Of a stretch of DNA of 64,000 nt, positions 1 through 64,000 are shown in pieces (position 1 is the first letter of the stretch; each line of letters starts with the position of its first letter). Where the stretch lies: contig NZ_KB899503.1 of the NCBI RefSeq assembly GCF_000378245.1, forward strand, positions 62,001 through 126,000, written 5' to 3'. The notes beneath the pieces are model-generated. The model ran no database searches, was not told the DNA's origin, and saw only the letters and a list, made by a program, of their open reading frames with translations. Position numbers and translations under genes: made by a program. The DNA comes from Aromatoleum toluclasticum ATCC 700605. Lineage in GTDB: Bacteria > Pseudomonadota > Gammaproteobacteria > Burkholderiales > Rhodocyclaceae.

Positions 1-1
1 G

Positions 2-388
2 GGCATGAACGTGACCAACGTGAAACTGTCGGCTTTCGCGATCGGCGCGATGCTGGGCGGCTTCGCCGGGGTGTTCTTCGCCGCGCGCCAAGGCTTCATC
101 TCGCCCGAGAGCTTCACCTTCACCGAGTCGGCGACGATTCTCGCGATCGTCGTGCTGGGCGGCATGGGCAGCCAGCTGGGCGTCGTGCTTGCCGCACTGG
201 TGCTGGTGCTGCTGCCCGAACTTGGCCGCAATTTCTCCGAGTACCGCATGCTGATGTTCGGCACGGCGATGGTACTGATCATGGTGTGGAAGCCGAGCGG
301 TTTGCTCGCGTCGCGTGAACCGACGATCCGTCTAAACAAGGCCCTTGCAATGGACAACAAGGCCGCCGGACTGGGAGGTCAGGCATGA
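2..388 (+). CDS. livM: Branched-chain amino acid ABC transporter permease LivM, C-terminal part
   Basis: This is the C-terminal part of an inner-membrane permease of the LivM family; the beginning lies left of the window. The reading frame is open from base 2 (G-M-N-V-T...). Hydrophobic helices are seen at about residues 8-30 and 44-75. The stretch [18 protein letters not shown], then [11 protein letters not shown] and the closing [10 protein letters not shown], is the typical LivM ending. The stop overlaps the livG start by four bases (ATGA), so both belong to one liv operon. The substrate may be branched-chain amino acids or, as often in this bacterial group, an aromatic or carboxylic acid; the sequence does not decide this. 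Confidence 0.9.
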
Positions 389-1221
389 GCACCGCTACCC
401 TGCTCTCGGTTGAAAACCTGACCATGCGCTTCGGCGGTCTGACGGCGATCGACGACCTGTCGGTGTCGGTGCCGGCCGGCAAGATCACCGCGATCATCGG
501 CCCCAACGGCGCGGGCAAGACGACCTTCTTCAACTGCCTGACCGGCTTCTACAAGCCGACCACCGGCAGCGTGCGTCTCGTGCATCCGAAGAAGGGCGAA
601 ATGCGTCTGGAGACCATGACCGGGCACCGCGTCGCGCGCGATGCGCAGGTCGTGCGCACCTTCCAGAACATCCGCCTGTTCCCGAAGATGACGGTGCTGG
701 AGAATCTGATCGTCGCGCAACACAACTTCCTGCAGGAAGCATCGCGCTTCTCGATCGCCGGTATCTTCCGGCTGCCGGCCTACCGCAAGGCGGAGGCCGA
801 GGCGCTGAGGACCGCGGCGCACTGGCTCGAGCGCCTCGGGCTCACGGACATCGCCGACGTCGCCGCGGGCGACCTGCCTTATGGCACGCAGCGGCGCATC
901 GAAATTGCGCGTGCCTTGTGCGTCGATCCGGTGCTGCTGTGCCTGGATGAGCCGGCGGCGGGCCTGAACCCGCGTGAGTCCGCGGAACTCAACATCTTGC
1001 TGCTGTCGCTGTGCCGCGAGGAAGGCATCGCGATACTGCTGATCGAGCACGACATGAGCGTCGTGATGAAGGTGTCCGACCACATCTGCGTGCTCAACTA
1101 CGGCCGCAAGATTGCCGAGGGTACGCCCGAACAGATCCGCAATGACCCGCAAGTCATCAAGGCCTACCTCGGCGAGGATGACGAGAACGAACCGGCTACC
1201 GTCATGGGGGGGAACGCCTGA
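385..1221 (+). CDS. livG: Branched-chain amino acid ABC transporter ATP-binding protein LivG
   Basis: A cytoplasmic ATPase subunit (278 residues) that powers import with LivM/LivH and LivF. Walker A is [11 protein letters not shown] near residue 39, the Q-loop region is RTFQNIRLF, the signature helix is the LivG-type [13 protein letters not shown], Walker B is [13 protein letters not shown] and the switch His is in [11 protein letters not shown]. The C-terminal residues [20 protein letters not shown] are family-typical. It overlaps livM by four bases and its stop overlaps the livF start (TGATG), so translation is coupled. Confidence 0.95.
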
Positions 1222-1934
1222 TGATGCTGCATATGGAAGGCGTACATGCCCACTACGGCCACATCCACGCGCTGCGCGGGGTCGACGTCACCGTGCAGGT
1301 CGGCGAGATCGTGACGCTGATCGGTGCCAACGGCGCCGGCAAATCGACGTTGATGATGAGCCTCTTCGGCAAACCGGGCGCCTCTTCGGGGCGCATCGTG
1401 TTCGACGGCGAAGACATCACGCGCGTGCCGAGCCACCTGATCTCGCGCCGCGGGATCGCGATCGTGCCCGAAGGCCGCCGCATCTTCCCGCGCATGACGG
1501 TGATGGAGAACCTGCTGATGGGCACGGCCTTCGCCGACCCGGCGAACTTCAACGCCGATATCAAGCGGGTCTACGCAATGTTCCCCATCCTCGAGGAACG
1601 TGCGGCGCAGCGTGCGGGCACGCTCTCGGGCGGGGAGCAGCAGATGCTCGCGATCGGCCGCGCGCTGATGAGCCGGCCCAAGCTGCTGCTGCTCGATGAG
1701 CCCTCGCTGGGCCTCGCGCCGATCTACATCAAGCGCATCTTCCAGATCATCCGCGAGCTCAACACCGAGCACGGCATGACGGTGCTGCTGGTGGAGCAGA
1801 ACGCCCACCATGCGCTGCGCGTCGCGCATCGCGGCTATGTGCTGCAGCATGGCGAGATCGTGCTGGCGGGCAGCGGGCAGGAGCTGCTGGCGAGTCCGGA
1901 GGTGCGCGCGGCCTATCTGGAGGGGGGCCATTGA
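1221..1934 (+). CDS. livF: Branched-chain amino acid ABC transporter ATP-binding protein LivF
   Basis: Second ATPase subunit of the liv importer (237 residues). Walker A is GANGAGKSTLM, the signature LSGGEQQMLAIGRALM and Walker B LLLLDEPSLGLAP; the end AAYLEGGH is usual for LivF. The start codon overlaps the livG stop; a second ATG one codon later is equally possible. The next gene begins inside its stop codon region, so a DMT exporter may be co-transcribed. Confidence 0.95.
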   Translation: MMLHMEGVHAHYGHIHALRGVDVTVQVGEIVTLIGANGAGKSTLMMSLFGKPGASSGRIVFDGEDITRVPSHLISRRGIAIVPEGRRIFPRMTVMENLLMGTAFADPANFNADIKRVYAMFPILEERAAQRAGTLSGGEQQMLAIGRALMSRPKLLLLDEPSLGLAPIYIKRIFQIIRELNTEHGMTVLLVEQNAHHALRVAHRGYVLQHGEIVLAGSGQELLASPEVRAAYLEGGH

Positions 1935-2836
1935 CGAGTGGTGCCGCCACGCCGCCGCGCTGGATGCCCTTCGCCGTGCTGGGCATCGGGCTGCTGGCGG
2001 TTTCCTTCGGCGCAATTTTCGCGCGCTACGCGCAGGCCGAAGGTGTGCCTTCGCTCGCCGTCGCATCCTGGCGTCTGGGGCTGGCAGCCCTGCTCATCAC
2101 GCCCGTTGCGCTGCTGCAGTCGCGTGCGGCGCTCGCGGCCCTGAGCGGCCGCCAGTGCGCGCTCGCGCTGGCGGCGGGCTTCTTCCTCGCGCTGCATTTC
2201 AGCACCTGGATCAGCTCGCTCGAATACACATCGGTCGCGTCGAGCACCGCGCTGGTGACGACCAATCCGCTGTGGATCGGGCTCGCGTCCTTCGTGCTGT
2301 TCGGCGAACGGCCGAGCCGCATGATGCTGAGCGGCATCGCGCTGTCCTTCGGCGGCAGTCTGCTGATCTTCTGGAGCGACAGCCAGAATGCCGCAGCCGG
2401 CAGCAATCCGATGCTCGGCAACCTGCTCGCGCTGGTCGGCTCGTGGTGCTTCTCGGCCTATCTCCTGATTGGACGCCGCCTGCGCGCCGGCTTGCCGCTG
2501 CCGGCCTACGTGTGGCTCGCCTACGGCGCCGGCGCGCTGTTCCTCGTCGCCGGCAGCGGGGCGACGGGCGCAGCGCTGAGCGGGTTCAGCCTCACGGCCT
2601 GGGCGGTGCTCGCGGGAATGGCGCTCGGCCCGCAACTGCTCGGCCACACCGCCTACAACTGGTCGTTGCGCCACGTGTCGGCGACCTTCGTCGCGGTCGT
2701 GACCCTGGGCGAGCCCGTCTGCAGCGCGGCGATGGCCTTCGTTCTCTTCGGCGAGGGTTTCGCGCCGCTGCAGTTCGGTGGTTTTGCGCTGTTGCTCGCG
2801 GGCATCTACATGGCGGCCCGCGGCGAGAAGTCCTGA
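1931..2836 (+). CDS. DMT superfamily (EamA) transporter
   Basis: An inner-membrane protein of about ten helices (301 residues) made of two EamA repeats, roughly residues 14-145 and 155-298. Family hallmarks include ARYAQAEGVPSLAVASWRLG in the first repeat and SATFVAVVTLGEPVCSA in the second. Such proteins usually export amino acids or metabolites; the substrate is unknown. The start is a TTG overlapping the livF stop (ATTGA), which suggests translational coupling with the liv genes. It runs convergently into the response regulator gene with only 12 bases between stops. Confidence 0.85.
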   Translation: MTSGAATPPRWMPFAVLGIGLLAVSFGAIFARYAQAEGVPSLAVASWRLGLAALLITPVALLQSRAALAALSGRQCALALAAGFFLALHFSTWISSLEYTSVASSTALVTTNPLWIGLASFVLFGERPSRMMLSGIALSFGGSLLIFWSDSQNAAAGSNPMLGNLLALVGSWCFSAYLLIGRRLRAGLPLPAYVWLAYGAGALFLVAGSGATGAALSGFSLTAWAVLAGMALGPQLLGHTAYNWSLRHVSATFVAVVTLGEPVCSAAMAFVLFGEGFAPLQFGGFALLLAGIYMAARGEKS

Positions 2837-2848
2837 TCCGCCCTCGTT

Positions 2849-3493
2849 TCAGCCCCGGATCCAGCCGCGCTTGAGGGCGTAGCTCGCGAGCCCGGCGGCC
2901 GTCTCGATGCCGAGCTTGCGGCGCAGGTTGAGGCGATGCGTCTCGACGGTGCGCACGCTGACGTCGAGCTTCTGCGCGATGCGCTTGTTGCTGTCGCCCT
3001 GGGCGACGAGGATCAGGACTTCCCTTTCCCGTTCCGTCAGGGCCGTCGCATCGTCCGGCTGTGTCGCCAGCGCGGCGGTCAGGGCGCTGCTGAAATAGAC
3101 GCCGCCGGCGGCGACCGCCCGGATTGCCGCGATGATCTCGGCCGACGGCGCATCCTTGAGCACGTAGCCGCGCGCGCCGGCACGCATCGCCGACATCACG
3201 TAGCCCTGGCTGTCGTACATGCTCAGGATCAGCACGCGCAGCGCAGGGCAGCACTCCGCGAGCGCCGACGTGAGTTCGATGCCGTTGATGTCGGGAAGGC
3301 CGATGTCGACCAGTGCGAGGTCGGGCAGCAGGGATTGCGCTGCCGCAAGAGCCTGCTGTCCGTTCGCCGCTTCGCCGACGATGTCGATCTGTTCGATGTC
3401 GCCCAGCCGCGCCCGCAGGCCGTCGCGTACGAGCTGGTGGTCGTCGACGAGCAGCAGGCGGATGCGGGTGCCGGGGTCGGTTGTATCGATCAT
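2849..3493 (-). CDS. LuxR/NarL-family response regulator
   Basis: Response regulator of 214 residues. The receiver domain (about residues 10-125) has the acidic pair in LLVDDHQLVRDGL, the phospho-Asp in LALVDIGLPDINGIE and the Lys in GYVLKDAP. The C-terminal LuxR helix-turn-helix (about 148-210) reads LTEREREVLILVAQGDSNKRIAQ then VRTVETH. The start was placed at the ATG overlapping the kinase stop (ATGA); an in-frame start ten codons upstream would lie inside the kinase gene. With the kinase it forms a two-component system divergent from cstA and is the prime candidate regulator of that operon. Confidence 0.92.
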   Translation of the reverse strand: MIDTTDPGTRIRLLLVDDHQLVRDGLRARLGDIEQIDIVGEAANGQQALAAAQSLLPDLALVDIGLPDINGIELTSALAECCPALRVLILSMYDSQGYVMSAMRAGARGYVLKDAPSAEIIAAIRAVAAGGVYFSSALTAALATQPDDATALTEREREVLILVAQGDSNKRIAQKLDVSVRTVETHRLNLRRKLGIETAAGLASYALKRGWIRG

Positions 3494-4860
3494 GACAGGC
3501 TTCCTTTCTTCGCGTTCGGGCACGGCAGCGACGCGCTGAGCTCGGTATGGCCGGGCACGGAGCTGACCGCAAGCTCGCCGCCATGATGCTCGATGCGCTC
3601 GCGCATGTTGCGCAGTCCGATACCGCCGCTGCGCGGATGGTCGATGCGCGCAGTGTCGAAGCCCCGCCCGTCATCCGCGATCACGAGGCGCACGGTCCCC
3701 CGCTCCGCGACGAGGGCAAGGCGGACGTGATGCGCGCCGGCGTGACGCTCGATGTTCGTCAATGCTTCCTGCGCGATGCGATACAGCGTCGTGGCCCCCG
3801 CTTCGTCGGCCAGCAGGTCGACCTTGCCGATATCGGCATCCACAATGATGCCCGTGCGCACACGGAACTCGTCGAGGAGCTGCTGCAGCGCGGCGGACAG
3901 GCCGAGGTTGTCCAGCAGCGAGGGACGCAGGTTGTGCGAGATGCTGCGGATCTCGCCGATCGCGACCCCCAGCCCGTCCAGCCCCTTCGCGATGTGCTCC
4001 GCGACGTCGTCACGCCCGGCGAGCGCTCGCTCCTTCGCGAGTTCGAGGTGGAATTTGACTGACACCAGCAACTGGCTGAGGCCGTCGTGGAGGTCGCGCG
4101 CGACGCGCGTGCGCTCTTCCTCGTGCGACGTGACGATGCGCTGCGCGAGCGCCTTGAGCCTGCGGTCGGCGAGCTGGTGCTCGCTGATGTTCAGCGCCAT
4201 GCCGCCTGCGAACACGATGAGCGCCGCGACGATCCCAACCACGGTGAAGCCCAGCACGGTTGCAGCGATGCGTGCCGCCATGCGGTCGCGGAGCATGCTC
4301 CGGATGGTCTCGACGTCATCGAGGTAGATCCCGGTCCCGAGCACCCAGCCCCAGCGGTCCAGCTTCACGACATAGCCCAGCTTGTCGGTTTCCCTGCCCG
4401 TCGAAGGCTTGCGCCACTTGTACTGGAGGAAGCCGTCGCCGGAGGCGGCCGCAACGATCAGGCGCTGGATCACGGGCAGCCCCTCCGAATCGTGCATGTC
4501 CCACAGGTTGCGGCCGACGAGCTCGGACTGGCGCGGATGCACGATGTTGAGGCCGGTAAGATCGTAGGCGAAGAAGTAGCCATCGTCACCGTAGTTCATC
4601 TCGCTGAGGATGCGCCTGGCCTCGCCCTTGGTCGCTTCGTCGTCGCGTCCCGAGGAATAGAGGTGATCGATCGAGGTCTGGGCAAGCTGGACGTAGTGCT
4701 GCAGTTCGGCACGTTTCGCGACCAGCATCGCATCCTTCAACACGACTTCCTGCTGCCGTTCCAGGTCGCGTGCCTGCATCGCGACGAGGATCGCGATCGC
4801 CGCCACCGCCGCGATGAGCGGCAGCACGGCCAGGACGATGACCTTGTGCTTGATATGCAA
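3490..4860 (-). CDS. Cache-domain sensor histidine kinase (HisKA_3 type)
   Basis: Membrane sensor kinase of 456 residues. A first transmembrane helix (about 7-28) and a second (about 202-228) bracket a periplasmic single-Cache domain (GYFFAYDLTGLNIVHP, RNLWDM, WGWVLGTGIYLDDV), a fold that commonly binds small carboxylates. The cytoplasmic part has the HisKA_3 phosphoacceptor His in ARDLHDGLSQLL and an HATPase_c domain with N-box ALTNIERHA and G-box VIADDGRGFD. The start chosen is a TTG at 4860 preceded by GGGGAG eight bases upstream; the frame is open further upstream to 5010 but that stretch looks non-coding. It is co-transcribed with the response regulator. Confidence 0.88.
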   Translation of the reverse strand: MHIKHKVIVLAVLPLIAAVAAIAILVAMQARDLERQQEVVLKDAMLVAKRAELQHYVQLAQTSIDHLYSSGRDDEATKGEARRILSEMNYGDDGYFFAYDLTGLNIVHPRQSELVGRNLWDMHDSEGLPVIQRLIVAAASGDGFLQYKWRKPSTGRETDKLGYVVKLDRWGWVLGTGIYLDDVETIRSMLRDRMAARIAATVLGFTVVGIVAALIVFAGGMALNISEHQLADRRLKALAQRIVTSHEEERTRVARDLHDGLSQLLVSVKFHLELAKERALAGRDDVAEHIAKGLDGLGVAIGEIRSISHNLRPSLLDNLGLSAALQQLLDEFRVRTGIIVDADIGKVDLLADEAGATTLYRIAQEALTNIERHAGAHHVRLALVAERGTVRLVIADDGRGFDTARIDHPRSGGIGLRNMRERIEHHGGELAVSSVPGHTELSASLPCPNAKKGSLS

Positions 4861-4921
4861 GTGTTGTTCTCCCCTCGATTCGCCCCCGATTGTAGTGCCG
4901 GCGGACGGTCGCGCGAGGCCT

Positions 4922-4939
4922 CTGCGTAGAACTACGCAG
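4922..4939. promoter_or_regulatory. Perfect 8-bp inverted repeat between kinase gene and cstA
   Basis: CTGCGTAG-AA-CTACGCAG lies in the 228-base divergent spacer between the sensor kinase and cstA. Such a short symmetric site fits binding by a dimeric LuxR/NarL-type regulator, and the neighbouring response regulator is the obvious candidate. No convincing sigma-70 or sigma-54 promoter hexamers could be fixed relative to it. Confidence 0.45.
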
Positions 4940-5088
4940 CCGCGGAAAGTAGTAGTGCGAATGGTCCCGCAGCCCGTTTGCGCCGAAAGTGTCGCGTGAT
5001 CCCGGCGCACGGGTGCCGGGCCCCGGAACCAGATCCGGTAAGACCAGAGCCTGATTCAACGGCCTATCCGGAGAGAGGAGGAGTATAG

Positions 5089-7158
5089 ATGGCCACGCTG
5101 TCGAGACACGCGCTATGGGCGCTTGTCGGCATCTTCGGCGCTTTCGCGCTCGCATATGTCGCACTGAACCGCGGTGAAACGATCAACGCCCTGTGGATCG
5201 TTGTCGCCGCAGTTTCGGTTTACCTCATCGCATACCGCTACTACAGCCTGTTCATCGCGAACAAGGTGATGTCGCTCGACCCGGAGCGCATGACCCCGGC
5301 CTACCGGCACAACGACGGCCTGGATTACGTGCCGACGAACAAGTACGTGCTGTTCGGCCACCACTTCGCGGCGATCGCCGGCGCCGGCCCGCTGGTCGGC
5401 CCCGTGCTCGCGGCGCAGATGGGTTACCTGCCCGGGATGCTATGGATCCTCGCCGGCGTCGTCATCGCGGGCGCAGTGCAGGACTTCATGGTGCTGTTCG
5501 TGTCGACACGCCGCGACGGCCGCTCGCTGGGCGACCTGGTCAAGTCCGAACTCGGCCCCATCCCCGGCGTCATTGCGCTGTTCGGCACCTTCATGATCAT
5601 GGTGATCATCCTCGCCGTGCTCGCGCTGATCGTCGTGAAGGCGCTGGCCGAAAGCCCGTGGGGAACCTTCACGGTCGGCGCGACCATCCCCATCGCGATC
5701 TTCATGGGCCTGTACACGCGCTACATCCGCCCGGGCCGCATCGGTGAAGTGTCGGTCATCGGCTTCATCGGCCTGATGGCCGCGATCATCGGCGGCGGCC
5801 AGGTCGCCGCGAGCCCCACCTGGGCGCCCCTGTTCACGTTCACCGGCGTGCAGCTCACGTGGATGCTGATCGGCTACGGCTTCATCGCCTCGGTGCTGCC
5901 CGTGTGGCTGCTGCTCGCGCCGCGCGACTACCTGTCGACCTTCCTGAAGATCGGCGCGATCCTCGCGCTGGCAGTGGGCATCGTGTTCGTCGCGCCCGAA
6001 CTGAAGATGCCCTCGGTGACGAAGTTCATCGACGGCACGGGCCCGGTGTGGGCTGGCAGCCTGTTCCCCTTCCTCTTCATCACGATCGCCTGCGGGGCGG
6101 TGTCCGGTTTCCACTCGCTGATCTCCTCGGGCACCACGCCGAAGATGATCGAGAACGAATCGCACATGCGCCTGATCGGTTACGGCGGCATGCTGATGGA
6201 GTCCTTCGTTGCGATCATGGCGCTCGTCGCCGCGTCGATCATCGATCCGGGCATCTACTTCGCGATGAACAGCCCGCTCGCCGTGCTCGGGCCCACCGCC
6301 GCGAGCGCCGCGCAAGTCATCTCCAGTTGGGGTTTCGTCGTCACGCCTGAAGTTCTGACGCAGACCGCTGCTGCGGTCGGCGAGAACACCATCATCGCCC
6401 GCGCCGGCGGCGCCCCGACGCTCGCGGTCGGTATGGCGCAGATCTTCTCGGTGATGTTCGGCGGCACCGCGATGATGGGCTTCTGGTACCACTTCGCGAT
6501 CCTGTTCGAAGCGCTCTTCATCCTCACCGCCGTCGATGCCGGCACGCGGGCGGGCCGCTTCATGCTGCAGGATCTCCTCGGCACCTTCGTTCCGGTGATG
6601 AAGCGTACCGACTCGTGGGTCGGCAACGCGATTGCCACCGCGTTGTGTGTCGCGACCTGGGGCTACTTCCTGTACCAGGGCGTCGTCGATCCGCTCGGCG
6701 GCATCAACACCCTGTGGCCGCTCTTCGGCATCTCAAACCAAATGCTCGCCGCGGTGGCGCTGATCCTCTGCACGGTCGTGCTGTTCAAGATGAAGCGCGA
6801 GCGCTTCGCGTGGGTGACGGTCGTGCCGACGATCTGGCTGCTCGCCTGCACGCTGACCGCCGGCTGGCAGAAGATGTTCGATCCGAACCCGAAGATCGGC
6901 TTCCTCGCGCAGGTCTCGCGCTACCAGGATGCGCTGGCGCGCGGCGAGTTGCTCGCCCCGGCGAAGAACGTCGGCCAGATGCAGCAGATCATCCTCAACA
7001 ACCAGATCGACGCGGGATTGTCGCTGTTCTTCATGCTGGTCGTCGTGAGCATCCTCTTCTACGGCGTGCGCTCGTGCTGGCAGGCCTACCGCGTGGCGCA
7101 TCCGACCACGCAGGAAGTGGGCACACCCTCCACCGCCTCGCAGGGCGCGGCGGCGTAA
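5089..7158 (+). CDS. cstA: CstA-family carbon starvation / pyruvate transporter
   Basis: A large inner-membrane protein (689 residues, many helices) of the CstA/BtsT family, whose Escherichia coli members import pyruvate (and have been linked to peptides). Family signatures include [20 protein letters not shown] near residue 68, [20 protein letters not shown], and the [18 protein letters not shown] segment. A strong ribosome site (GGAGGAG) precedes the ATG. It is followed by a YbdD-like gene and a CobW/YjiA-like gene, as in E. coli yjiYXA. The divergent Cache kinase/LuxR regulator pair fits carboxylate-induced control. Confidence 0.93.
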
Positions 7159-7162
7159 GCCC

Positions 7163-7357
7163 GTGTTCAACGACCTCTCCAGGCTCGGCAAGTATCTCGG
7201 GCAGGCCGCCCGCCTGATGGTAGGCCTGCCCGACTACGACACCTACGTCGCGCACATGAAGGCGACGCACCCGGACCGGCCGGTGATGAGCTACGAGGCA
7301 TTCTTCCGCGAGCGGCAGGAAGCGCGCTACGGCGGCGGCACCGGCCGCTGCTGCTGA
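7163..7357 (+). CDS. YbdD/YjiX family small protein
   Basis: A 64-residue protein of the YbdD/YjiX family, always found next to cstA-like genes. It shows the family pattern [42 protein letters not shown] and a C-terminal Cys pair. The GTG start lies four bases after the cstA stop, so translation is probably coupled. Work on homologues suggests that the small protein is needed for activity of the CstA transporter; that role is inferred here. Confidence 0.9.
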
Positions 7358-7384
7358 CGCGCCACACAACACGAGGGATCCAGC

Positions 7385-8446
7385 ATGCACGAGAACCCCA
7401 CCCCCAACCCCAACCCCAACCCCAATCCCAACGCCGCCGGTCCGGTGCCGGTCACCGTCCTCACCGGCTTTCTCGGCGCAGGCAAGACCACGCTGCTGAA
7501 CCGCATCCTGACGACGGCCCACGGCCATCGCATCGCCGTCATCGAGAACGAGTTCGGGCCGGTCAATATCGACAGCGAACTGCTCGTACAGCAGAGCGCG
7601 GAAGTCGTCGAGATGACCAACGGCTGCCTGTGCTGCACGGTGCGCGGCGACCTGGCGCGGAATCTCGTCGAGCTGAAGGCGCGCCGCGATGCGGGCGAGC
7701 TCGCCTTCGACCGCATCGTTATCGAGACCACCGGGCTGGCCGATCCCGGGCCGGTGATCCAGACCTTCTTTGCCGAGCCTGAACTTGCCGAGGCCTATCT
7801 CCTGGATGCGGTGCTCACGGTGGTCGATGCCGTGCACGCCGCGCGCCAGATCGAGGAACATCCGGTTCTGCTCAAGCAGATCGGCTTCGCGGACCGCCTG
7901 CTCGTATCCAAGAGCGAGGGCGTGGCCGCCGGTGCGCTGGAGGCGCTGATCGACCGGCTCGTGCGCATCAACCCGCGCGCACCGATCCGCGAGCTCGTCG
8001 CCGGCGAGCTCGATGTCGGCTTCCTGCTCGACATCCGCGGCTTCAACCTGAACGAGAACCTGCTCGCCGAAGATGCTCCCGCCACGCCGCGCTTCCGCGC
8101 GGCAACGAAAGGCGGCAGCCGCGTGTTTGGCGGAAGCGCGCACAGCGACGAGATCGGCTCGCTGCTGCTCGAACATTCGGGCGACGTCGACCTCGACCGC
8201 ATCGGCAGTTTCGTGCAGGGTCTCCTCGACCGCCACGGCGACGACCTGCTCCGTTACAAGGGCGTGCTCGCGATTCCCGGCCAGGCGAACCGGCTGGTGT
8301 TCCAGGGCGTGCACCGCCTCGCCGGCTTCGACTACGGTGCGGAATGGAACGATGACGCGCGGCGCTCGCGCATCGTCGTCATCGGCCGCCGGCTGCGCGA
8401 AGATGAATTGCGCGCCGGCTTTGCCGAGTGCGTGATCGCGGCCTGA
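7385..8446 (+). CDS. CobW/YjiA-family metal-binding GTPase
   Basis: A 353-residue COG0523 P-loop GTPase. Walker A is GFLGAGKTTLLN (about residue 28), followed by ENEFGPVNID, the metal-binding CLCC motif in MTNGCLCCTVRGDL, Walker B-like IVIETTGLADPGP, and a CobW C-terminal domain (about 240-350). The N-terminus carries an Asn-Pro run encoded by AACCCC hexamers. Its place behind cstA and the YbdD-like gene matches E. coli yjiA. YjiA-like proteins bind zinc or other transition metals and act as metallochaperones; the target is unknown. Confidence 0.9.
   Translation: MHENPTPNPNPNPNPNAAGPVPVTVLTGFLGAGKTTLLNRILTTAHGHRIAVIENEFGPVNIDSELLVQQSAEVVEMTNGCLCCTVRGDLARNLVELKARRDAGELAFDRIVIETTGLADPGPVIQTFFAEPELAEAYLLDAVLTVVDAVHAARQIEEHPVLLKQIGFADRLLVSKSEGVAAGALEALIDRLVRINPRAPIRELVAGELDVGFLLDIRGFNLNENLLAEDAPATPRFRAATKGGSRVFGGSAHSDEIGSLLLEHSGDVDLDRIGSFVQGLLDRHGDDLLRYKGVLAIPGQANRLVFQGVHRLAGFDYGAEWNDDARRSRIVVIGRRLREDELRAGFAECVIAA
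7394..7429 (+). repeat. AACCCC-type hexanucleotide repeat inside the GTPase gene
   Basis: Imperfect tandem copies of AACCCC/AACCCA within the first codons of the CobW-like gene, translating to alternating Asn-Pro (with one Thr-Pro). The unit is six bases, so copy number changes would lengthen or shorten the N-terminal tail without a frameshift. Confidence 0.7.
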
Positions 8447-8460
8447 TAAAATCGCAGCTG

Positions 8461-8512
8461 TTCGCCCCGAGCTTGTCGAGGGGGATCGGTCGTGCTTCGA
8501 CAGGCGCAGCCC
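8461..8512. repeat. Intergenic inverted repeat, REP-like
   Basis: Between the convergent CobW and EAL genes lie GAGCTTGTCGAG and, about 20 bases on, CTTCGACAGGCGCAG, an imperfect inverted repeat. Sequences of the form GAGCTTGTCGAAG...CTTCGACAGGCTCAG are widespread intergenic repeats in betaproteobacterial genomes. It may serve as a bidirectional transcription stop; there is no U-tract. Confidence 0.4.
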
Positions 8513-8560
8513 GAGCGGTGACGGCGAGGTCCGCGGCAGCGAAAAACCTCACCGGCCTGT

Positions 8561-9763
8561 TCATGCCCCGGGCTCCACAAATGTCGATCGCCGCAGATTC
8601 CAGCCGGCGATCCAGTCAGGAATCTGCTCGGGCGGCAGAGCCTTGGAAATGAACCAGCCTTGCGCCAGTTCGCAGCCGCTGCTGCGCAGGAAATTCCAGT
8701 CCTCCCTGTCCTCGACCCCTTCGGCCACCGTTTTCATGCCGAGCTGGCGCGCCATGCCGAGGCTCGCCTCCAGAATCGCGCGCAGCGAGGCGTCGCGCCA
8801 CGCACCATGGACGAAGCCGCGGTCGACCTTCAGTTCGCTGAACGGGATGTCGCGCAGCTGGGCGAGCGAGGAGTGTCCGGTGCCGAAATCGTCGATCGAC
8901 AAACCGATGCGCTTGAGCCTCAGGCGTGCCAGCACTTCCAGCGGCGCCAGGGGATCCTTCATCAGACGGCTTTCGGTCACCTCCAGCAACAGGCCGCTTG
9001 CCGCGATGCCGGCCTCTTCGACCGCGCGCTCGACGAAGTCGGGAAAGTCGAGCGCAACCAGATTGTCCATCGACACGTTGACCGCAACCTGCAACGGGAA
9101 GCCGTCGTCGCGCCACGCGCGCGCATGGCGCAAGGCCGTGCGCAACACCGAGCGGGTGAGTTCGTTGATCAGCCCGCTCTCTTCGACCATCGGAATGAAC
9201 TGATCGGGGAGAATCAATCCGTCTTGCGGGTGCTGCCAGCGCACCAGGGTCTCGAATCCGGCGACAGCCCCCGATGCGAGTTCGACCTTGGGCTGGTAGT
9301 GATTGATCAGCTCGCCGTCGACGATCGCCCGCAGCAGCCGTTCGGCGGAGTAAGTCTTGCGTTCGGCACGTGGCTGGGCGGGGCTGTGGGTGATGCCATC
9401 TTCGAGAATCTGCTTCAGCCTGTCGATCGGTACCGGCTTGTTCAGCGCGCCGAGCACCTTCAGGTTGTGGGCCCGGGCGAGTTTGGCCGCGGTCTGCACG
9501 ATCCGTTCGTCCTCGCCGCTGACCAGCACCAGACCGCCCGCATAACTCACGTTCACCAGATGACGGACGAACTCGACACCGTCCATTCCCGGCATCTGGA
9601 GGTCGCAGAAGATCAGATCGGGACTCTCACCCGGAGCCTCCAGCATCGACAAGGCCTCCTGTGCGCTCGCGCTGGCCTGCACGTGCTCGAACCCCAAACG
9701 CCCGAGCTGGTGAATCAGGAGCTTCCGCACGAACGGCTCGTCATCGACCACGAGTATCTTCAT
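8561..9763 (-). CDS. REC-EAL response regulator, cyclic-di-GMP phosphodiesterase
   Basis: A 400-residue protein: receiver domain at about 1-120 (VVDDEP, phospho-Asp in LIFCDLQMPGMDG) and EAL domain at about 140-390. The EAL signature reads FETLVRW (ETL instead of EAL, catalytic Glu kept); further catalytic pieces are EVTESRL, the metal-binding IDDFGTGHSSL, LKVDRGFV and AEGVED, so it should hydrolyse cyclic-di-GMP. The start codon overlaps the stop of the hybrid kinase gene (ATGA), so the two form an operon and the kinase is its probable phosphate donor through its Hpt domain. Confidence 0.93.
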   Translation of the reverse strand: MKILVVDDEPFVRKLLIHQLGRLGFEHVQASASAQEALSMLEAPGESPDLIFCDLQMPGMDGVEFVRHLVNVSYAGGLVLVSGEDERIVQTAAKLARAHNLKVLGALNKPVPIDRLKQILEDGITHSPAQPRAERKTYSAERLLRAIVDGELINHYQPKVELASGAVAGFETLVRWQHPQDGLILPDQFIPMVEESGLINELTRSVLRTALRHARAWRDDGFPLQVAVNVSMDNLVALDFPDFVERAVEEAGIAASGLLLEVTESRLMKDPLAPLEVLARLRLKRIGLSIDDFGTGHSSLAQLRDIPFSELKVDRGFVHGAWRDASLRAILEASLGMARQLGMKTVAEGVEDREDWNFLRSSGCELAQGWFISKALPPEQIPDWIAGWNLRRSTFVEPGA

Positions 9764-12700
9764 TGCTTAGCCTCGACTACCGCAATCCATTCGTTCATCG
9801 GTTCGATCAAAAGTTTGGCGGCACGGGTTTCGGTTGCGATGAGCACATTATCGAACCGGCCCATCTCCTGCTCCAGCATTGCCAGATCTTCATCCCGCAC
9901 CGCGCGCTCGATACGGTTGCACAAGTCCCCAAGGGCCAAGGCCCCCACGGCACGCGACGATGACTTGAGCTTGTGCGCGGCCGCGGCGACCGCGCCGCTG
10001 TCCCGCGCGGCAAACGCGGCCCGGGTTTCCGCGGCAAGGCTCCCCGCCGAGGCAAGGTAGTCGCCGAGGAACTCGCGAATGACCACCGGATCATCCCCCA
10101 CCAGTCCGCCCAGGACCGACACATCGAGGATCGGCAACTCGAGCGCGAAAGCCGGCGGCGTGCGCTCGGGTGCGACCTGCTGCTTCGCCGTGACTGGCGC
10201 ACCCGAGCGCGGTAGCCATCTTTCGAGATGCGCGCCGAGCACATCGAGCCTGATCGGCTTGGTCAGGTATGCGTCCATCCCGGCTGCGAGCGCCCGCCGC
10301 GATTCGCCCAGCAGGGCGTTTGCCGTAAGCGCCACGATCGGAATGCGCGTCGCCCCTCCTTCCGCCTCGCGGATGGCCTCCGTAAGACCATATCCGTCCA
10401 TGTTCGGCATGTGCAGGTCCGTCAGGATCAACGCATAGCCGCCGCGTTGCCACATCCGCAGGGCTTCGGCCCCGTCGTCGGCGACCTCCGCAGCGTGGCC
10501 GAGCAGTGCGAGTTGTTCGAGGATCACTTTCTTGTTGATCTCGTCATCGTCCGCGACGAGGATCAGTTGTCCCTGCCGGCGCGCCTCGTCGATGCTCGGC
10601 GCAGGCTTCGTTGCCTGCAGGCTGCGATCAGGGGTTCCCGCGTGGAATATCTCCGGCGACGCACGCCCGGCAGCAACCGCCACCGCCCGCAGCAGCGCCT
10701 GCCGGCGCAGCGCATTGCCGTCGAGCATCACCGTGTCGGGGCTCGTGATGCGCGGACGCCGGCGCCTGCCGCGCGTGATCCGTACGCGGGCTGCGCCGCT
10801 GGGGACGGCCGATTCCTCACTTTCCGCACTCTGCCGGTCATTGGCCGCGCCGATCACGACCACTGGCGCAGCCAATCGCGCAGCCATCACATTCGCTGCA
10901 GCGTCGTCGTGCGCTGCGAACACGCTTGCGCCCGCGTGCTCGAGATACGCGCGCAGGTCGTCAGCGTTGAAGTCCGGGCTATCGACAAGGACGCAATGTA
11001 CTCCGCCGAGCTCCGGCAGAGGCCGCACCGGCTGTTCGTCCGCTTGCACGAAGGGGATCGTCACCGTGAACGTCGAACCGTGTCCGGGTTCGCTGCAAAC
11101 CGTGATATCTCCCTGCATCAGGTTCACGAGCCGCCTGCAGATCGCAAGTCCAAGTCCGGTTCCCCCGAAGCGGCGCGTTGTGGAGGTTTCCGCCTGCGTG
11201 AAGGGATTGAACAATTCCCCCACCTTGTCCGGGTCGATACCGATGCCGTTGTCTGCGATCGCGAACGCGAGTCGCAAGGGCGTGGTACTGGCGACCGCCA
11301 CGCGCACCGACACTCGCCCGCGAACCAGCCGACGGCCGGACGAGAACTTGATCGCATTGCCCACGAGATTGTAGAGCACCTGCCGCAGCCTCACCTCGTC
11401 ACCCTGCACACGCTCGGGCACCTGCGGCGCCACGAACACCGACAGGTCCACATTGCGACGGACCGCCAGCGGAAGAAGCGAACCGGCCACGCCTTCCACG
11501 AGATCTGCGAGCGGTACCGCCCCGATGTCGAGCTCCAGCCGGCCGGCCTCGATCTTCGAAAAATCGAGAATGTCGTCGATGATGCGCATGAGCGTGGCCG
11601 ACGATTCGCGGACCGTTGCGATGAGATCGGCCTGATGCTCCGTCAGGCGGCTGCGCGCCAGCACCTCGATCAGCCCGATCACTCCGTTCATCGGCGTGCG
11701 TATCTCGTGGCTCATCGCCGCAAGGAAGGCCGATTTCGCCTGGCTCGCCTGCTCTGCGTCTTCCCGCGCCTGTGTCAGCGCCGCGATCAATGCCTTGCGC
11801 TCGCCGATGTCCCGCAGCGTGCCGATGAAAAACTGCTCGTCGTGCACGCGATACTCGGCAATGCTCAACTCCAGCGCAATCGGGTGGCCGAGCTTGTGTC
11901 GCCCCTCCACTTCGCGGGTCGTGCCGATGATGCGCTTGACGCCGGTCCGCAGATAGCGCGCCAGGTAATCGTCGTGTTTTTCCCTGTGCGGCGAGGGCAT
12001 CAGCAGCGAGACATTCCGCCCGATGATTTCGTCGCACTGGTATCCGAACACCGCTTCGACGGCCGTGTTCGCCCCCTGTACGATACCCCGCGCGTCGATC
12101 GTCACGACGCATTCGATGAGGTTGTCCAGCGCCGCGCGGATCTCCTCCCTCTTCGCTCCGAGAGCCTTCAGCGCCGCCTCGCGCTCATCGACGCGACGGT
12201 TCAGTTCGGCGTTGAGCGCAAGCAGGTGCTGGGCATTCTCGTGCCGCTGGGTGCAGTCGCTCGCCGTCGCAAGCATCAATCCGCCGGGCTGCGGCAAGGC
12301 TTTCCACTCCAGCCAGCGCCACGTGCCGTCCTTGCAACGATAGCGATTCTCGAATCCGATCGTTGTCTGGCCGTGCGCGATGGCGTCCACCACCGCGAGA
12401 GTCGCCTCGACGTCGTCGGCATGCACGAAATCGAGGAAAGACCGTGACAGAAGCTCCTCGTCGCTCCAGCCGAGCGTCCGCCCGAAAGCCGGATTCACAC
12501 GTTTAAAATAGCCGTCCAGTCCTGCAATGCAGATCAGATCGAGCGAAAGATCGAAGATGCGGTCGCGTTCGTCTTCGGCGGCCAGCCGCGCATCGAATGC
12601 CCGCTTGAGGTCGGCAGTCCGCTCCGCCACCTCCGTCTCGATCGCCGCCGTATGGCCGACGCTGCTCAGCGTGACGTAGGCCACCAGCAAGCCCGCCAGA

Positions 12701-14148
12701 ACCGAAAAGACCTGATAGATGCGCTCCTCGACACCGTAACCCGTATATCGGGTGGCCCCGTCCGGAGCCATCTCCAGGCTCAGCGTCCGCCCGCCGAACT
12801 CGATCGCCTTGCGCACGGTCGGCGTGGCACCCTTCGGCATTTCGTCGAGCAAGGTCTGCGGGGGATCGCCCGCCGTCACGTCCGATACGCGGAACCCGAT
12901 ACTTCGCGCACGTGCGGAATCGGCCAGTGGAGCGAACAGTTGCGCGACGTCGTAGACACCCACCACATGCCCTAGCGGACCACGGGTTCCGGCGCGCTCC
13001 GCGCCGGCCCATGAAGCGCGCTCCAGGCCGTATACCGGCTGGAACACTAGCAACGACTGCCGTTTCGTCCGCAGCAGCGGCACCGCACGGACCAGATGGG
13101 CCGCACCGCTTTCGGTCGCGTGCCTCATCTCGATGCGGCGACGCGGATCGTAACCGTGGTCGAGCCCCAGGATCCTCAACCCCTCTTCCGCGGGAGCGGT
13201 GTACAGGACCGGGAAATAATCCGGCCGGTCCGCGGCCCGTCGCGGATTGCTGTCGCCGTCAGGCTCGAAGATGTAGAAATCGGGCATCCCCTCTGCGCGG
13301 ACGGCGCGCTCGAAGCTCTCCCGTTCGTCGTGCTGCACGCGCGGAGCCCAATCGATCGACATCACCGCCGGATGGCGCGTGATCCATGTCGTGAAGGTCG
13401 CAAACTCGTCCCTGTTCAGGGCCGCGCTCGCGCTGATGAAGCGCTCGACCCCCTCGAGGGGGATGATGACACTTGGCAACGGAAAGAAGCCGATCTCGAA
13501 CACCTCGTCCATCCGCTGGACGATCTCGGCGCGTTTGCGGCCGTCCTCCAGGCGCGCGACACTGAAACTGCCGGCCGAGAACAGTACGATTGCAAGCAGC
13601 AGCAGGACGGAAATCCTCGCCCTGCCCCCGTGGCGCGCCCACAGCCGGTGAGCTCCCGGCCACGCAAGCAGCATCAGGGGCGCGAACAGCAATACTCCCA
13701 ACGTATCGCCTGACCACCGTGCCAGCCATTCGCTCCCCAGCGCTGACGGTTCGATTCGTCCGAAGCCCAGGAGCACGGAGACGGCGATACTGGGCGCGAG
13801 CAGGCAGACGACCGGCCCGGCCAGCACCAGGAAGCGCGCAAGATCGCGATTGCGCGCGCGAAGGATTGGCATGCGCAGGAAGCGCCCGGCCAGGCGGGCA
13901 GCGAGCAGTGCCTGGAGCGTTGCGCCGGTGGCGATGAGCGCAGCCACCATTGCGCCGGCCACCGTGCGGTCCGGCAGAAGAACGAAGAGGAAGGCACCGA
14001 GCCAGACGCCGGGCCAGCAACGCACGCCCCAGACGAGCAAGGCTGCAACCGCGACACCGGCCGGAGGCCATACGGACGACGCATAGCCGGATGACTGTGT
14101 CAGCGCGTGCGCAAACAGTCCCCCCGCAAGGTACATCGCCGCGACCAC
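9760..14148 (-). CDS. Hybrid sensor kinase MASE1-CHASE-PAS-PAS-HisKA-HATPase-REC-REC-Hpt
   Basis: A 1462-residue membrane kinase. In order: MASE1 membrane domain (about 1-185; [15 protein letters not shown]), extracytoplasmic CHASE domain (about 215-410), a transmembrane helix (about 490), two PAS domains, HisKA with the phosphoacceptor in [13 protein letters not shown], HATPase_c ([17 protein letters not shown]), a degenerate receiver-like segment, a full receiver ([22 protein letters not shown]) and a C-terminal Hpt with His in [13 protein letters not shown]. The start used is a GTG with GAGG six bases upstream; the frame stays open upstream without a better start codon. The ligand is unknown; the output is probably the co-transcribed EAL protein. 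Confidence 0.9.
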
Positions 14149-14508
14149 GACGATCCTCAGCCACAGGGCGGCAGGCCCTGCGGCACCGGCGGGAGTGGTT
14201 TGCTCTGCCCGTGTGTCGGCGCTTGCAGCCAGGCGGCTTGAGTCAAAGGACTCGGGGCTGGCTTGCCGCCCGGAATTGGAGTCGGAATCGGCTATCAGAA
14301 CGCACCTCTCGGACCGGGACGAACGGAGGATTCGACATGTCGCCGTTATCTATTCAGGGACAATTTTATCACCCTGTCGTCAGCCATGGGTGATATTCCC
14401 CGTCGATCACCGGGCGCCTGATGCCGGCGCCCCGGACATCCTCAGCCCGTCCGCAAGGTGACCTATATGAATGCAGAATACCCTGCAGCGATATGAATGC
14501 AGAATGCC
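14149..14508. other. Gene-free spacer upstream of the hybrid kinase
   Basis: About 360 bases between the kinase start and the CDGSH gene stop, both on the minus strand. It should hold the kinase promoter, but I see no clear hexamers. The only structure noted is the 26-base tandem duplication at the right edge. The kinase frame is open across much of this stretch but the implied residues are polar and low in complexity. Confidence 0.5.
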
Positions 14509-14516
14509 CTACAGCG
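14465..14516. repeat. 26-bp tandem duplication at the 3' end of the CDGSH gene
   Basis: Two adjacent 26-base copies (14465-14490 and 14491-14516) of ATATGAATGCAGAATNCCCT plus NCAGCG, differing at two bases. The second copy contains the last codons and stop of the CDGSH gene, so the first copy is a duplicated gene end. Confidence 0.85.
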
Positions 14517-14754
14517 TCTTGTGCGTGCCGTCGCAATACGGTTGGTGGCCGGTGTGCTTGCAGCCGCATAGATAGGCCGTGCCCGTCTCCTGCGCAGTGA
14601 AATTTACCGGCAGGAATGGTCCGCCCTTGTGCGAACCGTCGCAGAACGGCTGATTCTTGCTTTTGCCACAGCGACACCAGTAATAGCTCTTGCCGGCCTC
14701 CAGCTCGACGGCATAGGGCCCCTTCTGTGCGATGGTCGGTTCCGGTTCGGTCAT
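14509..14754 (-). CDS. Double CDGSH-type iron-sulfur protein
   Basis: An 81-residue protein with two CDGSH motifs: CRCGKSKNQPFCDGSH (about residues 27-42) and CGCKHTGHQPYCDGTH (about 63-78). Each supplies three Cys and one His for a [2Fe-2S] cluster, so the protein should carry two clusters, like the bacterial members of the mitoNEET-related family. The biological role is unknown, probably redox or cluster transfer in the cytoplasm. A good ribosome site (GGAGG) precedes the ATG. It stands alone on the minus strand. Confidence 0.92.
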   Translation of the reverse strand: MTEPEPTIAQKGPYAVELEAGKSYYWCRCGKSKNQPFCDGSHKGGPFLPVNFTAQETGTAYLCGCKHTGHQPYCDGTHKTL

Positions 14755-14844
14755 GGCATCCCTCCTGGCGTGAGGCGGGCCCGCGACCGGGCCTGCGCTC
14801 TCCCACTCTAGACGACCTCAACCACACTTTCCCGGGCGCCCGCC

Positions 14845-15048
14845 TCAGTAGTGCGGCGGAATTTCCTCGCGCAGGTCGCGCCGCTCACCGGGCGAACCGG
14901 CCGACATCTGGCGGTGCAAGTCGACGATCTGCTTCTGCAGGCGGTCGATCAGCTGCTGCTGGCGAAACACGGTCATGTTGAGTTCGTCGATCGCGTCCTC
15001 GGCGAACGCGAGCTTGCTCTCGATACGGTCCAGGCGCTCTTCCATCAT
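14845..15048 (-). CDS. slyX: SlyX family protein
   Basis: A 67-residue coiled-coil protein of the SlyX family: MEERLDRIESKLAFAEDAID, then LNMTVFRQQQLIDRLQKQI and the ending EEIPPHY, which is diagnostic. The function of SlyX is not known. The start overlaps the stop of the upstream flavoprotein gene (ATGA if the first Met is used, TGATG if the second), so the two are translated from one message. Confidence 0.93.
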   Translation of the reverse strand: MMEERLDRIESKLAFAEDAIDELNMTVFRQQQLIDRLQKQIVDLHRQMSAGSPGERRDLREEIPPHY

Positions 15049-16670
15049 GCCTCCTCCGCTACCACGGTGACATCGCCCAGGATGGAATTCGCCACCGCCT
15101 CGGCGACGCGAATGCCATCGACACCGGCCGACAGAATGCCGCCGGCGTACCCGGCGCCCTCGCCCGCCGGGAACAAGCCCTTCACGTTCAGGCTCTGGCA
15201 GTCCCCGCCGCGCGTGATGCGCAGCGGCGATGAGGTGCGCGTCTCGACCCCGGTGAGCACCGCGTCGCGCATCGAGAAACCCTTGATCTGGCGCTCAAAG
15301 GCCGGCAGCGCCTCACGCACCGCAGCGATCGCGTAGTCCGGCAGGCTCGTGGAAAGGTCGCCCAGCTTCACCCCCGGCTTGTACGAAGGCTCGACCGAAC
15401 CGAGCACACTCGACGGCTGAGCCTTGATGAAGTCGCCGACAAGCTGGCCCGGCGCGATGTAGTCGCCGCCGCCCAGCTCATACGCGCGCGATTCCCAATG
15501 ACGCTGGAACGCGATGCCCGCGAGCGGTCCGCCTGGGTAATCGTCCGGCGTGATGCCGACGACGATGCCGGCGTTGGCATTGCGCTCGTTACGTGAATAC
15601 TGGCTCATGCCGTTGGTGACGACGCGATTGGGTTCGGAGGTCGCTGCCACCACCGTTCCGCCCGGGCACATGCAGAAGCTGTACACCGAGCGGCCGTTCT
15701 TCGCGTGATGGACGAGCTTGTAGTCGGCCGCGCCCAGCACCGGATGCCCCGCGTTGGGGCCGAAGCGCGCCTTGTCGATGAGCGACTGCGGATGCTCCAC
15801 GCGGAAGCCGACCGAGAACGGCTTGGCCTCCATGTACACGCCGCGCTCGTGCAGCATCTCGAAGGTGTCGCGCGCGCTGTGGCCGAGCGCGAGGATGACG
15901 TGATCCGAGCGGATCTCCTCGCCATTCGCGAGCACGACGCCACGCAGATGCCCGTCTTCGATGCGGACGTCGGCCACGCGCTGCTGGAAGCGGATTTCGC
16001 CGCCCAGCGCAATGATGTCCGCGCGCATGGCCTCGACCATGCCGACGAGGCGGAAGGTGCCGATATGCGGCTTGCTCACGTACAGGATCTCTTCCGGCGC
16101 ACCGGCCTTCACGAACTCCGTCAGCACCTTGCGGCCGTAGTGCTTCGGGTCCTTGATCTGGCTGTAGAGCTTGCCGTCCGAAAAGGTGCCTGCCCCGCCT
16201 TCGCCGAACTGCACGTTCGACTCGGGGTCGAGCACGCCCTGCCGCCACAGGCCCCAGGTGTCCTTGGTGCGCTCGCGCACCGCCTTGCCGCGTTCCAGCA
16301 CGATCGGGCGGAAGCCCATCTGCGCGAGGATCAGCGCGGCGAAGATGCCACAGGGACCGAAGCCGACCACCACCGGCCGATGGCCGGGCTGCTCCGGCGC
16401 CTTGCCGACGAAGCGGTAATTCGTGTCGGGCGTGCGGGCCACGTTGCGGTCGCCGGCGAACCTGGCGAGCAGCGCGTCCTCGTTCGCAAGCTCCATGTCG
16501 ACCGTGTAGCTCAGCGTGATCGCACTCGGCTTGCGCGCGTCGTAGCTACGCTTGAACACGGTGAATTCGTTCAGTTCGGCGGGCTGGATGCCCAGACGGG
16601 CAACGATGGCGTCCCTCAGTGCGTCCTCGGGGTGGTCGAGGGGCAGCCTGAGTTCGTTGATTCGCAGCAT
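15045..16670 (-). CDS. FAD-dependent oxidoreductase, COG2509 family
   Basis: A 541-residue flavoprotein of the uncharacterised COG2509 group. The N-terminal domain (about 1-90: LRLPLDHPEDALRDAI, FKRSYDARK) precedes the FAD-binding Rossmann motif GFGPCGIFAALILAQMGF at about 103; GEGGAGTFSDGKLYSQIKD and the C-terminal GLFPAGEGAGYAGGILSA complete the dinucleotide site. The reaction is unknown. It is translationally coupled to slyX. Confidence 0.9.
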   Translation of the reverse strand: MLRINELRLPLDHPEDALRDAIVARLGIQPAELNEFTVFKRSYDARKPSAITLSYTVDMELANEDALLARFAGDRNVARTPDTNYRFVGKAPEQPGHRPVVVGFGPCGIFAALILAQMGFRPIVLERGKAVRERTKDTWGLWRQGVLDPESNVQFGEGGAGTFSDGKLYSQIKDPKHYGRKVLTEFVKAGAPEEILYVSKPHIGTFRLVGMVEAMRADIIALGGEIRFQQRVADVRIEDGHLRGVVLANGEEIRSDHVILALGHSARDTFEMLHERGVYMEAKPFSVGFRVEHPQSLIDKARFGPNAGHPVLGAADYKLVHHAKNGRSVYSFCMCPGGTVVAATSEPNRVVTNGMSQYSRNERNANAGIVVGITPDDYPGGPLAGIAFQRHWESRAYELGGGDYIAPGQLVGDFIKAQPSSVLGSVEPSYKPGVKLGDLSTSLPDYAIAAVREALPAFERQIKGFSMRDAVLTGVETRTSSPLRITRGGDCQSLNVKGLFPAGEGAGYAGGILSAGVDGIRVAEAVANSILGDVTVVAEEA

Positions 16671-16726
16671 GGTGATTCCGGTCGCAGGTTCTCGGGGACG
16701 TGGCGTGCACGTCGAAGGCCGCGATT

Positions 16727-17926
16727 TTAAACGGGATTGCCTGCCGTCACCGCGTTTTCGGGCCCCCGCGCAGCCATAACCCTGAGCACTGCGACCAGAA
16801 CCGTTCCGATCGCCATCACCGCCGCCGCCATGTAGAGGCCGTCCGCATAGCTACCGCCGCGTGCCGCGAGCGTGCCGGTAATTGCCGGGCCGGCGATCTG
16901 CGCGATCCCGTAGGCGATGGTCATCTTGCCCATCATCTTCGCCGGACGGGTCGGATAGTAGCGGCCCGCCATCGTCAGGACGAGGCTCACCGCGCCGATG
17001 AAGTTGCCGCCGAACAGGATCGCCCCGAGGAAGGCCGGGATCAGGCCGCCGACGAGCGGCAGCAGCATACCGACGATCTGCAGCACGAAGGACAGCAGCA
17101 GCGAGTTCAGGTAGCCGACGCGGCGCGCGATGAAGTCCCACACGATACAAGCCGGCGCCGCCGAGAGCCCGAGCACGAGGAACACGAGCGCCCCGCGCCC
17201 GCCCAACCCCGGCAGTTTGTCGATGATCGCGACGATGAAGGTCGCACTGACGACGTAGCCGACACCGGCGCAGAAATAGGCCGCCATGAACACGCGCAGG
17301 AAGCCTGCACCGGGCGGGTTGTCCTCCATCTTCTGTCCGCCGACCGTGACGGACGTGCTGTCGGGCGGGGGCAGCCAGCGCCACGCAGGGATCAGCAGCA
17401 GCACGCCCAGCACGCTGAACACGAACCACTGCGTGCGCCAGTCCAGCCACTGCGTCATCAGCGCCACCACCGCGGCACAGCCCGCGATGCCGAGGCCGAT
17501 GCCGGTGAAGTGGATCCCCAGCTCGGAGCGGTGCTGGTGGCGAATGAGCCAGTTCAGGATCAGGCCGGTACCCAACAGCATGCCTCCCGCGGTGCTCAAT
17601 CCGGCAAGGAAGCGCGAAACCGACCACCAGAAGACGCTCGTCGTGAGGCCCATCATCACCGTGGTCAGCACTGCGACGACCAGCCCGATGCGGTAGAGGC
17701 GGTCCTTGAGCACGAGGTCGCTGATCATCGAGGCGATCAGCGCGCCGCTGAGGTAGCCCGCGTAGTTCCATGCCGCCAGCCAGCCGGCGTCCGCCACGCC
17801 GAGGCCGGCCTGCTGCTGCATCAGCGGAAGCAGCGGCGTGTAGGCGAAGCGCGCGACGCCCATCACCAGGATCAGGCTCAGGATGCCCGCCCCGAGGACC
17901 TTCATCCGCTGCATCTGCTCTCTCAT
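16727..17926 (-). CDS. MFS transporter, YbfB/YjiJ family
   Basis: A 399-residue inner-membrane carrier with about 12 helices. The N-terminus GVARFAYTPLLPLMQQQAGL followed by AGWLAAWNYAGYLSGAL is the signature of the YbfB/YjiJ subgroup of the major facilitator superfamily. The start was put at the ATG at 17926, preceded by AAGGA about ten bases upstream; an open frame continues upstream but its residues are unlike a membrane protein leader. Substrate unknown. Confidence 0.88.
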   Translation of the reverse strand: MREQMQRMKVLGAGILSLILVMGVARFAYTPLLPLMQQQAGLGVADAGWLAAWNYAGYLSGALIASMISDLVLKDRLYRIGLVVAVLTTVMMGLTTSVFWWSVSRFLAGLSTAGGMLLGTGLILNWLIRHQHRSELGIHFTGIGLGIAGCAAVVALMTQWLDWRTQWFVFSVLGVLLLIPAWRWLPPPDSTSVTVGGQKMEDNPPGAGFLRVFMAAYFCAGVGYVVSATFIVAIIDKLPGLGGRGALVFLVLGLSAAPACIVWDFIARRVGYLNSLLLSFVLQIVGMLLPLVGGLIPAFLGAILFGGNFIGAVSLVLTMAGRYYPTRPAKMMGKMTIAYGIAQIAGPAITGTLAARGGSYADGLYMAAAVMAIGTVLVAVLRVMAARGPENAVTAGNPV

Positions 17927-18123
17927 CGCGGTTGTCCTTATCGTTGGTCTCGATACGGTATGGTATGGAAAGCGGCGGCGCAAGCTATTCTGATTCCGAC
18001 ATAAACGCCCTTGATACAACGCGAGCACATGCCGGACCGAATACCCCCTCCGCAGCGTGACGCAGGCCACGCCATGCCTGGATCGTCACGCATCGGTGAC
18101 AGGGCAACGGGGGAACGCTTCTC

Positions 18124-18159
18124 TATACTGGGAGCGCTGCCCGTTCAATCCTCAAGGAG
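18124..18159 (+). promoter_or_regulatory. Possible -10 element and ribosome site of the dodecin gene
   Basis: TATACT at 18124-18129 resembles a sigma-70 -10 box and AAGGAG at 18154-18159 sits six bases before the dodecin ATG. No -35 at the proper distance is convincing; GTGACA at 18096 is too far away. Confidence 0.35.
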
Positions 18160-18165
18160 AACGCG

Positions 18166-18375
18166 ATGTCCGCCCACACCTACAAACTCGTCGAAATCGT
18201 CGGTTCGTCCCCTGACAGTGTCGATGCCGCGATCCGCAATGCGATCGAGACCGCCGGCAAGACGATCCGTCATATCGACTGGTTCGAGGCGACCGAGATC
18301 CGCGGGCACGTCACCGACGGCAAGGTCGCGCACTTCCAGGTCAAGCTGAAGGTGGGGTTCCGTCTGGAGGAGTGA
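18166..18375 (+). CDS. Dodecin family flavin-binding protein
   Basis: A 69-residue dodecin: KLVEIVGSSPDSVDAAIRNA, then HIDWFEATEIRGHV with the flavin-stacking Trp, and VAHFQVKLKVGFRLEE. Dodecins assemble as hollow dodecamers that store riboflavin or FMN. Its last 35 bases overlap the 3' end of the convergent YlqF-type gene. Confidence 0.95.
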   Translation: MSAHTYKLVEIVGSSPDSVDAAIRNAIETAGKTIRHIDWFEATEIRGHVTDGKVAHFQVKLKVGFRLEE

Positions 18376-19249
18376 GGCCGCGGTCGGCGTCGAGCATCGC
18401 GCTGCGGCTTGCAGGCGTCTCGAGGCTGATGCGCCCGAGCGCACCGCTGCGGTAGTCGGTGAGGAGGATCTGTGCAGCCTTTTCCAGGTCCGGCGCACCG
18501 CCCTTGAGGCGGCAGCCGCGCCGCGCCGCAACGGTCTCGACCACCCCGACGCCATCAAGCGCCTCCATGCGCTCGGGCGCAATGCCGTAGCGCTGCGCGA
18601 CGAGATCCGCGTAGCGCTCGAGCAGCACGTCACCGAGGAAGGCAGCGACTTCCTCGTCGATCACGGCATTGCGGCCGATCGCGTGGCTCGCCGCGAGCAT
18701 GAAGCCGTCCGAATCGTGGGCGATCTTCGGCCACATCAGCCCCGGCGTATCGGTGATCGTCATGTGCGAACCGAGGTCGAAGGTCTGCTGCTGCTTGGTC
18801 ACCGCCGGCTCGTCGCCCACGGCGGCGACGCGGCGCTTCAACAGCGCATTCATCAGCGTCGATTTGCCGACGTTGGGGATGCCCATGATCATGATGCGCA
18901 GCGGCCTCGTACCGTCCGTGCGGTGCGGGGCGAGCGCCTGGCACAGACCGGGCACGCGCGCGACATCGCCCGGCTTCTTGCACGACAGGGCCACCGCCTT
19001 CACGCCTGGCTGGGCATTGAAGAAGTCCAGCCAGGCGCGCGTCGCGACAGGGTCCGCAAGGTCGGCCTTGTTGAGCAGCTTGAGGCACGGACGCTGCCGG
19101 AACAGGCGCAATTCGCGGATCATGGGGTTGCTGCTCGCCTCGGGAATGCGGGCGTCGAGCACCTCGATCACGACGTCGGTCATCGCCATGGTCTCGGCCG
19201 CTTTCTTGCGCGCCGAGGTCATGTGACCGGGAAACCACTGGATGGACAT
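18341..19249 (-). CDS. YlqF/RbgA-like ribosome biogenesis GTPase
   Basis: A 302-residue circularly permuted GTPase. It starts with the family signature IQWFPGHMTSARKKAAE; G-motifs appear in permuted order: LLNKADL (G4), ALSCKKP (G5-like), GIPNVGKSTLMNALL (G1) and DTPGLMWPK (G3). RbgA-type proteins act in large-subunit assembly; in proteobacteria the exact target is less clear. Its end overlaps the convergent dodecin gene. Confidence 0.92.
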   Translation of the reverse strand: MSIQWFPGHMTSARKKAAETMAMTDVVIEVLDARIPEASSNPMIRELRLFRQRPCLKLLNKADLADPVATRAWLDFFNAQPGVKAVALSCKKPGDVARVPGLCQALAPHRTDGTRPLRIMIMGIPNVGKSTLMNALLKRRVAAVGDEPAVTKQQQTFDLGSHMTITDTPGLMWPKIAHDSDGFMLAASHAIGRNAVIDEEVAAFLGDVLLERYADLVAQRYGIAPERMEALDGVGVVETVAARRGCRLKGGAPDLEKAAQILLTDYRSGALGRISLETPASRSAMLDADRGLTPPDGTPPSA

Positions 19250-19337
19250 CTGGACAGTAAGCGTTGGACAAGGCGCGCATTATCGCCTCGTTCGGCTCGC
19301 GATTGGGGCAAAATGGCGGCCTTTCGAGGGGTAGTGC

Positions 19338-19922
19338 ATGAATCGTGACGAAGTGATCGCAGCCACGCGGCAGTGGATCGAGAAAGCGGTGATCGGGCTC
19401 AACCTGTGCCCGTTCGCCAAGTCGGTGTATGTGAAGAACCAGGTACGCATCGTCGTCAGCGAGGCGAAGCACCTGGACGGCTTCCTCGAGGAACTCGACC
19501 GCGAGCTGGAATTCCTCGCCGAAGCCGACCCGCAGGAGGTCGACACGACCCTGCTCGTCCATCCCACCCTGTTTGCGGATTTCCTCGATTTCAACGAGGT
19601 CGCCGGCATCGCCGAGGAAGCGGTCGAAGAGCACGAGCTCGAAGGCATCCTGCAGGTCGCGAGCTTCCATCCGCGCTTCCAGTTCGAGGACACGGCTGAG
19701 GACGACATCGCCAACTTCACCAACCGCTCGCCCTTCCCGACCCTGCACCTGCTGCGCGAGGAAAGCATCGAGCGCGCCGTCGCGGCCTACCCGGAAGCCG
19801 ACGCGATCTACGAGCGCAACATCGAGACGTTGAAGAAGCTCGGGCTCGCCGGCTGGAAGGCGCTGGGCATTCCCGGCGATTGGGACCAAATGAAGGACGA
19901 AACGAGGGACGAGAAGAAGTGA
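19338..19922 (+). CDS. DUF1415 family protein
   Basis: A 194-residue protein of the DUF1415 family: TRQWIEKAVIGLNLCPFAKS at the N-terminus, TTLLVHPTLFADFLDFN, LQVASFHPRFQF and NRSPFPTLHLLREESIERAV are the conserved blocks. The invariant-looking Cys-Pro-Phe and His residues hint at an enzyme, but no function is known to me. Its stop overlaps the GTG start of the next gene. Confidence 0.9.
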   Translation: MNRDEVIAATRQWIEKAVIGLNLCPFAKSVYVKNQVRIVVSEAKHLDGFLEELDRELEFLAEADPQEVDTTLLVHPTLFADFLDFNEVAGIAEEAVEEHELEGILQVASFHPRFQFEDTAEDDIANFTNRSPFPTLHLLREESIERAVAAYPEADAIYERNIETLKKLGLAGWKALGIPGDWDQMKDETRDEKK

Positions 19923-20791
19923 GCCGCGCACGCCACAAGCCCGCGACGCCGGAGGCCCGGCCCGCGACACCGGCCGTGATCCCCGACGTCCGGCCGGGAC
20001 AGTCGATCGAGCTCCTCAAGGAACTTCACATCCTGACGCGCGACGGCAAGCTCAACCAGGACAGCCGGCGCAAGCTGAAGCAGGTGTACCACCTGTACAA
20101 CTTCATCGAGCCGCTGCTCGACGAAGTCATGAGCGCGCGCGGCGACCTCACGCTGGCCGACCACGGTGCGGGCAAGTCCTACCTCGGCTTCATCCTCTAC
20201 GATCTCTTCCTGAAGGCGCTGGCGAGCGGCCACATCTACGGCATCGAGACCCGCGAGGAGCTCGTCGCGAAGTCGCGCGAACTCGCGAGCCGCCTCGGCT
20301 TCGAGCGCATGAGCTTCCTCAACCTCTCGGTCGAGGACTCGATGCGCTCGGCCGAGCTGCCCGAGCGCATCGACATCGTCACGGCGCTCCACGCCTGCAA
20401 TACCGCCACCGACGACGCGATCCGCTTCGCGCTGGAGAAGCACGCGCGCTTCATCGTGCTGGTGCCCTGCTGCCAGGCCGAAGTCGCGGCCACGCTGCGC
20501 AAGCACAAGAACGACTCCTTCGGTCGCACCCCGCTGTCCGAACTCTGGCGCCATCCCATCCACACGCGCGAATTCGGCAGCCAGATCACCAACGTGCTGC
20601 GCTGCCTGCTGCTCGAATCGCACGGCTATCAGCTCACCGTCACGGAACTCGTGGGCTGGGAGCATTCGATGAAGAACGAGCTGATCATCGCCCGCGCCAC
20701 CGGCCAGCGCCGCGGCAATGCGCGCGAGCGGCTCGAGCAGATCCTCGCCGAACTGAACCTGGACGACCTGCGCGAACGCTTCGTGTATTGA
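19919..20791 (+). CDS. Class I SAM-dependent methyltransferase
   Basis: A 290-residue protein with a methyltransferase Rossmann core: motif I as LADHGAGKSYLGFILYDLFL, then YGIETREELV, and DIVTALHACNTATDDAI with FIVLVPCCQ further on, the pattern of the methyltransferase-25/32 group. The GTG at 19919 overlaps the DUF1415 stop (GTGA) and was preferred over an in-frame ATG 13 codons upstream that lies inside that gene. Substrate unknown. Confidence 0.82.
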   Translation: MSRARHKPATPEARPATPAVIPDVRPGQSIELLKELHILTRDGKLNQDSRRKLKQVYHLYNFIEPLLDEVMSARGDLTLADHGAGKSYLGFILYDLFLKALASGHIYGIETREELVAKSRELASRLGFERMSFLNLSVEDSMRSAELPERIDIVTALHACNTATDDAIRFALEKHARFIVLVPCCQAEVAATLRKHKNDSFGRTPLSELWRHPIHTREFGSQITNVLRCLLLESHGYQLTVTELVGWEHSMKNELIIARATGQRRGNARERLEQILAELNLDDLRERFVY

Positions 20792-20886
20792 TCCGGACAT
20801 GGATGTTCAAACTTGATCGCGGTGAAGTACGGGGCGGTTGCGCGCTGGTAAGCTGAAAGTCCATAAACTGACCGCGGCGCACAATC

Positions 20887-21174
20887 ATGTCCGATGTCCC
20901 CTTCCCCGTTCTTGTCGCCGCCGTCTTCCTGCTTACCTCCCTCACCATCGTCCACCTGGCGATGCGGCATCAGAATGCGCAGCGCGCGCTACCCGAACGC
21001 GACGCATACCTCGCCACCCACGGGCTGCAGGCGGTGGCCTGCGCGCATTGCCAATCCACCGAAACGCGCGAACTCGGTCTCGACGATGCCGAGGACGACC
21101 GCCGCTTAGTGGCCTGCGCCCGCTGCGAAAAGATGCTTTTCCGCTACACGCGGGACACCTTGCCGCACGCGTAG
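20887..21174 (+). CDS. Small membrane-anchored zinc-ribbon-like protein
   Basis: A 95-residue protein that I do not recognise. One N-terminal membrane helix (about residues 6-26) is followed by a soluble part with two Cys pairs, CAHC (about 52-55) and CARC (about 77-80), which could bind a zinc ion. It lies between the methyltransferase and the aldehyde dehydrogenase, with 95 bases before it and 53 after. Function unknown. Confidence 0.7.
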   Translation: MSDVPFPVLVAAVFLLTSLTIVHLAMRHQNAQRALPERDAYLATHGLQAVACAHCQSTETRELGLDDAEDDRRLVACARCEKMLFRYTRDTLPHA

Positions 21175-21227
21175 AACAATCGCCCGCCCGCAGCGGTCAA
21201 CGAGGCATCGTGGCTAGGGAGTCCGTC

Positions 21228-22748
21228 ATGGAACTCGCATCGCTGACCTCGTCGCTGCTCGCCCGCTTCGGTGTTGCCGCAGACCGCTTCGACCACGGCG
21301 ACATGGCCGTGCGCAGCCCGATAGACGGCAGTCTCATCGGCCACGTTGCCTCGACTCCTGCTCCGGCCGCAGATGCGGCACTCGCCACCGCGCACGAGGC
21401 CTTCGAAGCCTGGCGCATGGTCCCTGCGCCACGGCGCGGCGAACTCGTGCGCCGCTTCGGCAACCTCCTGCGTGAATACAAGACCGACCTGGGCACGCTG
21501 GTCACGATCGAGACTGGCAAGATCCGCCAGGAAGGCCTCGGCGAGGTGCAGGAGATGATAGACATCTGCGACTACGCCTGCGGCCTGTCGCGTCAGCTGC
21601 ACGGCCTTACCATTGCCAGCGAACGGCCCGGCCATCGCATGATGGAGCAATGGCATCCGGCGGGCGTCGTCGGCGTCGTGTCGGCCTTCAACTTCCCGGT
21701 CGCGGTATGGGCGTGGAATGCCGCGCTCGCCTGGGTGTGCGGCGACAGCGTGGTGTGGAAGCCGTCGGAACGCACCCCCCTCAGCGCCCTCGCCTGCGCG
21801 GCCCTGTTCGAGCGTGCCTGCCGGGGCCTCGGCGAGGCGCCGAAGGGCTTGCTCGGCCTCATGACGGGTGGTCGCACACACGCCGGCCTGCTCGCCGACG
21901 ACAGGCGCGTCGCAGTGTTCTCCGCCACGGGCTCGTGTGCGATGGGGCGCGTGCTGGCGCCTCGCGTTGCAGCGCGCCTCGGCCGCGCCATCCTGGAACT
22001 CGGCGGCAACAACGCGGCGATCGTCTGCCCCAGCGCGGATCTCGCCCTCGCCGAGCGCGCGATCCTCTTCGCGGCGGCCGGCACCGCGGGCCAGCGCTGC
22101 ACGACGCTGCGGCGGCTGATCGTGCACGAATCGATCGCCGACGCGCTGACGGAACGCCTGCGTGCAGCATGGCGACGCATCCCCGTCGGCAGTCCGCTCG
22201 ATGCGGCCTCGCTCGTCGGCCCGTTGATCGATGCGGCCGCTGGCGAAGCGATGGCCGCGGCATTGTCCGAAGCCGAGGCTGCCGGAGGAACGGTGTTCGG
22301 CGGCGATCCGGTGGTGGTCCATGGCTGCGAAGGCGGCTGCTACCGCCGTCCCGCGCTCGTCGAGATGCCGGCCCAGACCGACCCGGTCCGGCGAGAGACT
22401 TTCGCCCCCATCCTTTACGTGCTGCGCTATTCGAGCTTCGACGAGGCGATCGCGCTCCACAACGACGTGCCGCAAGGGCTCGCGTCGTCGGTCTTCACGC
22501 AGGACCTCGGCGAAGCCGAGCGCTTCCTCTGCGCTGCGGGCAGTGATTGCGGCATTGCCAACGTGAATATCGGCCCGTCCGGTGCCGAGATCGGCGGCGC
22601 GTTCGGTGGCGAGAAGGATACGGGGGGCGGCCGGGAGTCCGGCGCTGACGCGTGGAAGGGCTACATGCGGCGCGCAACCTGCACGATCAACTATTCGGGC
22701 GCCCTGCCCCTCGCACAGGGAATCCGCTTCGGGCTGGACGAGACCTGA
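21228..22748 (+). CDS. amaB: Aldehyde dehydrogenase, ALDH7 (aminoadipate semialdehyde/piperideine-6-carboxylate) type
   Basis: A 506-residue NAD-dependent aldehyde dehydrogenase. Catalytic Glu is in LELGGNNAAIV, catalytic Cys in GTAGQRCTTLRR. The C-terminal block GGEKDTGGGRESGADAWK with NYSGALPLAQG is diagnostic of the antiquitin-like ALDH7 group, which oxidises L-aminoadipate semialdehyde in lysine catabolism. AGGGAG-like bases (TAGGGAG) precede the ATG used; the open frame extends far upstream without support. No other lysine genes are near, so the exact substrate is inferred from family only. Confidence 0.87.
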   Translation: MELASLTSSLLARFGVAADRFDHGDMAVRSPIDGSLIGHVASTPAPAADAALATAHEAFEAWRMVPAPRRGELVRRFGNLLREYKTDLGTLVTIETGKIRQEGLGEVQEMIDICDYACGLSRQLHGLTIASERPGHRMMEQWHPAGVVGVVSAFNFPVAVWAWNAALAWVCGDSVVWKPSERTPLSALACAALFERACRGLGEAPKGLLGLMTGGRTHAGLLADDRRVAVFSATGSCAMGRVLAPRVAARLGRAILELGGNNAAIVCPSADLALAERAILFAAAGTAGQRCTTLRRLIVHESIADALTERLRAAWRRIPVGSPLDAASLVGPLIDAAAGEAMAAALSEAEAAGGTVFGGDPVVVHGCEGGCYRRPALVEMPAQTDPVRRETFAPILYVLRYSSFDEAIALHNDVPQGLASSVFTQDLGEAERFLCAAGSDCGIANVNIGPSGAEIGGAFGGEKDTGGGRESGADAWKGYMRRATCTINYSGALPLAQGIRFGLDET

Positions 22749-22762
22749 GGTGGCACTACGCG

Positions 22763-24085
22763 CTAGTCGGCGCTCGGGCGCGGAGCCGCTTCCCGCGTCA
22801 CCAGCAGCTGATCGATGCGGTAGTTGTCGATGTCGACCACCTCGAACTTGTAGCCACCGTAAATCACGAAATCAGTGCGCTTGGGCACCTTCCGCAGCGC
22901 ATACATCATGAACCCGGCGAGTGTCTCGTAGTTCTCGCTGCCCTCGAATGCGTCGATCTCCAGCGCGTGCATGACGTCCTCGATCGGCGTGATGCCGTCG
23001 ATCAGCCACGAATCGGCGTCGCGCTTGACGATGAGCTCCTCCTGCTGCGTGCTGCCGAGTTCGCCCATCACGGTGTTCATGACGTCCTGCAGGCTCAGGA
23101 GGCCGACGATCAGCGCGTATTCGTTGACGATCAGCGCGAAGTCCTCGCGCGCGGCGCGGAAGCGGTCGAGCGCTTCGAAAAGCGTGAGCGTGTCGGGAAC
23201 GACGAGCACGCTGCGTACCATCGGGTCCGCGCGCAGCGAAAGTTTCTGCCCCGACAGGATGCGCGCGAAGATGTCCTTCAGGTCGACATAGCCGACCACC
23301 GTGTCGATCGTGTTCTCGCACACCGGGAACTTGCCGTGCGGCTGATCGGTGAGCTTCGTGCGGATGCTCTCCTCCGATTCGTTCAGCGTGAAGAAGACGA
23401 TGTTCTCGCGGTTCGTCATCGCCGAACCGACGGTCCGGGTATCGAGTTCGAACACGTTAACGATGAGCTCGCGCTCCTGGTTCAACAGGGTGCCGGTCAG
23501 GGCTCCGGCCTCGGCCATCGCAACGATGTCGTCCGAGGTGATGTCCTCGACGCGCACGTTGGGCAGCTTGAACAGCGCGAACAGGCGGTTCGCGAGCCCG
23601 TCGAAGAACCACACCGCAGGCGCGAACGCGATCAGGAACAGCTGGATCGGCTTCACCACCGCCACCGCGACCCGCTCGGGCGCGACCATCCCCAGCCGCC
23701 GCGGAATCAGGTCCGCGAACAGGATGAACAGCGAGGTCACGACGACGAAGGACAGCACGAAGCTCAGCGTGTCGAGCATCGGCCCGTCATAGACGAGCGC
23801 GATCACGCCCGAAATTGCCGGCGAGAGCGCCGATTCGCCGACGATGCCGCCCAGAATCGCGATCGCATTCAGCCCGACCTGGACCACGGTGAAGAAATGG
23901 CCCGGGTTCTCCTGCAGCGCGAGCACCCGCGCCGCGGCCGCGTCGCCGCCCTCGGCCATCAGCCGCAGCTTGATCTTGCGCGCCGCGGCGAGGGAAATCT
24001 CCGAAATCGAAAAGAACGCGCTCAATGCGATGAGCGCAGCAATGACCAGCAACTGATTCGACAGACTCACAATGACACTCCGCAC
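22763..24085 (-). CDS. Hemolysin/CorC-HlyC family protein (CNNM-CBS-CorC)
   Basis: A 440-residue membrane protein. A CNNM domain with three or four helices (about 10-190; FFSISEISLAAARKIKLRLM, VQVGLNAIAILGGIVGE) is followed by a CBS pair (about 210-340; FPVCENTIDTVVGYVDLKDI) and a CorC_HlyC domain at the C-terminus. Members are thought to move or sense Mg2+ or other cations; they are not true haemolysins. The GTG at 24085 was used; a GTG five codons later has a better ribosome site (GGAG). Confidence 0.9.
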   Translation of the reverse strand: MRSVIVSLSNQLLVIAALIALSAFFSISEISLAAARKIKLRLMAEGGDAAAARVLALQENPGHFFTVVQVGLNAIAILGGIVGESALSPAISGVIALVYDGPMLDTLSFVLSFVVVTSLFILFADLIPRRLGMVAPERVAVAVVKPIQLFLIAFAPAVWFFDGLANRLFALFKLPNVRVEDITSDDIVAMAEAGALTGTLLNQERELIVNVFELDTRTVGSAMTNRENIVFFTLNESEESIRTKLTDQPHGKFPVCENTIDTVVGYVDLKDIFARILSGQKLSLRADPMVRSVLVVPDTLTLFEALDRFRAAREDFALIVNEYALIVGLLSLQDVMNTVMGELGSTQQEELIVKRDADSWLIDGITPIEDVMHALEIDAFEGSENYETLAGFMMYALRKVPKRTDFVIYGGYKFEVVDIDNYRIDQLLVTREAAPRPSAD

Positions 24086-24157
24086 TCGTCCGCAGCAGTC
24101 TCCCGCAGCGGCGATGCGCCATCGCGTGTCTGCAACAGACGCTGGGATTCGTCCCGT

Positions 24158-25111
24158 TCAGAAGAGGATCTGGAAGCCGACGCCCAGCGCCCAGCCGCGC
24201 TCGCTGTCGTCCTTCGCATCGCCCTGCGGCCAGAAGTGCCCCAGGCTGACCTCGACGAGCGTCCAGTCCCTATACACCGGCTGCTTCCAGATCGCACGCA
24301 CCCCGGTTTCGGAAACATTGTCCGAACCGGCGGTCATTCCGCCAATGAGGGCTTCCAGCGACAAGCTGCGCTGGTCGCCGAAAGTCTTGAAGATACCCAT
24401 ACTGTTCGACCATGCCAAGCCGTCCGTCTCGTCCGAGATCGTTCCGGCCAGCTGCCAGCGGAATGCGACGGATCGCGTAAAGGCGTGACCGAAGTTCAGC
24501 CCGGTCGTCGAACCCACTCCGTCCTTGCGGTTCCAGAAGATCGTCTCGCGGAAGTCGAAGCGGTTGCGCTCTCCCAGCACAAGATCCTTCTTGTAGCGCG
24601 CCTGCGCGTAGGGCTTGATGCCGCTGCGCAGGCCGGCGCGGAAGTCGATGTTGTCGCGCAGCGCATAGCCGACTCCGGCGAACAGGGTCTGGTCCTGCCT
24701 GCGGTCCTCGGGAAGCAGCAGTTCGCGTCGGGTGAAGGGCTCAGGCTGATCGGTGACGAGTTCGCGCTCGTTTTCCTGGCCAAAGAACAGATAGCTCCTT
24801 TCCTTCACGTTCGGCATGTCGAGCCGTGCGCCGAAGCGGAAACTCGCGTCAGGATTTTCGTGCTGCCGGGCGAGGAACTTGAAGCCGATTTGTCCCGACA
24901 CCTTCCCGCCCTGCTCGAACGGCTTGTCACCGAACCAGCTGTCGACGCGCCGTGCGACGCCCTCGGTGAAGTCGTGCACCACCACACGGCTGCGGTCGAG
25001 GATGGACGATCCGGACTCGGTCGGCTGCGGCGCACCCGGCTCGTCCGCCGCCACCGCCCCCCCGCTCGCGAGATATCCGAGAAGCATGCAACTCGCCAAA
25101 CTGCGTCTCAT
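24158..25111 (-). CDS. Exported, probable outer-membrane beta-barrel protein, unknown
   Basis: A 317-residue protein that I cannot name. A signal peptide (MRRSLASCMLLGYLASGG, cleavage near AVAADE) is followed by a domain rich in alternating polar/hydrophobic strands and ends with a barrel-like terminal strand finishing GVGFQILF, with Phe at the last position, as in outer-membrane proteins. The ATG at 25111 was chosen because it begins the signal peptide; the open frame runs 35 codons further upstream. It may be a porin-like or surface protein. Confidence 0.78.
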   Translation of the reverse strand: MRRSLASCMLLGYLASGGAVAADEPGAPQPTESGSSILDRSRVVVHDFTEGVARRVDSWFGDKPFEQGGKVSGQIGFKFLARQHENPDASFRFGARLDMPNVKERSYLFFGQENERELVTDQPEPFTRRELLLPEDRRQDQTLFAGVGYALRDNIDFRAGLRSGIKPYAQARYKKDLVLGERNRFDFRETIFWNRKDGVGSTTGLNFGHAFTRSVAFRWQLAGTISDETDGLAWSNSMGIFKTFGDQRSLSLEALIGGMTAGSDNVSETGVRAIWKQPVYRDWTLVEVSLGHFWPQGDAKDDSERGWALGVGFQILF

Positions 25112-25246
25112 GGCCGATCCCCCTGCAGCAATCGGAAAGCTGACACCTTCGTCTAATGTACGGTGTCCGGACGAGAAAGGCGAATCGGTGATGACGAGCG
25201 GCGGGAATCCCGTCACGAATGTCGCGTCGTTTCCCGCCGGGGGCGA

Positions 25247-25792
25247 TCAGCCGCGCGGCGCCATCAGGCGTTCGGGCTCGACGGACACGGTCTCGGCCCC
25301 GTCGGTGATCCACAACTGCCCATCCTGGATCGTGCATTGCAGACGCATACTGCGTGCAGTCAGTGCGGCGAGCGCGGGGGCAACGTCGCCGGGCAGATTC
25401 AGCACGGTGAGGTTCGTCAGCCGCGTGAGCTTGTCGCGGATGCCGTTCCACCAGACGTCCGCAGCGCGCCCGTAGCTCATCACGACCACTTCGCGCGCGC
25501 GGCCGCAGGCCTTGCGGATCCATTTCTCGTCCGGCTGGCCGACGTCTATCCAACGCTCGACGAGCCCGGTCAGGTCCTTCTGCCACAGGTCCGGCTCATC
25601 GTCCACGCACAGGCCTTTGGCAAAAGCGAGTGCGGGATCGGCGTACAGCGCGAACGCGAGGATGCGCACCATCATGCGCTCGTCGGTCTCGGATGGATGG
25701 CGCGCAATCGTCAGGTTATGGTCGCCGTAGTAGTTGCGATCCATGTCGGCGACCACGAGTTCGGCCTTGAAAATGGTTGCCTTGAGGGCCAT
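25247..25792 (-). CDS. yaeQ: YaeQ family protein
   Basis: A 181-residue protein of the YaeQ family: MALKATIFKAELVVADMDRN then YYGDHNLTIARHPSETDERM, FAKGLCVDDEPDLW and WIDVGQPDEKWIRKA are the conserved blocks. The fold is nuclease-like (PD-(D/E)XK); the biological role is not settled. The start follows the conserved MALKATI; an open frame upstream was rejected. Confidence 0.93.
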   Translation of the reverse strand: MALKATIFKAELVVADMDRNYYGDHNLTIARHPSETDERMMVRILAFALYADPALAFAKGLCVDDEPDLWQKDLTGLVERWIDVGQPDEKWIRKACGRAREVVVMSYGRAADVWWNGIRDKLTRLTNLTVLNLPGDVAPALAALTARSMRLQCTIQDGQLWITDGAETVSVEPERLMAPRG

Positions 25793-25845
25793 GTCGTTCG
25801 GTTCCCGCTGCGGCCTCGGCCGCGGTTGATGGGTTGTGCAGCGCT

Positions 25846-26625
25846 TCAGTGCGTGGTGCTTCCGGCGGCGCGGCGCGCCTGCTGCCACGCGAGCACCGCC
25901 TGTGTCGCGTGCGCCATCACGCGGTCGCGGAACTGCGCTGGCAGTTCGCGCGACAAGGCACCGAACAGCGACTCGTTCATTTCGCGCGCCAGCCCGTCTG
26001 CCGCCAGGCCCTCGGCCAGGCACTGGATCTGGATATGTGCGACCGCATCGGCCACCAGGCGCCAGCCGAGCACGGGCATCATCTCGGTCAGCGCGAACAT
26101 CATCCCGCCGAGACGGGTCAGGATCGCTGTCGCCTGCTCGCGCTCGTCGCTGGCGATCATCGCGTGCCAGAGGGCGAGATGGATGCCGCGCCTGAGGTCG
26201 ATCTTGAAGTCGATGGCGTTGCCTTCGCCTTCTTCAATCTCGGCGAACTGGCGCTGGAAGCGCGCGTCCTGCTCGGGCCCCAGCGCGGTGCGCAGGGCGC
26301 CGAGGAGCTCCGACAGACCGGGAATCGCAACCAGCCCGAAGGCCTGGCTGTACGCGAGCCCCCATTGGTCCAGCCCCGAGACGAGCATCGCCAGGCGCAG
26401 TGCCCGCGCATCATCGTCGGCTGCGGCACGGCTCCAGTTCCCGAGCGCCGCGGCGAGCGTCTCGACCCCGCGGGTTCGACCCGCATCGTCCTCGTCCAGC
26501 GTCAGGCGGAACACCTGCGCAAAACCGTCCTGCGCCATGCGCGCGGCGAGCTTCTGCACGTCGACCGCGGCCAGTGCGGCGAGGGAGTCGACCGGGATCG
26601 GTTCGGCGGATACGTCTTGCGTCAT
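25846..26625 (-). CDS. Hypothetical, largely helical protein
   Basis: A 259-residue protein with no domain that I recognise. It appears to be all-alpha, rich in Ala, Leu and Glu, without signal peptide or membrane helix; likely cytoplasmic. The ATG at 26625 (MTQDVSAEPIP) was used because the frame upstream has coding-unlike composition and would overlap the srkA promoter region. It sits directly upstream of yaeQ on the same strand (53-base gap), so the two may be co-transcribed. Confidence 0.65.
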   Translation of the reverse strand: MTQDVSAEPIPVDSLAALAAVDVQKLAARMAQDGFAQVFRLTLDEDDAGRTRGVETLAAALGNWSRAAADDDARALRLAMLVSGLDQWGLAYSQAFGLVAIPGLSELLGALRTALGPEQDARFQRQFAEIEEGEGNAIDFKIDLRRGIHLALWHAMIASDEREQATAILTRLGGMMFALTEMMPVLGWRLVADAVAHIQIQCLAEGLAADGLAREMNESLFGALSRELPAQFRDRVMAHATQAVLAWQQARRAAGSTTH

Positions 26626-26776
26626 GTCTGCGGTCCGGGAAAAGGAGGATTGGAAGGATGATTGGAAGGGGCCGTATTCTGAGCCCCGCGCGAGCGGACG
26701 GCAAATATCGCCCGACGCCGCAAGGGCCGGTCTTGTGCAATGCGTCATTCCTGCCAGAATGCGTCCATCCTCCTCG

Positions 26777-27781
26777 ATGGCGATGACCATGTCCGACCTC
26801 CCCTTCGAATCCCTGACCCCCGATCTCATTCTCGACGCGCTCGAGAGTGTCGGGCTGTGCCCCGACGGCCGCATGCTGGCCCTGAACAGCTACGAGAACC
26901 GCGTCTATCAGGTCGGCATGGAGGACGCCGCGCCGCTGGTCGTGAAGTTCTATCGCGCCGCGCGCTGGAGCGACGAGGCGATCGCCGAAGAGCATGCCTT
27001 CGTCACCGAACTGGCCGCGCGCGAGATCCCCGTCGTCGCGCCGCTCGTGCTCGGCGGTGCCACGCTGCACCATTTCGCGGACCAGCGGTTCGCGGCCTTC
27101 CCGCGTGCCGGGGGCCGCGCGCCCGAGCTGTCCGACCCGGCAACGCTGGAATGGATGGGGCGCTTCATCGGCCGCATCCACGCCGTCGGCGCCCTGCAGC
27201 CCTACCTCGAGAGGCCGACGCTGGATATTGCGAGCTTCGGCGTCGAACCGCGGCGCTACCTCCTCGACCACGATTTCATCCCCGCCGACCTGCTTGCAGC
27301 GTGGACGAGCACCGTGGACCAGGCGCTGGACGGGGTGCGGCGCTGCTTCGAGCGTGCCGGCAACGTCGCGCACCTGCGCCTGCACGGCGACTGCCACGCC
27401 GGCAACGTGCTGTGGAGCGAGTCCGCCGCCGCCCCGGGGCCGCAGTTCGTCGATTTCGACGACAGCCGCATGGGGCCCGCCATCCAGGATCTCTGGATGC
27501 TGCTGTCCGGTTCGCGCGAGGAAATGAGCCGCCAGCTCGGTGACGTGCTGGCCGGCTACGAGGATTTCCACGAGTTCTCCCCGCGCGAGCTGCATCTCGT
27601 GGAGGCGCTGCGTACGCTGCGCCTCATCCACTACTCGGCGTGGATTGCCCGTCGCTGGACCGATCCGGCCTTCCCGCTCGCCTTCCCGTGGTTCAACACC
27701 CAGCGCTACTGGCAGGACCGTGTGCTGGAACTGCGCGAGCAGGTCGCCGCGATGGACGAGCCGCCGCTCTGGTCGCTTTGA
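26777..27781 (+). CDS. srkA: Stress response kinase A (SrkA/YihE/RdoA)
   Basis: A 334-residue aminoglycoside-phosphotransferase-fold Ser/Thr kinase. The opening FESLTPDLILDALESVG and LNSYENRVYQVGMED match SrkA; VVKFYRAARWSDEAI holds the ATP-site Lys, LHGDCHAGNVLW the catalytic Asp and FVDFDDSRMGPAIQDLWML the metal-binding Asp. SrkA in E. coli protects from stress-induced death. Three in-frame ATGs (26777, 26783, 26789) are possible; the last fits the length of known family members equally well. Confidence 0.92.
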   Translation: MAMTMSDLPFESLTPDLILDALESVGLCPDGRMLALNSYENRVYQVGMEDAAPLVVKFYRAARWSDEAIAEEHAFVTELAAREIPVVAPLVLGGATLHHFADQRFAAFPRAGGRAPELSDPATLEWMGRFIGRIHAVGALQPYLERPTLDIASFGVEPRRYLLDHDFIPADLLAAWTSTVDQALDGVRRCFERAGNVAHLRLHGDCHAGNVLWSESAAAPGPQFVDFDDSRMGPAIQDLWMLLSGSREEMSRQLGDVLAGYEDFHEFSPRELHLVEALRTLRLIHYSAWIARRWTDPAFPLAFPWFNTQRYWQDRVLELREQVAAMDEPPLWSL

Positions 27782-27791
27782 CGGCGCCCCG

Positions 27792-28295
27792 TCAGGCTCG
27801 CCGCAGGAAGGAGGGCTCGCGCGACTTGAGCGGCTGGGCCGTGCCGGAACGGAAGCTGTCGAGCATGCGCCGCAATGCGGCCGCGTCCTCGTCACCGAAA
27901 CCGCGCTTGAAATCGGTGAGGATGAGGCGCGAGCGGGTGAGCCAGTTGCCCGGTGCGTCGTCCAGCGCGCACCAGGATGCAGAAGACGTGTCCGTCACAT
28001 GCTGCGCGAGCCACAACATTGCCTCGCGCTCCCGCAGGCCGTGCAGCTCGGCGCCACTCCTCGGGACGAGGTGCGGCGTCACCCCGCTCACGCGCGGACG
28101 GACATCCTCGGCGAAGCGGGCGACGAGATCTGCCAGCGTGAAATGCGCCCGGCTGTCAGCGGTGATGACGATACGCGCCTCCGCGTAGTCCCTCACCACC
28201 GCTTCGATCTGCGGCAGGCAGCGGAAGTCCTCGACCTCGCCCCAGGGATGGGTGACGCCATCGAAATCCATGAAGATGTAGCTTGATTGTGTCAT
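27792..28295 (-). CDS. HAD-domain protein
   Basis: A 167-residue protein with HAD motif I as FMDFDGVTHPWGE at the N-terminus and ITADSRAHFT as a likely motif II; LDDAPGNWL may be motif IV. This resembles the small HAD proteins grouped with the 'Swiss-army-knife RNA repair' HAD domain. Probably a phosphatase; substrate unknown. It converges with srkA with only ten bases between the stops. Confidence 0.8.
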   Translation of the reverse strand: MTQSSYIFMDFDGVTHPWGEVEDFRCLPQIEAVVRDYAEARIVITADSRAHFTLADLVARFAEDVRPRVSGVTPHLVPRSGAELHGLREREAMLWLAQHVTDTSSASWCALDDAPGNWLTRSRLILTDFKRGFGDEDAAALRRMLDSFRSGTAQPLKSREPSFLRRA

Positions 28296-28669
28296 TGCAT
28301 GCTTGCCGAGGGTGACGGCGCCAAGGCGCCCTGATGGCTATCGATCCGGCAACGAGAACAGGTCGGGCCGAGCCCGTCGAAGCCCTGCTCGAATGAAGAG
28401 ATTCGATGGCCGTGGGAGTAGCATGCTGCATTGCGCAAAGTCCCGCAAGATCCCACCGTCAAAAGGCTCACATTGCGTCGCAATATTTCCAAAGATATAG
28501 GCGCAAAGGCCATTTTGCTGCTACGCAGCATTTTCATGCCGCACAGCGCTGCGATCCCCCGCACGAGACGGCGCCGAATGCGGCTCGAGGTCCGCAAGGT
28601 GCTATTCTGCGATCCTGCAACCAGCTCCGGCACCGGAATCGGCTGCCTTCCGGACCGGGAAAGACCGCG
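28296..28669. other. Divergent spacer between the HAD gene and the folE-like gene
   Basis: 374 bases that should hold the promoters of both genes. A perfect inverted repeat GGCGCC-AA-GGCGCC lies at 28317-28330. A less GC-rich stretch at about 28465-28505 is the best promoter candidate for the folE-like gene, but no hexamers can be fixed with confidence. No convincing small gene is seen. Confidence 0.45.
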
Positions 28670-29311
28670 ATGAGCCACTTCGACGAACAACACCCGCCCC
28701 ACGCTCCCTGCACCGGCGTCGGCATTCCGCGCAGCGGATCATTCGACCCTGCCGCGTTCGAGCGCGCGGTCAACGACCTTCTGGCCGCCTGCGGCATAGC
28801 CCCCGACGCCACCCACATGGGCCGCACCGCGACGCGCGTGCGCGAACTGTGGCAGCGGCGCCTGCTTGGCGGCTACGAGCTCGATCCCGCCGAAGCACTC
28901 GGCGACGGCTTCCCCGACGAACGCTCGGACATGGTCGTGATTCGCGGCATTGCCGTGCATGGCGTGTGTCCGCACCATCTCGTACCCTTCCGCGGCGTCG
29001 CTCACGTCGCCTACCTCCCCGGCGGGCGCCTGCACGGCTTCGGGCGCATCGCGCGCCTGGTCGATGCCATCGGGCACCGCTTCACGTATCAGGAGTGGAT
29101 GACCCGCGACATCGCCGATGCCCTGCTGCAGCACGGCCATGCGCGGGGTGCCGCGTGCATCATCGAGGCGGAACAGCTGTGCCTGCTGCTGGGCGAGGAC
29201 CGGCGCGGCGACGAGCGCGTCGTCACGCAGGCCTTCGCCGGCGAATTCGAGACACGCGAGCACCTGCGCAGCGAGTTCCTGTACGCGGTCTCAGGGCGCA
29301 GCGCGCGCTGA
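28670..29311 (+). CDS. GTP cyclohydrolase I-like protein (divergent FolE)
   Basis: A 213-residue protein of the FolE family, recognisable from VCPHHLVPFRGVAHVAYLP, GFGRIARLVDAIGHRF, YQEWMTRDIADAL and REHLRSEFLYAV. The Zn ligands (Cys and His of CPHH and the later Cys in EAEQLC) are kept. However, by memory of the E. coli enzyme, Glu111 is Pro, the catalytic His179 is Gln (EAEQLC), and the triphosphate-binding Arg185 position is Gly. It may therefore have a changed activity. Start at the ATG of MSHFDEQ. It stands alone. Confidence 0.85.
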   Translation: MSHFDEQHPPHAPCTGVGIPRSGSFDPAAFERAVNDLLAACGIAPDATHMGRTATRVRELWQRRLLGGYELDPAEALGDGFPDERSDMVVIRGIAVHGVCPHHLVPFRGVAHVAYLPGGRLHGFGRIARLVDAIGHRFTYQEWMTRDIADALLQHGHARGAACIIEAEQLCLLLGEDRRGDERVVTQAFAGEFETREHLRSEFLYAVSGRSAR

Positions 29312-29320
29312 CTCCCCTCT

Positions 29321-29650
29321 TCAGTGAAGGGTGAAGGTCGGCGCCCCTTGTGTGCCGATCTCGAGCATCACGACGTGCTTGCCGCGCAGCATCACCGAAC
29401 CGCGCACGCGATCATTGCCCGAAACCGAGTACTCGAACTCGTAGACGCGCTGCGGGCACAAGCGGCCGTCCTCGTCGCGAACGAAACGGAACGAGCGGCC
29501 CGAGATCGTTTCGTCGAGGAACTGCACGCCTTCGCGACGGCACGCCGCACGCGCCGCCTGGACGCCGATTTCGCGCGTCCTGGCGCTGTCCAGCCAGAAC
29601 CAGCCGCACAGGCACAGCAGCATCAGGGCCAGCAACTCGGCAAAAGTCAT
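29321..29650 (-). CDS. DUF3301 family membrane-anchored protein
   Basis: A 109-residue protein with one N-terminal membrane helix (about 3-20, LLALMLLCLCGWFWLDS) followed by a soluble domain with REGVQFLDETI and YEFEYSVSGNDR, the DUF3301 pattern. Function unknown. It converges with the folE-like gene and lies 40 bases downstream of the phosphate carrier gene on the same strand. Confidence 0.88.
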   Translation of the reverse strand: MTFAELLALMLLCLCGWFWLDSARTREIGVQAARAACRREGVQFLDETISGRSFRFVRDEDGRLCPQRVYEFEYSVSGNDRVRGSVMLRGKHVVMLEIGTQGAPTFTLH

Positions 29651-29690
29651 TGTCGCGGATTCCGCAAAAACGGGTGCAGACAGCGGATCA

Positions 29691-31274
29691 TCATTCGAGC
29701 TCCATGCCGCGCATCACGAAGAAGAACACGCCGCCCAGCAGTGCCGACAACGGCACCGTCAGCAGCCACGCCGCGAAGATGCGCTGCAGTTGCGTGCGCG
29801 TGACCAGTTCCTTCCGATAGACCTCGCGCAATTCCTTGCGCTCGCGCTTCGAGAAGTTCGCCGGATCGGCCTTCTCCCTGGAGCGCGCCTTCAGATCGGC
29901 GAGCAGCGCCTTCTTCTCCGACACGCCGGCACGCTCGAAGCGGCCGAGAAAATCGTCGATCGCCGCCTGGTCGTCCGCCGGGTGGTGCGCCTTCATCTCC
30001 GCGACCATGCGGGCGTAATTGCCCTTGAGGTACTCGCGCAGGAAACCGACGCCGATCACCGCGCCGACCGCGATGTGGGTCGAACTGACCGGCAGGCCCA
30101 GCACGCTGGCGGTGATCACCGTCACCGTCGCGGACAGGGCCACGCTGAACGCGCGCATCTGATCCAGCTCAGTGATCTCCTCGCCGAGCGTGCGGATCAC
30201 GCGCGGGCCGAACAGCGCGAGTCCGAGCACCAGGCCGAGGGCGCCGGTCAGCAACACCCAGTAGGGTACCGGCGTCACCTGCGCGACAGGCCCGTCGAGA
30301 TGCGCGAGCGAATCGACGATCGACGCAAGCGGGCCGACCGCGTTGGCCACGTCGTTCGACCCGTGCGCGAAACACAGCAGCGCTGCGGCGAAGATCAGCG
30401 GCTGGTTGAACAGGCGGTTCACGCCCGATTTGGTATTCGCGATGATGTAGTTCGGGTTCGACAGGGTCCGCCGCACGTACAGGTACGCGACGCACGCGAC
30501 GGCGATGCCGCTGAGCGCCGCCACGGTAAAATCCGCGGCCCACAGCCGCCCGAAACCCTTCATCAGCAGGAAGGTCCAGAACGACCACGCCATGAATGCC
30601 ACGAGCCCGGGCAACGCGCGCCGCGCGGCCGCGACCATGTCGGCCTGATAGGTGATGCGGCGCTTGATCAGGTACAGAAACAGCGCCGCGAACAGTCCGG
30701 CCAACACCGGCGAGATCACCCAGCTCGCCGCAATCGCGCCGACGACCCTCCAGTTCACGATGTCGAAACCCACCGCAGCGACACCGGCGCCCAGCACCGC
30801 GCCGACGATCGAGTGCGTCGTAGACACCGGCATACCGAATGCGGTCGCGACGTTGATCCAGAGGCCGCCTGCAAGGAGTGCGGCCATCATGACCCACACC
30901 ATGGTCCAGCTGTCGCCGATGTCCGCGGGATCGATGATGCCGCTGCGTATCGTCCGGATCACGTCGCCCCCCGCGATGAGGGCACCCGCGGCCTCGAACA
31001 CCACCGCGAGACCGAGCGCGCCGGTGAGCGTCAACGCCTGCGCGCCCACGGCAGGCCCGACGTTGTTCGCAACGTCGTTGGCGCCGATGTTCATGGCCAT
31101 GTACGCACCGAGGACGGCGCCGATCACCACGAGCACGCCGCCCGACGCGCCGCCCTTGAGCGCCGCATACAGCATCACGCCGACGACAAAGAGCATGGTC
31201 GCCCCCAGGCGCAGCAGTTCGCCGTGCCCCTGGCGCGTGGCCTTGTCGATTTCGTCGATGTGTTTGAGTTCCAA
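29691..31274 (-). CDS. PiT-family inorganic phosphate transporter
   Basis: A 527-residue inner-membrane carrier. The two inverted PHO4 repeats carry the family signatures NIGANDVANNVGPAVGAQAL (about residue 62) and FAHGSNDVANAVGP (about 300), with STTHSIVGA and SSTHIAVGAV in each half. PiT proteins import metal-phosphate complexes using the proton gradient. A soluble charged insert lies near residues 430-490. The only usable start is a TTG at 31274, since an in-frame stop lies two codons upstream. Confidence 0.93.
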   Translation of the reverse strand: MELKHIDEIDKATRQGHGELLRLGATMLFVVGVMLYAALKGGASGGVLVVIGAVLGAYMAMNIGANDVANNVGPAVGAQALTLTGALGLAVVFEAAGALIAGGDVIRTIRSGIIDPADIGDSWTMVWVMMAALLAGGLWINVATAFGMPVSTTHSIVGAVLGAGVAAVGFDIVNWRVVGAIAASWVISPVLAGLFAALFLYLIKRRITYQADMVAAARRALPGLVAFMAWSFWTFLLMKGFGRLWAADFTVAALSGIAVACVAYLYVRRTLSNPNYIIANTKSGVNRLFNQPLIFAAALLCFAHGSNDVANAVGPLASIVDSLAHLDGPVAQVTPVPYWVLLTGALGLVLGLALFGPRVIRTLGEEITELDQMRAFSVALSATVTVITASVLGLPVSSTHIAVGAVIGVGFLREYLKGNYARMVAEMKAHHPADDQAAIDDFLGRFERAGVSEKKALLADLKARSREKADPANFSKRERKELREVYRKELVTRTQLQRIFAAWLLTVPLSALLGGVFFFVMRGMELE

Positions 31275-31335
31275 CTTTCAGCTGACCACTATGCGAACGG
31301 CGAAGCCGCTCATTTTCGCAGAATCCGGCTGCTCC

Positions 31336-31692
31336 TCAGAGCCGATCGTATTTCTCCGACCGTCCGCGGGCCTTGTCGACGGGATAGCGATCCGCGTTGA
31401 TGCGCATTTTCGTCCTCGCGGCATCAGCCAGATCGACGCCGAGAACGTCGGCCAGACGCACGAGGTAGAGCAGCACGTCGGCCAGTTCCAGCGCGACCTC
31501 ACCCCGCGTCTGCTCGGGCAATGCGACCGAGTCCTCGCCGCTCAGCCACTGGAAGTGCTCGATCACCTCCCCGGCCTCGCCGGACAGGGCCATGGCCAGG
31601 TTCTTCGGCGTGTGGAAGCGCTCCCAGTCGCGTTCGGCGGCAAATGCGCGCAGCGCGTCGCGCAGCTCGTCGAGGCTGTCCTGCCCGGTCAC
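31336..31692 (-). CDS. MazG-like nucleotide pyrophosphohydrolase
   Basis: A 118-residue all-alpha NTP pyrophosphatase: LSGEAGEVIEHFQW supplies the EExxE-like metal site and ELADVLLYLVRLADVLGVDL the second acidic helix, as in the RS21-C6/dCTPase group. It should hydrolyse (d)NTPs to monophosphates and clean the nucleotide pool. A GTG start with GGAGGG seven bases upstream was used. Confidence 0.9.
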   Translation of the reverse strand: MTGQDSLDELRDALRAFAAERDWERFHTPKNLAMALSGEAGEVIEHFQWLSGEDSVALPEQTRGEVALELADVLLYLVRLADVLGVDLADAARTKMRINADRYPVDKARGRSEKYDRL

Positions 31693-31720
31693 CGGACTAC
31701 CCTCCTGTCGCTGCGCGACA

Positions 31721-31772
31721 CCCTCCCCAAGGGAGGAAGAGCGCCCCCTTCGGGCGGCCGGGCGGGGGCGCT
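31721..31772. repeat. REP-like double hairpin
   Basis: CCTCCC-CAA-GGGAGG (about 31722-31736) followed by AGCGCCCCC (31740-31748) paired with GGGGGCGCT (31764-31772). The second arm ends in the rlmJ stop codon. Such paired palindromes are typical interspersed intergenic repeats of betaproteobacteria and may end or stabilise the rlmJ message. Confidence 0.6.
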
Positions 31773-32617
31773 CATTCGATGTGGTGCTCCAGATCGAACC
31801 CGGCGTTCTCGTCCTCGCCGAGCGCGCGCACCAGCCACGGCATCACCGACTCCAGCGTCTGCGGCAGCACCCACGGCGGGTTGACGATGTAGAGGCCGCT
31901 GCCGAACATCCCGAAGCCATCGCGCCCCGGCTTGCGCAGCGCGAGCCGCACGTCGAGCCAGCTCTCCGCCTCGAGGCCGGCCAGCCGCTCCGGAAGCTGC
32001 CGCGCTTCGGGGCGCGCCAGCATCGGGTACCACACCGCGTATGTGCCGCCCGGAAAGCGCTTCATCGCGTCGGCGACGGTATCGACCACGCGCTTGTAAT
32101 CTTCCTTCACCTCGTAGGGCGGGTCGATCAGCACCACCGCACGCCGCGCAGCCGGGGGCAGCAGACCGCGCAATCCGGCAAAACCGTCGGCCTTGCGGAT
32201 CTGAACGCGATCCGTGTCGCGCGCGAAGGTCTGTTCCAGCAACGAGACGTCGGCCGGATGGAGTTCGAACAGGCGCATGCGGTCCTGTTCGCGCAGTTGC
32301 GTCATCGCCAGCGCGGGCGAGCCCGGGTAGAAGGTCAGCCGCCCGTGCGGATTGAACTGGGCGACCGCGTCGATATAGGCGCGCAGCGCCTCGGGAAGGT
32401 CGTCGCGCCCCCACAGGCGTCCGATCCCGCCCGCGAACTCGGCGTTCTTGCCGGCCTGCTCGCTGTCGAGCGCATAGCAGCCCGCACCGGCATGCGTGTC
32501 GATGTACCACCACGGCTTGTCCTTGCGGTTGAAATAGCGCAGGAGCTCGATCAGCACGAAGTGCTTGAGGACGTCGGCGTGGTTGCCGGCATGGAAGGCG
32601 TGGCGGTAACTGAGCAT
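31772..32617 (-). CDS. rlmJ: 23S rRNA (adenine(2030)-N6)-methyltransferase RlmJ
   Basis: A 281-residue methyltransferase: MLSYRHAFHAGNHADVLKH at the N-terminus and YIDTHAGAGCYAL (SAM-binding motif I) are diagnostic of RlmJ; VVLIDPPYEVKEDY gives the DPPY catalytic motif of N6-adenine methylases. It modifies A2030 of 23S rRNA in E. coli. It is divergent from the carbonic anhydrase gene with about 100 bases between starts. Confidence 0.95.
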   Translation of the reverse strand: MLSYRHAFHAGNHADVLKHFVLIELLRYFNRKDKPWWYIDTHAGAGCYALDSEQAGKNAEFAGGIGRLWGRDDLPEALRAYIDAVAQFNPHGRLTFYPGSPALAMTQLREQDRMRLFELHPADVSLLEQTFARDTDRVQIRKADGFAGLRGLLPPAARRAVVLIDPPYEVKEDYKRVVDTVADAMKRFPGGTYAVWYPMLARPEARQLPERLAGLEAESWLDVRLALRKPGRDGFGMFGSGLYIVNPPWVLPQTLESVMPWLVRALGEDENAGFDLEHHIE

Positions 32618-32715
32618 GGAGGATGCGGAACGGGGTCAGGCGCCGAATGCTAACACTGCCTGCTATGATTGCGGGCTGCCGGCGCGCACCGCCGGCTCCA
32701 ACGGAGACAGAAAAG

Positions 32716-33264
32716 ATGGCGATTTACGCGCTGGGCGAACATGTCCCGAGCTTCGGCGAGGGGTGCTGGGTTGCGGACAACGCCACGGTGATCGGGCGCG
32801 TGGAAGCCGGGTCCAACGTGAGCGTCTGGTACAACGTGGTGATCCGCGGCGACAACGATCCGATCACGATCGGCGATAACACCAACATCCAGGACGGGTC
32901 GGTCCTGCACAACGACGACGGCGTGCCGCTGAAGATCGGTTCCGGCGTCACCGTCGGGCACATGGTGATGCTGCACGGATGCACGGTCGGCGACGACACG
33001 CTCATCGGCATCAACGCGGTCGTCCTCAACCACGCGGTGATCGGCAAGAACTGCATCATCGGCGCCAACGCGCTGATTCCCGAAGGCAAGGTCATTCCCG
33101 ACCGCTCCCTGGTCGTCGGCTCGCCGGGCCGCATCATCCGCGAGCTCACCGACGAGGACATCGCCGACCTGCGCCAGAACGCGAAGAACTACGTGCAGAA
33201 CTCGCGCATGTATGCGGCCGACTTGCGCCACATCACGCCCGACCTGCCCAAGCGCCGCGACTGA
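32716..33264 (+). CDS. Gamma carbonic anhydrase family protein
   Basis: A 182-residue left-handed beta-helix protein with hexapeptide repeats. Metal-binding His residues occur in QDGSVLHND and VGHMVMLHGC, the arrangement of the gamma-class/PaaY-YrdA group; GANALIPEGKVIPDRSLVVG closes the helix. Likely a zinc or iron carbonic anhydrase or a related thioesterase-like protein. The ATG at 32716 has GGAGAC upstream; the frame is open 31 codons further up without support. Confidence 0.92.
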   Translation: MAIYALGEHVPSFGEGCWVADNATVIGRVEAGSNVSVWYNVVIRGDNDPITIGDNTNIQDGSVLHNDDGVPLKIGSGVTVGHMVMLHGCTVGDDTLIGINAVVLNHAVIGKNCIIGANALIPEGKVIPDRSLVVGSPGRIIRELTDEDIADLRQNAKNYVQNSRMYAADLRHITPDLPKRRD

Positions 33265-33272
33265 TCGGGCAT

Positions 33273-33297
33273 CCGCGCCTTCCTGCGAAAGGCGCGG
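33273..33297. terminator. Hairpin between convergent carbonic anhydrase and DMT genes
   Basis: CCGCGCCTT...AAGGCGCGG is a perfect 9-bp stem with a 7-base loop, just after the carbonic anhydrase stop and before the convergent DMT gene stop. There is no U-tract on either strand, so it is only a possible bidirectional terminator. Confidence 0.45.
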
Positions 33298-33303
33298 CGA
33301 AGG

Positions 33304-34200
33304 TCATCCGCGCTCCTCGCGCACTTGCAAGGCAGTCGCGGCCGGCGGGTGCCGCGCGAGCCAGATCACCGCACCGAGGATCACGGCGCCGCCGAGCACC
33401 TGGTTGAGGGCGATGGCCTCGCCGAGGAAGATCGCCGCGAGCACGAAGGTGACGACCGGCTCGAGCGTCGACAGGCATGCGGCATCGGCCGCGCCCAGTT
33501 TCTGCATTCCGATGAAGAAGCTGACCATCGCAATCACGGTGGACACGACGGCGATCATCAGCACGGCGATCCAGCCTGTCGCGCCCTGCGGCCAGGCGGC
33601 GCCGGAAACCCCGATCAGTCCGCCGAACACCACGGCCGCGGCCATCATCACCACGGTCGCGCTCGCGAGCGGCGCCTCCTGGCTCATCACGCGGTTGCCG
33701 ACGAGGATGTAGACGGAATAGATCAAGGCCGCGCTCACCCCGAGGACGACCCCGAGCGGACGCCCGCTGAGCTCGCCGCCGATCGTCAGCGCCGTTCCTG
33801 CCAGCGCAGTCAGCACGGCGAGCACGCGCCCCGTCGTGAGCCGCTGCCGCAGGAATACCGCGCCCAGGACCGTCACGAGGATCGGATAGAGATACAGCAG
33901 CAGGGCCACGAGGCCCGCCGAAGCGAAATTGAGCGCCTCGAAGAAGGCATACGACTGGGCGACGTACCCGATTCCGCCCATGGCAGCGAGAATCGCCGTA
34001 TTCCGTGCGGAAGGCCAGCGGCGCCGGGTCGCAAACATCACGGCCGACATGAGCACGGCGGAAATCACGAAGCGCAGGAACAGGACCGTCACGACGTCCG
34101 CACCGCTGTCGCGCGCAAACCGGGCAAAGATCGCCATCGCGCCGAAGGCCGATGCCGACACCGCTACGTATGCCGCGCCGACGAAGCGCTCGTTATGCAT
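33304..34200 (-). CDS. DMT superfamily (EamA) transporter
   Basis: A 298-residue membrane protein of about ten helices in two EamA repeats (about 8-135 and 148-285), for example AIFARFARDSGADVVTVLFL and AACLSTLEPVVTFVLAAIFL with GEAIALNQVLGG. Probably a metabolite exporter; substrate unknown. The ATG at 34200 has GGAGAGGG seven bases upstream. Confidence 0.87.
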   Translation of the reverse strand: MHNERFVGAAYVAVSASAFGAMAIFARFARDSGADVVTVLFLRFVISAVLMSAVMFATRRRWPSARNTAILAAMGGIGYVAQSYAFFEALNFASAGLVALLLYLYPILVTVLGAVFLRQRLTTGRVLAVLTALAGTALTIGGELSGRPLGVVLGVSAALIYSVYILVGNRVMSQEAPLASATVVMMAAAVVFGGLIGVSGAAWPQGATGWIAVLMIAVVSTVIAMVSFFIGMQKLGAADAACLSTLEPVVTFVLAAIFLGEAIALNQVLGGAVILGAVIWLARHPPAATALQVREERG

Positions 34201-34342
34201 TCGCCCTCTCCGCAAAACCGCGAAGCTTGCCGAAGGGGCGGGATGCGGTCAATGAGGTTCGGCTTGCCCGGATTTTTCGCCCGTCACATTACGAGGGCGT
34301 AGAAACGCCGGCGTGCCGGAGCGGGCGCCGCGCCAGTCCGCC

Positions 34343-35119
34343 CTATCGTGATTCCAGCCAGCGCTCGCGCAGTTCGGCGAGCGCCTGCTCGTCCAGGCCG
34401 GCCCGCGCCCTCAGGTAGCCCAGCATCGATCCGTAGCGCTCATTCACGGCGTCCAGGGCAGCGCTCAGATACTCCGGGCGGGCGTCGAGAATCGCGTCGA
34501 TCATTGCTTCCGTCGCATCCCGTTCGGTGATGCGGTTGATGATCCGTGCTGTCGCCGCGCGACGCTCCTCATCCGCCATTTCACGAATGCGCGCCGAAAG
34601 CAGGTAATCCGCCATCACGGCTTCATCCGCGACACCCAGCGCGTGCAGGATCACCGCGACGGTGAAGCCGGTGCGGTCCTTCCCGACGACGCAATGCACG
34701 AGCACCGGCACTTCGTCCTCGCGAAAAAGGCGGAACAGCGTGGACAGATGTGGAGCGAGTGCCTCGGGAAACTGGCGGTACAGCTGCCTCATCATCTCGA
34801 CGGCGCCTTCGACACCGTGGCGCGTGCGCAGCGGCTCGACCAGTTCGGGGTTGGATCGCACATCGCCGACGAGTTCGATGGGGATCTGCCTCATGCCCTG
34901 CTTCGGCAGGCTGTTCGGGAACCGGTTGCGCTCGGAGGCCGTGCGCAGGTCGCACACCGTCTTCACGCCGAGCGAAGCAAGCACCTCCCAGTCCGCTGGC
35001 TGCAGACGATCCAGCTGGTCCGAGCGCAGCACCACATGTCCCGCGATGCGACGTCCGTCCTTTGTCGGCAAGCCCGCCAGGCTGCGAAAGTTCAATGTGC
35101 CGCTCAGTTGCCGGTGCAA
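34343..35119 (-). CDS. Tyrosine-protein phosphatase (Y_phosphatase3 type)
   Basis: About 258 residues. The conserved entrance GTLNFRSLAGLPTKDGRRI with HVVLRSDQLDRL and the P-loop HCVVGKDRTGF (Cys nucleophile, Arg six residues later) identify a protein tyrosine or serine phosphatase of the bacterial type. The TTG at 35119, with AGGGAAGGGG upstream, was chosen because the family normally begins close to the GTLNFR block; the frame is open to 35290 and a longer form cannot be excluded. Confidence 0.78.
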   Translation of the reverse strand: MHRQLSGTLNFRSLAGLPTKDGRRIAGHVVLRSDQLDRLQPADWEVLASLGVKTVCDLRTASERNRFPNSLPKQGMRQIPIELVGDVRSNPELVEPLRTRHGVEGAVEMMRQLYRQFPEALAPHLSTLFRLFREDEVPVLVHCVVGKDRTGFTVAVILHALGVADEAVMADYLLSARIREMADEERRAATARIINRITERDATEAMIDAILDARPEYLSAALDAVNERYGSMLGYLRARAGLDEQALAELRERWLESR

Positions 35120-35336
35120 TCTTGTCCCCTTCCCTGTCTCCGCTTTACGCGATCGGAGCCTTCCTCCCTCCCACGCCCGTAGGCGATGGAAGAAACCCGT
35201 GTTGCAGGTCCGGGACACCTCCGCCGGAAGGTGCGACGACCCGCTAAGGGCGGGGCAAGGATGCCCGCGCCAACCGCTGATTCTGCTCAATTCGACGAGC
35301 TTGTGCCAGTGGTACGGCGATTGCGCATTCGGGACA

Positions 35337-35375
35337 GGAGCGGTCAGGCAGACTGACCGCTCCTCCGCGGTTTTT
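35337..35375 (+). terminator. Strong hairpin with downstream T-run
   Basis: GGAGCGGTCAG (35337-35347) pairs perfectly with CTGACCGCTCC (35353-35363) around a five-base loop; TCCGCGG and then TTTTT follow on the plus strand. The seven bases between stem and T-run weaken it as an intrinsic terminator. No plus-strand gene is seen upstream; on the minus strand it lies behind the DoxX gene but has no U-tract there. Confidence 0.5.
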
Positions 35376-35822
35376 CTAGCGGGCGGAAGACATCGCCTCG
35401 TTTGCGGCGCTGCGGTCCAGGCTGAGCTTCCCCGGGCCCGTCAGAACGATATAGATCATGCCGCCCATGATCGCGAGGTTCTTCAGGAAGTGATTCAGCT
35501 GGTTCTGATAGCTGGCCTGATCGGCTGCCCAGAACTGGTGGAAGACCAACGTCGCCGGAACCAGGAAAAGGACGATGGCAGCCGCCGCCCATCGCGCTTT
35601 CCAGCCGATGATGATGGCCAGGCCACCGAGCACTTCGAGGGCGATCGTGCCGACCAGTAGAACTTCGCTCAGCGGGATGCCCTTCGAACTCATATAGCCC
35701 GCGACACCGGCAAATTTCCCGATCTTGCCTATGCCGGAAATGACGAAGATCAGCCCCAGGAGGATCCGCCCGATAAGGAGACCCGCAGTCTGTCCGTTCT
35801 GTCCGCTCTGTACGTTGGCCAT
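35376..35822 (-). CDS. DoxX family membrane protein
   Basis: A 148-residue protein with four membrane helices (about 13-33, 55-75, 80-98, 110-128). LLIGRILLGLIFVISGIGKI and GTIALEVLGGLAIIIGWK, FHQFWAADQASYQNQLNHFL, LKNLAIMGGMIYI are the DoxX/DoxD-like pattern. Such proteins are linked to redox stress and thiosulfate/quinone chemistry in some organisms; the role here is not known. An inverted repeat lies about 85-105 bases upstream of its start. Confidence 0.9.
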   Translation of the reverse strand: MANVQSGQNGQTAGLLIGRILLGLIFVISGIGKIGKFAGVAGYMSSKGIPLSEVLLVGTIALEVLGGLAIIIGWKARWAAAAIVLFLVPATLVFHQFWAADQASYQNQLNHFLKNLAIMGGMIYIVLTGPGKLSLDRSAANEAMSSAR

Positions 35823-36179
35823 GATTTGCTCCTGTGAAGAAAAGGTACTAAGACGTTCGGCCGATTTCGGGACGTATTGTGGCGACTAAAGCAAAACCCA
35901 TAAACGAAGAATGGTCAAAAACATTCTTCATTAAATCGAAATAATCAGCATCGATCGGGCGCATCTGCATCGCTCCGGCCTGCCCCGTTTTGCGGAGCTT
36001 TGCGGTGAAAATGATGCTCGGGAAGCAGATCGTCGCCTTCGCCTGCAGCACCGACACATCGCCAAAGCAAGTATCCTAGCGCCCTTCCCGGTTCGGTCGA
36101 GCTCCGCAGTGCGGTCCCGTGCGCGTTCGTTCCCCTATCCGCCCGCAACTGCAACTCCCTGATACCAGAGCCTTATCTC
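35823..36179. other. Regulatory spacer between DoxX and ABC-F genes
   Basis: 357 bases between divergent genes. The part from 35870 to 35945 is unusually AT-rich for this genome and holds the inverted repeat listed separately, so it is probably the DoxX promoter. No ribosome site stands out before the ABC-F gene. A 69-codon open frame on the minus strand here looks spurious. Confidence 0.5.
35906..35929. promoter_or_regulatory. Inverted repeat upstream of doxX-like gene
   Basis: GAAGAATG (35906-35913) and CATTCTTC (35922-35929) form a perfect 8-bp inverted repeat spaced by eight bases in an AT-rich stretch. It lies about 85 bases upstream of the DoxX start and looks like an operator for a dimeric regulator; no regulator gene is adjacent. 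Confidence 0.5.
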
Positions 36180-38114
36180 ATGATCACCCTCAAGGACGTC
36201 ACCCTCCGTCGTGGCGCCAAGGTGCTGCTCGACAGCACCTCCGTCACGCTCAACCCCGGCGAAAAGGTTGGCCTGGTCGGGCGCAACGGGGCCGGCAAGT
36301 CCTCGCTGTTCGGCCTGCTCAACGGCACGCTGCATGAGGACGCGGGCGACTTCCACATGCCGGCGGCCTGGCGCATGGCGCAGGTGGCGCAGGACATGCC
36401 GGAAACCAGCCAGTCCGCCACCGATTTCGTGATCGAGGGCGACACCGCGCTGCTCGCCGCGCAGCAGGAAGTCGCCGCGGCCGAAGCGAGCGACGACGGC
36501 GAACGCATGGCCTACGCCTACATGGCCCTGCACGACGCGGGGGCGCACGACGCGCAGGCGCGTTCCCAGGCGCTGATCCTCGGGCTCGGCTTCAAGACCA
36601 CCGAGCTGTGCAATCCGGTGAACAGCTTCTCCGGCGGCTGGCGCATGCGCCTGCAGCTCGCCCGCGCACTGATGTGTCCGTCCGACCTGCTACTGCTCGA
36701 CGAACCGACCAACCACCTCGACCTCGACGCGCTGGTCTGGCTCGAAGCCTGGCTCAAGCGCTACGCGGGCACGCTGGTCGTCATCAGCCACGACCGCGAA
36801 TTCCTCGACGCCATCACCGACGTCACGGTGCACATCGACAACCATAAGCTGACCCGCTACGGCGGCAACTACTCGACCTTCGAAGACACCCGCGCGCTGC
36901 AGCTGGAACTGCAGCAGAACGCCTACGCCAAGCAGCAGGACAAGATCGCCCACCTGCAGAAGTTCATCGCCCGCTTCAAGGCCAAGGCCAGCAAGGCCAA
37001 GCAGGCGCAGAGCCGGGTCAAGGCGCTGGACCGCATGGACAAGCTGGCGCCCGTGCTCGCGAGCGCCGACTTCACCTTCGAGTTCAAGGAGCCGCTCAAC
37101 CTGCCCAACCCGATGCTGGCGATGGAAGACGCCTGTTTCGGGTATCCGCCGGCGGACGGCGCCCCGGCCGGCACGCCGCCGACGGTGATCGTGCGGGGCG
37201 TGAACAAGTCCGTGATGGCGGGCGAGCGCATCGGCATCCTGGGCGCTAACGGCCGCGGCAAATCCACGCTGGTGAAGACCATCGCGCGCGACCTCACTCC
37301 CATCAGCGGCGTTGTCACCGAGGGCAAGGGCCTGCGCATCGGCTATTTCGCGCAGCAGGAACTGGACGTGCTCCGTCCGCAGGACAATCCGCTCGAACAC
37401 ATGGTCCGCATGGCCCGCGAAGGCCTGCCGGCGGGCCAGAGCGGCCGCGAGCAGGATCTGCGCACTTTCCTGGGCACCTTCAACTTCAGCGGCGACATGG
37501 TGCAGCAGCCGGTCGGCACCATGAGCGGCGGCGAAAAGGCGCGCCTCGTGCTGTGCATGCTCGTGTGGCAGCGCCCCAACCTGCTGCTGCTGGACGAACC
37601 GACCAACCACCTCGACCTCGCCACCCGCGAAGCCTTGGCGATGGCGCTCAACGAATTCGAGGGCACCGTGATGCTGGTCTCCCACGACCGCGCCTTGCTG
37701 CGCTCGGTGTGCGACGAGTTCTGGCTGGTGGCCTGCGGCGGCGTCGAGCCCTTCGACGGCGATCTGGACGATTACCAGCAATACCTGCTCGACGAAGCCC
37801 GCCGCGCCCGCGAAGAGCTCAAGGCCTCGCTCAAGAGCCCGAAACACGAAGCCGCGCCGGCACCCGCTCCCGCCAACCGGATCAGTCCGGAGAAACTCAA
37901 GAGCCTCAAGCGCGACCTGGGCAAACTGGAGCAGACGATCCTGGACGTACAAGCGCGCAAGCACGCCACCGAAGCCCGCCTGGCCGGTTCGCCGTCGGTG
38001 CAGCTGCTCGCTGAATTGGGAAAGGAGTTGCAGCAGATCGAAGAACTCCTGACCACCCACGAGGACAACTGGCTGCAGCTTTCCGAGGAGATCGAGGCGG
38101 CGAGCCGGAGCTGA
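36180..38114 (+). CDS. ABC-F family ATPase (YheS/Uup-like)
   Basis: A 644-residue soluble protein with two ABC domains and no membrane part. First domain: Walker A GRNGAGKSSLFG (about 36), signature FSGGWRMRLQLARAL, Walker B LLLLDEPTNHLDLDAL. A linker helix pair (about 240-300) precedes the second domain: GANGRGKSTLVK, MSGGEKARLVLCML, LLLLDEPTNHLDLATREAL. The C-terminal ~80 residues form a coiled coil. ABC-F proteins act on the ribosome; this layout is closest to YheS. Confidence 0.92.
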   Translation: MITLKDVTLRRGAKVLLDSTSVTLNPGEKVGLVGRNGAGKSSLFGLLNGTLHEDAGDFHMPAAWRMAQVAQDMPETSQSATDFVIEGDTALLAAQQEVAAAEASDDGERMAYAYMALHDAGAHDAQARSQALILGLGFKTTELCNPVNSFSGGWRMRLQLARALMCPSDLLLLDEPTNHLDLDALVWLEAWLKRYAGTLVVISHDREFLDAITDVTVHIDNHKLTRYGGNYSTFEDTRALQLELQQNAYAKQQDKIAHLQKFIARFKAKASKAKQAQSRVKALDRMDKLAPVLASADFTFEFKEPLNLPNPMLAMEDACFGYPPADGAPAGTPPTVIVRGVNKSVMAGERIGILGANGRGKSTLVKTIARDLTPISGVVTEGKGLRIGYFAQQELDVLRPQDNPLEHMVRMAREGLPAGQSGREQDLRTFLGTFNFSGDMVQQPVGTMSGGEKARLVLCMLVWQRPNLLLLDEPTNHLDLATREALAMALNEFEGTVMLVSHDRALLRSVCDEFWLVACGGVEPFDGDLDDYQQYLLDEARRAREELKASLKSPKHEAAPAPAPANRISPEKLKSLKRDLGKLEQTILDVQARKHATEARLAGSPSVQLLAELGKELQQIEELLTTHEDNWLQLSEEIEAASRS

Positions 38115-38235
38115 AGCCACGAGGCGGCAATCGTCGCGTTGCGGTGCGCCAAGGCGAGAATCGGCTCCGCCTCACCGGAACTCCCATCGCCATCTCCCGT
38201 CCATCCGCTAAGCCAAGCCACAAGCAGGACCCCGC

Positions 38236-38583
38236 ATGCAACGCGATCCGAGACTCGACGCCCTGTTCAACAATCTGAAGCAGAACCCGCCCAAGCCTGC
38301 CGGCCCGCTGCAGAAGGTCGCTGCGATCGCCGCTGCCGTGCTCGTCTTCGGCCTCGCGCTGACCTTCTCCATCCTGTTCTTCGCTGTCGTCGTGGCAGCG
38401 GGCGGACTGATCTGGGGCTATGTCTGGTGGAAAACCCGCGCGCTGCGCAAGGTGATGCAGGAAGCCCGGGCGCAGGCCGGAGGATCCGCCCCGCGCGGCC
38501 CGGCGGCGGGTGACAGTATGGTGATCGAAGGCGAAGTCTTGCGCGAAATTCGGGAAGAGGGTCGCAAGGACACGCGCAGCTGA
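38236..38583 (+). CDS. Small membrane protein, unknown
   Basis: A 115-residue protein. A basic N-terminus is followed by one or two membrane helices (about 27-62, VAAIAAAVLVFGLALTFSIL, FFAVVVAAGGLIWGYVWW) and a charged, partly disordered tail. It follows the ABC-F gene by about 120 bases on the same strand. No family recognised. Confidence 0.7.
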   Translation: MQRDPRLDALFNNLKQNPPKPAGPLQKVAAIAAAVLVFGLALTFSILFFAVVVAAGGLIWGYVWWKTRALRKVMQEARAQAGGSAPRGPAAGDSMVIEGEVLREIREEGRKDTRS

Positions 38584-38776
38584 CTCCGGCCGCAACGTTT
38601 TCCGTGTTACCTGTCCAGGTCGAGTCCGGGCTCGCGGAATTCCGCGAGCGCATCCGGCGCGCGGCCCCGCAGCAATTCCGCGAGGCCCGGCTCCAACCGG
38701 CGCAGAACCCGTCCTTCGAGCGATCGTCCCGAACCACGATTCGCGTCGTGAGCGTCACGCGACGTAAAATCCGCGC

Positions 38777-39280
38777 ATGACATCGAATGCAATGAACGAA
38801 ACAGCAGCGGACGAGGCGGCCACCCCGGTGAACGAGCCACGCCTGTGGCGCGACGAAGGCTGGACCGCCCGCGTCATCAAGAACATGGACGACGAAGGAT
38901 GGGCGGTCGAAATGATCAAGGATGGCGAGCCCGAGCCCGCCTTGGTCGGCCCCTGGACGATGGGGCGCGACAAGAAGAACCCGAAGCCCCTCGACTCCTC
39001 GGCATTCAACACCCTGGTCAAGACTGCCTCTGAAGTCCTGCGCCGCCATGAGCAACAGCTGCATGCGACGCTTCACAAGAAGATCACCGTGAACACCGGG
39101 TCCGGCCCGGTCATCGTCACGCTCGACATCGTGGTCGACGAATACGACCCCCATGCCCTGCTGGGGGCCTACGACGCCGCGGGTGAAGAACTGGCTCGGC
39201 TGCGCGTCGATACGGGCTTCAAACTGACAACGGCCAGCGCGCATGCGTGGCTCGCGGACGACTTCCGCAGGCCTGCCTGA
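38777..39280 (+). CDS. Conserved hypothetical protein
   Basis: A 167-residue soluble protein that I do not recognise by name. Features: EPRLWRDEGWTARVIKNMDD, then WAVEMIKDGEPEPALVGPW, a helical region (FNTLVKTASEVLRRHEQQ) and a beta-rich end (KITVNTGSGPVIVTLDIVVD). TAAAAT about ten bases upstream may be a -10 element, in which case the message would be nearly leaderless; a second ATG five codons in is possible. Confidence 0.68.
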   Translation: MTSNAMNETAADEAATPVNEPRLWRDEGWTARVIKNMDDEGWAVEMIKDGEPEPALVGPWTMGRDKKNPKPLDSSAFNTLVKTASEVLRRHEQQLHATLHKKITVNTGSGPVIVTLDIVVDEYDPHALLGAYDAAGEELARLRVDTGFKLTTASAHAWLADDFRRPA

Positions 39281-39354
39281 TCGACCTTCAACCCTGTGGA
39301 GCGGCAGCCATGACCACGATCAGGCGAATCGCTGAGCAGGAGTGCCGACCGGGC

Positions 39355-42033
39355 TCAGTCGAGGATCCCCAACAGCCGCGCGCGATCCACCGCATGCCGG
39401 CGGTTCGCGGCGTTGAGCTTCGACAGCAGGTTCCGCATATGCCATTTGATCGTCTCGGGACCGACGTCGAGGATGTTCGCGATTTCCTTGTTCGTCCGCC
39501 CGTGTGCCAGCGCGCCAAGGATTTCCATTTCGCGTGCTGACAGCTGCGCGGGGCGCTGGTTCGTAGCGGCCGATTTGGGAGCCGCGGCCTTGGGGACCCA
39601 GCCGACGCGGCAGCGCTCGGTGACGCGTTCGACGAAAACAGACGATACCCCGGCCGCGGCACCGCAGCCGGAGCGGTCGAGTTCCGGCAGGACGTCGAGT
39701 GCGGCGGGCCAATCGTCCGCGAGCACGCGCACGAGGCCGAAGGACTCGGCGAGACTTAGCGCTTCGGCGAGTAGGCGGGGGCCCTCGTCGTCGTCGCGCA
39801 GGCTGCTTGCGCGCACGATGCGCACCGCGATCTGATCTCGCCCGCGCCGCAGCCGTGCGGCGATCTCGCCGGCGTGATCGAGCGCGGCAAGTGCAGCCTC
39901 ATCGTCGTGCTCGAGGAGGGCGACGCGCGCCGCCGCGATTTCGCGGATCAGACGCAATTCCGCTTCGAGACCGCGATCGCCGCGGTCCGGATCGGTGGCG
40001 ATCGCGTCGAGACCGTTCATCAGCATGCGGCACGACATGAGCCGGTTGCGGATCGCGTGCTGGCGGATCTGTTCTCCGAGGCTTGCGGCGACGAGGCGCG
40101 GCTGGCCGCGCAGCTCGCCGATCGCGGCGAGACTGTTGAGCGCGTCGAAGGCCTTGCCTTCGCTGCCCTTCTGGCTCTCGTAGCGCGCGAGCGTCAGGTA
40201 GGCGAGGATCACCGCGTCCGGCAGCGCGGCCTGCTCGATCAGGTCGAGCCGGTTCGCGAGCAGCGCGCGCGCCTCGTCTTCCGCGCCGAGTTCCCAGTTC
40301 GCAGCGGCGAGCCCCGCCGCGTGGATCGCGGCCGGCATCGACCGCCATCCCGTCACGCTCTCCGCGCGTTCGAGCGCCGCAGCGAATACGCCGGCGGCTT
40401 CCTTCGCCTGGCCTTCGATCAGGTAGCTGAGCCCGACCGCGAACGCGCCGTAGATCGAATCGTAGAAACTGCGCGCCACGCGGCCGTGGCCGTCGGAAAT
40501 CTGCTGGTAGTAGCGCGCACGCTCCGGGAACCCGCTGTGGATCGCGATGAAGGAGAGCGTGTTGCAGTAGAGCGGACCGAGCGCGGGGTCGTAGGTGTCG
40601 ATGCAGCCGCGTGCGCGCTGGTAGTCGTCGCAATGGATCGCCGCGGCCGACCGCACGATGTTCGCCTGCAGCACCACCTCGGGCGTCACCCCGGCGCGCG
40701 CCAGGATCACGTCGGTGAGGCGCTCCGCGTCCTGCGGTCGGTAGCACAACGCGCACGCCCACGCCGCCGTGAGCTGGATGCCTTCGTGCCGCGCGATCTC
40801 CTCCGGCGGCAGGCGGTCGAGCCACGCGAGCACCTCGACGATGCGCCCCTGCACGCCGAGGTAACGCACGCGCTTCTCGATCCAGTCCATCGCCCGCGTC
40901 TCGAGTCCGCCGAGGAAGGCGTGCTCGGCGGCGTGTTCGAGCATGTTGTGGGCCGCGAACCATTCCGCCGCCTTCGCGTGCAGCGCGGTGCGTTCGCTAG
41001 CCGGCAGCTCCGCGAGAAGGCTCGCGAGGTACTCGCGGAACAACGGATGCATGCGGTAGACGTCACCACCGTCGACCGACGTCACGAGGCCGGTCTGCTG
41101 CTCCAGCCGGACGAGGATCTCGGCCGCGTCGACGCCGCCCCCGAGCGCCGCGCACAGCCCCGGATGCAGGGTTTCGAGCAGGGACGCGCGCACCAGCATC
41201 GCGACCGCCCGTTCGTCGAGACTTTCCAGCACGAACTGGGAGAAATAGCGCGCCACGTCCCCGCTCGCTCCGGACAGGCTCGCCACCGTTCCGGCGACGT
41301 CGCGACGCCGGGCCATCGCCGAGGTCACGATCTGCAGCGCCATCGGCCAGCCTTCGGTACGCTCGTGCAGGCGCGCGCCGGTTTCGATATCGACCTCGTC
41401 GCCGAGGCGCCGGCGCAGGAAGCCGACCGTGTCCTCCAGCCGCAGACGCAGGTCCTCGGTGACGAACTGGGTGTAGAGCCCGTGCGCGCGCAGTTCCTCG
41501 ACCGGGAACGGGGGGTCGGTGCGCGAGCTGACGACGACGTGGAAGTTGGACGGCGCGTTCGTGACGAGGTAGTAGATGAAATCGATCGCGTCGCGGTCGG
41601 CGAGCTGGTGCAGGTCGTCGATCAACAGCCAGGTCGGGCGGGCGAGTTCGTGCAATTGCACGAGCAGCTCGCTCGCGGCCCACAGGTCCGCACCGGCCTG
41701 CCCCACCTGATCGAAGGCGCGCGCAGGCATCTCGAGCCCGAGCGCGGTGCTCAGCGACGCGATGATCGCGGGCGCGACGCTCGCCCGGTCGTCGCTCGCC
41801 TCGATCGTCAGCCACGCTACGGCCGCGCCGGGTGCGAGGAGTTCGCGGCGCAGCTGCACGAGCAGCGAGGTCTTGCCGAAACCGGCGAGCGAAGTCACCG
41901 CCACCAGCGGTTGCTCGACGGCCTCGCGCAGCCTCGCGAGCAGCCGCGGCGGGGCCACCGCCTGGCGCGCCGAATGCGGCGGCATCGTCTTCAGGGCGAG
42001 ACGATACGGGACGGCAGTCGCGGTCTTCTTCAT
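39355..42033 (-). CDS. LuxR/MalT-type large ATP-dependent transcriptional regulator
   Basis: An 892-residue regulator of the MalT/AcoK/LAL class. The N-terminal STAND ATPase has Walker A VTSLAGFGKTSLLVQL (about 44-60) and Walker B-like TWLLIDDLHQLAD; a long helical TPR-like region (about 380-780) follows, and a C-terminal LuxR helix-turn-helix (LSAREMEILGALAHGRTNKE, ETIKWHMRNLL). Such proteins activate catabolic genes upon ligand binding. It lies 30 bases downstream of the zinc-ribbon gene that ends the catabolic minus-strand operon, so it may belong to it and control aromatic degradation genes; that link is inferred. Confidence 0.88.
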   Translation of the reverse strand: MKKTATAVPYRLALKTMPPHSARQAVAPPRLLARLREAVEQPLVAVTSLAGFGKTSLLVQLRRELLAPGAAVAWLTIEASDDRASVAPAIIASLSTALGLEMPARAFDQVGQAGADLWAASELLVQLHELARPTWLLIDDLHQLADRDAIDFIYYLVTNAPSNFHVVVSSRTDPPFPVEELRAHGLYTQFVTEDLRLRLEDTVGFLRRRLGDEVDIETGARLHERTEGWPMALQIVTSAMARRRDVAGTVASLSGASGDVARYFSQFVLESLDERAVAMLVRASLLETLHPGLCAALGGGVDAAEILVRLEQQTGLVTSVDGGDVYRMHPLFREYLASLLAELPASERTALHAKAAEWFAAHNMLEHAAEHAFLGGLETRAMDWIEKRVRYLGVQGRIVEVLAWLDRLPPEEIARHEGIQLTAAWACALCYRPQDAERLTDVILARAGVTPEVVLQANIVRSAAAIHCDDYQRARGCIDTYDPALGPLYCNTLSFIAIHSGFPERARYYQQISDGHGRVARSFYDSIYGAFAVGLSYLIEGQAKEAAGVFAAALERAESVTGWRSMPAAIHAAGLAAANWELGAEDEARALLANRLDLIEQAALPDAVILAYLTLARYESQKGSEGKAFDALNSLAAIGELRGQPRLVAASLGEQIRQHAIRNRLMSCRMLMNGLDAIATDPDRGDRGLEAELRLIREIAAARVALLEHDDEAALAALDHAGEIAARLRRGRDQIAVRIVRASSLRDDDEGPRLLAEALSLAESFGLVRVLADDWPAALDVLPELDRSGCGAAAGVSSVFVERVTERCRVGWVPKAAAPKSAATNQRPAQLSAREMEILGALAHGRTNKEIANILDVGPETIKWHMRNLLSKLNAANRRHAVDRARLLGILD

Positions 42034-42063
42034 CGGGCTGCGGCGGGATTCAGGATGCGGAAC

Positions 42064-42279
42064 CTAGCGGACGGAGGAATTCGCCGATGCTTCCGGCGTG
42101 TCGGCGCGAAGGGTCTCCCGCGCGCGAAAGCGCTCCACCGCCTGGTTGAACTCCGCGATCGATTCGTCGCTCACCTTCGTGCCGCACTCATAGCAGGTGT
42201 CGTGGATGCGGTCGAACCAGCGGCAGCCGCACTGCTCGCACGCGAGCTCGGGCGCGCCGGCGGGATTTTGGAAGATCAT
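42064..42279 (-). CDS. Small zinc-ribbon protein
   Basis: A 71-residue protein with a rubredoxin-like knuckle pair CEQCGC (about residues 14-19) and CYECG (about 29-33), spaced as in zinc ribbons, then a helix (SIAEFNQAVERFRARE). It overlaps the upstream unknown gene by four bases (ATGA). It could bind zinc and act as a subunit or assembly partner of an enzyme of the operon. Function unknown. Confidence 0.75.
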   Translation of the reverse strand: MIFQNPAGAPELACEQCGCRWFDRIHDTCYECGTKVSDESIAEFNQAVERFRARETLRADTPEASANSSVR

Positions 42280-42767
42280 CGGCAGGCTCCGAGGAAGGCA
42301 AGGCCGAGCGTATCGAGGAATTCCTCGTAGCCCGCGTCCTGAAGTTCGAATTTCGTGCGCAGCACGAAGAACATGATATGCCCCTGCCGGATCAGTCGCT
42401 TGATCAGCGACAAGCTGTCTCCGGCGAGGCTCGCGCGCATCGCTTCGAGCGCCGCGTCGTCCGCGACGAACAGGAGATCCACGCGCGCGTCCTGGAAGCC
42501 GCGGTAGGGCATCAGGCTGGCGTTCATGCCGCTGCCGTGGGCGGTCCACTTCATCATCGGCACGTCGCCGTGGTTGTCGACGAGCCCCGCGACATGCTTG
42601 CCGGGCTGGATGCCCGAGCCGCTCCGCGGCACAAAGCCGACCGACGAGCCTTCGTCCATGTCGGTGAAGAGCACGGCGCACCGGTCGAGCATGGTTTGCC
42701 AGGGCGCGAGGTCGCCGAAGCAATCCTCTGCGGTCGCGAGTTCGTCCGCTTCCAGTTCAATCTGCAT
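42276..42767 (-). CDS. Unknown protein in the aromatic operon
   Basis: A 163-residue soluble protein that I do not recognise. It contains PWQTMLDRCAVLFTDMDEGS, GKHVAGLVDNHGDVPMMKW, GMNASLMPYRGFQDARVDL and ends in a helix with FLGACR. GGAGG precedes the ATG at 42767. The start lies inside the end of the thioesterase gene (11-base overlap), and its stop overlaps the zinc-ribbon start, so it is firmly part of the catabolic operon. Confidence 0.75.
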   Translation of the reverse strand: MQIELEADELATAEDCFGDLAPWQTMLDRCAVLFTDMDEGSSVGFVPRSGSGIQPGKHVAGLVDNHGDVPMMKWTAHGSGMNASLMPYRGFQDARVDLLFVADDAALEAMRASLAGDSLSLIKRLIRQGHIMFFVLRTKFELQDAGYEEFLDTLGLAFLGACR

Positions 42768-43320
42768 GCTTGCCTCCGTCAGTTTCCCGCCGCGTGCCGT
42801 CGGCGGGAATGGAAAGACCATCGGGCGCGATCTCCGGCACCGGCTGGCAATAGCGCCCGAGACGCTCACGGATGTCCGTGGGGATCGCCACCGACTTCAT
42901 CGTCTCGAGGTCCATCGTGACGAGCGTCTGCCTGGCCCGCAGGCGCAGCTCATCGCCGACCCGTCCCTGCACGTCGAGATTGATGGAGCTTTCGCCGATG
43001 CGCGTGACGGTGAGCCCGAGCACGAGCGCGTCGCCCATCCGGCTCGGCCGCGTGAAGGTGCAGTCCATGCGCACCGTCGGAATTCCGAGCCGGCGCGTCA
43101 TGATCAGATCCGCGAACGAGGTGCCGAGCCCGTCCGCGAGCCAGTCTTCGACAAGCCCGTTGAGGAGCACGAAGTACTGCGGATAGAACACGATGCCCGC
43201 CGGGTCGCAATGCGCGAAGCGCACCAGCACCTCGCGCTCGAACATCGCCGGGCGCGCCGGAGCGGACTTCCTCGCTTCGGCGTCGCCGACGAACGCGATG
43301 GCGTTGCTGAGGTCTGTCAT
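42757..43320 (-). CDS. Hotdog-fold acyl-CoA thioesterase (4HBT type)
   Basis: A 187-residue protein of the 4-hydroxybenzoyl-CoA thioesterase family: VRFAHCDPAGIVFYPQYFVL with the catalytic Asp in the DPAG loop, then FTRPSRMGDALVLGLTVTRI. It likely hydrolyses aryl-CoA esters and could release trapped CoA intermediates in the pathway. AGGGAG eight bases upstream supports the ATG used. It follows the dehydrogenase/hydratase gene by 88 bases. Confidence 0.87.
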   Translation of the reverse strand: MTDLSNAIAFVGDAEARKSAPARPAMFEREVLVRFAHCDPAGIVFYPQYFVLLNGLVEDWLADGLGTSFADLIMTRRLGIPTVRMDCTFTRPSRMGDALVLGLTVTRIGESSINLDVQGRVGDELRLRARQTLVTMDLETMKSVAIPTDIRERLGRYCQPVPEIAPDGLSIPADGTRRETDGGKHAD

Positions 43321-43408
43321 CGTGGTATCTCCCTTGCGCGTGGTCATGGGCCCAATGTATCCACGCGCCGCCTCGGGCGCCCCCCCCACCCGGTATGGCC
43401 CCCTCCCC

Positions 43409-45424
43409 TCACGGCGTCTTCGTGAAATCCGGCTTGCGCTTCTCCTGGAAGGCCGTGATGCCTTCGCGGGCAGCGGCCGTGCAGGCGCTGTCGCCCCACG
43501 CGAGGTAGCCGATCTCCAGCGCATCCTCGAACGTCGGCGCAGCTGCTGCGGCCTCCACTGCCCGCTCGAGGATGCCGATGACTTCGGCGCTGAGCGGCTG
43601 GCCGCTGGCGGCGACCGGGGCGATGGGGTCGAGCCGGGCGATCTCCACCGCGCCGTCCGGGATGCCCCCCACATTGCCGTCGAGCGCCTTGACGCGGGCC
43701 ACGGCGGCCTGGATGAGTTCCGGATAGTCGCGGGCGAGTCCGTCGACGACGCCCAGCTCGAACGCCTTCGTCGCCTTCAGCCGCTCGGCCCGGCGCAGCA
43801 TGCCGTGGAATTCGGCCGACGCCTGCGGCCAGCGACGATACGGCACGACCATCGCGCCGATGCCGTGGACGATGCCGAGCGTGATCTCGGGCATCTGCAT
43901 CCAAGCGCTCGCCAGCGCGACGATGCCGTGGCAGCGCATCGCCAGTTCGAAGCCGCCGCCGAGCGCCATGCCGTTGATCGCGGCGACAACCGGCTTCTTC
44001 ATGCGATCGAGATGCACGAGCAGACGCGAACAGTCGCGGGCGTACTGCGCGGACGCTGGCGCATCGCCGAGCATGTTGACGAAGCGCCCGATGTCGCCGC
44101 CGGCGCAGAACGCGCGGTTGCCGTAGCCGACGAGGACGAAGCCCGCCACGGCCGGATCGTGTTCGAAGCGCTGGATGACGGACAGGATCTCGTCGGTCAA
44201 TTCGTCGTGGAGCGCGTTCAGGGCTTCGGGGCGACGCAGCGTGATGACCTTGACGTCGCCGATGTCGTCCACGAGCACATGGCGCAGGAAGCCCTGGTAG
44301 TCGCCGAGCGGTTTTCGCGCCGCCGGCATGCCGCGGCGCTCGTCGCAGAAGTGCGCGAGCATGCGGCCAGCGTCGGCCTCGCCGAGATCGCGCATCAGCT
44401 CCAGCGGCCCCTTCTTGAACCCGAGCGCCTGACGGCAGCCGAAATCGAGGTCGGCCGGTTCCCCGATGTCGCGGTCGAGGATGTCCACCGTCTGCGAGAA
44501 CAGCACGCCGAGCAGGCGTTCACGCACGATCGACACTGTATCGTCCGCGACGCCGACGGGCTTTCCGGGGGGCGCGGTCAGCCAGCGGTCGACCGAGCGG
44601 AACACGAGCGCGGGGCGATAATGCTCGCCTTCGAGTTCGGCCTGCAGCGTGTTCGTCTCGGTGATGATCGGATTGCCATTGGCGAGGTTCAGGACGAAGA
44701 ACGGCCCCGCGTGCACGAACTCGCCCGCGACGCTGTCGATCTCGGCCGCGGTCGCACGGTCGAGCAGCAGTCCCGACTCGTTGCACCAATTGTCGAAGAT
44801 CCGGTCGAGCATGAAGCACGCCACGTCGTCGGTGACGAGCGGCACCTTGCCGGTCGTGCAGAATACCCAGCGCAGGTATTCGACGACGGCCGGATCGGTG
44901 CGCGCCCAGCGGACGACCTCGACGACCGGGTTGCGCCAGGCGGGGGCGAAGAAGTGCGTGACGGTGGCGCGCCCGGGGTGCTTCAGCGCGGAAAAGATCT
45001 GCGCTGCCGGCAGCGAGCTCGTATTCGACGTGATCAGCGCGTCCGCTGCGACGACCGCCTCGACGTCGGCGAAGATGCGGCGTTTCAATGCGAGGTTCTC
45101 GGTTGCCGCCTCGAGCACCCAGTCCGCTTCTGCGAGGTCGCGATAGTCGAGCGTGCCGACGACGCCAGAGGTGACCGCCGCGGCTTCGGCCTCGTTCATC
45201 TTGCCTTTCGCGACCGCTTTTGCGGCGTAGTCCGCGAAGCGCTGCAATGCACTGTCGAGGGCCGCCTGGGCGACATCGACGAGGATCAGCTTCAGGCCCG
45301 GCAATGCGCTCTTCAGGTAATAGCCGATGTCCGGACCTATCGTGCCGGCGCCGATTATCGCGACGGTGCGCGGCAGCGGGCGCTGCGGCGTGGCGAGCAG
45401 CGGATTGGCGAAACGGGTGACCAT
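43409..45424 (-). CDS. Fused 3-hydroxyacyl-CoA dehydrogenase / enoyl-CoA hydratase
   Basis: A 671-residue bifunctional beta-oxidation enzyme with dehydrogenase first and hydratase last, the reverse of FadB. The NAD site is AIIGAGTIGPDIGYYL (about 21-36), catalytic His in THFFAPAWRNPVVEV; the dehydrogenase C-terminal domain runs to about 340. The crotonase domain (about 365-640) has the oxyanion loop FCAGGDIG and both catalytic Glu residues (LGGGFELAM, QMPEITLGI). In the indoleacetate scheme it converts 2-aminocinnamoyl-CoA to the 3-oxo-acyl-CoA for thiolysis. GGAGG precedes the ATG; the gene begins the minus-strand operon. Confidence 0.9.
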   Translation of the reverse strand: MVTRFANPLLATPQRPLPRTVAIIGAGTIGPDIGYYLKSALPGLKLILVDVAQAALDSALQRFADYAAKAVAKGKMNEAEAAAVTSGVVGTLDYRDLAEADWVLEAATENLALKRRIFADVEAVVAADALITSNTSSLPAAQIFSALKHPGRATVTHFFAPAWRNPVVEVVRWARTDPAVVEYLRWVFCTTGKVPLVTDDVACFMLDRIFDNWCNESGLLLDRATAAEIDSVAGEFVHAGPFFVLNLANGNPIITETNTLQAELEGEHYRPALVFRSVDRWLTAPPGKPVGVADDTVSIVRERLLGVLFSQTVDILDRDIGEPADLDFGCRQALGFKKGPLELMRDLGEADAGRMLAHFCDERRGMPAARKPLGDYQGFLRHVLVDDIGDVKVITLRRPEALNALHDELTDEILSVIQRFEHDPAVAGFVLVGYGNRAFCAGGDIGRFVNMLGDAPASAQYARDCSRLLVHLDRMKKPVVAAINGMALGGGFELAMRCHGIVALASAWMQMPEITLGIVHGIGAMVVPYRRWPQASAEFHGMLRRAERLKATKAFELGVVDGLARDYPELIQAAVARVKALDGNVGGIPDGAVEIARLDPIAPVAASGQPLSAEVIGILERAVEAAAAAPTFEDALEIGYLAWGDSACTAAAREGITAFQEKRKPDFTKTP

Positions 45425-45659
45425 CAGGGAGCCTCCTTCGGTTGTCTCGTGAGCGGCGAACCGTCTTTGCGGCACGCATCCTTATCGGCCGACCACACGG
45501 CGCCGGCCGGCTAACTCCTCTGGGGCACCCGTTCAGGGCGGTGGGCGGTCTTCTGCCGCCGTTTATCTTTGATGTATACAGTATCCTGTGCACTTAAGAA
45601 AAAAAGCAACCGCTCCGGCGCCGGATGAACCGGCACCGAGAGGCGAGCACCGGAAATCT
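45425..45659. promoter_or_regulatory. Promoter/operator region of the minus-strand catabolic operon
   Basis: 235 bases between the TetR gene stop and the dehydrogenase/hydratase start. On the minus strand, ATACTGTATACA (plus coordinates 45573-45584) is shared exactly with the GntR-side promoter. A TTCTTA about 16 bases before TATACA could be a weak -35/-10 pair overlapping this site. A poly-A stretch (45599-45605) lies just upstream. Confidence 0.6.
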
Positions 45660-46580
45660 TCAGAACGCCGACAGGGGTTTCGACGCGATGCCGGGCGATT
45701 CCACGCCGTGGCGCAGCGTGTCCACCATGGCCGCGGCGATCTCGTCGGTCGAGCGCCGGCCTTCGCGATACCACACGTGCACCCAGTTCAGGAAACTCAG
45801 GAGCATCAGCCGCAGCAGGCTGCGGTCGGCACCGGGTGCGAGCGGCAAGTCCTCGATGAGCCCGCGGTAGACGTTCTCGTAGGCTTCGCGCATCGGGCGG
45901 ATCTTGGCGAAGAGTTCCGGGTTGCCCGTCATCGCGAGGCTGTGACCGGTGACGCGGTCGATATAGGTGCCGCTGGTGATCGCCGCGACGTGCACCTGGC
46001 AGACGCGGGTGAGTCGCTCCCACGGATCGCTCGCACCGGCCAGCGCGTCTGCGACGGCGGCCATCAGGCGCCGGAAGCCTTCCCGGTGCACAGCCAGATA
46101 GAGCTCTTCCTTCGACGCGAAATAATGGTAGATCGACCCGGGCAGGAGCCCGACCCGGCTGGCGATGTCGCGAATGGAAGTGCTGTCGTAGCCCTGCTCC
46201 GCGAAGAGCGCGGCCGCCGCATCGAGGATCACCTGACGGCGGTCGGGCGGCTCGCCGTCGGTCGCGGCGTCGGCGGAGACGAGCTGCGCAGCGAGCGCCC
46301 CGCGCGCCAACAATCCGCGCTGGGTATCGGTCAGCGCCGAGACGCCCTCGCTCGTCGATTGCGCGATCGCCCGCAAGCGTTTCACGGCAGTCTCGAGGCC
46401 GTGCTTCTGCCAGATGTAGCGCACCCCGGAGGGCGAAATCGCGAATCCGTCGCGCCGCAGCCGCGCCGAGACCGCGGCCTGGCCCAGCCCCGGCTCGTCG
46501 CGCGCGAGCCCAAGGATCGCAGCCTCGACGTCCGGGGCGCGACGCTCTTCTTCATGGCAGGCATCAAGGCTCATGCGCAT
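45660..46580 (-). CDS. TetR-family regulator with extra N-terminal helix-turn-helix
   Basis: About 306 residues, longer than normal TetR proteins (about 200). Residues about 15-70 form an additional helix-turn-helix of the integrase/transposase type (LGQAAVSARLRRDGFAISPS, GVRYIWQKHGL). The TetR domain begins near residue 115: ILDAAAALFAEQGYDSTSIR, VGLLPGSIYHYFASKEELY. The C-terminal part (about 175-300) is the ligand pocket. It lies between the two catabolic operons; TetR regulators here usually respond to acyl-CoA intermediates. Several start codons (46583, 46580, 46574) are possible and none has a good ribosome site. Confidence 0.85.
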   Translation of the reverse strand: MRMSLDACHEEERRAPDVEAAILGLARDEPGLGQAAVSARLRRDGFAISPSGVRYIWQKHGLETAVKRLRAIAQSTSEGVSALTDTQRGLLARGALAAQLVSADAATDGEPPDRRQVILDAAAALFAEQGYDSTSIRDIASRVGLLPGSIYHYFASKEELYLAVHREGFRRLMAAVADALAGASDPWERLTRVCQVHVAAITSGTYIDRVTGHSLAMTGNPELFAKIRPMREAYENVYRGLIEDLPLAPGADRSLLRLMLLSFLNWVHVWYREGRRSTDEIAAAMVDTLRHGVESPGIASKPLSAF

Positions 46581-46807
46581 CACTCAATTGATTGGATATC
46601 CATCATAGCCAAGCCGCCGTCGTGCCGGCAAACTGCTGCAGCGGCTTTCGGGGGCGGACAGTTTCGGACGCGGGACCGGCGAAGTCCGTGCCGAAGCCGA
46701 TTCCACCGGTAGAGACAAGATGTACTTTACACCCTAAAAAATACTGTATACAGTACACATCAACTCGAAAGCCGCCGCCAACAACGAACCATCAAAGGCT
46801 CCGGAAT
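46581..46807. promoter_or_regulatory. Divergent promoter region between TetR and GntR genes
   Basis: Plus strand: TTTACA (46726-46731) and TACAGT (46749-46754) are spaced by 17 bases and form a plausible sigma-70 promoter for the GntR operon. Two symmetric sites overlap it: TGTA-CTT-TACA (46721-46731) and TACTGTATACAGTA (46742-46755), centred about two helix turns apart. Near the TetR start, GGATATCC (about 46593-46600) with TGAT/ATCA flanks may be a separate TetR operator. Confidence 0.65.
46742..46755. promoter_or_regulatory. Perfect palindromic operator TACTGTATACAGTA
   Basis: A 14-base perfect palindrome overlapping the likely -10 box of the GntR-thiolase operon. Twelve of its bases plus flank (ATACTGTATACA) recur upstream of the minus-strand operon. 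GntR-family FCD regulators typically bind short TGTATACA-like palindromes, so the gene-proximal GntR protein is the best candidate ligand. Confidence 0.65.
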
Positions 46808-47491
46808 ATGGTTTCCACGCTTCAGCCCGTCGAACGCCCTCTTGCCCTCGGTGAACGGGTCTATCACACCTTGCGTGATCATCTGCGCAGCGGCCAGATC
46901 CTCGCCGGCCAACCGCTGCAGGAAGTCCAGCTCGCGGAAAAGCTCGGCGTCTCGCGGACTCCCGTGCGCGAAGCGCTGCGGCGCCTCGCGAGCGAAGGCC
47001 TGCTCGTGTCCGACAACCGCAGTTTCGTCGTGCCGGCGCTCACGCTGCAGGACGTCAACGACATCTACGAGATCCGCTTCCTCATCGAGCCGGCGGCGAT
47101 CCGTAGCATCGCACCGCTGACGCGCTCGTCCGAGCACCGCCGCGGCATCGAGGACGCGCTCGCGGCGATCGTCCGCGCACACAAGGCGGGCGACGCCGCA
47201 GGGTTCCGGGAGGCGACGATCTGCTTCCGCGCCGCGTGGCTCGCCGTGGTGCCGAATCCGCGGCTCGTGCGCATCGTCGAGCAGTACGCCGATCACATGC
47301 AGCGTATCCGCACGCTGACGCTCGACGATCCGGAGATCCGCACGATCGTGCTGCGCGGCTTGAACCGCATCTCGTCGGCACTGGCTGCGGGTGACGGCGA
47401 CACGGCTGCCACAGCCATGCTCGAACACCTCGTCGAGGCGAAGCGGGCGTTCATCGCCGCCGTCGGCCTCACCGAAGACGGCCAGGCCTGA
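46808..47491 (+). CDS. GntR-family (FCD) transcriptional regulator
   Basis: A 227-residue regulator. Winged helix at about 12-80: GERVYHTLRDHLRSGQILAG, LQEVQLAEKLGVSRTPVREA, LRRLASEGLL. The FCD effector domain (about 95-215) keeps the Asn-Pro and final His regions (NPRLVRIVEQYADH, LEHLVEAKRAF) but the usual Phe-His metal motif reads CFRAAW, so a metal ligand seems lost. It is the first gene of the plus-strand catabolic operon and probably its repressor, released by indoleacetate or a CoA derivative (inferred). Confidence 0.9.
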   Translation: MVSTLQPVERPLALGERVYHTLRDHLRSGQILAGQPLQEVQLAEKLGVSRTPVREALRRLASEGLLVSDNRSFVVPALTLQDVNDIYEIRFLIEPAAIRSIAPLTRSSEHRRGIEDALAAIVRAHKAGDAAGFREATICFRAAWLAVVPNPRLVRIVEQYADHMQRIRTLTLDDPEIRTIVLRGLNRISSALAAGDGDTAATAMLEHLVEAKRAFIAAVGLTEDGQA

Positions 47492-47546
47492 CCCGGGCAT
47501 TCGACTGCCCGTGCGCTAGAAGAACAAATACCGGAGACCGCAGACG

Positions 47547-48755
47547 ATGACACGCTACACGGCCGAAATTCCGTACGGCGCCTACTGGAGCACGCCCTTC
47601 GCGCGCTGGCAGGGCAGTTTCGCGTCGCTGCACAGCGTGCGCTTCGCCGCGCACGTCGCGCGCAACGAACTCGCGAAGCGGAACATCGACCCGCAGTCGA
47701 TAGACTACGGCGTGCTCGGCTTCTCCGTGCCGCAGCAGCAAGCCTTCTACGGCCTGCCCTGGCTCGCCGGTCTGGTCGGTGCGACGCGCGCCGGGGGGCC
47801 GACGATGATGCAGGCCTGCGCGACCGGCGTTCGGACGCTCCTCGCCGCGGCGCAGGAGATCGAAGCCGGTCTCGCCGAGGTCGCGCTGGCGGTCAATTGC
47901 GATCGCACCTCGAACGGCCCGCATCTCTACTATCCGAATCCGAAAGGCCCCGGCGGCACCGGCGCGTCCGAGAACTGGGTCATGGACAACTTCGGCTGCG
48001 ACCCGCTGGGCGGACATTCGATGTTGCAGACGGCGGAGAACGTCGCGGCAAAGCACGGTGTCAGCACGGCCCGGCAGCACGAACTGGTGCTGCGGCGCGA
48101 GGCGCAATACGCCGATGCGCTGAAGGACGACTCGGCCTTCCTGCGACGTTTCATGACGCTGCCGTTCGACGTGCCGAGCGCGGACTTCCGCAAGAGCGCG
48201 GGTTCGCTCGACGGCGATGAAGGGGTGTCCCGATCGACGGCCGAGGGCCTCGCAAAACTGAAGCCGGCGATGGAAGGCGGCACGGTAACGTACGGCGCCC
48301 AGACGCACCCGGCCGATGGCAATGCGGCGATCCTGGTAACAACGCCCGAGCGCGCGAAGGAGCTGTCGCGCGACCCGTCCATCGCGGTGCGCCTGCATGG
48401 TTTCGGCCTGGCGCGCACCGCACTCGCCCACATGCCCGAAGCGATGATCCCGGCTGCGCGGCGAGCGCTAGATCAGGCTGGCCGCGGCATCGCCGACATG
48501 ACCGCGATCAAGACCCATAACCCGTTCGCGGTAAACGATATCGTCTTCGCCCGCGAGACCGGTGCAGATCTCGACCGCATGAACAACTACGGCTGCTCGC
48601 TGGTGTGGGGCCATCCGCAGGCGCCGATGGGCACACGCGCGATCATCGAGCTCGTCGAGGAGTTGACGTTGCGCGGCGGTGGCTTCGGGCTTTTCACCGG
48701 CTGCGCGGCGGGTGACACGGCGATGGCGGTGGTCGTCGAGGTCGGCGACCGGTAA
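47547..48755 (+). CDS. Thiolase family protein (acyl-CoA acetyltransferase)
   Basis: A 402-residue thiolase. The acylated Cys is in MMQACATGVRTL (about 90), the second Cys in LFTGCAAGDTAMA, and the His of the GHP motif in LVWGHPQAPMGTR; the NEAF box reads HNPFA, as in some thiolases with HDAF-type boxes. It would cleave the 3-oxo-(2-aminophenyl)propionyl-CoA intermediate to 2-aminobenzoyl-CoA and acetyl-CoA. It follows the GntR gene by 55 bases. By gene order this would be IaaA of Aromatoleum, which I cannot confirm. Confidence 0.88.
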   Translation: MTRYTAEIPYGAYWSTPFARWQGSFASLHSVRFAAHVARNELAKRNIDPQSIDYGVLGFSVPQQQAFYGLPWLAGLVGATRAGGPTMMQACATGVRTLLAAAQEIEAGLAEVALAVNCDRTSNGPHLYYPNPKGPGGTGASENWVMDNFGCDPLGGHSMLQTAENVAAKHGVSTARQHELVLRREAQYADALKDDSAFLRRFMTLPFDVPSADFRKSAGSLDGDEGVSRSTAEGLAKLKPAMEGGTVTYGAQTHPADGNAAILVTTPERAKELSRDPSIAVRLHGFGLARTALAHMPEAMIPAARRALDQAGRGIADMTAIKTHNPFAVNDIVFARETGADLDRMNNYGCSLVWGHPQAPMGTRAIIELVEELTLRGGGFGLFTGCAAGDTAMAVVVEVGDR

Positions 48756-48823
48756 GCGTTGCAGGCGCGCGGCCCCCGTCGAAGGGATAAGCGGCGCAAG
48801 GCAGTACAGGACTACGCACCACC

Positions 48824-48915
48824 TCTCCCCCTGGGGAGAAACGAGAGGCGCAAAAGCGCCCGGAGCAGCATCCCCAACCGGATTCGAACGAGTCAGAAGA
48901 GGCGCGCAAAGCGCC
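48824..48915. repeat. REP-like hairpin cluster in the thiolase-ligase gap
   Basis: Three small perfect inverted repeats: TCTCCCC-CT-GGGGAGA (48824-48839), GGCGC-AAAA-GCGCC (48847-48860) and GGCGC-GCAAA-GCGCC (48901-48915). The second and third share the frame GAGGCGC...AAAGCGCCC. This is the only long gap (188 bases) in the first part of the operon. The hairpins may adjust the relative amounts of upstream and downstream message. Confidence 0.6.
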
Positions 48916-48943
48916 CATGACCGAACTTGGAGGAGGAGTGGGG

Positions 48944-50476
48944 ATGGACCTGTCCGAATGGATCGTCCGTCACGCCGGGCTCGCGCCCGACAAGACGGCA
49001 ATCCGCTTTCCGGAGCGCGACCTCACGTACGCGGCGTTCGCCGCGGACATCGAGCGGCTCGCGTCGGCGCTGCATGCGTCGGGCGTGGAGCGCGGCGCCT
49101 GCGTCGCGTTTCTCGGCTACAACCGGCCCGAGACGCTCGCGGCGCTGTTCGCCTGTGCACGTCTGGGCGCGCTGTTCCTGCCGCTGAACTGGCGGCTCGC
49201 GGGGCCCGAGCACCGGCAACTGCTCGCCGACTGCCCGCCCACGGTGCTGCTCGTCGAGCCGCGCTTCGTCGAACAGATCGACGCCTTCCGGGATGAGCTC
49301 GCGGGCGTGACGCTGGTCGTATTCGGCGCGCCACCGGCGGGCTGGATCGCCTTCGACGACCTGATGCGGCGCGGCGGCCTGCCCGTGGCGCGCGACCCGC
49401 GGGTCGGGCCCGGCACGCCGCTGCTGATCTGCTACACCTCGGGCACGACGGGCAAGGCCAAGGGCGCACTGCTGACCCAGGACGCGCTGGCGTGGAACGC
49501 CGCGAACAGCGTCGACCTGCATGAATTCACGGGCGGCGACCGCATCCTGACGACGTTGCCGCTGTTCCACGTCGGGGGGCTCAACAACCAGACGACCCCT
49601 GCCCTGTCGCTGGGCTGTACGGTCGTGCTGCATCCGAAATTCGACGTCGACGCGAGCTTCGACGCGATCGAGCGCGAACACATCACGCTGACCGTCCTTG
49701 TGCCGGCCCAGATCGAGGCGATGTTGGCGCACCCGCGCTGGGCGAAGGCCGATCTGTCCAGCCTGAGGATGATCACGACGGGCTCGACGATCGTGCCCGA
49801 CCGGCTGATCCGCGCCGTGCACGAGCGCGGCATCCCCCTCGTGCAGATCTACGGCTCGACCGAAACCTGCCCGATCGCGGCCTATGTGAAGGCTGCCGAC
49901 GCGCGGACCCACGCGGGCGCGGCTGGACGGGCGGCACTCCATTGCAGCGTGCGCGTCGCCGGCGACGGCGGTGCCGACGCGAAAGCGGGGACCAGCGGTG
50001 AAATCCTGGTGTGCGGCCCGAACGTGATGACGGGCTACCTGAACAACCCACAGGCCAGCGCCGCCGCGCTCAAGGACGGCTGGTTCCACACCGGCGACAT
50101 GGGGCACTTCGATGCCGAGGGCTGGCTCTGGGTCGATGGTCGCAAGAAGGAAATGATCATCTCCGGCGGCGAGAACATCTATCCGGCCGAGATCGAGAAC
50201 CTTCTCGCCGAATCCTCCGACATCGCCGAAGTTGCGGTTGTCGGCCGCCCCGACGAGCGCTGGGGCGAATGCGTCGTCGCGGTCGTCGTCAGGCACGAAG
50301 GTTCGGCTCTGGACGCCAGCGGGGTGCTGAAACTCCTCGACGGCCGCATCGCCCGCTACAAGCTGCCGAAGGAAGTGTTGTTCGTCGACGAACTCCCGCG
50401 CACCGCGCTGGGCAAGGTCCGCAAGGACGACGTGCGCCGGCTGGTCGCGCGCAAAACGTTCATGGAGCACATCTGA
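48944..50476 (+). CDS. iaaB: Acyl-CoA ligase (AMP-forming), probable indoleacetate-CoA ligase
   Basis: A 510-residue adenylate-forming enzyme: P-loop CYTSGTTGKAKG (about 163), YGSTET (about 303), the Trp-Phe-His-Thr-Gly-Asp block GWFHTGDMGHFDAEGWLW, hinge region GRKKEMIISGGENIYPAEIE and the C-terminal catalytic Lys in RTALGKVRKDD. It forms the CoA ester of an aromatic acid with ATP. The gene order around it matches IaaB of Aromatoleum, a ligase for indoleacetate. The ATG at 48944 has a strong GGAGGAGG site upstream; an ATG nine codons earlier is less likely. Confidence 0.85.
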   Translation: MDLSEWIVRHAGLAPDKTAIRFPERDLTYAAFAADIERLASALHASGVERGACVAFLGYNRPETLAALFACARLGALFLPLNWRLAGPEHRQLLADCPPTVLLVEPRFVEQIDAFRDELAGVTLVVFGAPPAGWIAFDDLMRRGGLPVARDPRVGPGTPLLICYTSGTTGKAKGALLTQDALAWNAANSVDLHEFTGGDRILTTLPLFHVGGLNNQTTPALSLGCTVVLHPKFDVDASFDAIEREHITLTVLVPAQIEAMLAHPRWAKADLSSLRMITTGSTIVPDRLIRAVHERGIPLVQIYGSTETCPIAAYVKAADARTHAGAAGRAALHCSVRVAGDGGADAKAGTSGEILVCGPNVMTGYLNNPQASAAALKDGWFHTGDMGHFDAEGWLWVDGRKKEMIISGGENIYPAEIENLLAESSDIAEVAVVGRPDERWGECVVAVVVRHEGSALDASGVLKLLDGRIARYKLPKEVLFVDELPRTALGKVRKDDVRRLVARKTFMEHI

Positions 50477-52596
50477 TGACATTGAAGATCGGAATCGACG
50501 TCGGGGGCACCTTCACCGACTTCGTCGTCACGCGCGACGGCGCCGAGCCGGCGATATTCAAGACCCTGTCGACGCCGGCGGACCCGTCGATCGCTGTCGT
50601 CAACGGGCTCGCCGATATCGCCGCGAGCCTGGAGCTGTCGCTCGAAACCCTGGCGCGCCGCATCGACACCATCGTGCACGGCACGACCGTGACGACCAAC
50701 GCGACGCTGACGGGCACCGGCGCGAAGACAGGCCTGCTGACGACCGAGGGCGTGCGCGACGCGCTCGAGATGCGCCGCGGCGTGCGCGAGGAGCAGTACA
50801 ACAATCGCTACACGAACGTGAAGCCTCTGGTGCCGCGTTACCTGCGCGCGGGGATTCCGGGGCGGCTCGACCGCGACGGTATCGAATCCGCAGCGCTCGA
50901 CCTCGCCGCGGTGCGCGACGCGATCGCCCTCTTCCGGGCGGAAGGCGTGCAGGCGGTGTCGATCTGCTTCATGAACTCGTTCGCGAACCCGGCGCACGAA
51001 CAGGCCGCGGCCGAACTGGTGCGCCGCGAGCTGCCCGGCGCCTACCTGTCGGTGTCGACGGACCTCCTGCCGTCGATCCGCTTCTACGAGCGCGTCAGCA
51101 CGACGGCGCTGAATTCCTACGTCGGCCCGAAACTGAACCACTACCTCGACCAGCTCGTCGGCCGGCTGAAAGGCATCGGCTTCGACGGACTGCTGCTGAT
51201 CATGCAGTCCAACGGCGGCGTGATCTCGCCGCAGCTCGCGCGCGAGAAGGCCGCGCTGACGCTGCTCTCGGGCCCGGCCGGCGGCCCCGGCGCCGGGCTG
51301 CATTACGTGCGCGTGCATGGCCAGAACAAGTGCATCGTCACCGACATGGGCGGCACGAGCTTCGAGGCCTCGGTCGCGGTCGATGCGCCGATGATCAAGA
51401 ACGACGGCGAGATCGCGCGCCACAAGATCGCACTGCCGATGCTCGACATCCACACCATCGGCGCCGGCGGCGGCTCGATCGGCTGGCTCGACGAAGGCGG
51501 CCTGCTGCGCATGGGGCCGCAGAGCGCCGGCGCGGACCCCGGCCCGGCGTGCTACGGCAAGGGCGGCAAGCTGCCGGCGACGACCGACGCGAACGTCGTG
51601 CTGGGCTACCTGGATCCGGAGTTCTTCGCCGGCGGCAGGATGAAGCTCGATGTCGCCGCCGCGCGCGCTGCGATCCTTGAACACATCGCGCAGCCGATGG
51701 GACTTTCCGTCGAGGACGCCGCGGCGGGCATGTACCGCGTCGCGTGCAACAACATGGCGCAGGGCGTGCGGGAAGTGACGATCAAGCGCGGCTTCGACCC
51801 GCGCGAGTTCCCCTTCATCCCGGCCGGTGGCGCGGGGCCGATCCACTCGTGCCTGATCTGCGAGGAGCTGGAAATCCCCTTGCAGATCGTGCCGCGCGAG
51901 TCCTCGGTGCTGTGCGCGTTCGGCATGCTGATGAGCGAGTTGAAGCACGACTTCGTGCGCACCTTCGTATCGCGGCTCGAAGGGCTCGACTGGGCGAAAC
52001 TCGGCGCGATCGTCGACGAGATGTCGCGCGAGGGCGCGCGCCAGCTCGACGAGGAACGTATCCCCGCAGCGCGGCGCCGCGACGACGTGAAGCTCGACTG
52101 CCGCTACATCCGGCAGTACCACGAGGTCTCCTTCGCCGTGCCGCGCAGCCTGATCGACGCGGGCGACACGCCTGCCATCGCACGCGCCTTCCACGCCGAG
52201 CACAACCGCTTGTACGGCTATTCGCTGGAAGCCGAGAACACGCCGATCGAGATCATCAACGTGCGCGTGCAGGCGATCGGCCTCACCGACAAGCCGGTCG
52301 CGCGGCACGAGGAGTGGGCGGGCGAGGACGCGGCGCACGCGTTGAAGGGCAAACGCGCCGTCTATATCCCCGAGACGAAGAAATTCCGCGAAGTGCCCGT
52401 CTATGACGGCCACAGGATGCGCCACGGCAACCGCATCGACGGCCCGGCGATGATCGAGCAGGAGACGACGGCGATCTTCGTGTCGGCGTCGTTCGATTGC
52501 GTCGTCGATGCGCTCGGCTCGTTCGCGCTGTACCGCAAGGGGCGCGAGGACCTCGTCGCAACATGCATCCCGGAGAAGAAGGAGGCGCTGGCATGA
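50476..52596 (+). CDS. iaaC: Hydantoinase/oxoprolinase-type subunit A, ATP-dependent lactam hydrolase
   Basis: A 706-residue HyuA-type protein. The N-terminal half holds ATP-binding actin-like motifs IGIDVGGTFTDFVV (about 4-17), HGTTVTTNA and, later, IVTDMGGTSFEASV and IGAGGGSIGWLD. The C-terminal part (about 520-690) is the acetone/acetophenone carboxylase-like extension. With the B subunit next door it would open the lactam ring of oxindoleacetate (free or CoA ester) with ATP and water. Start overlaps the ligase stop (TGATG). Assignment to IaaC rests on remembered gene order. Confidence 0.85.
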   Translation: MTLKIGIDVGGTFTDFVVTRDGAEPAIFKTLSTPADPSIAVVNGLADIAASLELSLETLARRIDTIVHGTTVTTNATLTGTGAKTGLLTTEGVRDALEMRRGVREEQYNNRYTNVKPLVPRYLRAGIPGRLDRDGIESAALDLAAVRDAIALFRAEGVQAVSICFMNSFANPAHEQAAAELVRRELPGAYLSVSTDLLPSIRFYERVSTTALNSYVGPKLNHYLDQLVGRLKGIGFDGLLLIMQSNGGVISPQLAREKAALTLLSGPAGGPGAGLHYVRVHGQNKCIVTDMGGTSFEASVAVDAPMIKNDGEIARHKIALPMLDIHTIGAGGGSIGWLDEGGLLRMGPQSAGADPGPACYGKGGKLPATTDANVVLGYLDPEFFAGGRMKLDVAAARAAILEHIAQPMGLSVEDAAAGMYRVACNNMAQGVREVTIKRGFDPREFPFIPAGGAGPIHSCLICEELEIPLQIVPRESSVLCAFGMLMSELKHDFVRTFVSRLEGLDWAKLGAIVDEMSREGARQLDEERIPAARRRDDVKLDCRYIRQYHEVSFAVPRSLIDAGDTPAIARAFHAEHNRLYGYSLEAENTPIEIINVRVQAIGLTDKPVARHEEWAGEDAAHALKGKRAVYIPETKKFREVPVYDGHRMRHGNRIDGPAMIEQETTAIFVSASFDCVVDALGSFALYRKGREDLVATCIPEKKEALA

Positions 52597-54290
52597 GCAA
52601 CGAGAAGATCGACCCCATCCTGCTGTCCGTCTACGCGCGGACCTTCCGCTCGATCACGGACGAGATGAGCATCTCGATGGAGCAGACGACGCGCTCGCCG
52701 ATCCTGTGCGAGGCGAAGGATTACGTCACGGGCCTGTACGACGGCGACGGCAACATGCTGGAACAGACCGAGAACCTGCCGATCCTCGCCTTCTCGCTCG
52801 CGCCGGTGTGCAAGTACATCAAGGAATACTTCGGCGACGACATCCACCCGGGCGACGTGATCTTCCACAACGACGTGTTCAGCCTGGGCAACCAGAACAA
52901 CGACGTCGCGGTGTTCAAGCCGGTGTTCTTCGAGGGACGGCTGGTCGCCTGGACGGCGGTCAAGGGCCACCAGGCCGACATCGGCGGCAACGTTGCGGGC
53001 GGCTACAACCCGAACGCGGTCGAGGTGTGGCAGGAGGCGCTGCGCATCCCGCCGGTGAAGGTCGTCGACAAGGGCAAGCTCAGGAAGGACGTGTGGAACC
53101 TGATCTTCGCGAACGTGCGGCTCGACATCGTGCAGCACGACATGAAGGCCGAGATGGGCGCCTGCACTGTCGGCGAGCGACGTTTCCTCGAGCTGATCGC
53201 GAAATACGGCGTCGGGAGCTACGAGTCGCACAAGCAGGCGCTGTTCGACGCGACGCGCCGGATGATGGAAGCCGAGATCGCGAAGATCCCGAACGGCCGC
53301 TACTCCGGCGAAGGCAAGGTGTTCTACGACGGCCGCCACGTCGGCTCGGAATTCACGATCCGCGTCGATATCGAGGTCGAGGACCGCGCGATCCGCTTCG
53401 ACTACTCCCGCACCGACGCGCAGACCAACGGCTTCGTGAACGGCACCTTCACGTCGAGCGCGTCGGCGACGATCCTGACGCTGCTGCAGATGGTGAACCC
53501 CGACATCCCGCATAACGAGGGCATGGTGCAGCCGATCGAGATTGTGATTCCGGAAGGCACGATCCTGAACGCGGCCTACCCGAAGGCCACGACTTTCGGC
53601 AATCACCTGTGCCCGCCGAATGCCGACGCCATCCAGCGCGCGCTCGCGCCGGTGATGCCCGAGCGCGTGACCGCGGGCTGGAACAACCTGCTCGCGAGCC
53701 TCACGACCGGCATCGATCCGAAGACCAACGAGAAATACGTCGACATCGGCTTCATGGGCCTGAAGGGCGGCTCGGGCGCGATGCTCGGCACCGATGGCTA
53801 CGATCACATCGGCATGATCGACGCGTCCGGCGGCGTGCTCGACCAGGACTACGAGATGTTCGAGCAGCAGACGCCGCACCGCCTGATCCGCCACGAACTA
53901 CTGGCCGACTCGGCCGGCGCCGGCGAATGGCGCGGCGGGCTCGGCGTCGAGACGATCTTCGAGATCGGCTCCAACGACACGCAGCTCGTGACCTTCGGCG
54001 ACGGTGACTTCGAGCCGGCCTTCGGGCTCTTCGGCGGCGGCGAGGGCGGGCTCAACTTCATCCGCCTGCACTACCCCGACGGCCAGACCGTCGTGCCGAA
54101 GAACAAGGACCTGATCACCGGCGTACCGAAAGGCACGATCTACCATCAGGTCGCGAGCGGCGGCGGTGGCTATGGCGATCCGAAGCGGCGCGACCGCAAG
54201 CTGCTCGCCGAGGAGATCCGCAACGGCGTGATCTCGGAGCAGGCGGCTCGCGAGAAGTACGGCTATGAGCCCGAGCAGGTGGCCGGATGA
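52593..54290 (+). CDS. iaaE: Hydantoinase/oxoprolinase-type subunit B
   Basis: A 565-residue HyuB-type protein: TFRSITDEMSISMEQTTRSP at the N-terminus, GDVIFHNDVFSLGNQNNDVA, WTAVKGHQADIGGNVAGGYN with metal-binding His/Asp residues, and the C-terminal VASGGGGYGDPKRRD block. It is the partner of the A subunit in ATP-dependent opening of the oxindole lactam. ATGA overlap with the gene before and after; GGAGG precedes the start. No third small (gamma) subunit as in acetone carboxylase is present, which argues for a hydrolase rather than a carboxylase. Confidence 0.85.
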   Translation: MSNEKIDPILLSVYARTFRSITDEMSISMEQTTRSPILCEAKDYVTGLYDGDGNMLEQTENLPILAFSLAPVCKYIKEYFGDDIHPGDVIFHNDVFSLGNQNNDVAVFKPVFFEGRLVAWTAVKGHQADIGGNVAGGYNPNAVEVWQEALRIPPVKVVDKGKLRKDVWNLIFANVRLDIVQHDMKAEMGACTVGERRFLELIAKYGVGSYESHKQALFDATRRMMEAEIAKIPNGRYSGEGKVFYDGRHVGSEFTIRVDIEVEDRAIRFDYSRTDAQTNGFVNGTFTSSASATILTLLQMVNPDIPHNEGMVQPIEIVIPEGTILNAAYPKATTFGNHLCPPNADAIQRALAPVMPERVTAGWNNLLASLTTGIDPKTNEKYVDIGFMGLKGGSGAMLGTDGYDHIGMIDASGGVLDQDYEMFEQQTPHRLIRHELLADSAGAGEWRGGLGVETIFEIGSNDTQLVTFGDGDFEPAFGLFGGGEGGLNFIRLHYPDGQTVVPKNKDLITGVPKGTIYHQVASGGGGYGDPKRRDRKLLAEEIRNGVISEQAAREKYGYEPEQVAG

Positions 54291-55420
54291 ACTTCGACCT
54301 TTCGGACGAACAGCGCGCGATTCGCGACACCTTCGCGCGCTTCTGCGACGAGCGCATCGCCCCCCAGGCGGCCGCGCTCGACGAAGCGCACGCCTTCCCC
54401 CGGGCGCTGTTCCGCGAGCTCGCCGAGCTCGGCTTCTTCGGCATGCGCTATCCGGAATCGGTCGGCGGTACCGGGCTCGCGCTCACCGAGTTCTGTCTCG
54501 CGCTGACCGAGGTCGCCCGCGGCTCGATGTCGCTCGCCGGGGCGGTCGCGATGCAGTCGCTGATGGGCACGAAGTTCCTGCAGCTCCTCGGCAACCCGGA
54601 CATCGTCGAACGCCTCTTCAAGCCGGCGCTGCGCGGCGACAAAATCGGCGCGATCTGCATGACCGAGCCGAACGCGGGCTCGGACCTCGAGTCGATCGCG
54701 ACGACCGCGACAAAGGTGGACGGCGGCTACGTGATCAACGGGCAGAAGACGTGGATCACCTCCGCGCCGCTCGCCGACTTCTTCACCGTCTTCGCCCGCG
54801 CCGGCGACGAGAAGAAGCTGACGATCTTCCTCGTCGAGAAGGAGTCCCGGGGCCTCGTCGTCGGCCGCGAGATCCACAAGATGGGCGTGTGGGCGCTGCC
54901 GACCTCGGAAGTCGCCTTCAACGACTGCTTTGTGCCTGACAGCCATCGCCTGTCGAAGGAGGAAGGCGACGGCGAAGGGCATCTGCGCAAGACGCTAGCC
55001 GAGATTCGCATCATCACCGGCGCGATGGCGCTCGGTGTCGCGCGGGCGGCGCTCGATGAAGCCGTGCGTTATGCCGGCGAGCGCCAGCAGTTCGGCAAGC
55101 CGATCAACCGCTTCCAGGCGATCCAGCTGAAACTCGCCGAGATGGCGACCGGGCTGGAGGCCGCCACCGCCCTCGTCCACCGCGCCGCATGGCTGTGCGA
55201 CGCGAAGCGCCCGCACCACAAGGAGGCCGCGATGGCGAAGCTCTTCGCGACCGAGACGGCCGCATCGATCTGCGATCAGGCCGCGCGCGTGCTCGCGTCC
55301 TACGGCTACGCGATGGAGTACCCGGTGCAGCGTTACCTGCGCGACGTGCGCTTCACGCTGATCGGCGGCGGCACCAGCGAAATCCTCAAACTCGTCATTG
55401 CGAAGGAGCTCAGCGCATGA
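54287..55420 (+). CDS. iaaF: Acyl-CoA dehydrogenase, probable (2-aminobenzyl)malonyl-CoA dehydrogenase (decarboxylating)
   Basis: A 377-residue acyl-CoA dehydrogenase: FAD-binding MTEPNAGSDL and WITSAP, ERQQFGKPINRFQAIQ, and the C-terminal VQRYLRDVRFTLIGGGTSEI. The usual catalytic Glu in the last block (YEGTSEI in common enzymes) is Gly here. That fits an enzyme that creates the carbanion by decarboxylation and needs no base, as proposed for benzylmalonyl-CoA dehydrogenase. Product would be 2-aminocinnamoyl-CoA and CO2. Start and stop both overlap neighbours by four bases. Confidence 0.87.
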   Translation: MNFDLSDEQRAIRDTFARFCDERIAPQAAALDEAHAFPRALFRELAELGFFGMRYPESVGGTGLALTEFCLALTEVARGSMSLAGAVAMQSLMGTKFLQLLGNPDIVERLFKPALRGDKIGAICMTEPNAGSDLESIATTATKVDGGYVINGQKTWITSAPLADFFTVFARAGDEKKLTIFLVEKESRGLVVGREIHKMGVWALPTSEVAFNDCFVPDSHRLSKEEGDGEGHLRKTLAEIRIITGAMALGVARAALDEAVRYAGERQQFGKPINRFQAIQLKLAEMATGLEAATALVHRAAWLCDAKRPHHKEAAMAKLFATETAASICDQAARVLASYGYAMEYPVQRYLRDVRFTLIGGGTSEILKLVIAKELSA

Positions 55421-55824
55421 ACGACACCACACAACAACGCCGCATCCGCGTGCTGCTCGCGAAGCCGGGTCTCGACGGTCACGACCAGGGCGCGAAAGTG
55501 GTCGCCCGCGCGATGATGGACGCCGGCTTCGAAGTCATCTACACCGGCCTGCGGCAGACGCCGGAACAGGTGAGCCGCATCGCGCTCGACGAGGACGTCG
55601 ACGTGATCGCGCTCTCGTCGATGGCGGGCTCGCACCTGCCCTTCTGCCGCAAGTTGAAGCCACTGCTCGAAGCGAACGGCCTCGACGACAAGCTGTGGAT
55701 GATCGGCGGCAACCTGCCGGCCCAGGACCACGACGCGCTGCGCGAGCTGGGCTTCAAGGGCATCTTCCCGACCGGCTCGAAGCTCGACGCGATCGCAGAT
55801 TACATCCGGGAGAACGCTGCATGA
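55417..55824 (+). CDS. iaaG: B12-binding small subunit of acyl-CoA mutase
   Basis: A 135-residue cobalamin-binding domain: the DxHxxG motif is GLDGHDQGAKVVARAM (His is the lower cobalt ligand), followed by IALSSMAGSHLPFC and WMIGGNLPAQD, GIFPTGSKLDAI. It is the separate small subunit of a methylmalonyl-CoA-mutase-type enzyme; the large subunit follows with a four-base overlap. The pair should interconvert (2-aminophenyl)succinyl-CoA and (2-aminobenzyl)malonyl-CoA. Confidence 0.9.
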   Translation: MNDTTQQRRIRVLLAKPGLDGHDQGAKVVARAMMDAGFEVIYTGLRQTPEQVSRIALDEDVDVIALSSMAGSHLPFCRKLKPLLEANGLDDKLWMIGGNLPAQDHDALRELGFKGIFPTGSKLDAIADYIRENAA

Positions 55825-57434
55825 ACGACCGCGTGCAATCGACCGTGAAACGCGTCACCAACGAATCCGGTCTCGAAGTCCAGCCGCTCTACACCGCCGA
55901 CGACGTCGCGGCGAGCGGCGGCGACGCGATGATCGGCCTGCCCGGGGAATATCCCTTCACGCGAGGCATCCACCGCGAGATGTACCGCAAGCAGCCCTGG
56001 ACGATGCGGCAGTACGCGGGCTTCGGCAATCCTCAGGACACCAACCAGCGCTTCAAGTACCTGATCGCGAACGGGCAGACGGGCCTCAACGTCGCCTTCG
56101 ACCTGCCGACGCAGATCGGCCTCGACTCGGACGACCCGCTCGCGCAGGGCGAGATCGGCCGCGTCGGCATGTCGGTCGACACGCTGCGCGACTTCGAGAT
56201 CGCGTTCGACGGCATCGACCTCGACAAGATCACGGTGTCGATGACGATCAACGGCGCGGCGGCGATCGCGATCGCGATGTACCTCGCGATGGCCGAGAAG
56301 CGCGGCTACGACGTGAAGCAGCTGCGGGGCACCGCGCAGAACGACATCCTCAAGGAGTTCATCGGCCGCGGCACGTGGATCTTCCCGGTCGAGCCGTCGA
56401 TCAAGCTCGTGGGCGACACGATCGAGTACTGCGCCGAGCACGCGCCCAAGTACAGCCCGGTGTCGGTTTGCGGCTACCACATCCGGGAATCCGGGGCGAC
56501 GCCGGCCGAGGAAATGGCCTATGCGTTCTGCATCGCCCGCGCCTACGCGGACGAAGTCATCGCACGCGGCCTGCACGTCGATGAGTTCGCCGGGCGCCTG
56601 TCATACAACTTCAATATCTTCGGCAACCTCTTCGAGCAGGTCTGCAAGTTCCGCGCGGGGCGCAGCTTGTGGGCGAAGATCATGAAGGAGGAATACAAGG
56701 CCGAGAAACCGGGCTCGATGTGGCTGCGCATGATCGCGGCCGGCGGCGGCGGCGGGCTGACCTTCGAACAGCCGGAACTCAACATCGTGCGCGGCGCGTA
56801 CTACGCGCTGATCAGCGCGCTCTCGGGCACGCAGACGATGGCGCTGTGCTCCTACGACGAGGCCTACACGATCCCTACCGAGTATTCCGCGCGTATTTCG
56901 CTGCGCACGATGCAGATTCTCATCGAGGAAATGGGCCTCACCGAGACGGTTGACCCGCTCGGCGGCTCGTACTACGTCGAGACGATGACGAACCAGATGC
57001 GCCAGAAGATGGAAGAGATCATCGCCGAGACCGACGCGCAGGGCGGCATCGTCAAGCTGGTGTCCGAAGGCGCGATCCAGGCCAAGGTCTCCGCGCAGGC
57101 GTACAGGATGCAGCGCGACATCGAGAGCGGCAAGTTCCCGAAGGTCGGCGTCAATTGCTACCGCAACGACCAGGAAGACGAGCATCCGGTCGAATTCCAC
57201 GCTTACAACGAGGACGACGCACGCGTGCAGGTCGAGTCGCTGAACCGCGTGCGCGCCGAACGCGATGCGGCACGGGTGACGCGTGCGCTTGCCGCGGTGG
57301 GCGATGCGGCGCGGGCCGGCACGAACGTCATGCCGGCGATCGTCGAGGCGGTGAAGGCCTACGCGAGCGTCGGGGAGATCACGCAGGAACTGGTGAAAGT
57401 GTTCGGACGGTACCAGGAACCGATCCGCTTCTGA
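55821..57434 (+). CDS. iaaH: Large subunit of B12-dependent acyl-CoA mutase
   Basis: A 537-residue TIM-barrel catalytic subunit. The substrate-side residues are visible: PWTMRQYAGFG (Tyr equal to Tyr89 of Propionibacterium methylmalonyl-CoA mutase), GTAQNDILKEFIGRGTW (Arg equal to Arg207, binding the free carboxylate). Tyr plus Arg mark a dicarboxylic acyl-CoA substrate and exclude isobutyryl- or 2-hydroxyisobutyryl-CoA types. The position of Ser114 is Asn (GLNVAFDLP), which may reshape the pocket for an aryl group. Context points to the indoleacetate pathway rather than propionate use. Confidence 0.9.
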   Translation: MNDRVQSTVKRVTNESGLEVQPLYTADDVAASGGDAMIGLPGEYPFTRGIHREMYRKQPWTMRQYAGFGNPQDTNQRFKYLIANGQTGLNVAFDLPTQIGLDSDDPLAQGEIGRVGMSVDTLRDFEIAFDGIDLDKITVSMTINGAAAIAIAMYLAMAEKRGYDVKQLRGTAQNDILKEFIGRGTWIFPVEPSIKLVGDTIEYCAEHAPKYSPVSVCGYHIRESGATPAEEMAYAFCIARAYADEVIARGLHVDEFAGRLSYNFNIFGNLFEQVCKFRAGRSLWAKIMKEEYKAEKPGSMWLRMIAAGGGGGLTFEQPELNIVRGAYYALISALSGTQTMALCSYDEAYTIPTEYSARISLRTMQILIEEMGLTETVDPLGGSYYVETMTNQMRQKMEEIIAETDAQGGIVKLVSEGAIQAKVSAQAYRMQRDIESGKFPKVGVNCYRNDQEDEHPVEFHAYNEDDARVQVESLNRVRAERDAARVTRALAAVGDAARAGTNVMPAIVEAVKAYASVGEITQELVKVFGRYQEPIRF

Positions 57435-57444
57435 GGAACGATCA

Positions 57445-58311
57445 ATGACAGCAATCGAAAGATATGCCGCGCCGCAGAGCCTCGATGAGGCGCTCGGCAT
57501 CCTGCAGCAGGGCGAAGTGACGATACTGGCCGGCGGCACCGATCTGATGCCGCAGACCAAGGCCGGCCGCGTCGCGTTCAAGCCGACGCTGATGAACATC
57601 GGCCGTGTCGCCGGACTGAAGGGCGTGACGCTCGACGGCCAGCACCTGCGCATCGGCGCGCTCACCACGATCAGCGAGCTCCTCCGCGATCCGCTCGTCG
57701 CGCAGCACGCACCGGTGCTCGCCGAGGCCTGCGATCACTTCGCGAGCGACCAGATCCGCAACGCGGGCACGCTCGGCGGCAACATCAACAACGCCTCGCC
57801 CGCGGGTGACACCCTCGTACCGCTGATCGTGCTCGACACGGAAGTCGAGCTCGCATCGAAGCCGAACGGCTCGGTCGCGACGCGTCGCATGCCGCTCGCC
57901 GAGTTCTTCACCGGCCCGGGCAGGACCAAGCGCAACGCGAACGAGCTGCTGACCGCGGTGCGCATCCCGCTGCCGAAACCGGGTCACGTCGCGCGCTTCT
58001 ACAAGTTCGGCACGCGCCCCGCGCTCGACATCTCGACGATCTCGATCGGCATCGCCGGCGTCATGCGCGACGGCACGCTCACGAACACCCGCGTCGCGTT
58101 CGGCGCCGTCGCCCCGACGCCGGTACGCGCGCCGCGCACCGAAGCCGCGCTCGAAGGCCGCCGTCTCGACGCCGGAGCGATCGAAGCCGCCGCCGACGCC
58201 GCGCGCGACGAGGTGAACCCGATCGACGATATCCGCGCGAGCGCCTGGTACCGCAAGGAACTGATCCATAACATGACCAAGAGGATGCTCGACCATGTCG
58301 CTCAAGCATGA
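57445..58311 (+). CDS. Molybdenum hydroxylase FAD subunit
   Basis: A 288-residue FAD-binding protein of the xanthine dehydrogenase/CO dehydrogenase family: TILAGGTDLMPQTKAG (about 31) and the second flavin contact IRNAGTLGGNINNASPAGD (about 108). It lacks the [4Fe-4S]-binding insert found in 4-hydroxybenzoyl-CoA reductase beta subunits, so it should act as a normal hydroxylating dehydrogenase. The order FAD, [2Fe-2S], Mo resembles hcrBCA. It starts ten bases after the mutase gene with GAGGAACGATCA upstream. Remembered order would make this iaaI. Confidence 0.88.
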   Translation: MTAIERYAAPQSLDEALGILQQGEVTILAGGTDLMPQTKAGRVAFKPTLMNIGRVAGLKGVTLDGQHLRIGALTTISELLRDPLVAQHAPVLAEACDHFASDQIRNAGTLGGNINNASPAGDTLVPLIVLDTEVELASKPNGSVATRRMPLAEFFTGPGRTKRNANELLTAVRIPLPKPGHVARFYKFGTRPALDISTISIGIAGVMRDGTLTNTRVAFGAVAPTPVRAPRTEAALEGRRLDAGAIEAAADAARDEVNPIDDIRASAWYRKELIHNMTKRMLDHVAQA

Positions 58312-58768
58312 CATCGAATTCACTCTGAACGGCGTCACAAAAAGGCTCACCGTCGACGTCACGATGAACGCGCTCGACATGCTGCGCGACGTCGTCGGGC
58401 TGACCGGCACGAAGTACGGCTGTGGCGAGGGCGAGTGCGGCGCGTGCACCGTTCGCGTCGATGGCGAGACGCGCAATTCCTGCCTGATGTTCGCGGTCGA
58501 TCTCGACGGCCGGGACATCGTCACGATCGAGGGCCTCGCCGCCGATCCGAAAGCGGACGCGCTGCGCGACGCCTTCGTCGAGCACGGCGCGGTGCAGTGC
58601 GGCTTCTGCACGCCCGGCATGGTCATGCAGGCGGCGCACATTCTCGACACGAATCCGGACGCGGACGCCAACGCGATCAAGCGCGGCCTCGAAGGGAACC
58701 TGTGCCGCTGCACCGGCTACAAGAAGATCGTCGACGCGGTCGAATCCGCGTGCTGCGGCGGGCGATGA
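58295..58768 (+). CDS. Molybdenum hydroxylase [2Fe-2S] subunit
   Basis: A 157-residue protein with two [2Fe-2S] clusters: plant-ferredoxin type in GCGEGECGACTV plus NSCLMFAV, and the helical second cluster in VQCGFCTPGMVMQAA and NLCRCTGYKKIV. It passes electrons from the molybdenum site to FAD. It overlaps the FAD subunit gene by 17 bases, which supports tight coupling. Remembered order would make this iaaJ. Confidence 0.93.
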   Translation: MSLKHDIEFTLNGVTKRLTVDVTMNALDMLRDVVGLTGTKYGCGEGECGACTVRVDGETRNSCLMFAVDLDGRDIVTIEGLAADPKADALRDAFVEHGAVQCGFCTPGMVMQAAHILDTNPDADANAIKRGLEGNLCRCTGYKKIVDAVESACCGGR

Positions 58769-58781
58769 GGAGAACGACAGC

Positions 58782-61190
58782 ATGAACGTCGCAGAAAAAC
58801 CCGTGATCGCACCCGAATCCCTGATCGGCCAGCGCATCCAGAAGAAGGACGCACCCGAAAAGGCCGCCGGCAAGACGCGCTACATCCAGGACATGATCGT
58901 GCCGGGCGTGCTGCACGCGAAGATCCTGCGCTCGTCGCGCGTGCATGCCAAGATCAAGAGCATCGACACCTCCGCGGCGAAGGCGCTGCCGGGCGTCCAT
59001 GTCGTCCTCACCGCGGCGGACGTGCCCGACCAGCAGCCGATCGGCGTCGCACGCGACCATCTGCCGCTGAAGGGCGAACGCGTGCGCAGCCTGCGCGACG
59101 AGATCGCCGCGGTCGCCGCCGACAGCGAGGAGATCGCCGAGGCGGCCTTGCGCCTGATCCGCGTCGAATACGAGGATCTGCCGATCGTCGCCACGCCCGA
59201 GGACGCAATCAAGCCGGGCGCGCCGCTGATCCACCCTGTCCCGCTCGCCGCCGACGGCCAGCCGAAGGCGCTGCCACCGAAGACGCCGATCGCATTCGCA
59301 GGCAAACCCGACAACATCGCGATGCGCTTCGACTACACGCACGGCGACGTCGCGCAGGCCGAAGCCGAGTCCGACGTGGTCGTCGAGGACACGTTCCAGC
59401 TGCATTACGTGACGCACTGCTGCATGGGCGTATCGGGCGTCATCGCCGAGTTCGACGCCTCCGGCAACCTGCTGATGTATTCGAACACGCAGGTGCCCTT
59501 CCTGCACAAGCGCGAGTTCGCCGAGTACCTGAACATCGACCCGAGCCGCGTGCGCATCATCCAGCCCCCGATCGGCGGCGGCTTCGGCTCCAAGCTCGAT
59601 ATCTACCCCTTCGAGGTCATCTGCATCTTCCTCGCACGCGCCGCGAAGCGCCCCGTGAAGATGGTTTTTACGCGCGAGGAGGAGTTTCTTGCGTCGCCGA
59701 CGCGCCAGCCGGTGCTCTTGACGCTGCGCTCAGGCTGCAAGAAGGACGGCACGCTGACCTTCCGCCAGGTCCATACGCTGCACGACAACGGCGCCTACAC
59801 GTCGTGGGGCGCGACCACGCCCTTCGTGATGATGCAGACCTTCTCGTCGCTGTACCGCGTGCCGGCCTGCGACTACCACACGACCGTCGTCTACACGAAC
59901 AACCCGTACGCCGGCTCCTTCCGCGGCTACGGCAACCTGCAGGCGACCTTCGCCATCGAGCAGCACATGGACATGCTGGCCGAGAAGATCGGCATGGACC
60001 CGCTCAATTTCCGCATCAAGAACGCGCAGGACGCCGGCGAAGTCACCGGCCAGGGCATGAGCTTCAAGAGCTGCGGCTTCAAGGAGTGCCTGACGACCGC
60101 CGCCGAGCGCAGCGACTACCGGAAGAAGCACGCCGACAACCTCGCCAACCGCGACGCGCCGGGACCGGTGAAACGCGGCATCGGCATGGCGTCGATGCTG
60201 CACGTGGGCGGCGGCGCGAAGATCTACCCGTCGGACGGCTGCGGCACCATCCTCAAGCTCGACGACTTCGCGAACGTCACGCTCATCACCGGCGCATCCG
60301 AGATCGGACAGGGCTCGGAGACGGTCCTGTCGCAGCTCGTCTGCGAGGAGCTGGGGCTGCCGATCTCGGCGGTCACCGTCGTCAATAACGACACCGCGAT
60401 CACCCCGTGGGACGTCGGCGTGCATGCGAGCCGCACGACCTTCATCGCCGGCAACTCGGCGATCGGCGCGGCGCGCAAGGCGAAGGCGAAGATCCTCGCG
60501 GCGGCGGCGAAGAAGCACGGCTGCGACGAGGCGATGCTCGACCTGCGCGGCGGCTTCGTCGTCGTCGCCGAGACCGGCGAGCCCGTGGTCGAGCTCGCAC
60601 GCCTGATGCGGAACCTCCACTTCTCCGACAAGGCCGAGCTCGTCATGACGACCTTCTATTACGAGCCGCCGAGCGTGCACCAGGACAAGGGCTTCAAGGG
60701 CGACGTGTCGGCCGCGTACGCGTGGGCGACGCAGGTCGTCGAAGTCGAGGTCGATACCGACACCGGCATCGTCAAGATGACGAAAGTCACCGGCACGCAC
60801 GACGTCGGCCGCGTGCTGAACCGCCTCGGCCTCGAAGGCCAGATCGAAGGCGGCGTCGTCATGGGCCAGGGTTACGCGCTGACCGAGAACCTGATCGTCG
60901 AAAACGGCGTCACGCGCAACCCGAACTTCCGCGACTACAAGCTCGTGACCGCGCCGGAGATTCCGGAGATGGACATCACCTTCGTCGAGTCCATGGATGG
61001 CGAAGGCCCGCAGGGCGCGAAGGGCGTCGGCGAAGCGCCGTCGATCTGCATCGCCGCGGCGGCCGCGAACGCGATCTACAACGCGACCGGGGTGCGCATC
61101 TTCGGCCTGCCCTTCACGCCGGAAGCGGTGTACCGGGCGCTGCGCGGCAAGGCCGAAAAGCCCAACTGGCAAGCGTGGAAATCGGCATGA
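58782..61190 (+). CDS. Molybdenum hydroxylase large (molybdopterin) subunit
   Basis: An 802-residue Mo-cofactor subunit. Cofactor-binding blocks are [15 protein letters not shown] (about 266), [19 protein letters not shown] (about 380), [13 protein letters not shown] (about 507) and the catalytic Glu loop [20 protein letters not shown] (about 745). With the two preceding genes it forms a hydroxylase that inserts a water-derived oxygen without O2; in this cluster the expected target is carbon 2 of the indole ring, giving an oxindole. Its stop overlaps the CoA transferase start (ATGA). Remembered order would make this iaaK. Confidence 0.9.
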
Positions 61191-62383
61191 AGCGCCGCAC
61201 CGTACTCTCTATGGAGCAGGCGTTGTCGATGCCCTACGCGACGCTGCGCTTCGCGCAGCTCGGCTGGCGCGTCATCCGCATCGAATCGACGCCGGCCGGC
61301 GACGGCCTGCCCGGCGACCCGAACCGCTATATCGGCGGCACGGTCGCCGACGACGACCGGCGCACCTACTTCATCGCACCGAACGTCGGCAAGGAAGCGA
61401 TCGCGCTCAACCTCAAGGAGCCCGACGGCCAGGCGCTGCTGCGGCGCCTCATCGTCGAGCTCGACGTCGATGTCTTCTGCTGCAACACCGTGCCGCGCCG
61501 CTACAAGCAGCTCGGCATCGACTACGAGACCTTGAGCGCGGCGAAGCCGGAACTGATCTGGGCCGGGATCTCGGCGATGGGCCCCGACTACCCGGACGCG
61601 CCCGGCTACGACCCCGTGATCCAGGCGATGGCGGGCTACATGGAGCTCACCGGCCCCGCCGACGGGCCGCCAACCCTCGCCGGCGTGCCGATCATCGACC
61701 TGAAGGCGGGCGACGAGGTCTATGCGAACGTGATGATGGCGCTGCTCGAACGTGCCGAGAGCGGCAAGGGAACGCGCATCGACGTGTCGATGCTGCAGGC
61801 CGCGGCGTCCTGGCTTATCACGACGCTGCCGCTCATCGACTTCGACTGCCAGCCGTCCGAGATCACGCGCTGCGGAAACGAGCACCGCAAGTTCATCCCG
61901 ACGAACGTCTATCCGACCGCCGACGGCTTCATTTACATGGCGATCGGCAGCGACGTGCAGTGGAAGCGGCTTTCCGCCATCCCCAAGTTCGCGGCGATCG
62001 GCAATGCCGTACGTGCGACCAACGAGGGGCGGCACCGCGACCGCGATTCGATCCACCGCGACGTCGCCGCCGTCACGAGCCGCTATCCGACTACCGAGAT
62101 CGCTGCGGACTTCCGCGACGCCACGATCCCCCACGCGCCGATCCACGACATACCGGCCGTGCGCGACATGGACGCGATCCGGCGACGGCTGACGACGACG
62201 CGCATGCCCGGCGGCAAGCTCGTGCATATGCAGCCCATGGCGGTCGATGTCGCCGGAGCCGATGGTGGAGAGCTGCCGTTTCCGCCGCGCTACGGCCAGC
62301 ACACGGATGCCGTGCTGCGCGAGGCCGGATGCAGCGATGTCGAGATCGGGCTGCTCCATGCGAGAGGGATCATCGCCGGCTGA
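61187..62383 (+). CDS. iaaL: Family III CoA transferase
   Basis: A 398-residue CaiB/BaiF-type CoA transferase: [19 protein letters not shown] at the N-terminus, [18 protein letters not shown], and [20 protein letters not shown] with the probable catalytic Asp, then [14 protein letters not shown]. In Aromatoleum, IaaL moves CoA between carboxylates to give the (2-aminophenyl)succinyl-CoA isomer used by the mutase. The ATG overlaps the stop of the molybdenum subunit; the long open frame upstream is an antiparallel-like shadow of that gene. Confidence 0.87.
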
Positions 62384-62538
62384 GTCCGGGCGCTACATCG
62401 TCATGCGGCGCCCCACCGGGAGGGGCGCCGCCCTCGACTCACCAAGCCCGGAATCCATCGACGGCGAGAGGAGCGCACGGAGCCCATCCGCGCGCGACAA
62501 GAGACCCCCGTGGTCCACATCGTAGGAGACACCAGAAC

Positions 62539-63687
62539 ATGAAGACACTTGGCATTCGGTTGGCGCTGTCCGGGCTCGTGCTGGCTGCGTCGCTGTCGGC
62601 GCACGCCCAACTCAGGATAGGCGTCGTGTCGTCGGCGACCGGCCCGATCGCGCTGGTCGGCATTCCGCAGAAGAACACGGTGCAGCTGCTGCCGGCGAAG
62701 ATCGGTGAGCTCACGGTCGAGTACATCGCGCTCGACGACGCGAGCGATCCCACCGCCTCCGTCACCGCCGTGAAGAAGCTGATCTCGGAGCAGAACGTCG
62801 ACGCCATCATCGGCCCCTCCGGCTCGCCCAACGCGATGGGCGTGATCCAGTTCGTCGCCGATGCGGGCGTGCCGCTCCTCGCCCCGGTCGGCACCGCGGC
62901 CGTCGTGACGCCGATGGACGACAAGAAAAAGTGGGTGTTCAAGACCACCCAGAACGACGACATCATCGCCCGCGCGCTCGTCGAGCACATGGTAAAGGCC
63001 AACGTGAAGACGGTCGGCTTCATCGGTGTCGGCGACCCCTATGGTGAGAACTGGTACAAGGTGTTCTCGGGACTCGCCGACAAGAACGGCATCCAGATCG
63101 TCGCCAACGAGCGCTTCCAGCGCCAGGATGCGTCGGTCACCGGCCAGAGCCTGAAGATCCTCGGCGCGAAACCGGACGCGGTGCTCGTCGCCGCCGCCGG
63201 CGGGCCGGCGGTGCTGCCGCAGACCACCCTCGTCGAGCAGGGCTACAAGGGCCAGATCTATCAGACCCACGGAGCCGCCCTGCCCGACTTCCTCAAGCTT
63301 GGCGGCAAGAAGGTCGAAGGCACGATCCTCGCCGCGAGCCTGATGCTGGTGCTGCCCGAGATCGCCGACACCCACCCGTCGAAGAAGATCGCCGCCGACT
63401 ACATCGCCGCGTACGAGAAGGCCCACGGCACCCGCCCCGCCACCTTCGGCGCCAACGTCTTCGACGCCGGCCTGCTCCTGCAGCGGGCGGTACCCGCCGC
63501 GGCGAAGGTCGCCAAGCCCGGCACGAAGGAGTTCCGCGCCGCGCTGCGCGACAGCCTCGAGCAGACCCGCGAGCTCGTCGGCACCCAGGGCATCTACAAC
63601 ATGAGCACGACCGACCACAGCGGCTTCGACGAGCGCGGACGCGTCCTCATCGCCGTCAGGGACGGCAACTGGACCTTGGCGAAATAA
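62539..63687 (+). CDS. Periplasmic substrate-binding protein (Leu/Ile/Val-binding type)
   Basis: A 382-residue binding protein with signal peptide (GLVLAASLSAHAQ, cleavage after HAQ or SAHA). The fold is type I (Peripla_BP_6): LRIGVVSSATGPIALVG, IIGPSGSPNAMGVIQF, GDPYGENWYKVFSGLADKNG. TAGGAGAC lies upstream of the ATG. It is the last gene of the operon and would bind an aromatic acid for ABC uptake, plausibly indoleacetate. No permease or ATPase genes follow; the liv genes at the other end of the window are 60 kb away. Confidence 0.9.
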   Translation: MKTLGIRLALSGLVLAASLSAHAQLRIGVVSSATGPIALVGIPQKNTVQLLPAKIGELTVEYIALDDASDPTASVTAVKKLISEQNVDAIIGPSGSPNAMGVIQFVADAGVPLLAPVGTAAVVTPMDDKKKWVFKTTQNDDIIARALVEHMVKANVKTVGFIGVGDPYGENWYKVFSGLADKNGIQIVANERFQRQDASVTGQSLKILGAKPDAVLVAAAGGPAVLPQTTLVEQGYKGQIYQTHGAALPDFLKLGGKKVEGTILAASLMLVLPEIADTHPSKKIAADYIAAYEKAHGTRPATFGANVFDAGLLLQRAVPAAAKVAKPGTKEFRAALRDSLEQTRELVGTQGIYNMSTTDHSGFDERGRVLIAVRDGNWTLAK

Positions 63688-63730
63688 GGTCGCCGCCCGG
63701 CCGAACCGTTACGGCCCGGCCGGAAAAGGA

Positions 63731-63754
63731 AAAGGGGGCGTATGCCCCCTTTTT
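63731..63754. terminator. Bidirectional intrinsic terminator
   Basis: AAAGGGGGC-GTAT-GCCCCCTTT followed by TT on the plus strand, and preceded by A-rich sequence that gives a U-tract on the minus strand. It separates the binding protein gene from the convergent AraC gene and marks the end of the long plus-strand catabolic operon. Confidence 0.92.
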
Positions 63755-64000
63755 CATCGGTGCAGCGTCGCGGACGGGTTTTCGCCGAAACTGCGTTTGT
63801 AGTCCGACGTGAAGTGCCCGAGGTGCGAGAACCCCCAACGCATCGCGACCGCGGTCACCGTCGTCGCATCGGGCGCGGCCTGTAGCAGGTCCTCACGCAC
63901 GCGCTTCAGCCTGACGTCCTTCAGGTACTGCATCGGCGTTGTGTTGCGGTACTTGCGGAACCCAACGAACAGGGAACGCGTGCTGACGCCGGCGTGCTCG
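63754..64000 (-). CDS. AraC-family regulator, C-terminal part (truncated by window edge)
   Basis: An 82-codon C-terminal piece in the minus-strand frame; the gene continues beyond base 64000. It carries most of the double helix-turn-helix: AGVSTRSLFVGFRKYRNTTP, MQYLKDVRLKRVREDLLQA, and MRWGFSHLGHFTSDYKRSFG with ENPSATLHR before the stop. AraC activators of this kind often control aromatic acid catabolism, so it may serve the neighbouring operon, but only the DNA-binding end is visible. Confidence 0.88.
   Translation of the reverse strand, partial: EHAGVSTRSLFVGFRKYRNTTPMQYLKDVRLKRVREDLLQAAPDATTVTAVAMRWGFSHLGHFTSDYKRSFGENPSATLHR

Follow-up and report, generated by a model that had tools for sequence, protein, structure and literature searches.

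Gene content of the locus

The window, meaning the whole analysed stretch of 64,000 nucleotides from Aromatoleum toluclasticum ATCC 700605, holds a conserved block of 18 genes, all with intact reading frames, which consists of positions 42064-63687 together with a LuxR/MalT-type regulator gene at 39355-42033. The span 42064-63687 runs exactly from the outer edge of the zinc-ribbon gene to that of the gene for the periplasmic binding protein; the regulator gene lies beyond the limits drawn in the earlier note, yet it is part of the conserved block. The genes are listed below, with percentages giving identity to A. aromaticum EbN1.

39355..42033, minus strand: LuxR/MalT-type ATPase regulator, 892 aa; GerE HTH above cut-off, AAA_16 just below, MalT-like below; 77%, at the same place in EbN1
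42064..42279, minus strand: small zinc-ribbon protein, 71 aa; CxxC...CxxC shared by all 5 aligned homologues; in EbN1, 54/71 residues aligned
42276..42767, minus strand: 163-aa protein outside any known family; all 6 aligned homologues share a C-terminal GACR
42757..43347, minus strand: 4HBT-type acyl-CoA thioesterase; PF13279, PF03061 (scored on a longer frame)
43409..45424, minus strand: 3-hydroxyacyl-CoA dehydrogenase/enoyl-CoA hydratase fusion, 671 aa; 3HCDH_N, 3HCDH, ECH_1 (longer frame); 78%
45660..46580, minus strand: TetR regulator with N-terminal HTH extension; TetR_N at 119-165 (numbering of the 307-aa frame), IS481-type HTH at 11-77; 71%
47547..48755, plus strand: thiolase; Thiolase_N/C; Cys/His/Cys kept in 63/63 loci with a match; 84%
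48944..50476, plus strand: CoA ligase IaaB, putative indoleacetate activation; AMP-binding; 79%
50476..52596, plus strand: IaaC, alpha subunit of ATP-dependent lactamase, 706 aa; Hydantoinase_A; 89%; within the IaaC clade
52593..54290, plus strand: IaaE, beta subunit of ATP-dependent lactamase, 565 aa; Hydantoinase_B; 95%
54287..55420, plus strand: IaaF, decarboxylating acyl-CoA dehydrogenase by its motif, GGG replacing YEG; 92%
55417..55824, plus strand: B12-binding small subunit of mutase (IaaGH); PF02310; DxHxxG kept in 78/78 loci with a match
55821..57434, plus strand: large subunit of mutase (IaaGH); PF01642; MCM-type Tyr/Arg pair kept in 76/76 readable loci
57445..58311, plus strand: FAD subunit of Mo hydroxylase; PF00941, PF03450; 82%
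58295..58768, plus strand: 2Fe-2S subunit of Mo hydroxylase; PF01799, PF00111; 85%
58782..61190, plus strand: molybdopterin subunit of Mo hydroxylase; PF02738, PF20256; 91%
61187..62383, plus strand: IaaL, family III CoA transferase; PF02515; Asp kept in 59/59 loci with a match
62539..63687, plus strand: IaaM, periplasmic binding protein; PF13458; 86%

From the ligase gene through to that of the CoA transferase, neighbouring frames overlap or almost touch (for example 50476/50476, 52596/52593, 54290/54287, 55420/55417 and 55824/55821), a tight spacing as in one operon. The gene families named in the earlier note are all present as intact frames with Pfam matches above the curated cut-offs, namely the AMP-binding CoA ligase, Hydantoinase_A/_B, the acyl-CoA dehydrogenase, the B12-binding small subunit and MM_CoA_mutase large subunit, the FAD, 2Fe-2S and MoCo subunits, CoA_transf_3, the thiolase and the 3HCDH/ECH fusion. 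The full iaa set was thus found, with ligase, Mo hydroxylase, two-subunit lactamase, CoA transferase III, two-subunit B12 mutase, IaaF, hydratase/dehydrogenase and thiolase; the 4HBT-type thioesterase, the TetR protein with its N-terminal HTH extension, the binding protein and the LuxR/MalT-type regulator come in addition to that list.

Comparison with known auxin degradation loci

The comparison with the iaa genes of A. aromaticum EbN1 and A. evansii proposed in the earlier note gave collinear matches for 18/18 genes, at 70-95% identity to EbN1 and 83-97% to copy A of A. evansii. At the EbN1 reference locus, searched by tblastn, order and strand are identical, a collinearity far beyond chance, with partial matches for the zinc-ribbon protein (54/71 residues), the thioesterase (135/196) and the TetR protein (277/306). 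The same locus matches both published iaaF primers exactly, and the tblastn spans of its IaaC and IaaE come to 707 and 564 aa, in agreement with the sizes published for EbN1 (PMC8453981). Because of this collinearity, the primer matches at the EbN1 locus and the GGG motif of IaaF, positions 42064-63687 plus the regulator at 39355-42033 almost certainly represent an Aromatoleum iaa operon, and the step-for-step match to the iaa route of denitrifying Aromatoleum that had been proposed is borne out by the same evidence. The iaa operon is already described as the means by which Aromatoleum bacteria degrade the plant hormone auxin (indoleacetate) in the absence of oxygen; what lies here is the same operon in another Aromatoleum, which is confirmed as carrying the whole published auxin route.

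All 18 genes, their order and strands, the GGG motif and the subunit sizes are shared with the operons of EbN1 and A. evansii KB740, whereas the sequences diverge from EbN1 by 5-30% and a second cluster of related genes stands directly downstream here. Named Aromatoleum species, A. evansii KB740 among them, carry IaaF relatives at 95-98% identity. Further letters, iaaA, iaaI-K and iaaP, are also in use for particular genes. The EbN1 cluster contains a truncated gene, iaaD (PMC8360864); at the EbN1 locus ~200 bases separate iaaC from iaaE, whereas in the source strain these two genes overlap by 4 bases and leave no room for iaaD between them. The EbN1 cluster is also said to carry two regulator genes, iaaQ and iaaR (PMC8360864). 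The earlier note held that two genes and the regulators are not explained by the known cluster; this did not hold, as both EbN1 and A. evansii have them next to the same genes, so that they do not set the source strain apart.

Indoleacetate is likewise degraded in proteobacteria by the aerobic iac and iad pathways, so that such a locus might be misread as iaa, and the iad route requires the ring-hydroxylating dioxygenase IadDE, according to PMC9613470. The substrate is shared, whereas the chemistry here is CoA-dependent: the 18 genes yielded no dioxygenase subunit, and their enzymes are those of the CoA-dependent route. An iac or iad identity is refuted by this gene content and is given next to no probability, with iac set apart through iaa accounting for all 18 genes rather than by direct comparison with iac proteins.

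Signatures of IaaF, the mutase and the lactamase

The replacement of YEG by GGG is described as the signature of the IaaF subclass (PMC8360864), and GGG is present in the source-strain IaaF and in 79/79 readable relatives (80 loci taken). IaaF activity has been shown on the analogue benzylmalonyl-CoA, and the sole electron acceptor demonstrated for the enzyme is O2 (PMC8360864). The description of the pathway as O2-independent holds for its chemistry and calls for caution as to this acceptor, and no gene for an electron-transfer flavoprotein was found among the 18 genes.

The mutase of the window keeps the Tyr/Arg pair of methylmalonyl-CoA mutase (MCM), which is what a substrate carrying a free carboxylate would call for; the pair is Tyr89/Arg207 in the numbering of that enzyme and serves in carboxylate binding. 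The lactamase shares the two-subunit ATP-dependent lactam hydrolase architecture of the caprolactamase CapAB/hydantoinase/5-oxoprolinase family, a likeness partly supported by PMC8453981, whereas the CapA and CapB models score 676/1000 and 395/1000 bits on it, far below the equivalog cut-offs. In a lactamase tree that included 15 of 80 relatives, hand-picked for spread, the source-strain IaaC falls inside the oxoindoleacetyl-CoA lactamase clade (19 iaa rows of 27; support 100/100). Hydantoinase-type lactamases and acyl-CoA mutases act on many substrates, and the source genome has six further Hydantoinase_A matches, so the same enzymes might serve a different lactam or arylsuccinate; set against the gene-for-gene orthology to the EbN1 iaa genes, the GGG motif and the position of IaaC in its clade, this is very improbable.

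Proposed pathway and its occurrence

In the indoleacetate route proposed for the locus, IaaM would bind indoleacetate and IaaB would convert it to the CoA ester, after which the three-subunit molybdenum enzyme would hydroxylate indoleacetyl-CoA at C2 with water. IaaCE would open the lactam with ATP to give (2-aminophenyl)succinyl-CoA, whose CoA would be shifted onto the other carboxyl by IaaL, so that the B12 mutase IaaGH could form (2-aminobenzyl)malonyl-CoA. Oxidation and decarboxylation by IaaF would then yield 2-aminocinnamoyl-CoA, and the hydratase/dehydrogenase fusion, followed by the thiolase in what is presumably the last step, would lead to 2-aminobenzoyl-CoA and acetyl-CoA.

Subunit genes bzdN, bzdO and bzdQ of benzoyl-CoA reductase occur on the same contig above their family cut-offs, while the fourth bzd subunit gene (the other ATPase gene) is above cut-off only for the domain model TIGR00241; the BcrA model TIGR02259 stays below cut-off at all six places in the genome, and such sub-cut-off matches also occur in 5/14 control genomes. 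Since bzdN, bzdO and bzdQ lie on the contig and narG is above cut-off in the genome, complete anaerobic use of indoleacetate with nitrate is plausible from gene content.

Expression of the iaa cluster is raised during anaerobic growth on indoleacetate, as reported in PMC8453981, and the operon is presumably active and induced in the source strain as well. Members of the genus vary in carriage, with iaaF in 12/17 Aromatoleum searched (source genome included), and an operon that is intact yet silent or non-functional is therefore conceivable; with 18 intact frames conserved at 70-95% to EbN1, it is highly unlikely. The search for iaaF on plasmids gave no match at E<=1e-100.

Small proteins and regulatory region

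The zinc-ribbon protein (71 aa) has no Pfam match above cut-off, and the 163-aa protein matches neither Pfam nor NCBIfam. Single-sequence AlphaFold2 gave a mean pLDDT of 48.4 for the latter, and a profile of six homologues matched no Pfam family and gave three matches up to E 5 among PDB sequences, the best being a 45-residue stretch of LRP2-binding protein (E 0.0009). At E<=1e-30, a threshold chosen after the table had been seen, the 163-aa protein is found in 17/19 genomes with iaaF and 0/42 without; at E<=1e-8 the counts are 17/19 and 1/42 (G013, 1.1e-16), and the two iaaF genomes lacking it are G022 and G033. The Fisher value for this co-occurrence is 3e-13, which overstates independence as the genomes are related. 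The two small proteins and the thioesterase accompany the pathway in the Aromatoleum loci examined and are thus testable pathway parts.

The TetR and LuxR/MalT-type proteins presumably regulate the iaa operon. The divergent region between regulator and thiolase contains no terminator-like sites and has two promoter-like matches against 0.1 in shuffles, which is no evidence of function.

A second cluster downstream

Beyond the window, 1.3 kb downstream of the final iaa gene (contig C13:126989-150325), lies a second cluster of 16 genes, which is conserved gene for gene in A. anaerobium LuFRes1. It has its own lactamase, B12 mutase, hydratase/dehydrogenase and thiolase, and a PadBCD-like enzyme stands where iaa has the xanthine-oxidase-type hydroxylase and CoA transferase III; the window's hydroxylase and CoA transferase have no match among the 16 proteins at E<=1e-3. 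In both strains, its acyl-CoA dehydrogenase has the ordinary YEG rather than the IaaF-type GGG, and its mutase has Gln at the Tyr position, lacks Arg at the site and carries an adjoining 4-residue insertion. MeaB and XdhC have chaperone roles.

The cluster appears not to have been described, and its substrate may be another indole compound. A mutase without the carboxylate-binding pair, together with a YEG dehydrogenase, points to an indole that lacks the acetate carboxyl, for instance skatole, the substrate itself being a guess. It is somewhat more probable than not that the cluster encodes a separate lactam-opening route, serving a compound other than indoleacetate and feeding into the same final steps. 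A second indoleacetate cluster was set aside, given that GGG, the Tyr/Arg pair, the three-subunit hydroxylase and CoA transferase III are missing from it; quinoline, which requires no mutase, and plain 2-arylpropionates, for which the lactamase is not required, were also considered and set aside.

That the cluster is an undescribed parallel anaerobic pathway for 3-methylindole (skatole) in particular is a tentative and rather unlikely reading. Under it, hydroxylation would give 3-methyloxindole, and ATP-dependent lactam opening would give 2-(2-aminophenyl)propionate, then activated with CoA. A new type of B12 mutase would turn the 2-arylpropionyl-CoA into 3-arylpropionyl-CoA, and ordinary dehydrogenation followed by the copies of the iaa hydratase/dehydrogenase and thiolase would lead to 2-aminobenzoyl-CoA; in a variant, the PadBCD-like enzyme would hydroxylate the tertiary carbon and the mutase would act on the 2-hydroxy ester. 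Relatives of this mutase on plasmids comprise 354 records, the best-ranked at 43.7% identity, and as all are <60% identical, plasmids carry no near orthologue; in the orthologue searches <=3 candidates were scored per genome, so that some orthologues may be missed. A. aromaticum EbN1 (G005) yielded no mutase of the second cluster. If the skatole route is true, it would be the first anaerobic gene set for this manure odour compound known to us, judged by titles and abstract openings, and B12 acyl-CoA mutases would gain a new class of substrate.

Gene content and identity of the iaa cluster

The anaerobic indoleacetate degradation (iaa) genes form a block of 18 genes in the window, with gene models set by translation and names taken from Pfam and NCBIfam:

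39355-63687, both strands: whole iaa block
Minus strand, right to left: TetR regulator (45660-46580); 3-hydroxyacyl-CoA dehydrogenase/enoyl-CoA hydratase fusion (43409-45424); thioesterase; 163-aa protein; 71-aa zinc-ribbon protein; LuxR/MalT-type regulator
Plus strand, first part: thiolase; CoA ligase; hydantoinase-type A and B subunits; acyl-CoA dehydrogenase
Plus strand, second part: B12-binding subunit; mutase large subunit; hydroxylase FAD, 2Fe-2S, and molybdopterin subunits
Plus strand, last part: family III CoA transferase; periplasmic binding protein

Translation gives 18 intact frames, many of them overlapping by a few bases, and the gene list of the earlier note, spanning 42064-63687, was correct by translation, Pfam, and NCBIfam. 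The TetR regulator has an N-terminal extension that matches an IS481 transposase model (residues 11-77, E 2.6e-7), and its alignment to Aromatoleum aromaticum EbN1 begins at residue 18.

The published EbN1 iaaF primers were both found at the two ends of iaaF in one relative's genome, G005; a second genome, G006, matches both as well, which leaves G005 as either EbN1 itself or a strain that does not differ from it at these sites. Each of the 18 window proteins has its match at the G005 locus, in identical order and strand and with 70-95% identity, the zinc-ribbon, thioesterase, and TetR proteins over part of their length only. A. evansii carries the same 18 genes in copy A (83-97% identity). 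For copy B, the fetched sequence holds 14 of them, and the contig of this copy stops just beyond the fusion gene. The proposed likeness to the iaa genes of EbN1 and A. evansii thus held for every gene, and this gene-by-gene collinearity identifies the window cluster, as judged from sequence, as the published iaa operon, which is already known.

IaaF, the decarboxylating acyl-CoA dehydrogenase, has relatives of 95-98% identity in A. toluvorans, A. evansii (two copies), and A. toluolicum, and of 92% in A. anaerobium, which has 13 of the 18 genes at its iaaF locus and the remaining five approximately 30 kb off. A. evansii KB740 holds two iaa clusters in one genome (loci L112/L113 and L114/L115), with IaaF 97% and 95% identical to the window protein.

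Catalytic residues and lactamase phylogeny

The GGG that replaces YEG in IaaF, a published signature of this enzyme (PMC8360864), is present in the window protein and in every readable row of the 80 relatives (79 of 79; the remaining row ends before the motif). In the mutase large subunit, the Tyr and Arg aligned to Tyr89 and Arg207 of methylmalonyl-CoA mutase are kept in 76 of 76 readable rows (77 with a match), a pair that fits a free-carboxylate substrate. Conservation extends to the CoA transferase Asp (59/59 loci with a match), the thiolase Cys/His/Cys (63/63), the B12 DxHxxG (78/78), and the hydroxylase Glu (60 of 66 rows, the site being uncovered in the other six). At loci L103 and L105, the IaaF matches run to 1203 and 1200 bases (77% identity), approximately 70 more than the usual 1131, and so point to an insertion in the protein.

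In a tree of 27 HydA (lactamase alpha subunit, IaaC) rows, comprising 15 of the 80 relatives chosen for spread, seven from whole-read loci, and five own-genome paralogues, window HydA falls within an iaa clade of 19 with support of 100/100. The betaproteobacterial iaa-like locus L101 has an IaaF 80% identical but hydantoinase genes of only 37% and 30% identity, and its HydA lies outside the IaaC clade; its lactamase may have been replaced, or its own may be located elsewhere.

The 163-aa and zinc-ribbon proteins

Two genes and the regulators had been thought unexplained by the known cluster, but the zinc-ribbon, 163-aa, and LuxR genes are present in the EbN1 and A. evansii loci. The zinc-ribbon and 163-aa genes adjoin the same thioesterase and LuxR genes in EbN1, A. 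evansii, A. toluvorans, and genomes G002 and G025. The 163-aa protein matches no known family in Pfam or NCBIfam. Of 61 genomes, 19 carry iaaF (E<=1e-100); the 163-aa protein (E<=1e-30) occurs in 17 of these 19 (absent from G022 and G033) and in none of the other 42, of which G013 gives a weak match at E<=1e-8. A. evansii has a further copy on a separate contig, C320. In A. anaerobium, the block approximately 30 kb from iaaF reads fusion, ligase, binding protein, thioesterase, 163-aa, zinc-ribbon, and LuxR, the ligase and binding protein being named by eye.

Outside the genus, four genomes carry the 163-aa gene either 30 kb from iaaF or on a different contig, and the zinc-ribbon gene was recognised beside it in three (G026, G017, and G046). 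Near the 163-aa gene, G026 has a frame that combines MeaB and XdhC/CoxI domains, and G017 has an XdhC-type gene. G017 also has a ligase (best model benzoate-CoA ligase family, slightly below cut-off) and a protein resembling the N-terminal half of salicylyl-CoA 5-hydroxylase, at a score far below the model cut-off. Neighbours in G020 and G046 look similar by eye. MeaB proteins assist B12 mutases, and XdhC proteins assist hydroxylases of the xanthine-oxidase type. These neighbours point to a role either in maturation of the two cofactor enzymes or in 2-aminobenzoyl-CoA handling, in no order of preference.

Anaerobic context

Matches to bzdN, bzdO, and bzdQ (benzoyl-CoA reductase), far above cut-offs and with another ATPase gene between them, lie upstream of the window on the same contig, and narG is above cut-off in the genome. 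These genes make O2-free use of the iaa product plausible, through a reductase that may accept 2-aminobenzoyl-CoA. The bzd-type genes are at C13:32001-48000 (L169), approximately 60 kb upstream of iaa, and a second set, similar by eye, is at C2:440001-456000 (L170). Naming of the 18 iaa-block genes by Pfam turned up no electron-transfer flavoprotein.

A second cluster beyond the window

The iaa finding is correct, already known, and of modest interest; the neighbouring cluster is the part worth following:

C13:126989-150325 (fetched loci L008:6989-20000 and L009:1-10325; 64989-88325 in window count): second cluster, 16 genes, beyond the window end
Start: mobB
Minus strand: thiolase; hydA2; hydB2; mutase large and small subunits; 184-aa protein; ligase 2a; then 585-aa acyl-CoA dehydrogenase; old-yellow-enzyme-type reductase; ligase 2b
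Plus strand: winged-helix (MarR-like) regulator; second hydratase/dehydrogenase fusion (L009:3833-5848); three PadBCD-like genes

PadBCD is phenylacetyl-CoA:acceptor oxidoreductase. The cluster is a real unit: all 16 genes recur in A. anaerobium with order and orientation unchanged, at 73-93% identity and on a contig separate from that of iaa; mobB, which falls at the margin of the fetched sequence, was seen there in part. The mutase orthologue (E<=1e-150) occurs only in these two genomes among the 61 relatives, and none beyond the own genome was found in samples of 399 order and 398 phylum genomes, with at most three candidates per genome scored. The 184-aa protein has no Pfam match.

Set against its iaa counterpart, the thiolase is 78% identical; the two lactamase subunits reach 55% and 50%, the mutase subunits 37-38%, the ligases 31-36%, and the dehydrogenase 29%. 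Unlike iaa, the second-cluster dehydrogenase has the ordinary YEG, and the mutase of both strains has Gln for Tyr, lacks the Arg, and carries a four-residue insertion at the carboxylate site; no match (E<=1e-3) to the window CoA transferase or hydroxylase exists among the 16 proteins. Of the solved structures, 2-hydroxyisobutyryl-CoA mutase (4r3u) comes nearest to both mutases, scoring 499 bits with the window enzyme and 407 with that of the second cluster, so this likeness does not separate them. In the HydA tree, the second-cluster lactamase and the IaaC clade are sister groups (support 93/92, slightly short of the tool's star).

In this strain, the second-cluster fusion resembles the iaa fusion (88% identity) more than it does the gene at the corresponding position in A. 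anaerobium (74%), and was perhaps replaced by, or derived from, an iaa copy. In the simplest reading, an iaa copy took the place of the original and so can do the original's work, but the membrane subunit PadD2 is similarly diverged between the two strains (73%), so low fusion identity alone proves nothing. The fusion (E<=1e-100) is absent from all five genus members without iaaF that were searched. Taken with the lactamase position and the three differences from iaa, this suggests a lactam-opening route that feeds into the same 2-aminocinnamoyl-CoA steps but whose starting compound lacks the acetate carboxyl.

As a candidate starting compound, skatole fits the lactamase, ligase, mutase, and dehydrogenase; it does not account for the PadBCD-like enzyme, the old-yellow-enzyme-type reductase, ligase number two, or the 184-aa protein. 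A 2026 paper on a Rhodococcus monooxygenase that breaks down skatole (PMC13101512) describes the compound's fate and transformation as poorly understood. No report of genes for anaerobic skatole breakdown appeared in the largely open-access literature searched by title and start of abstract. A padB homologue elsewhere in the genome, 58% identical to the second-cluster one, sits in what appears by eye to be an ordinary pad operon. The iaa operon is separated from the second cluster by an AraC-family regulator (window 63754-64000, continuing to C13:126785).
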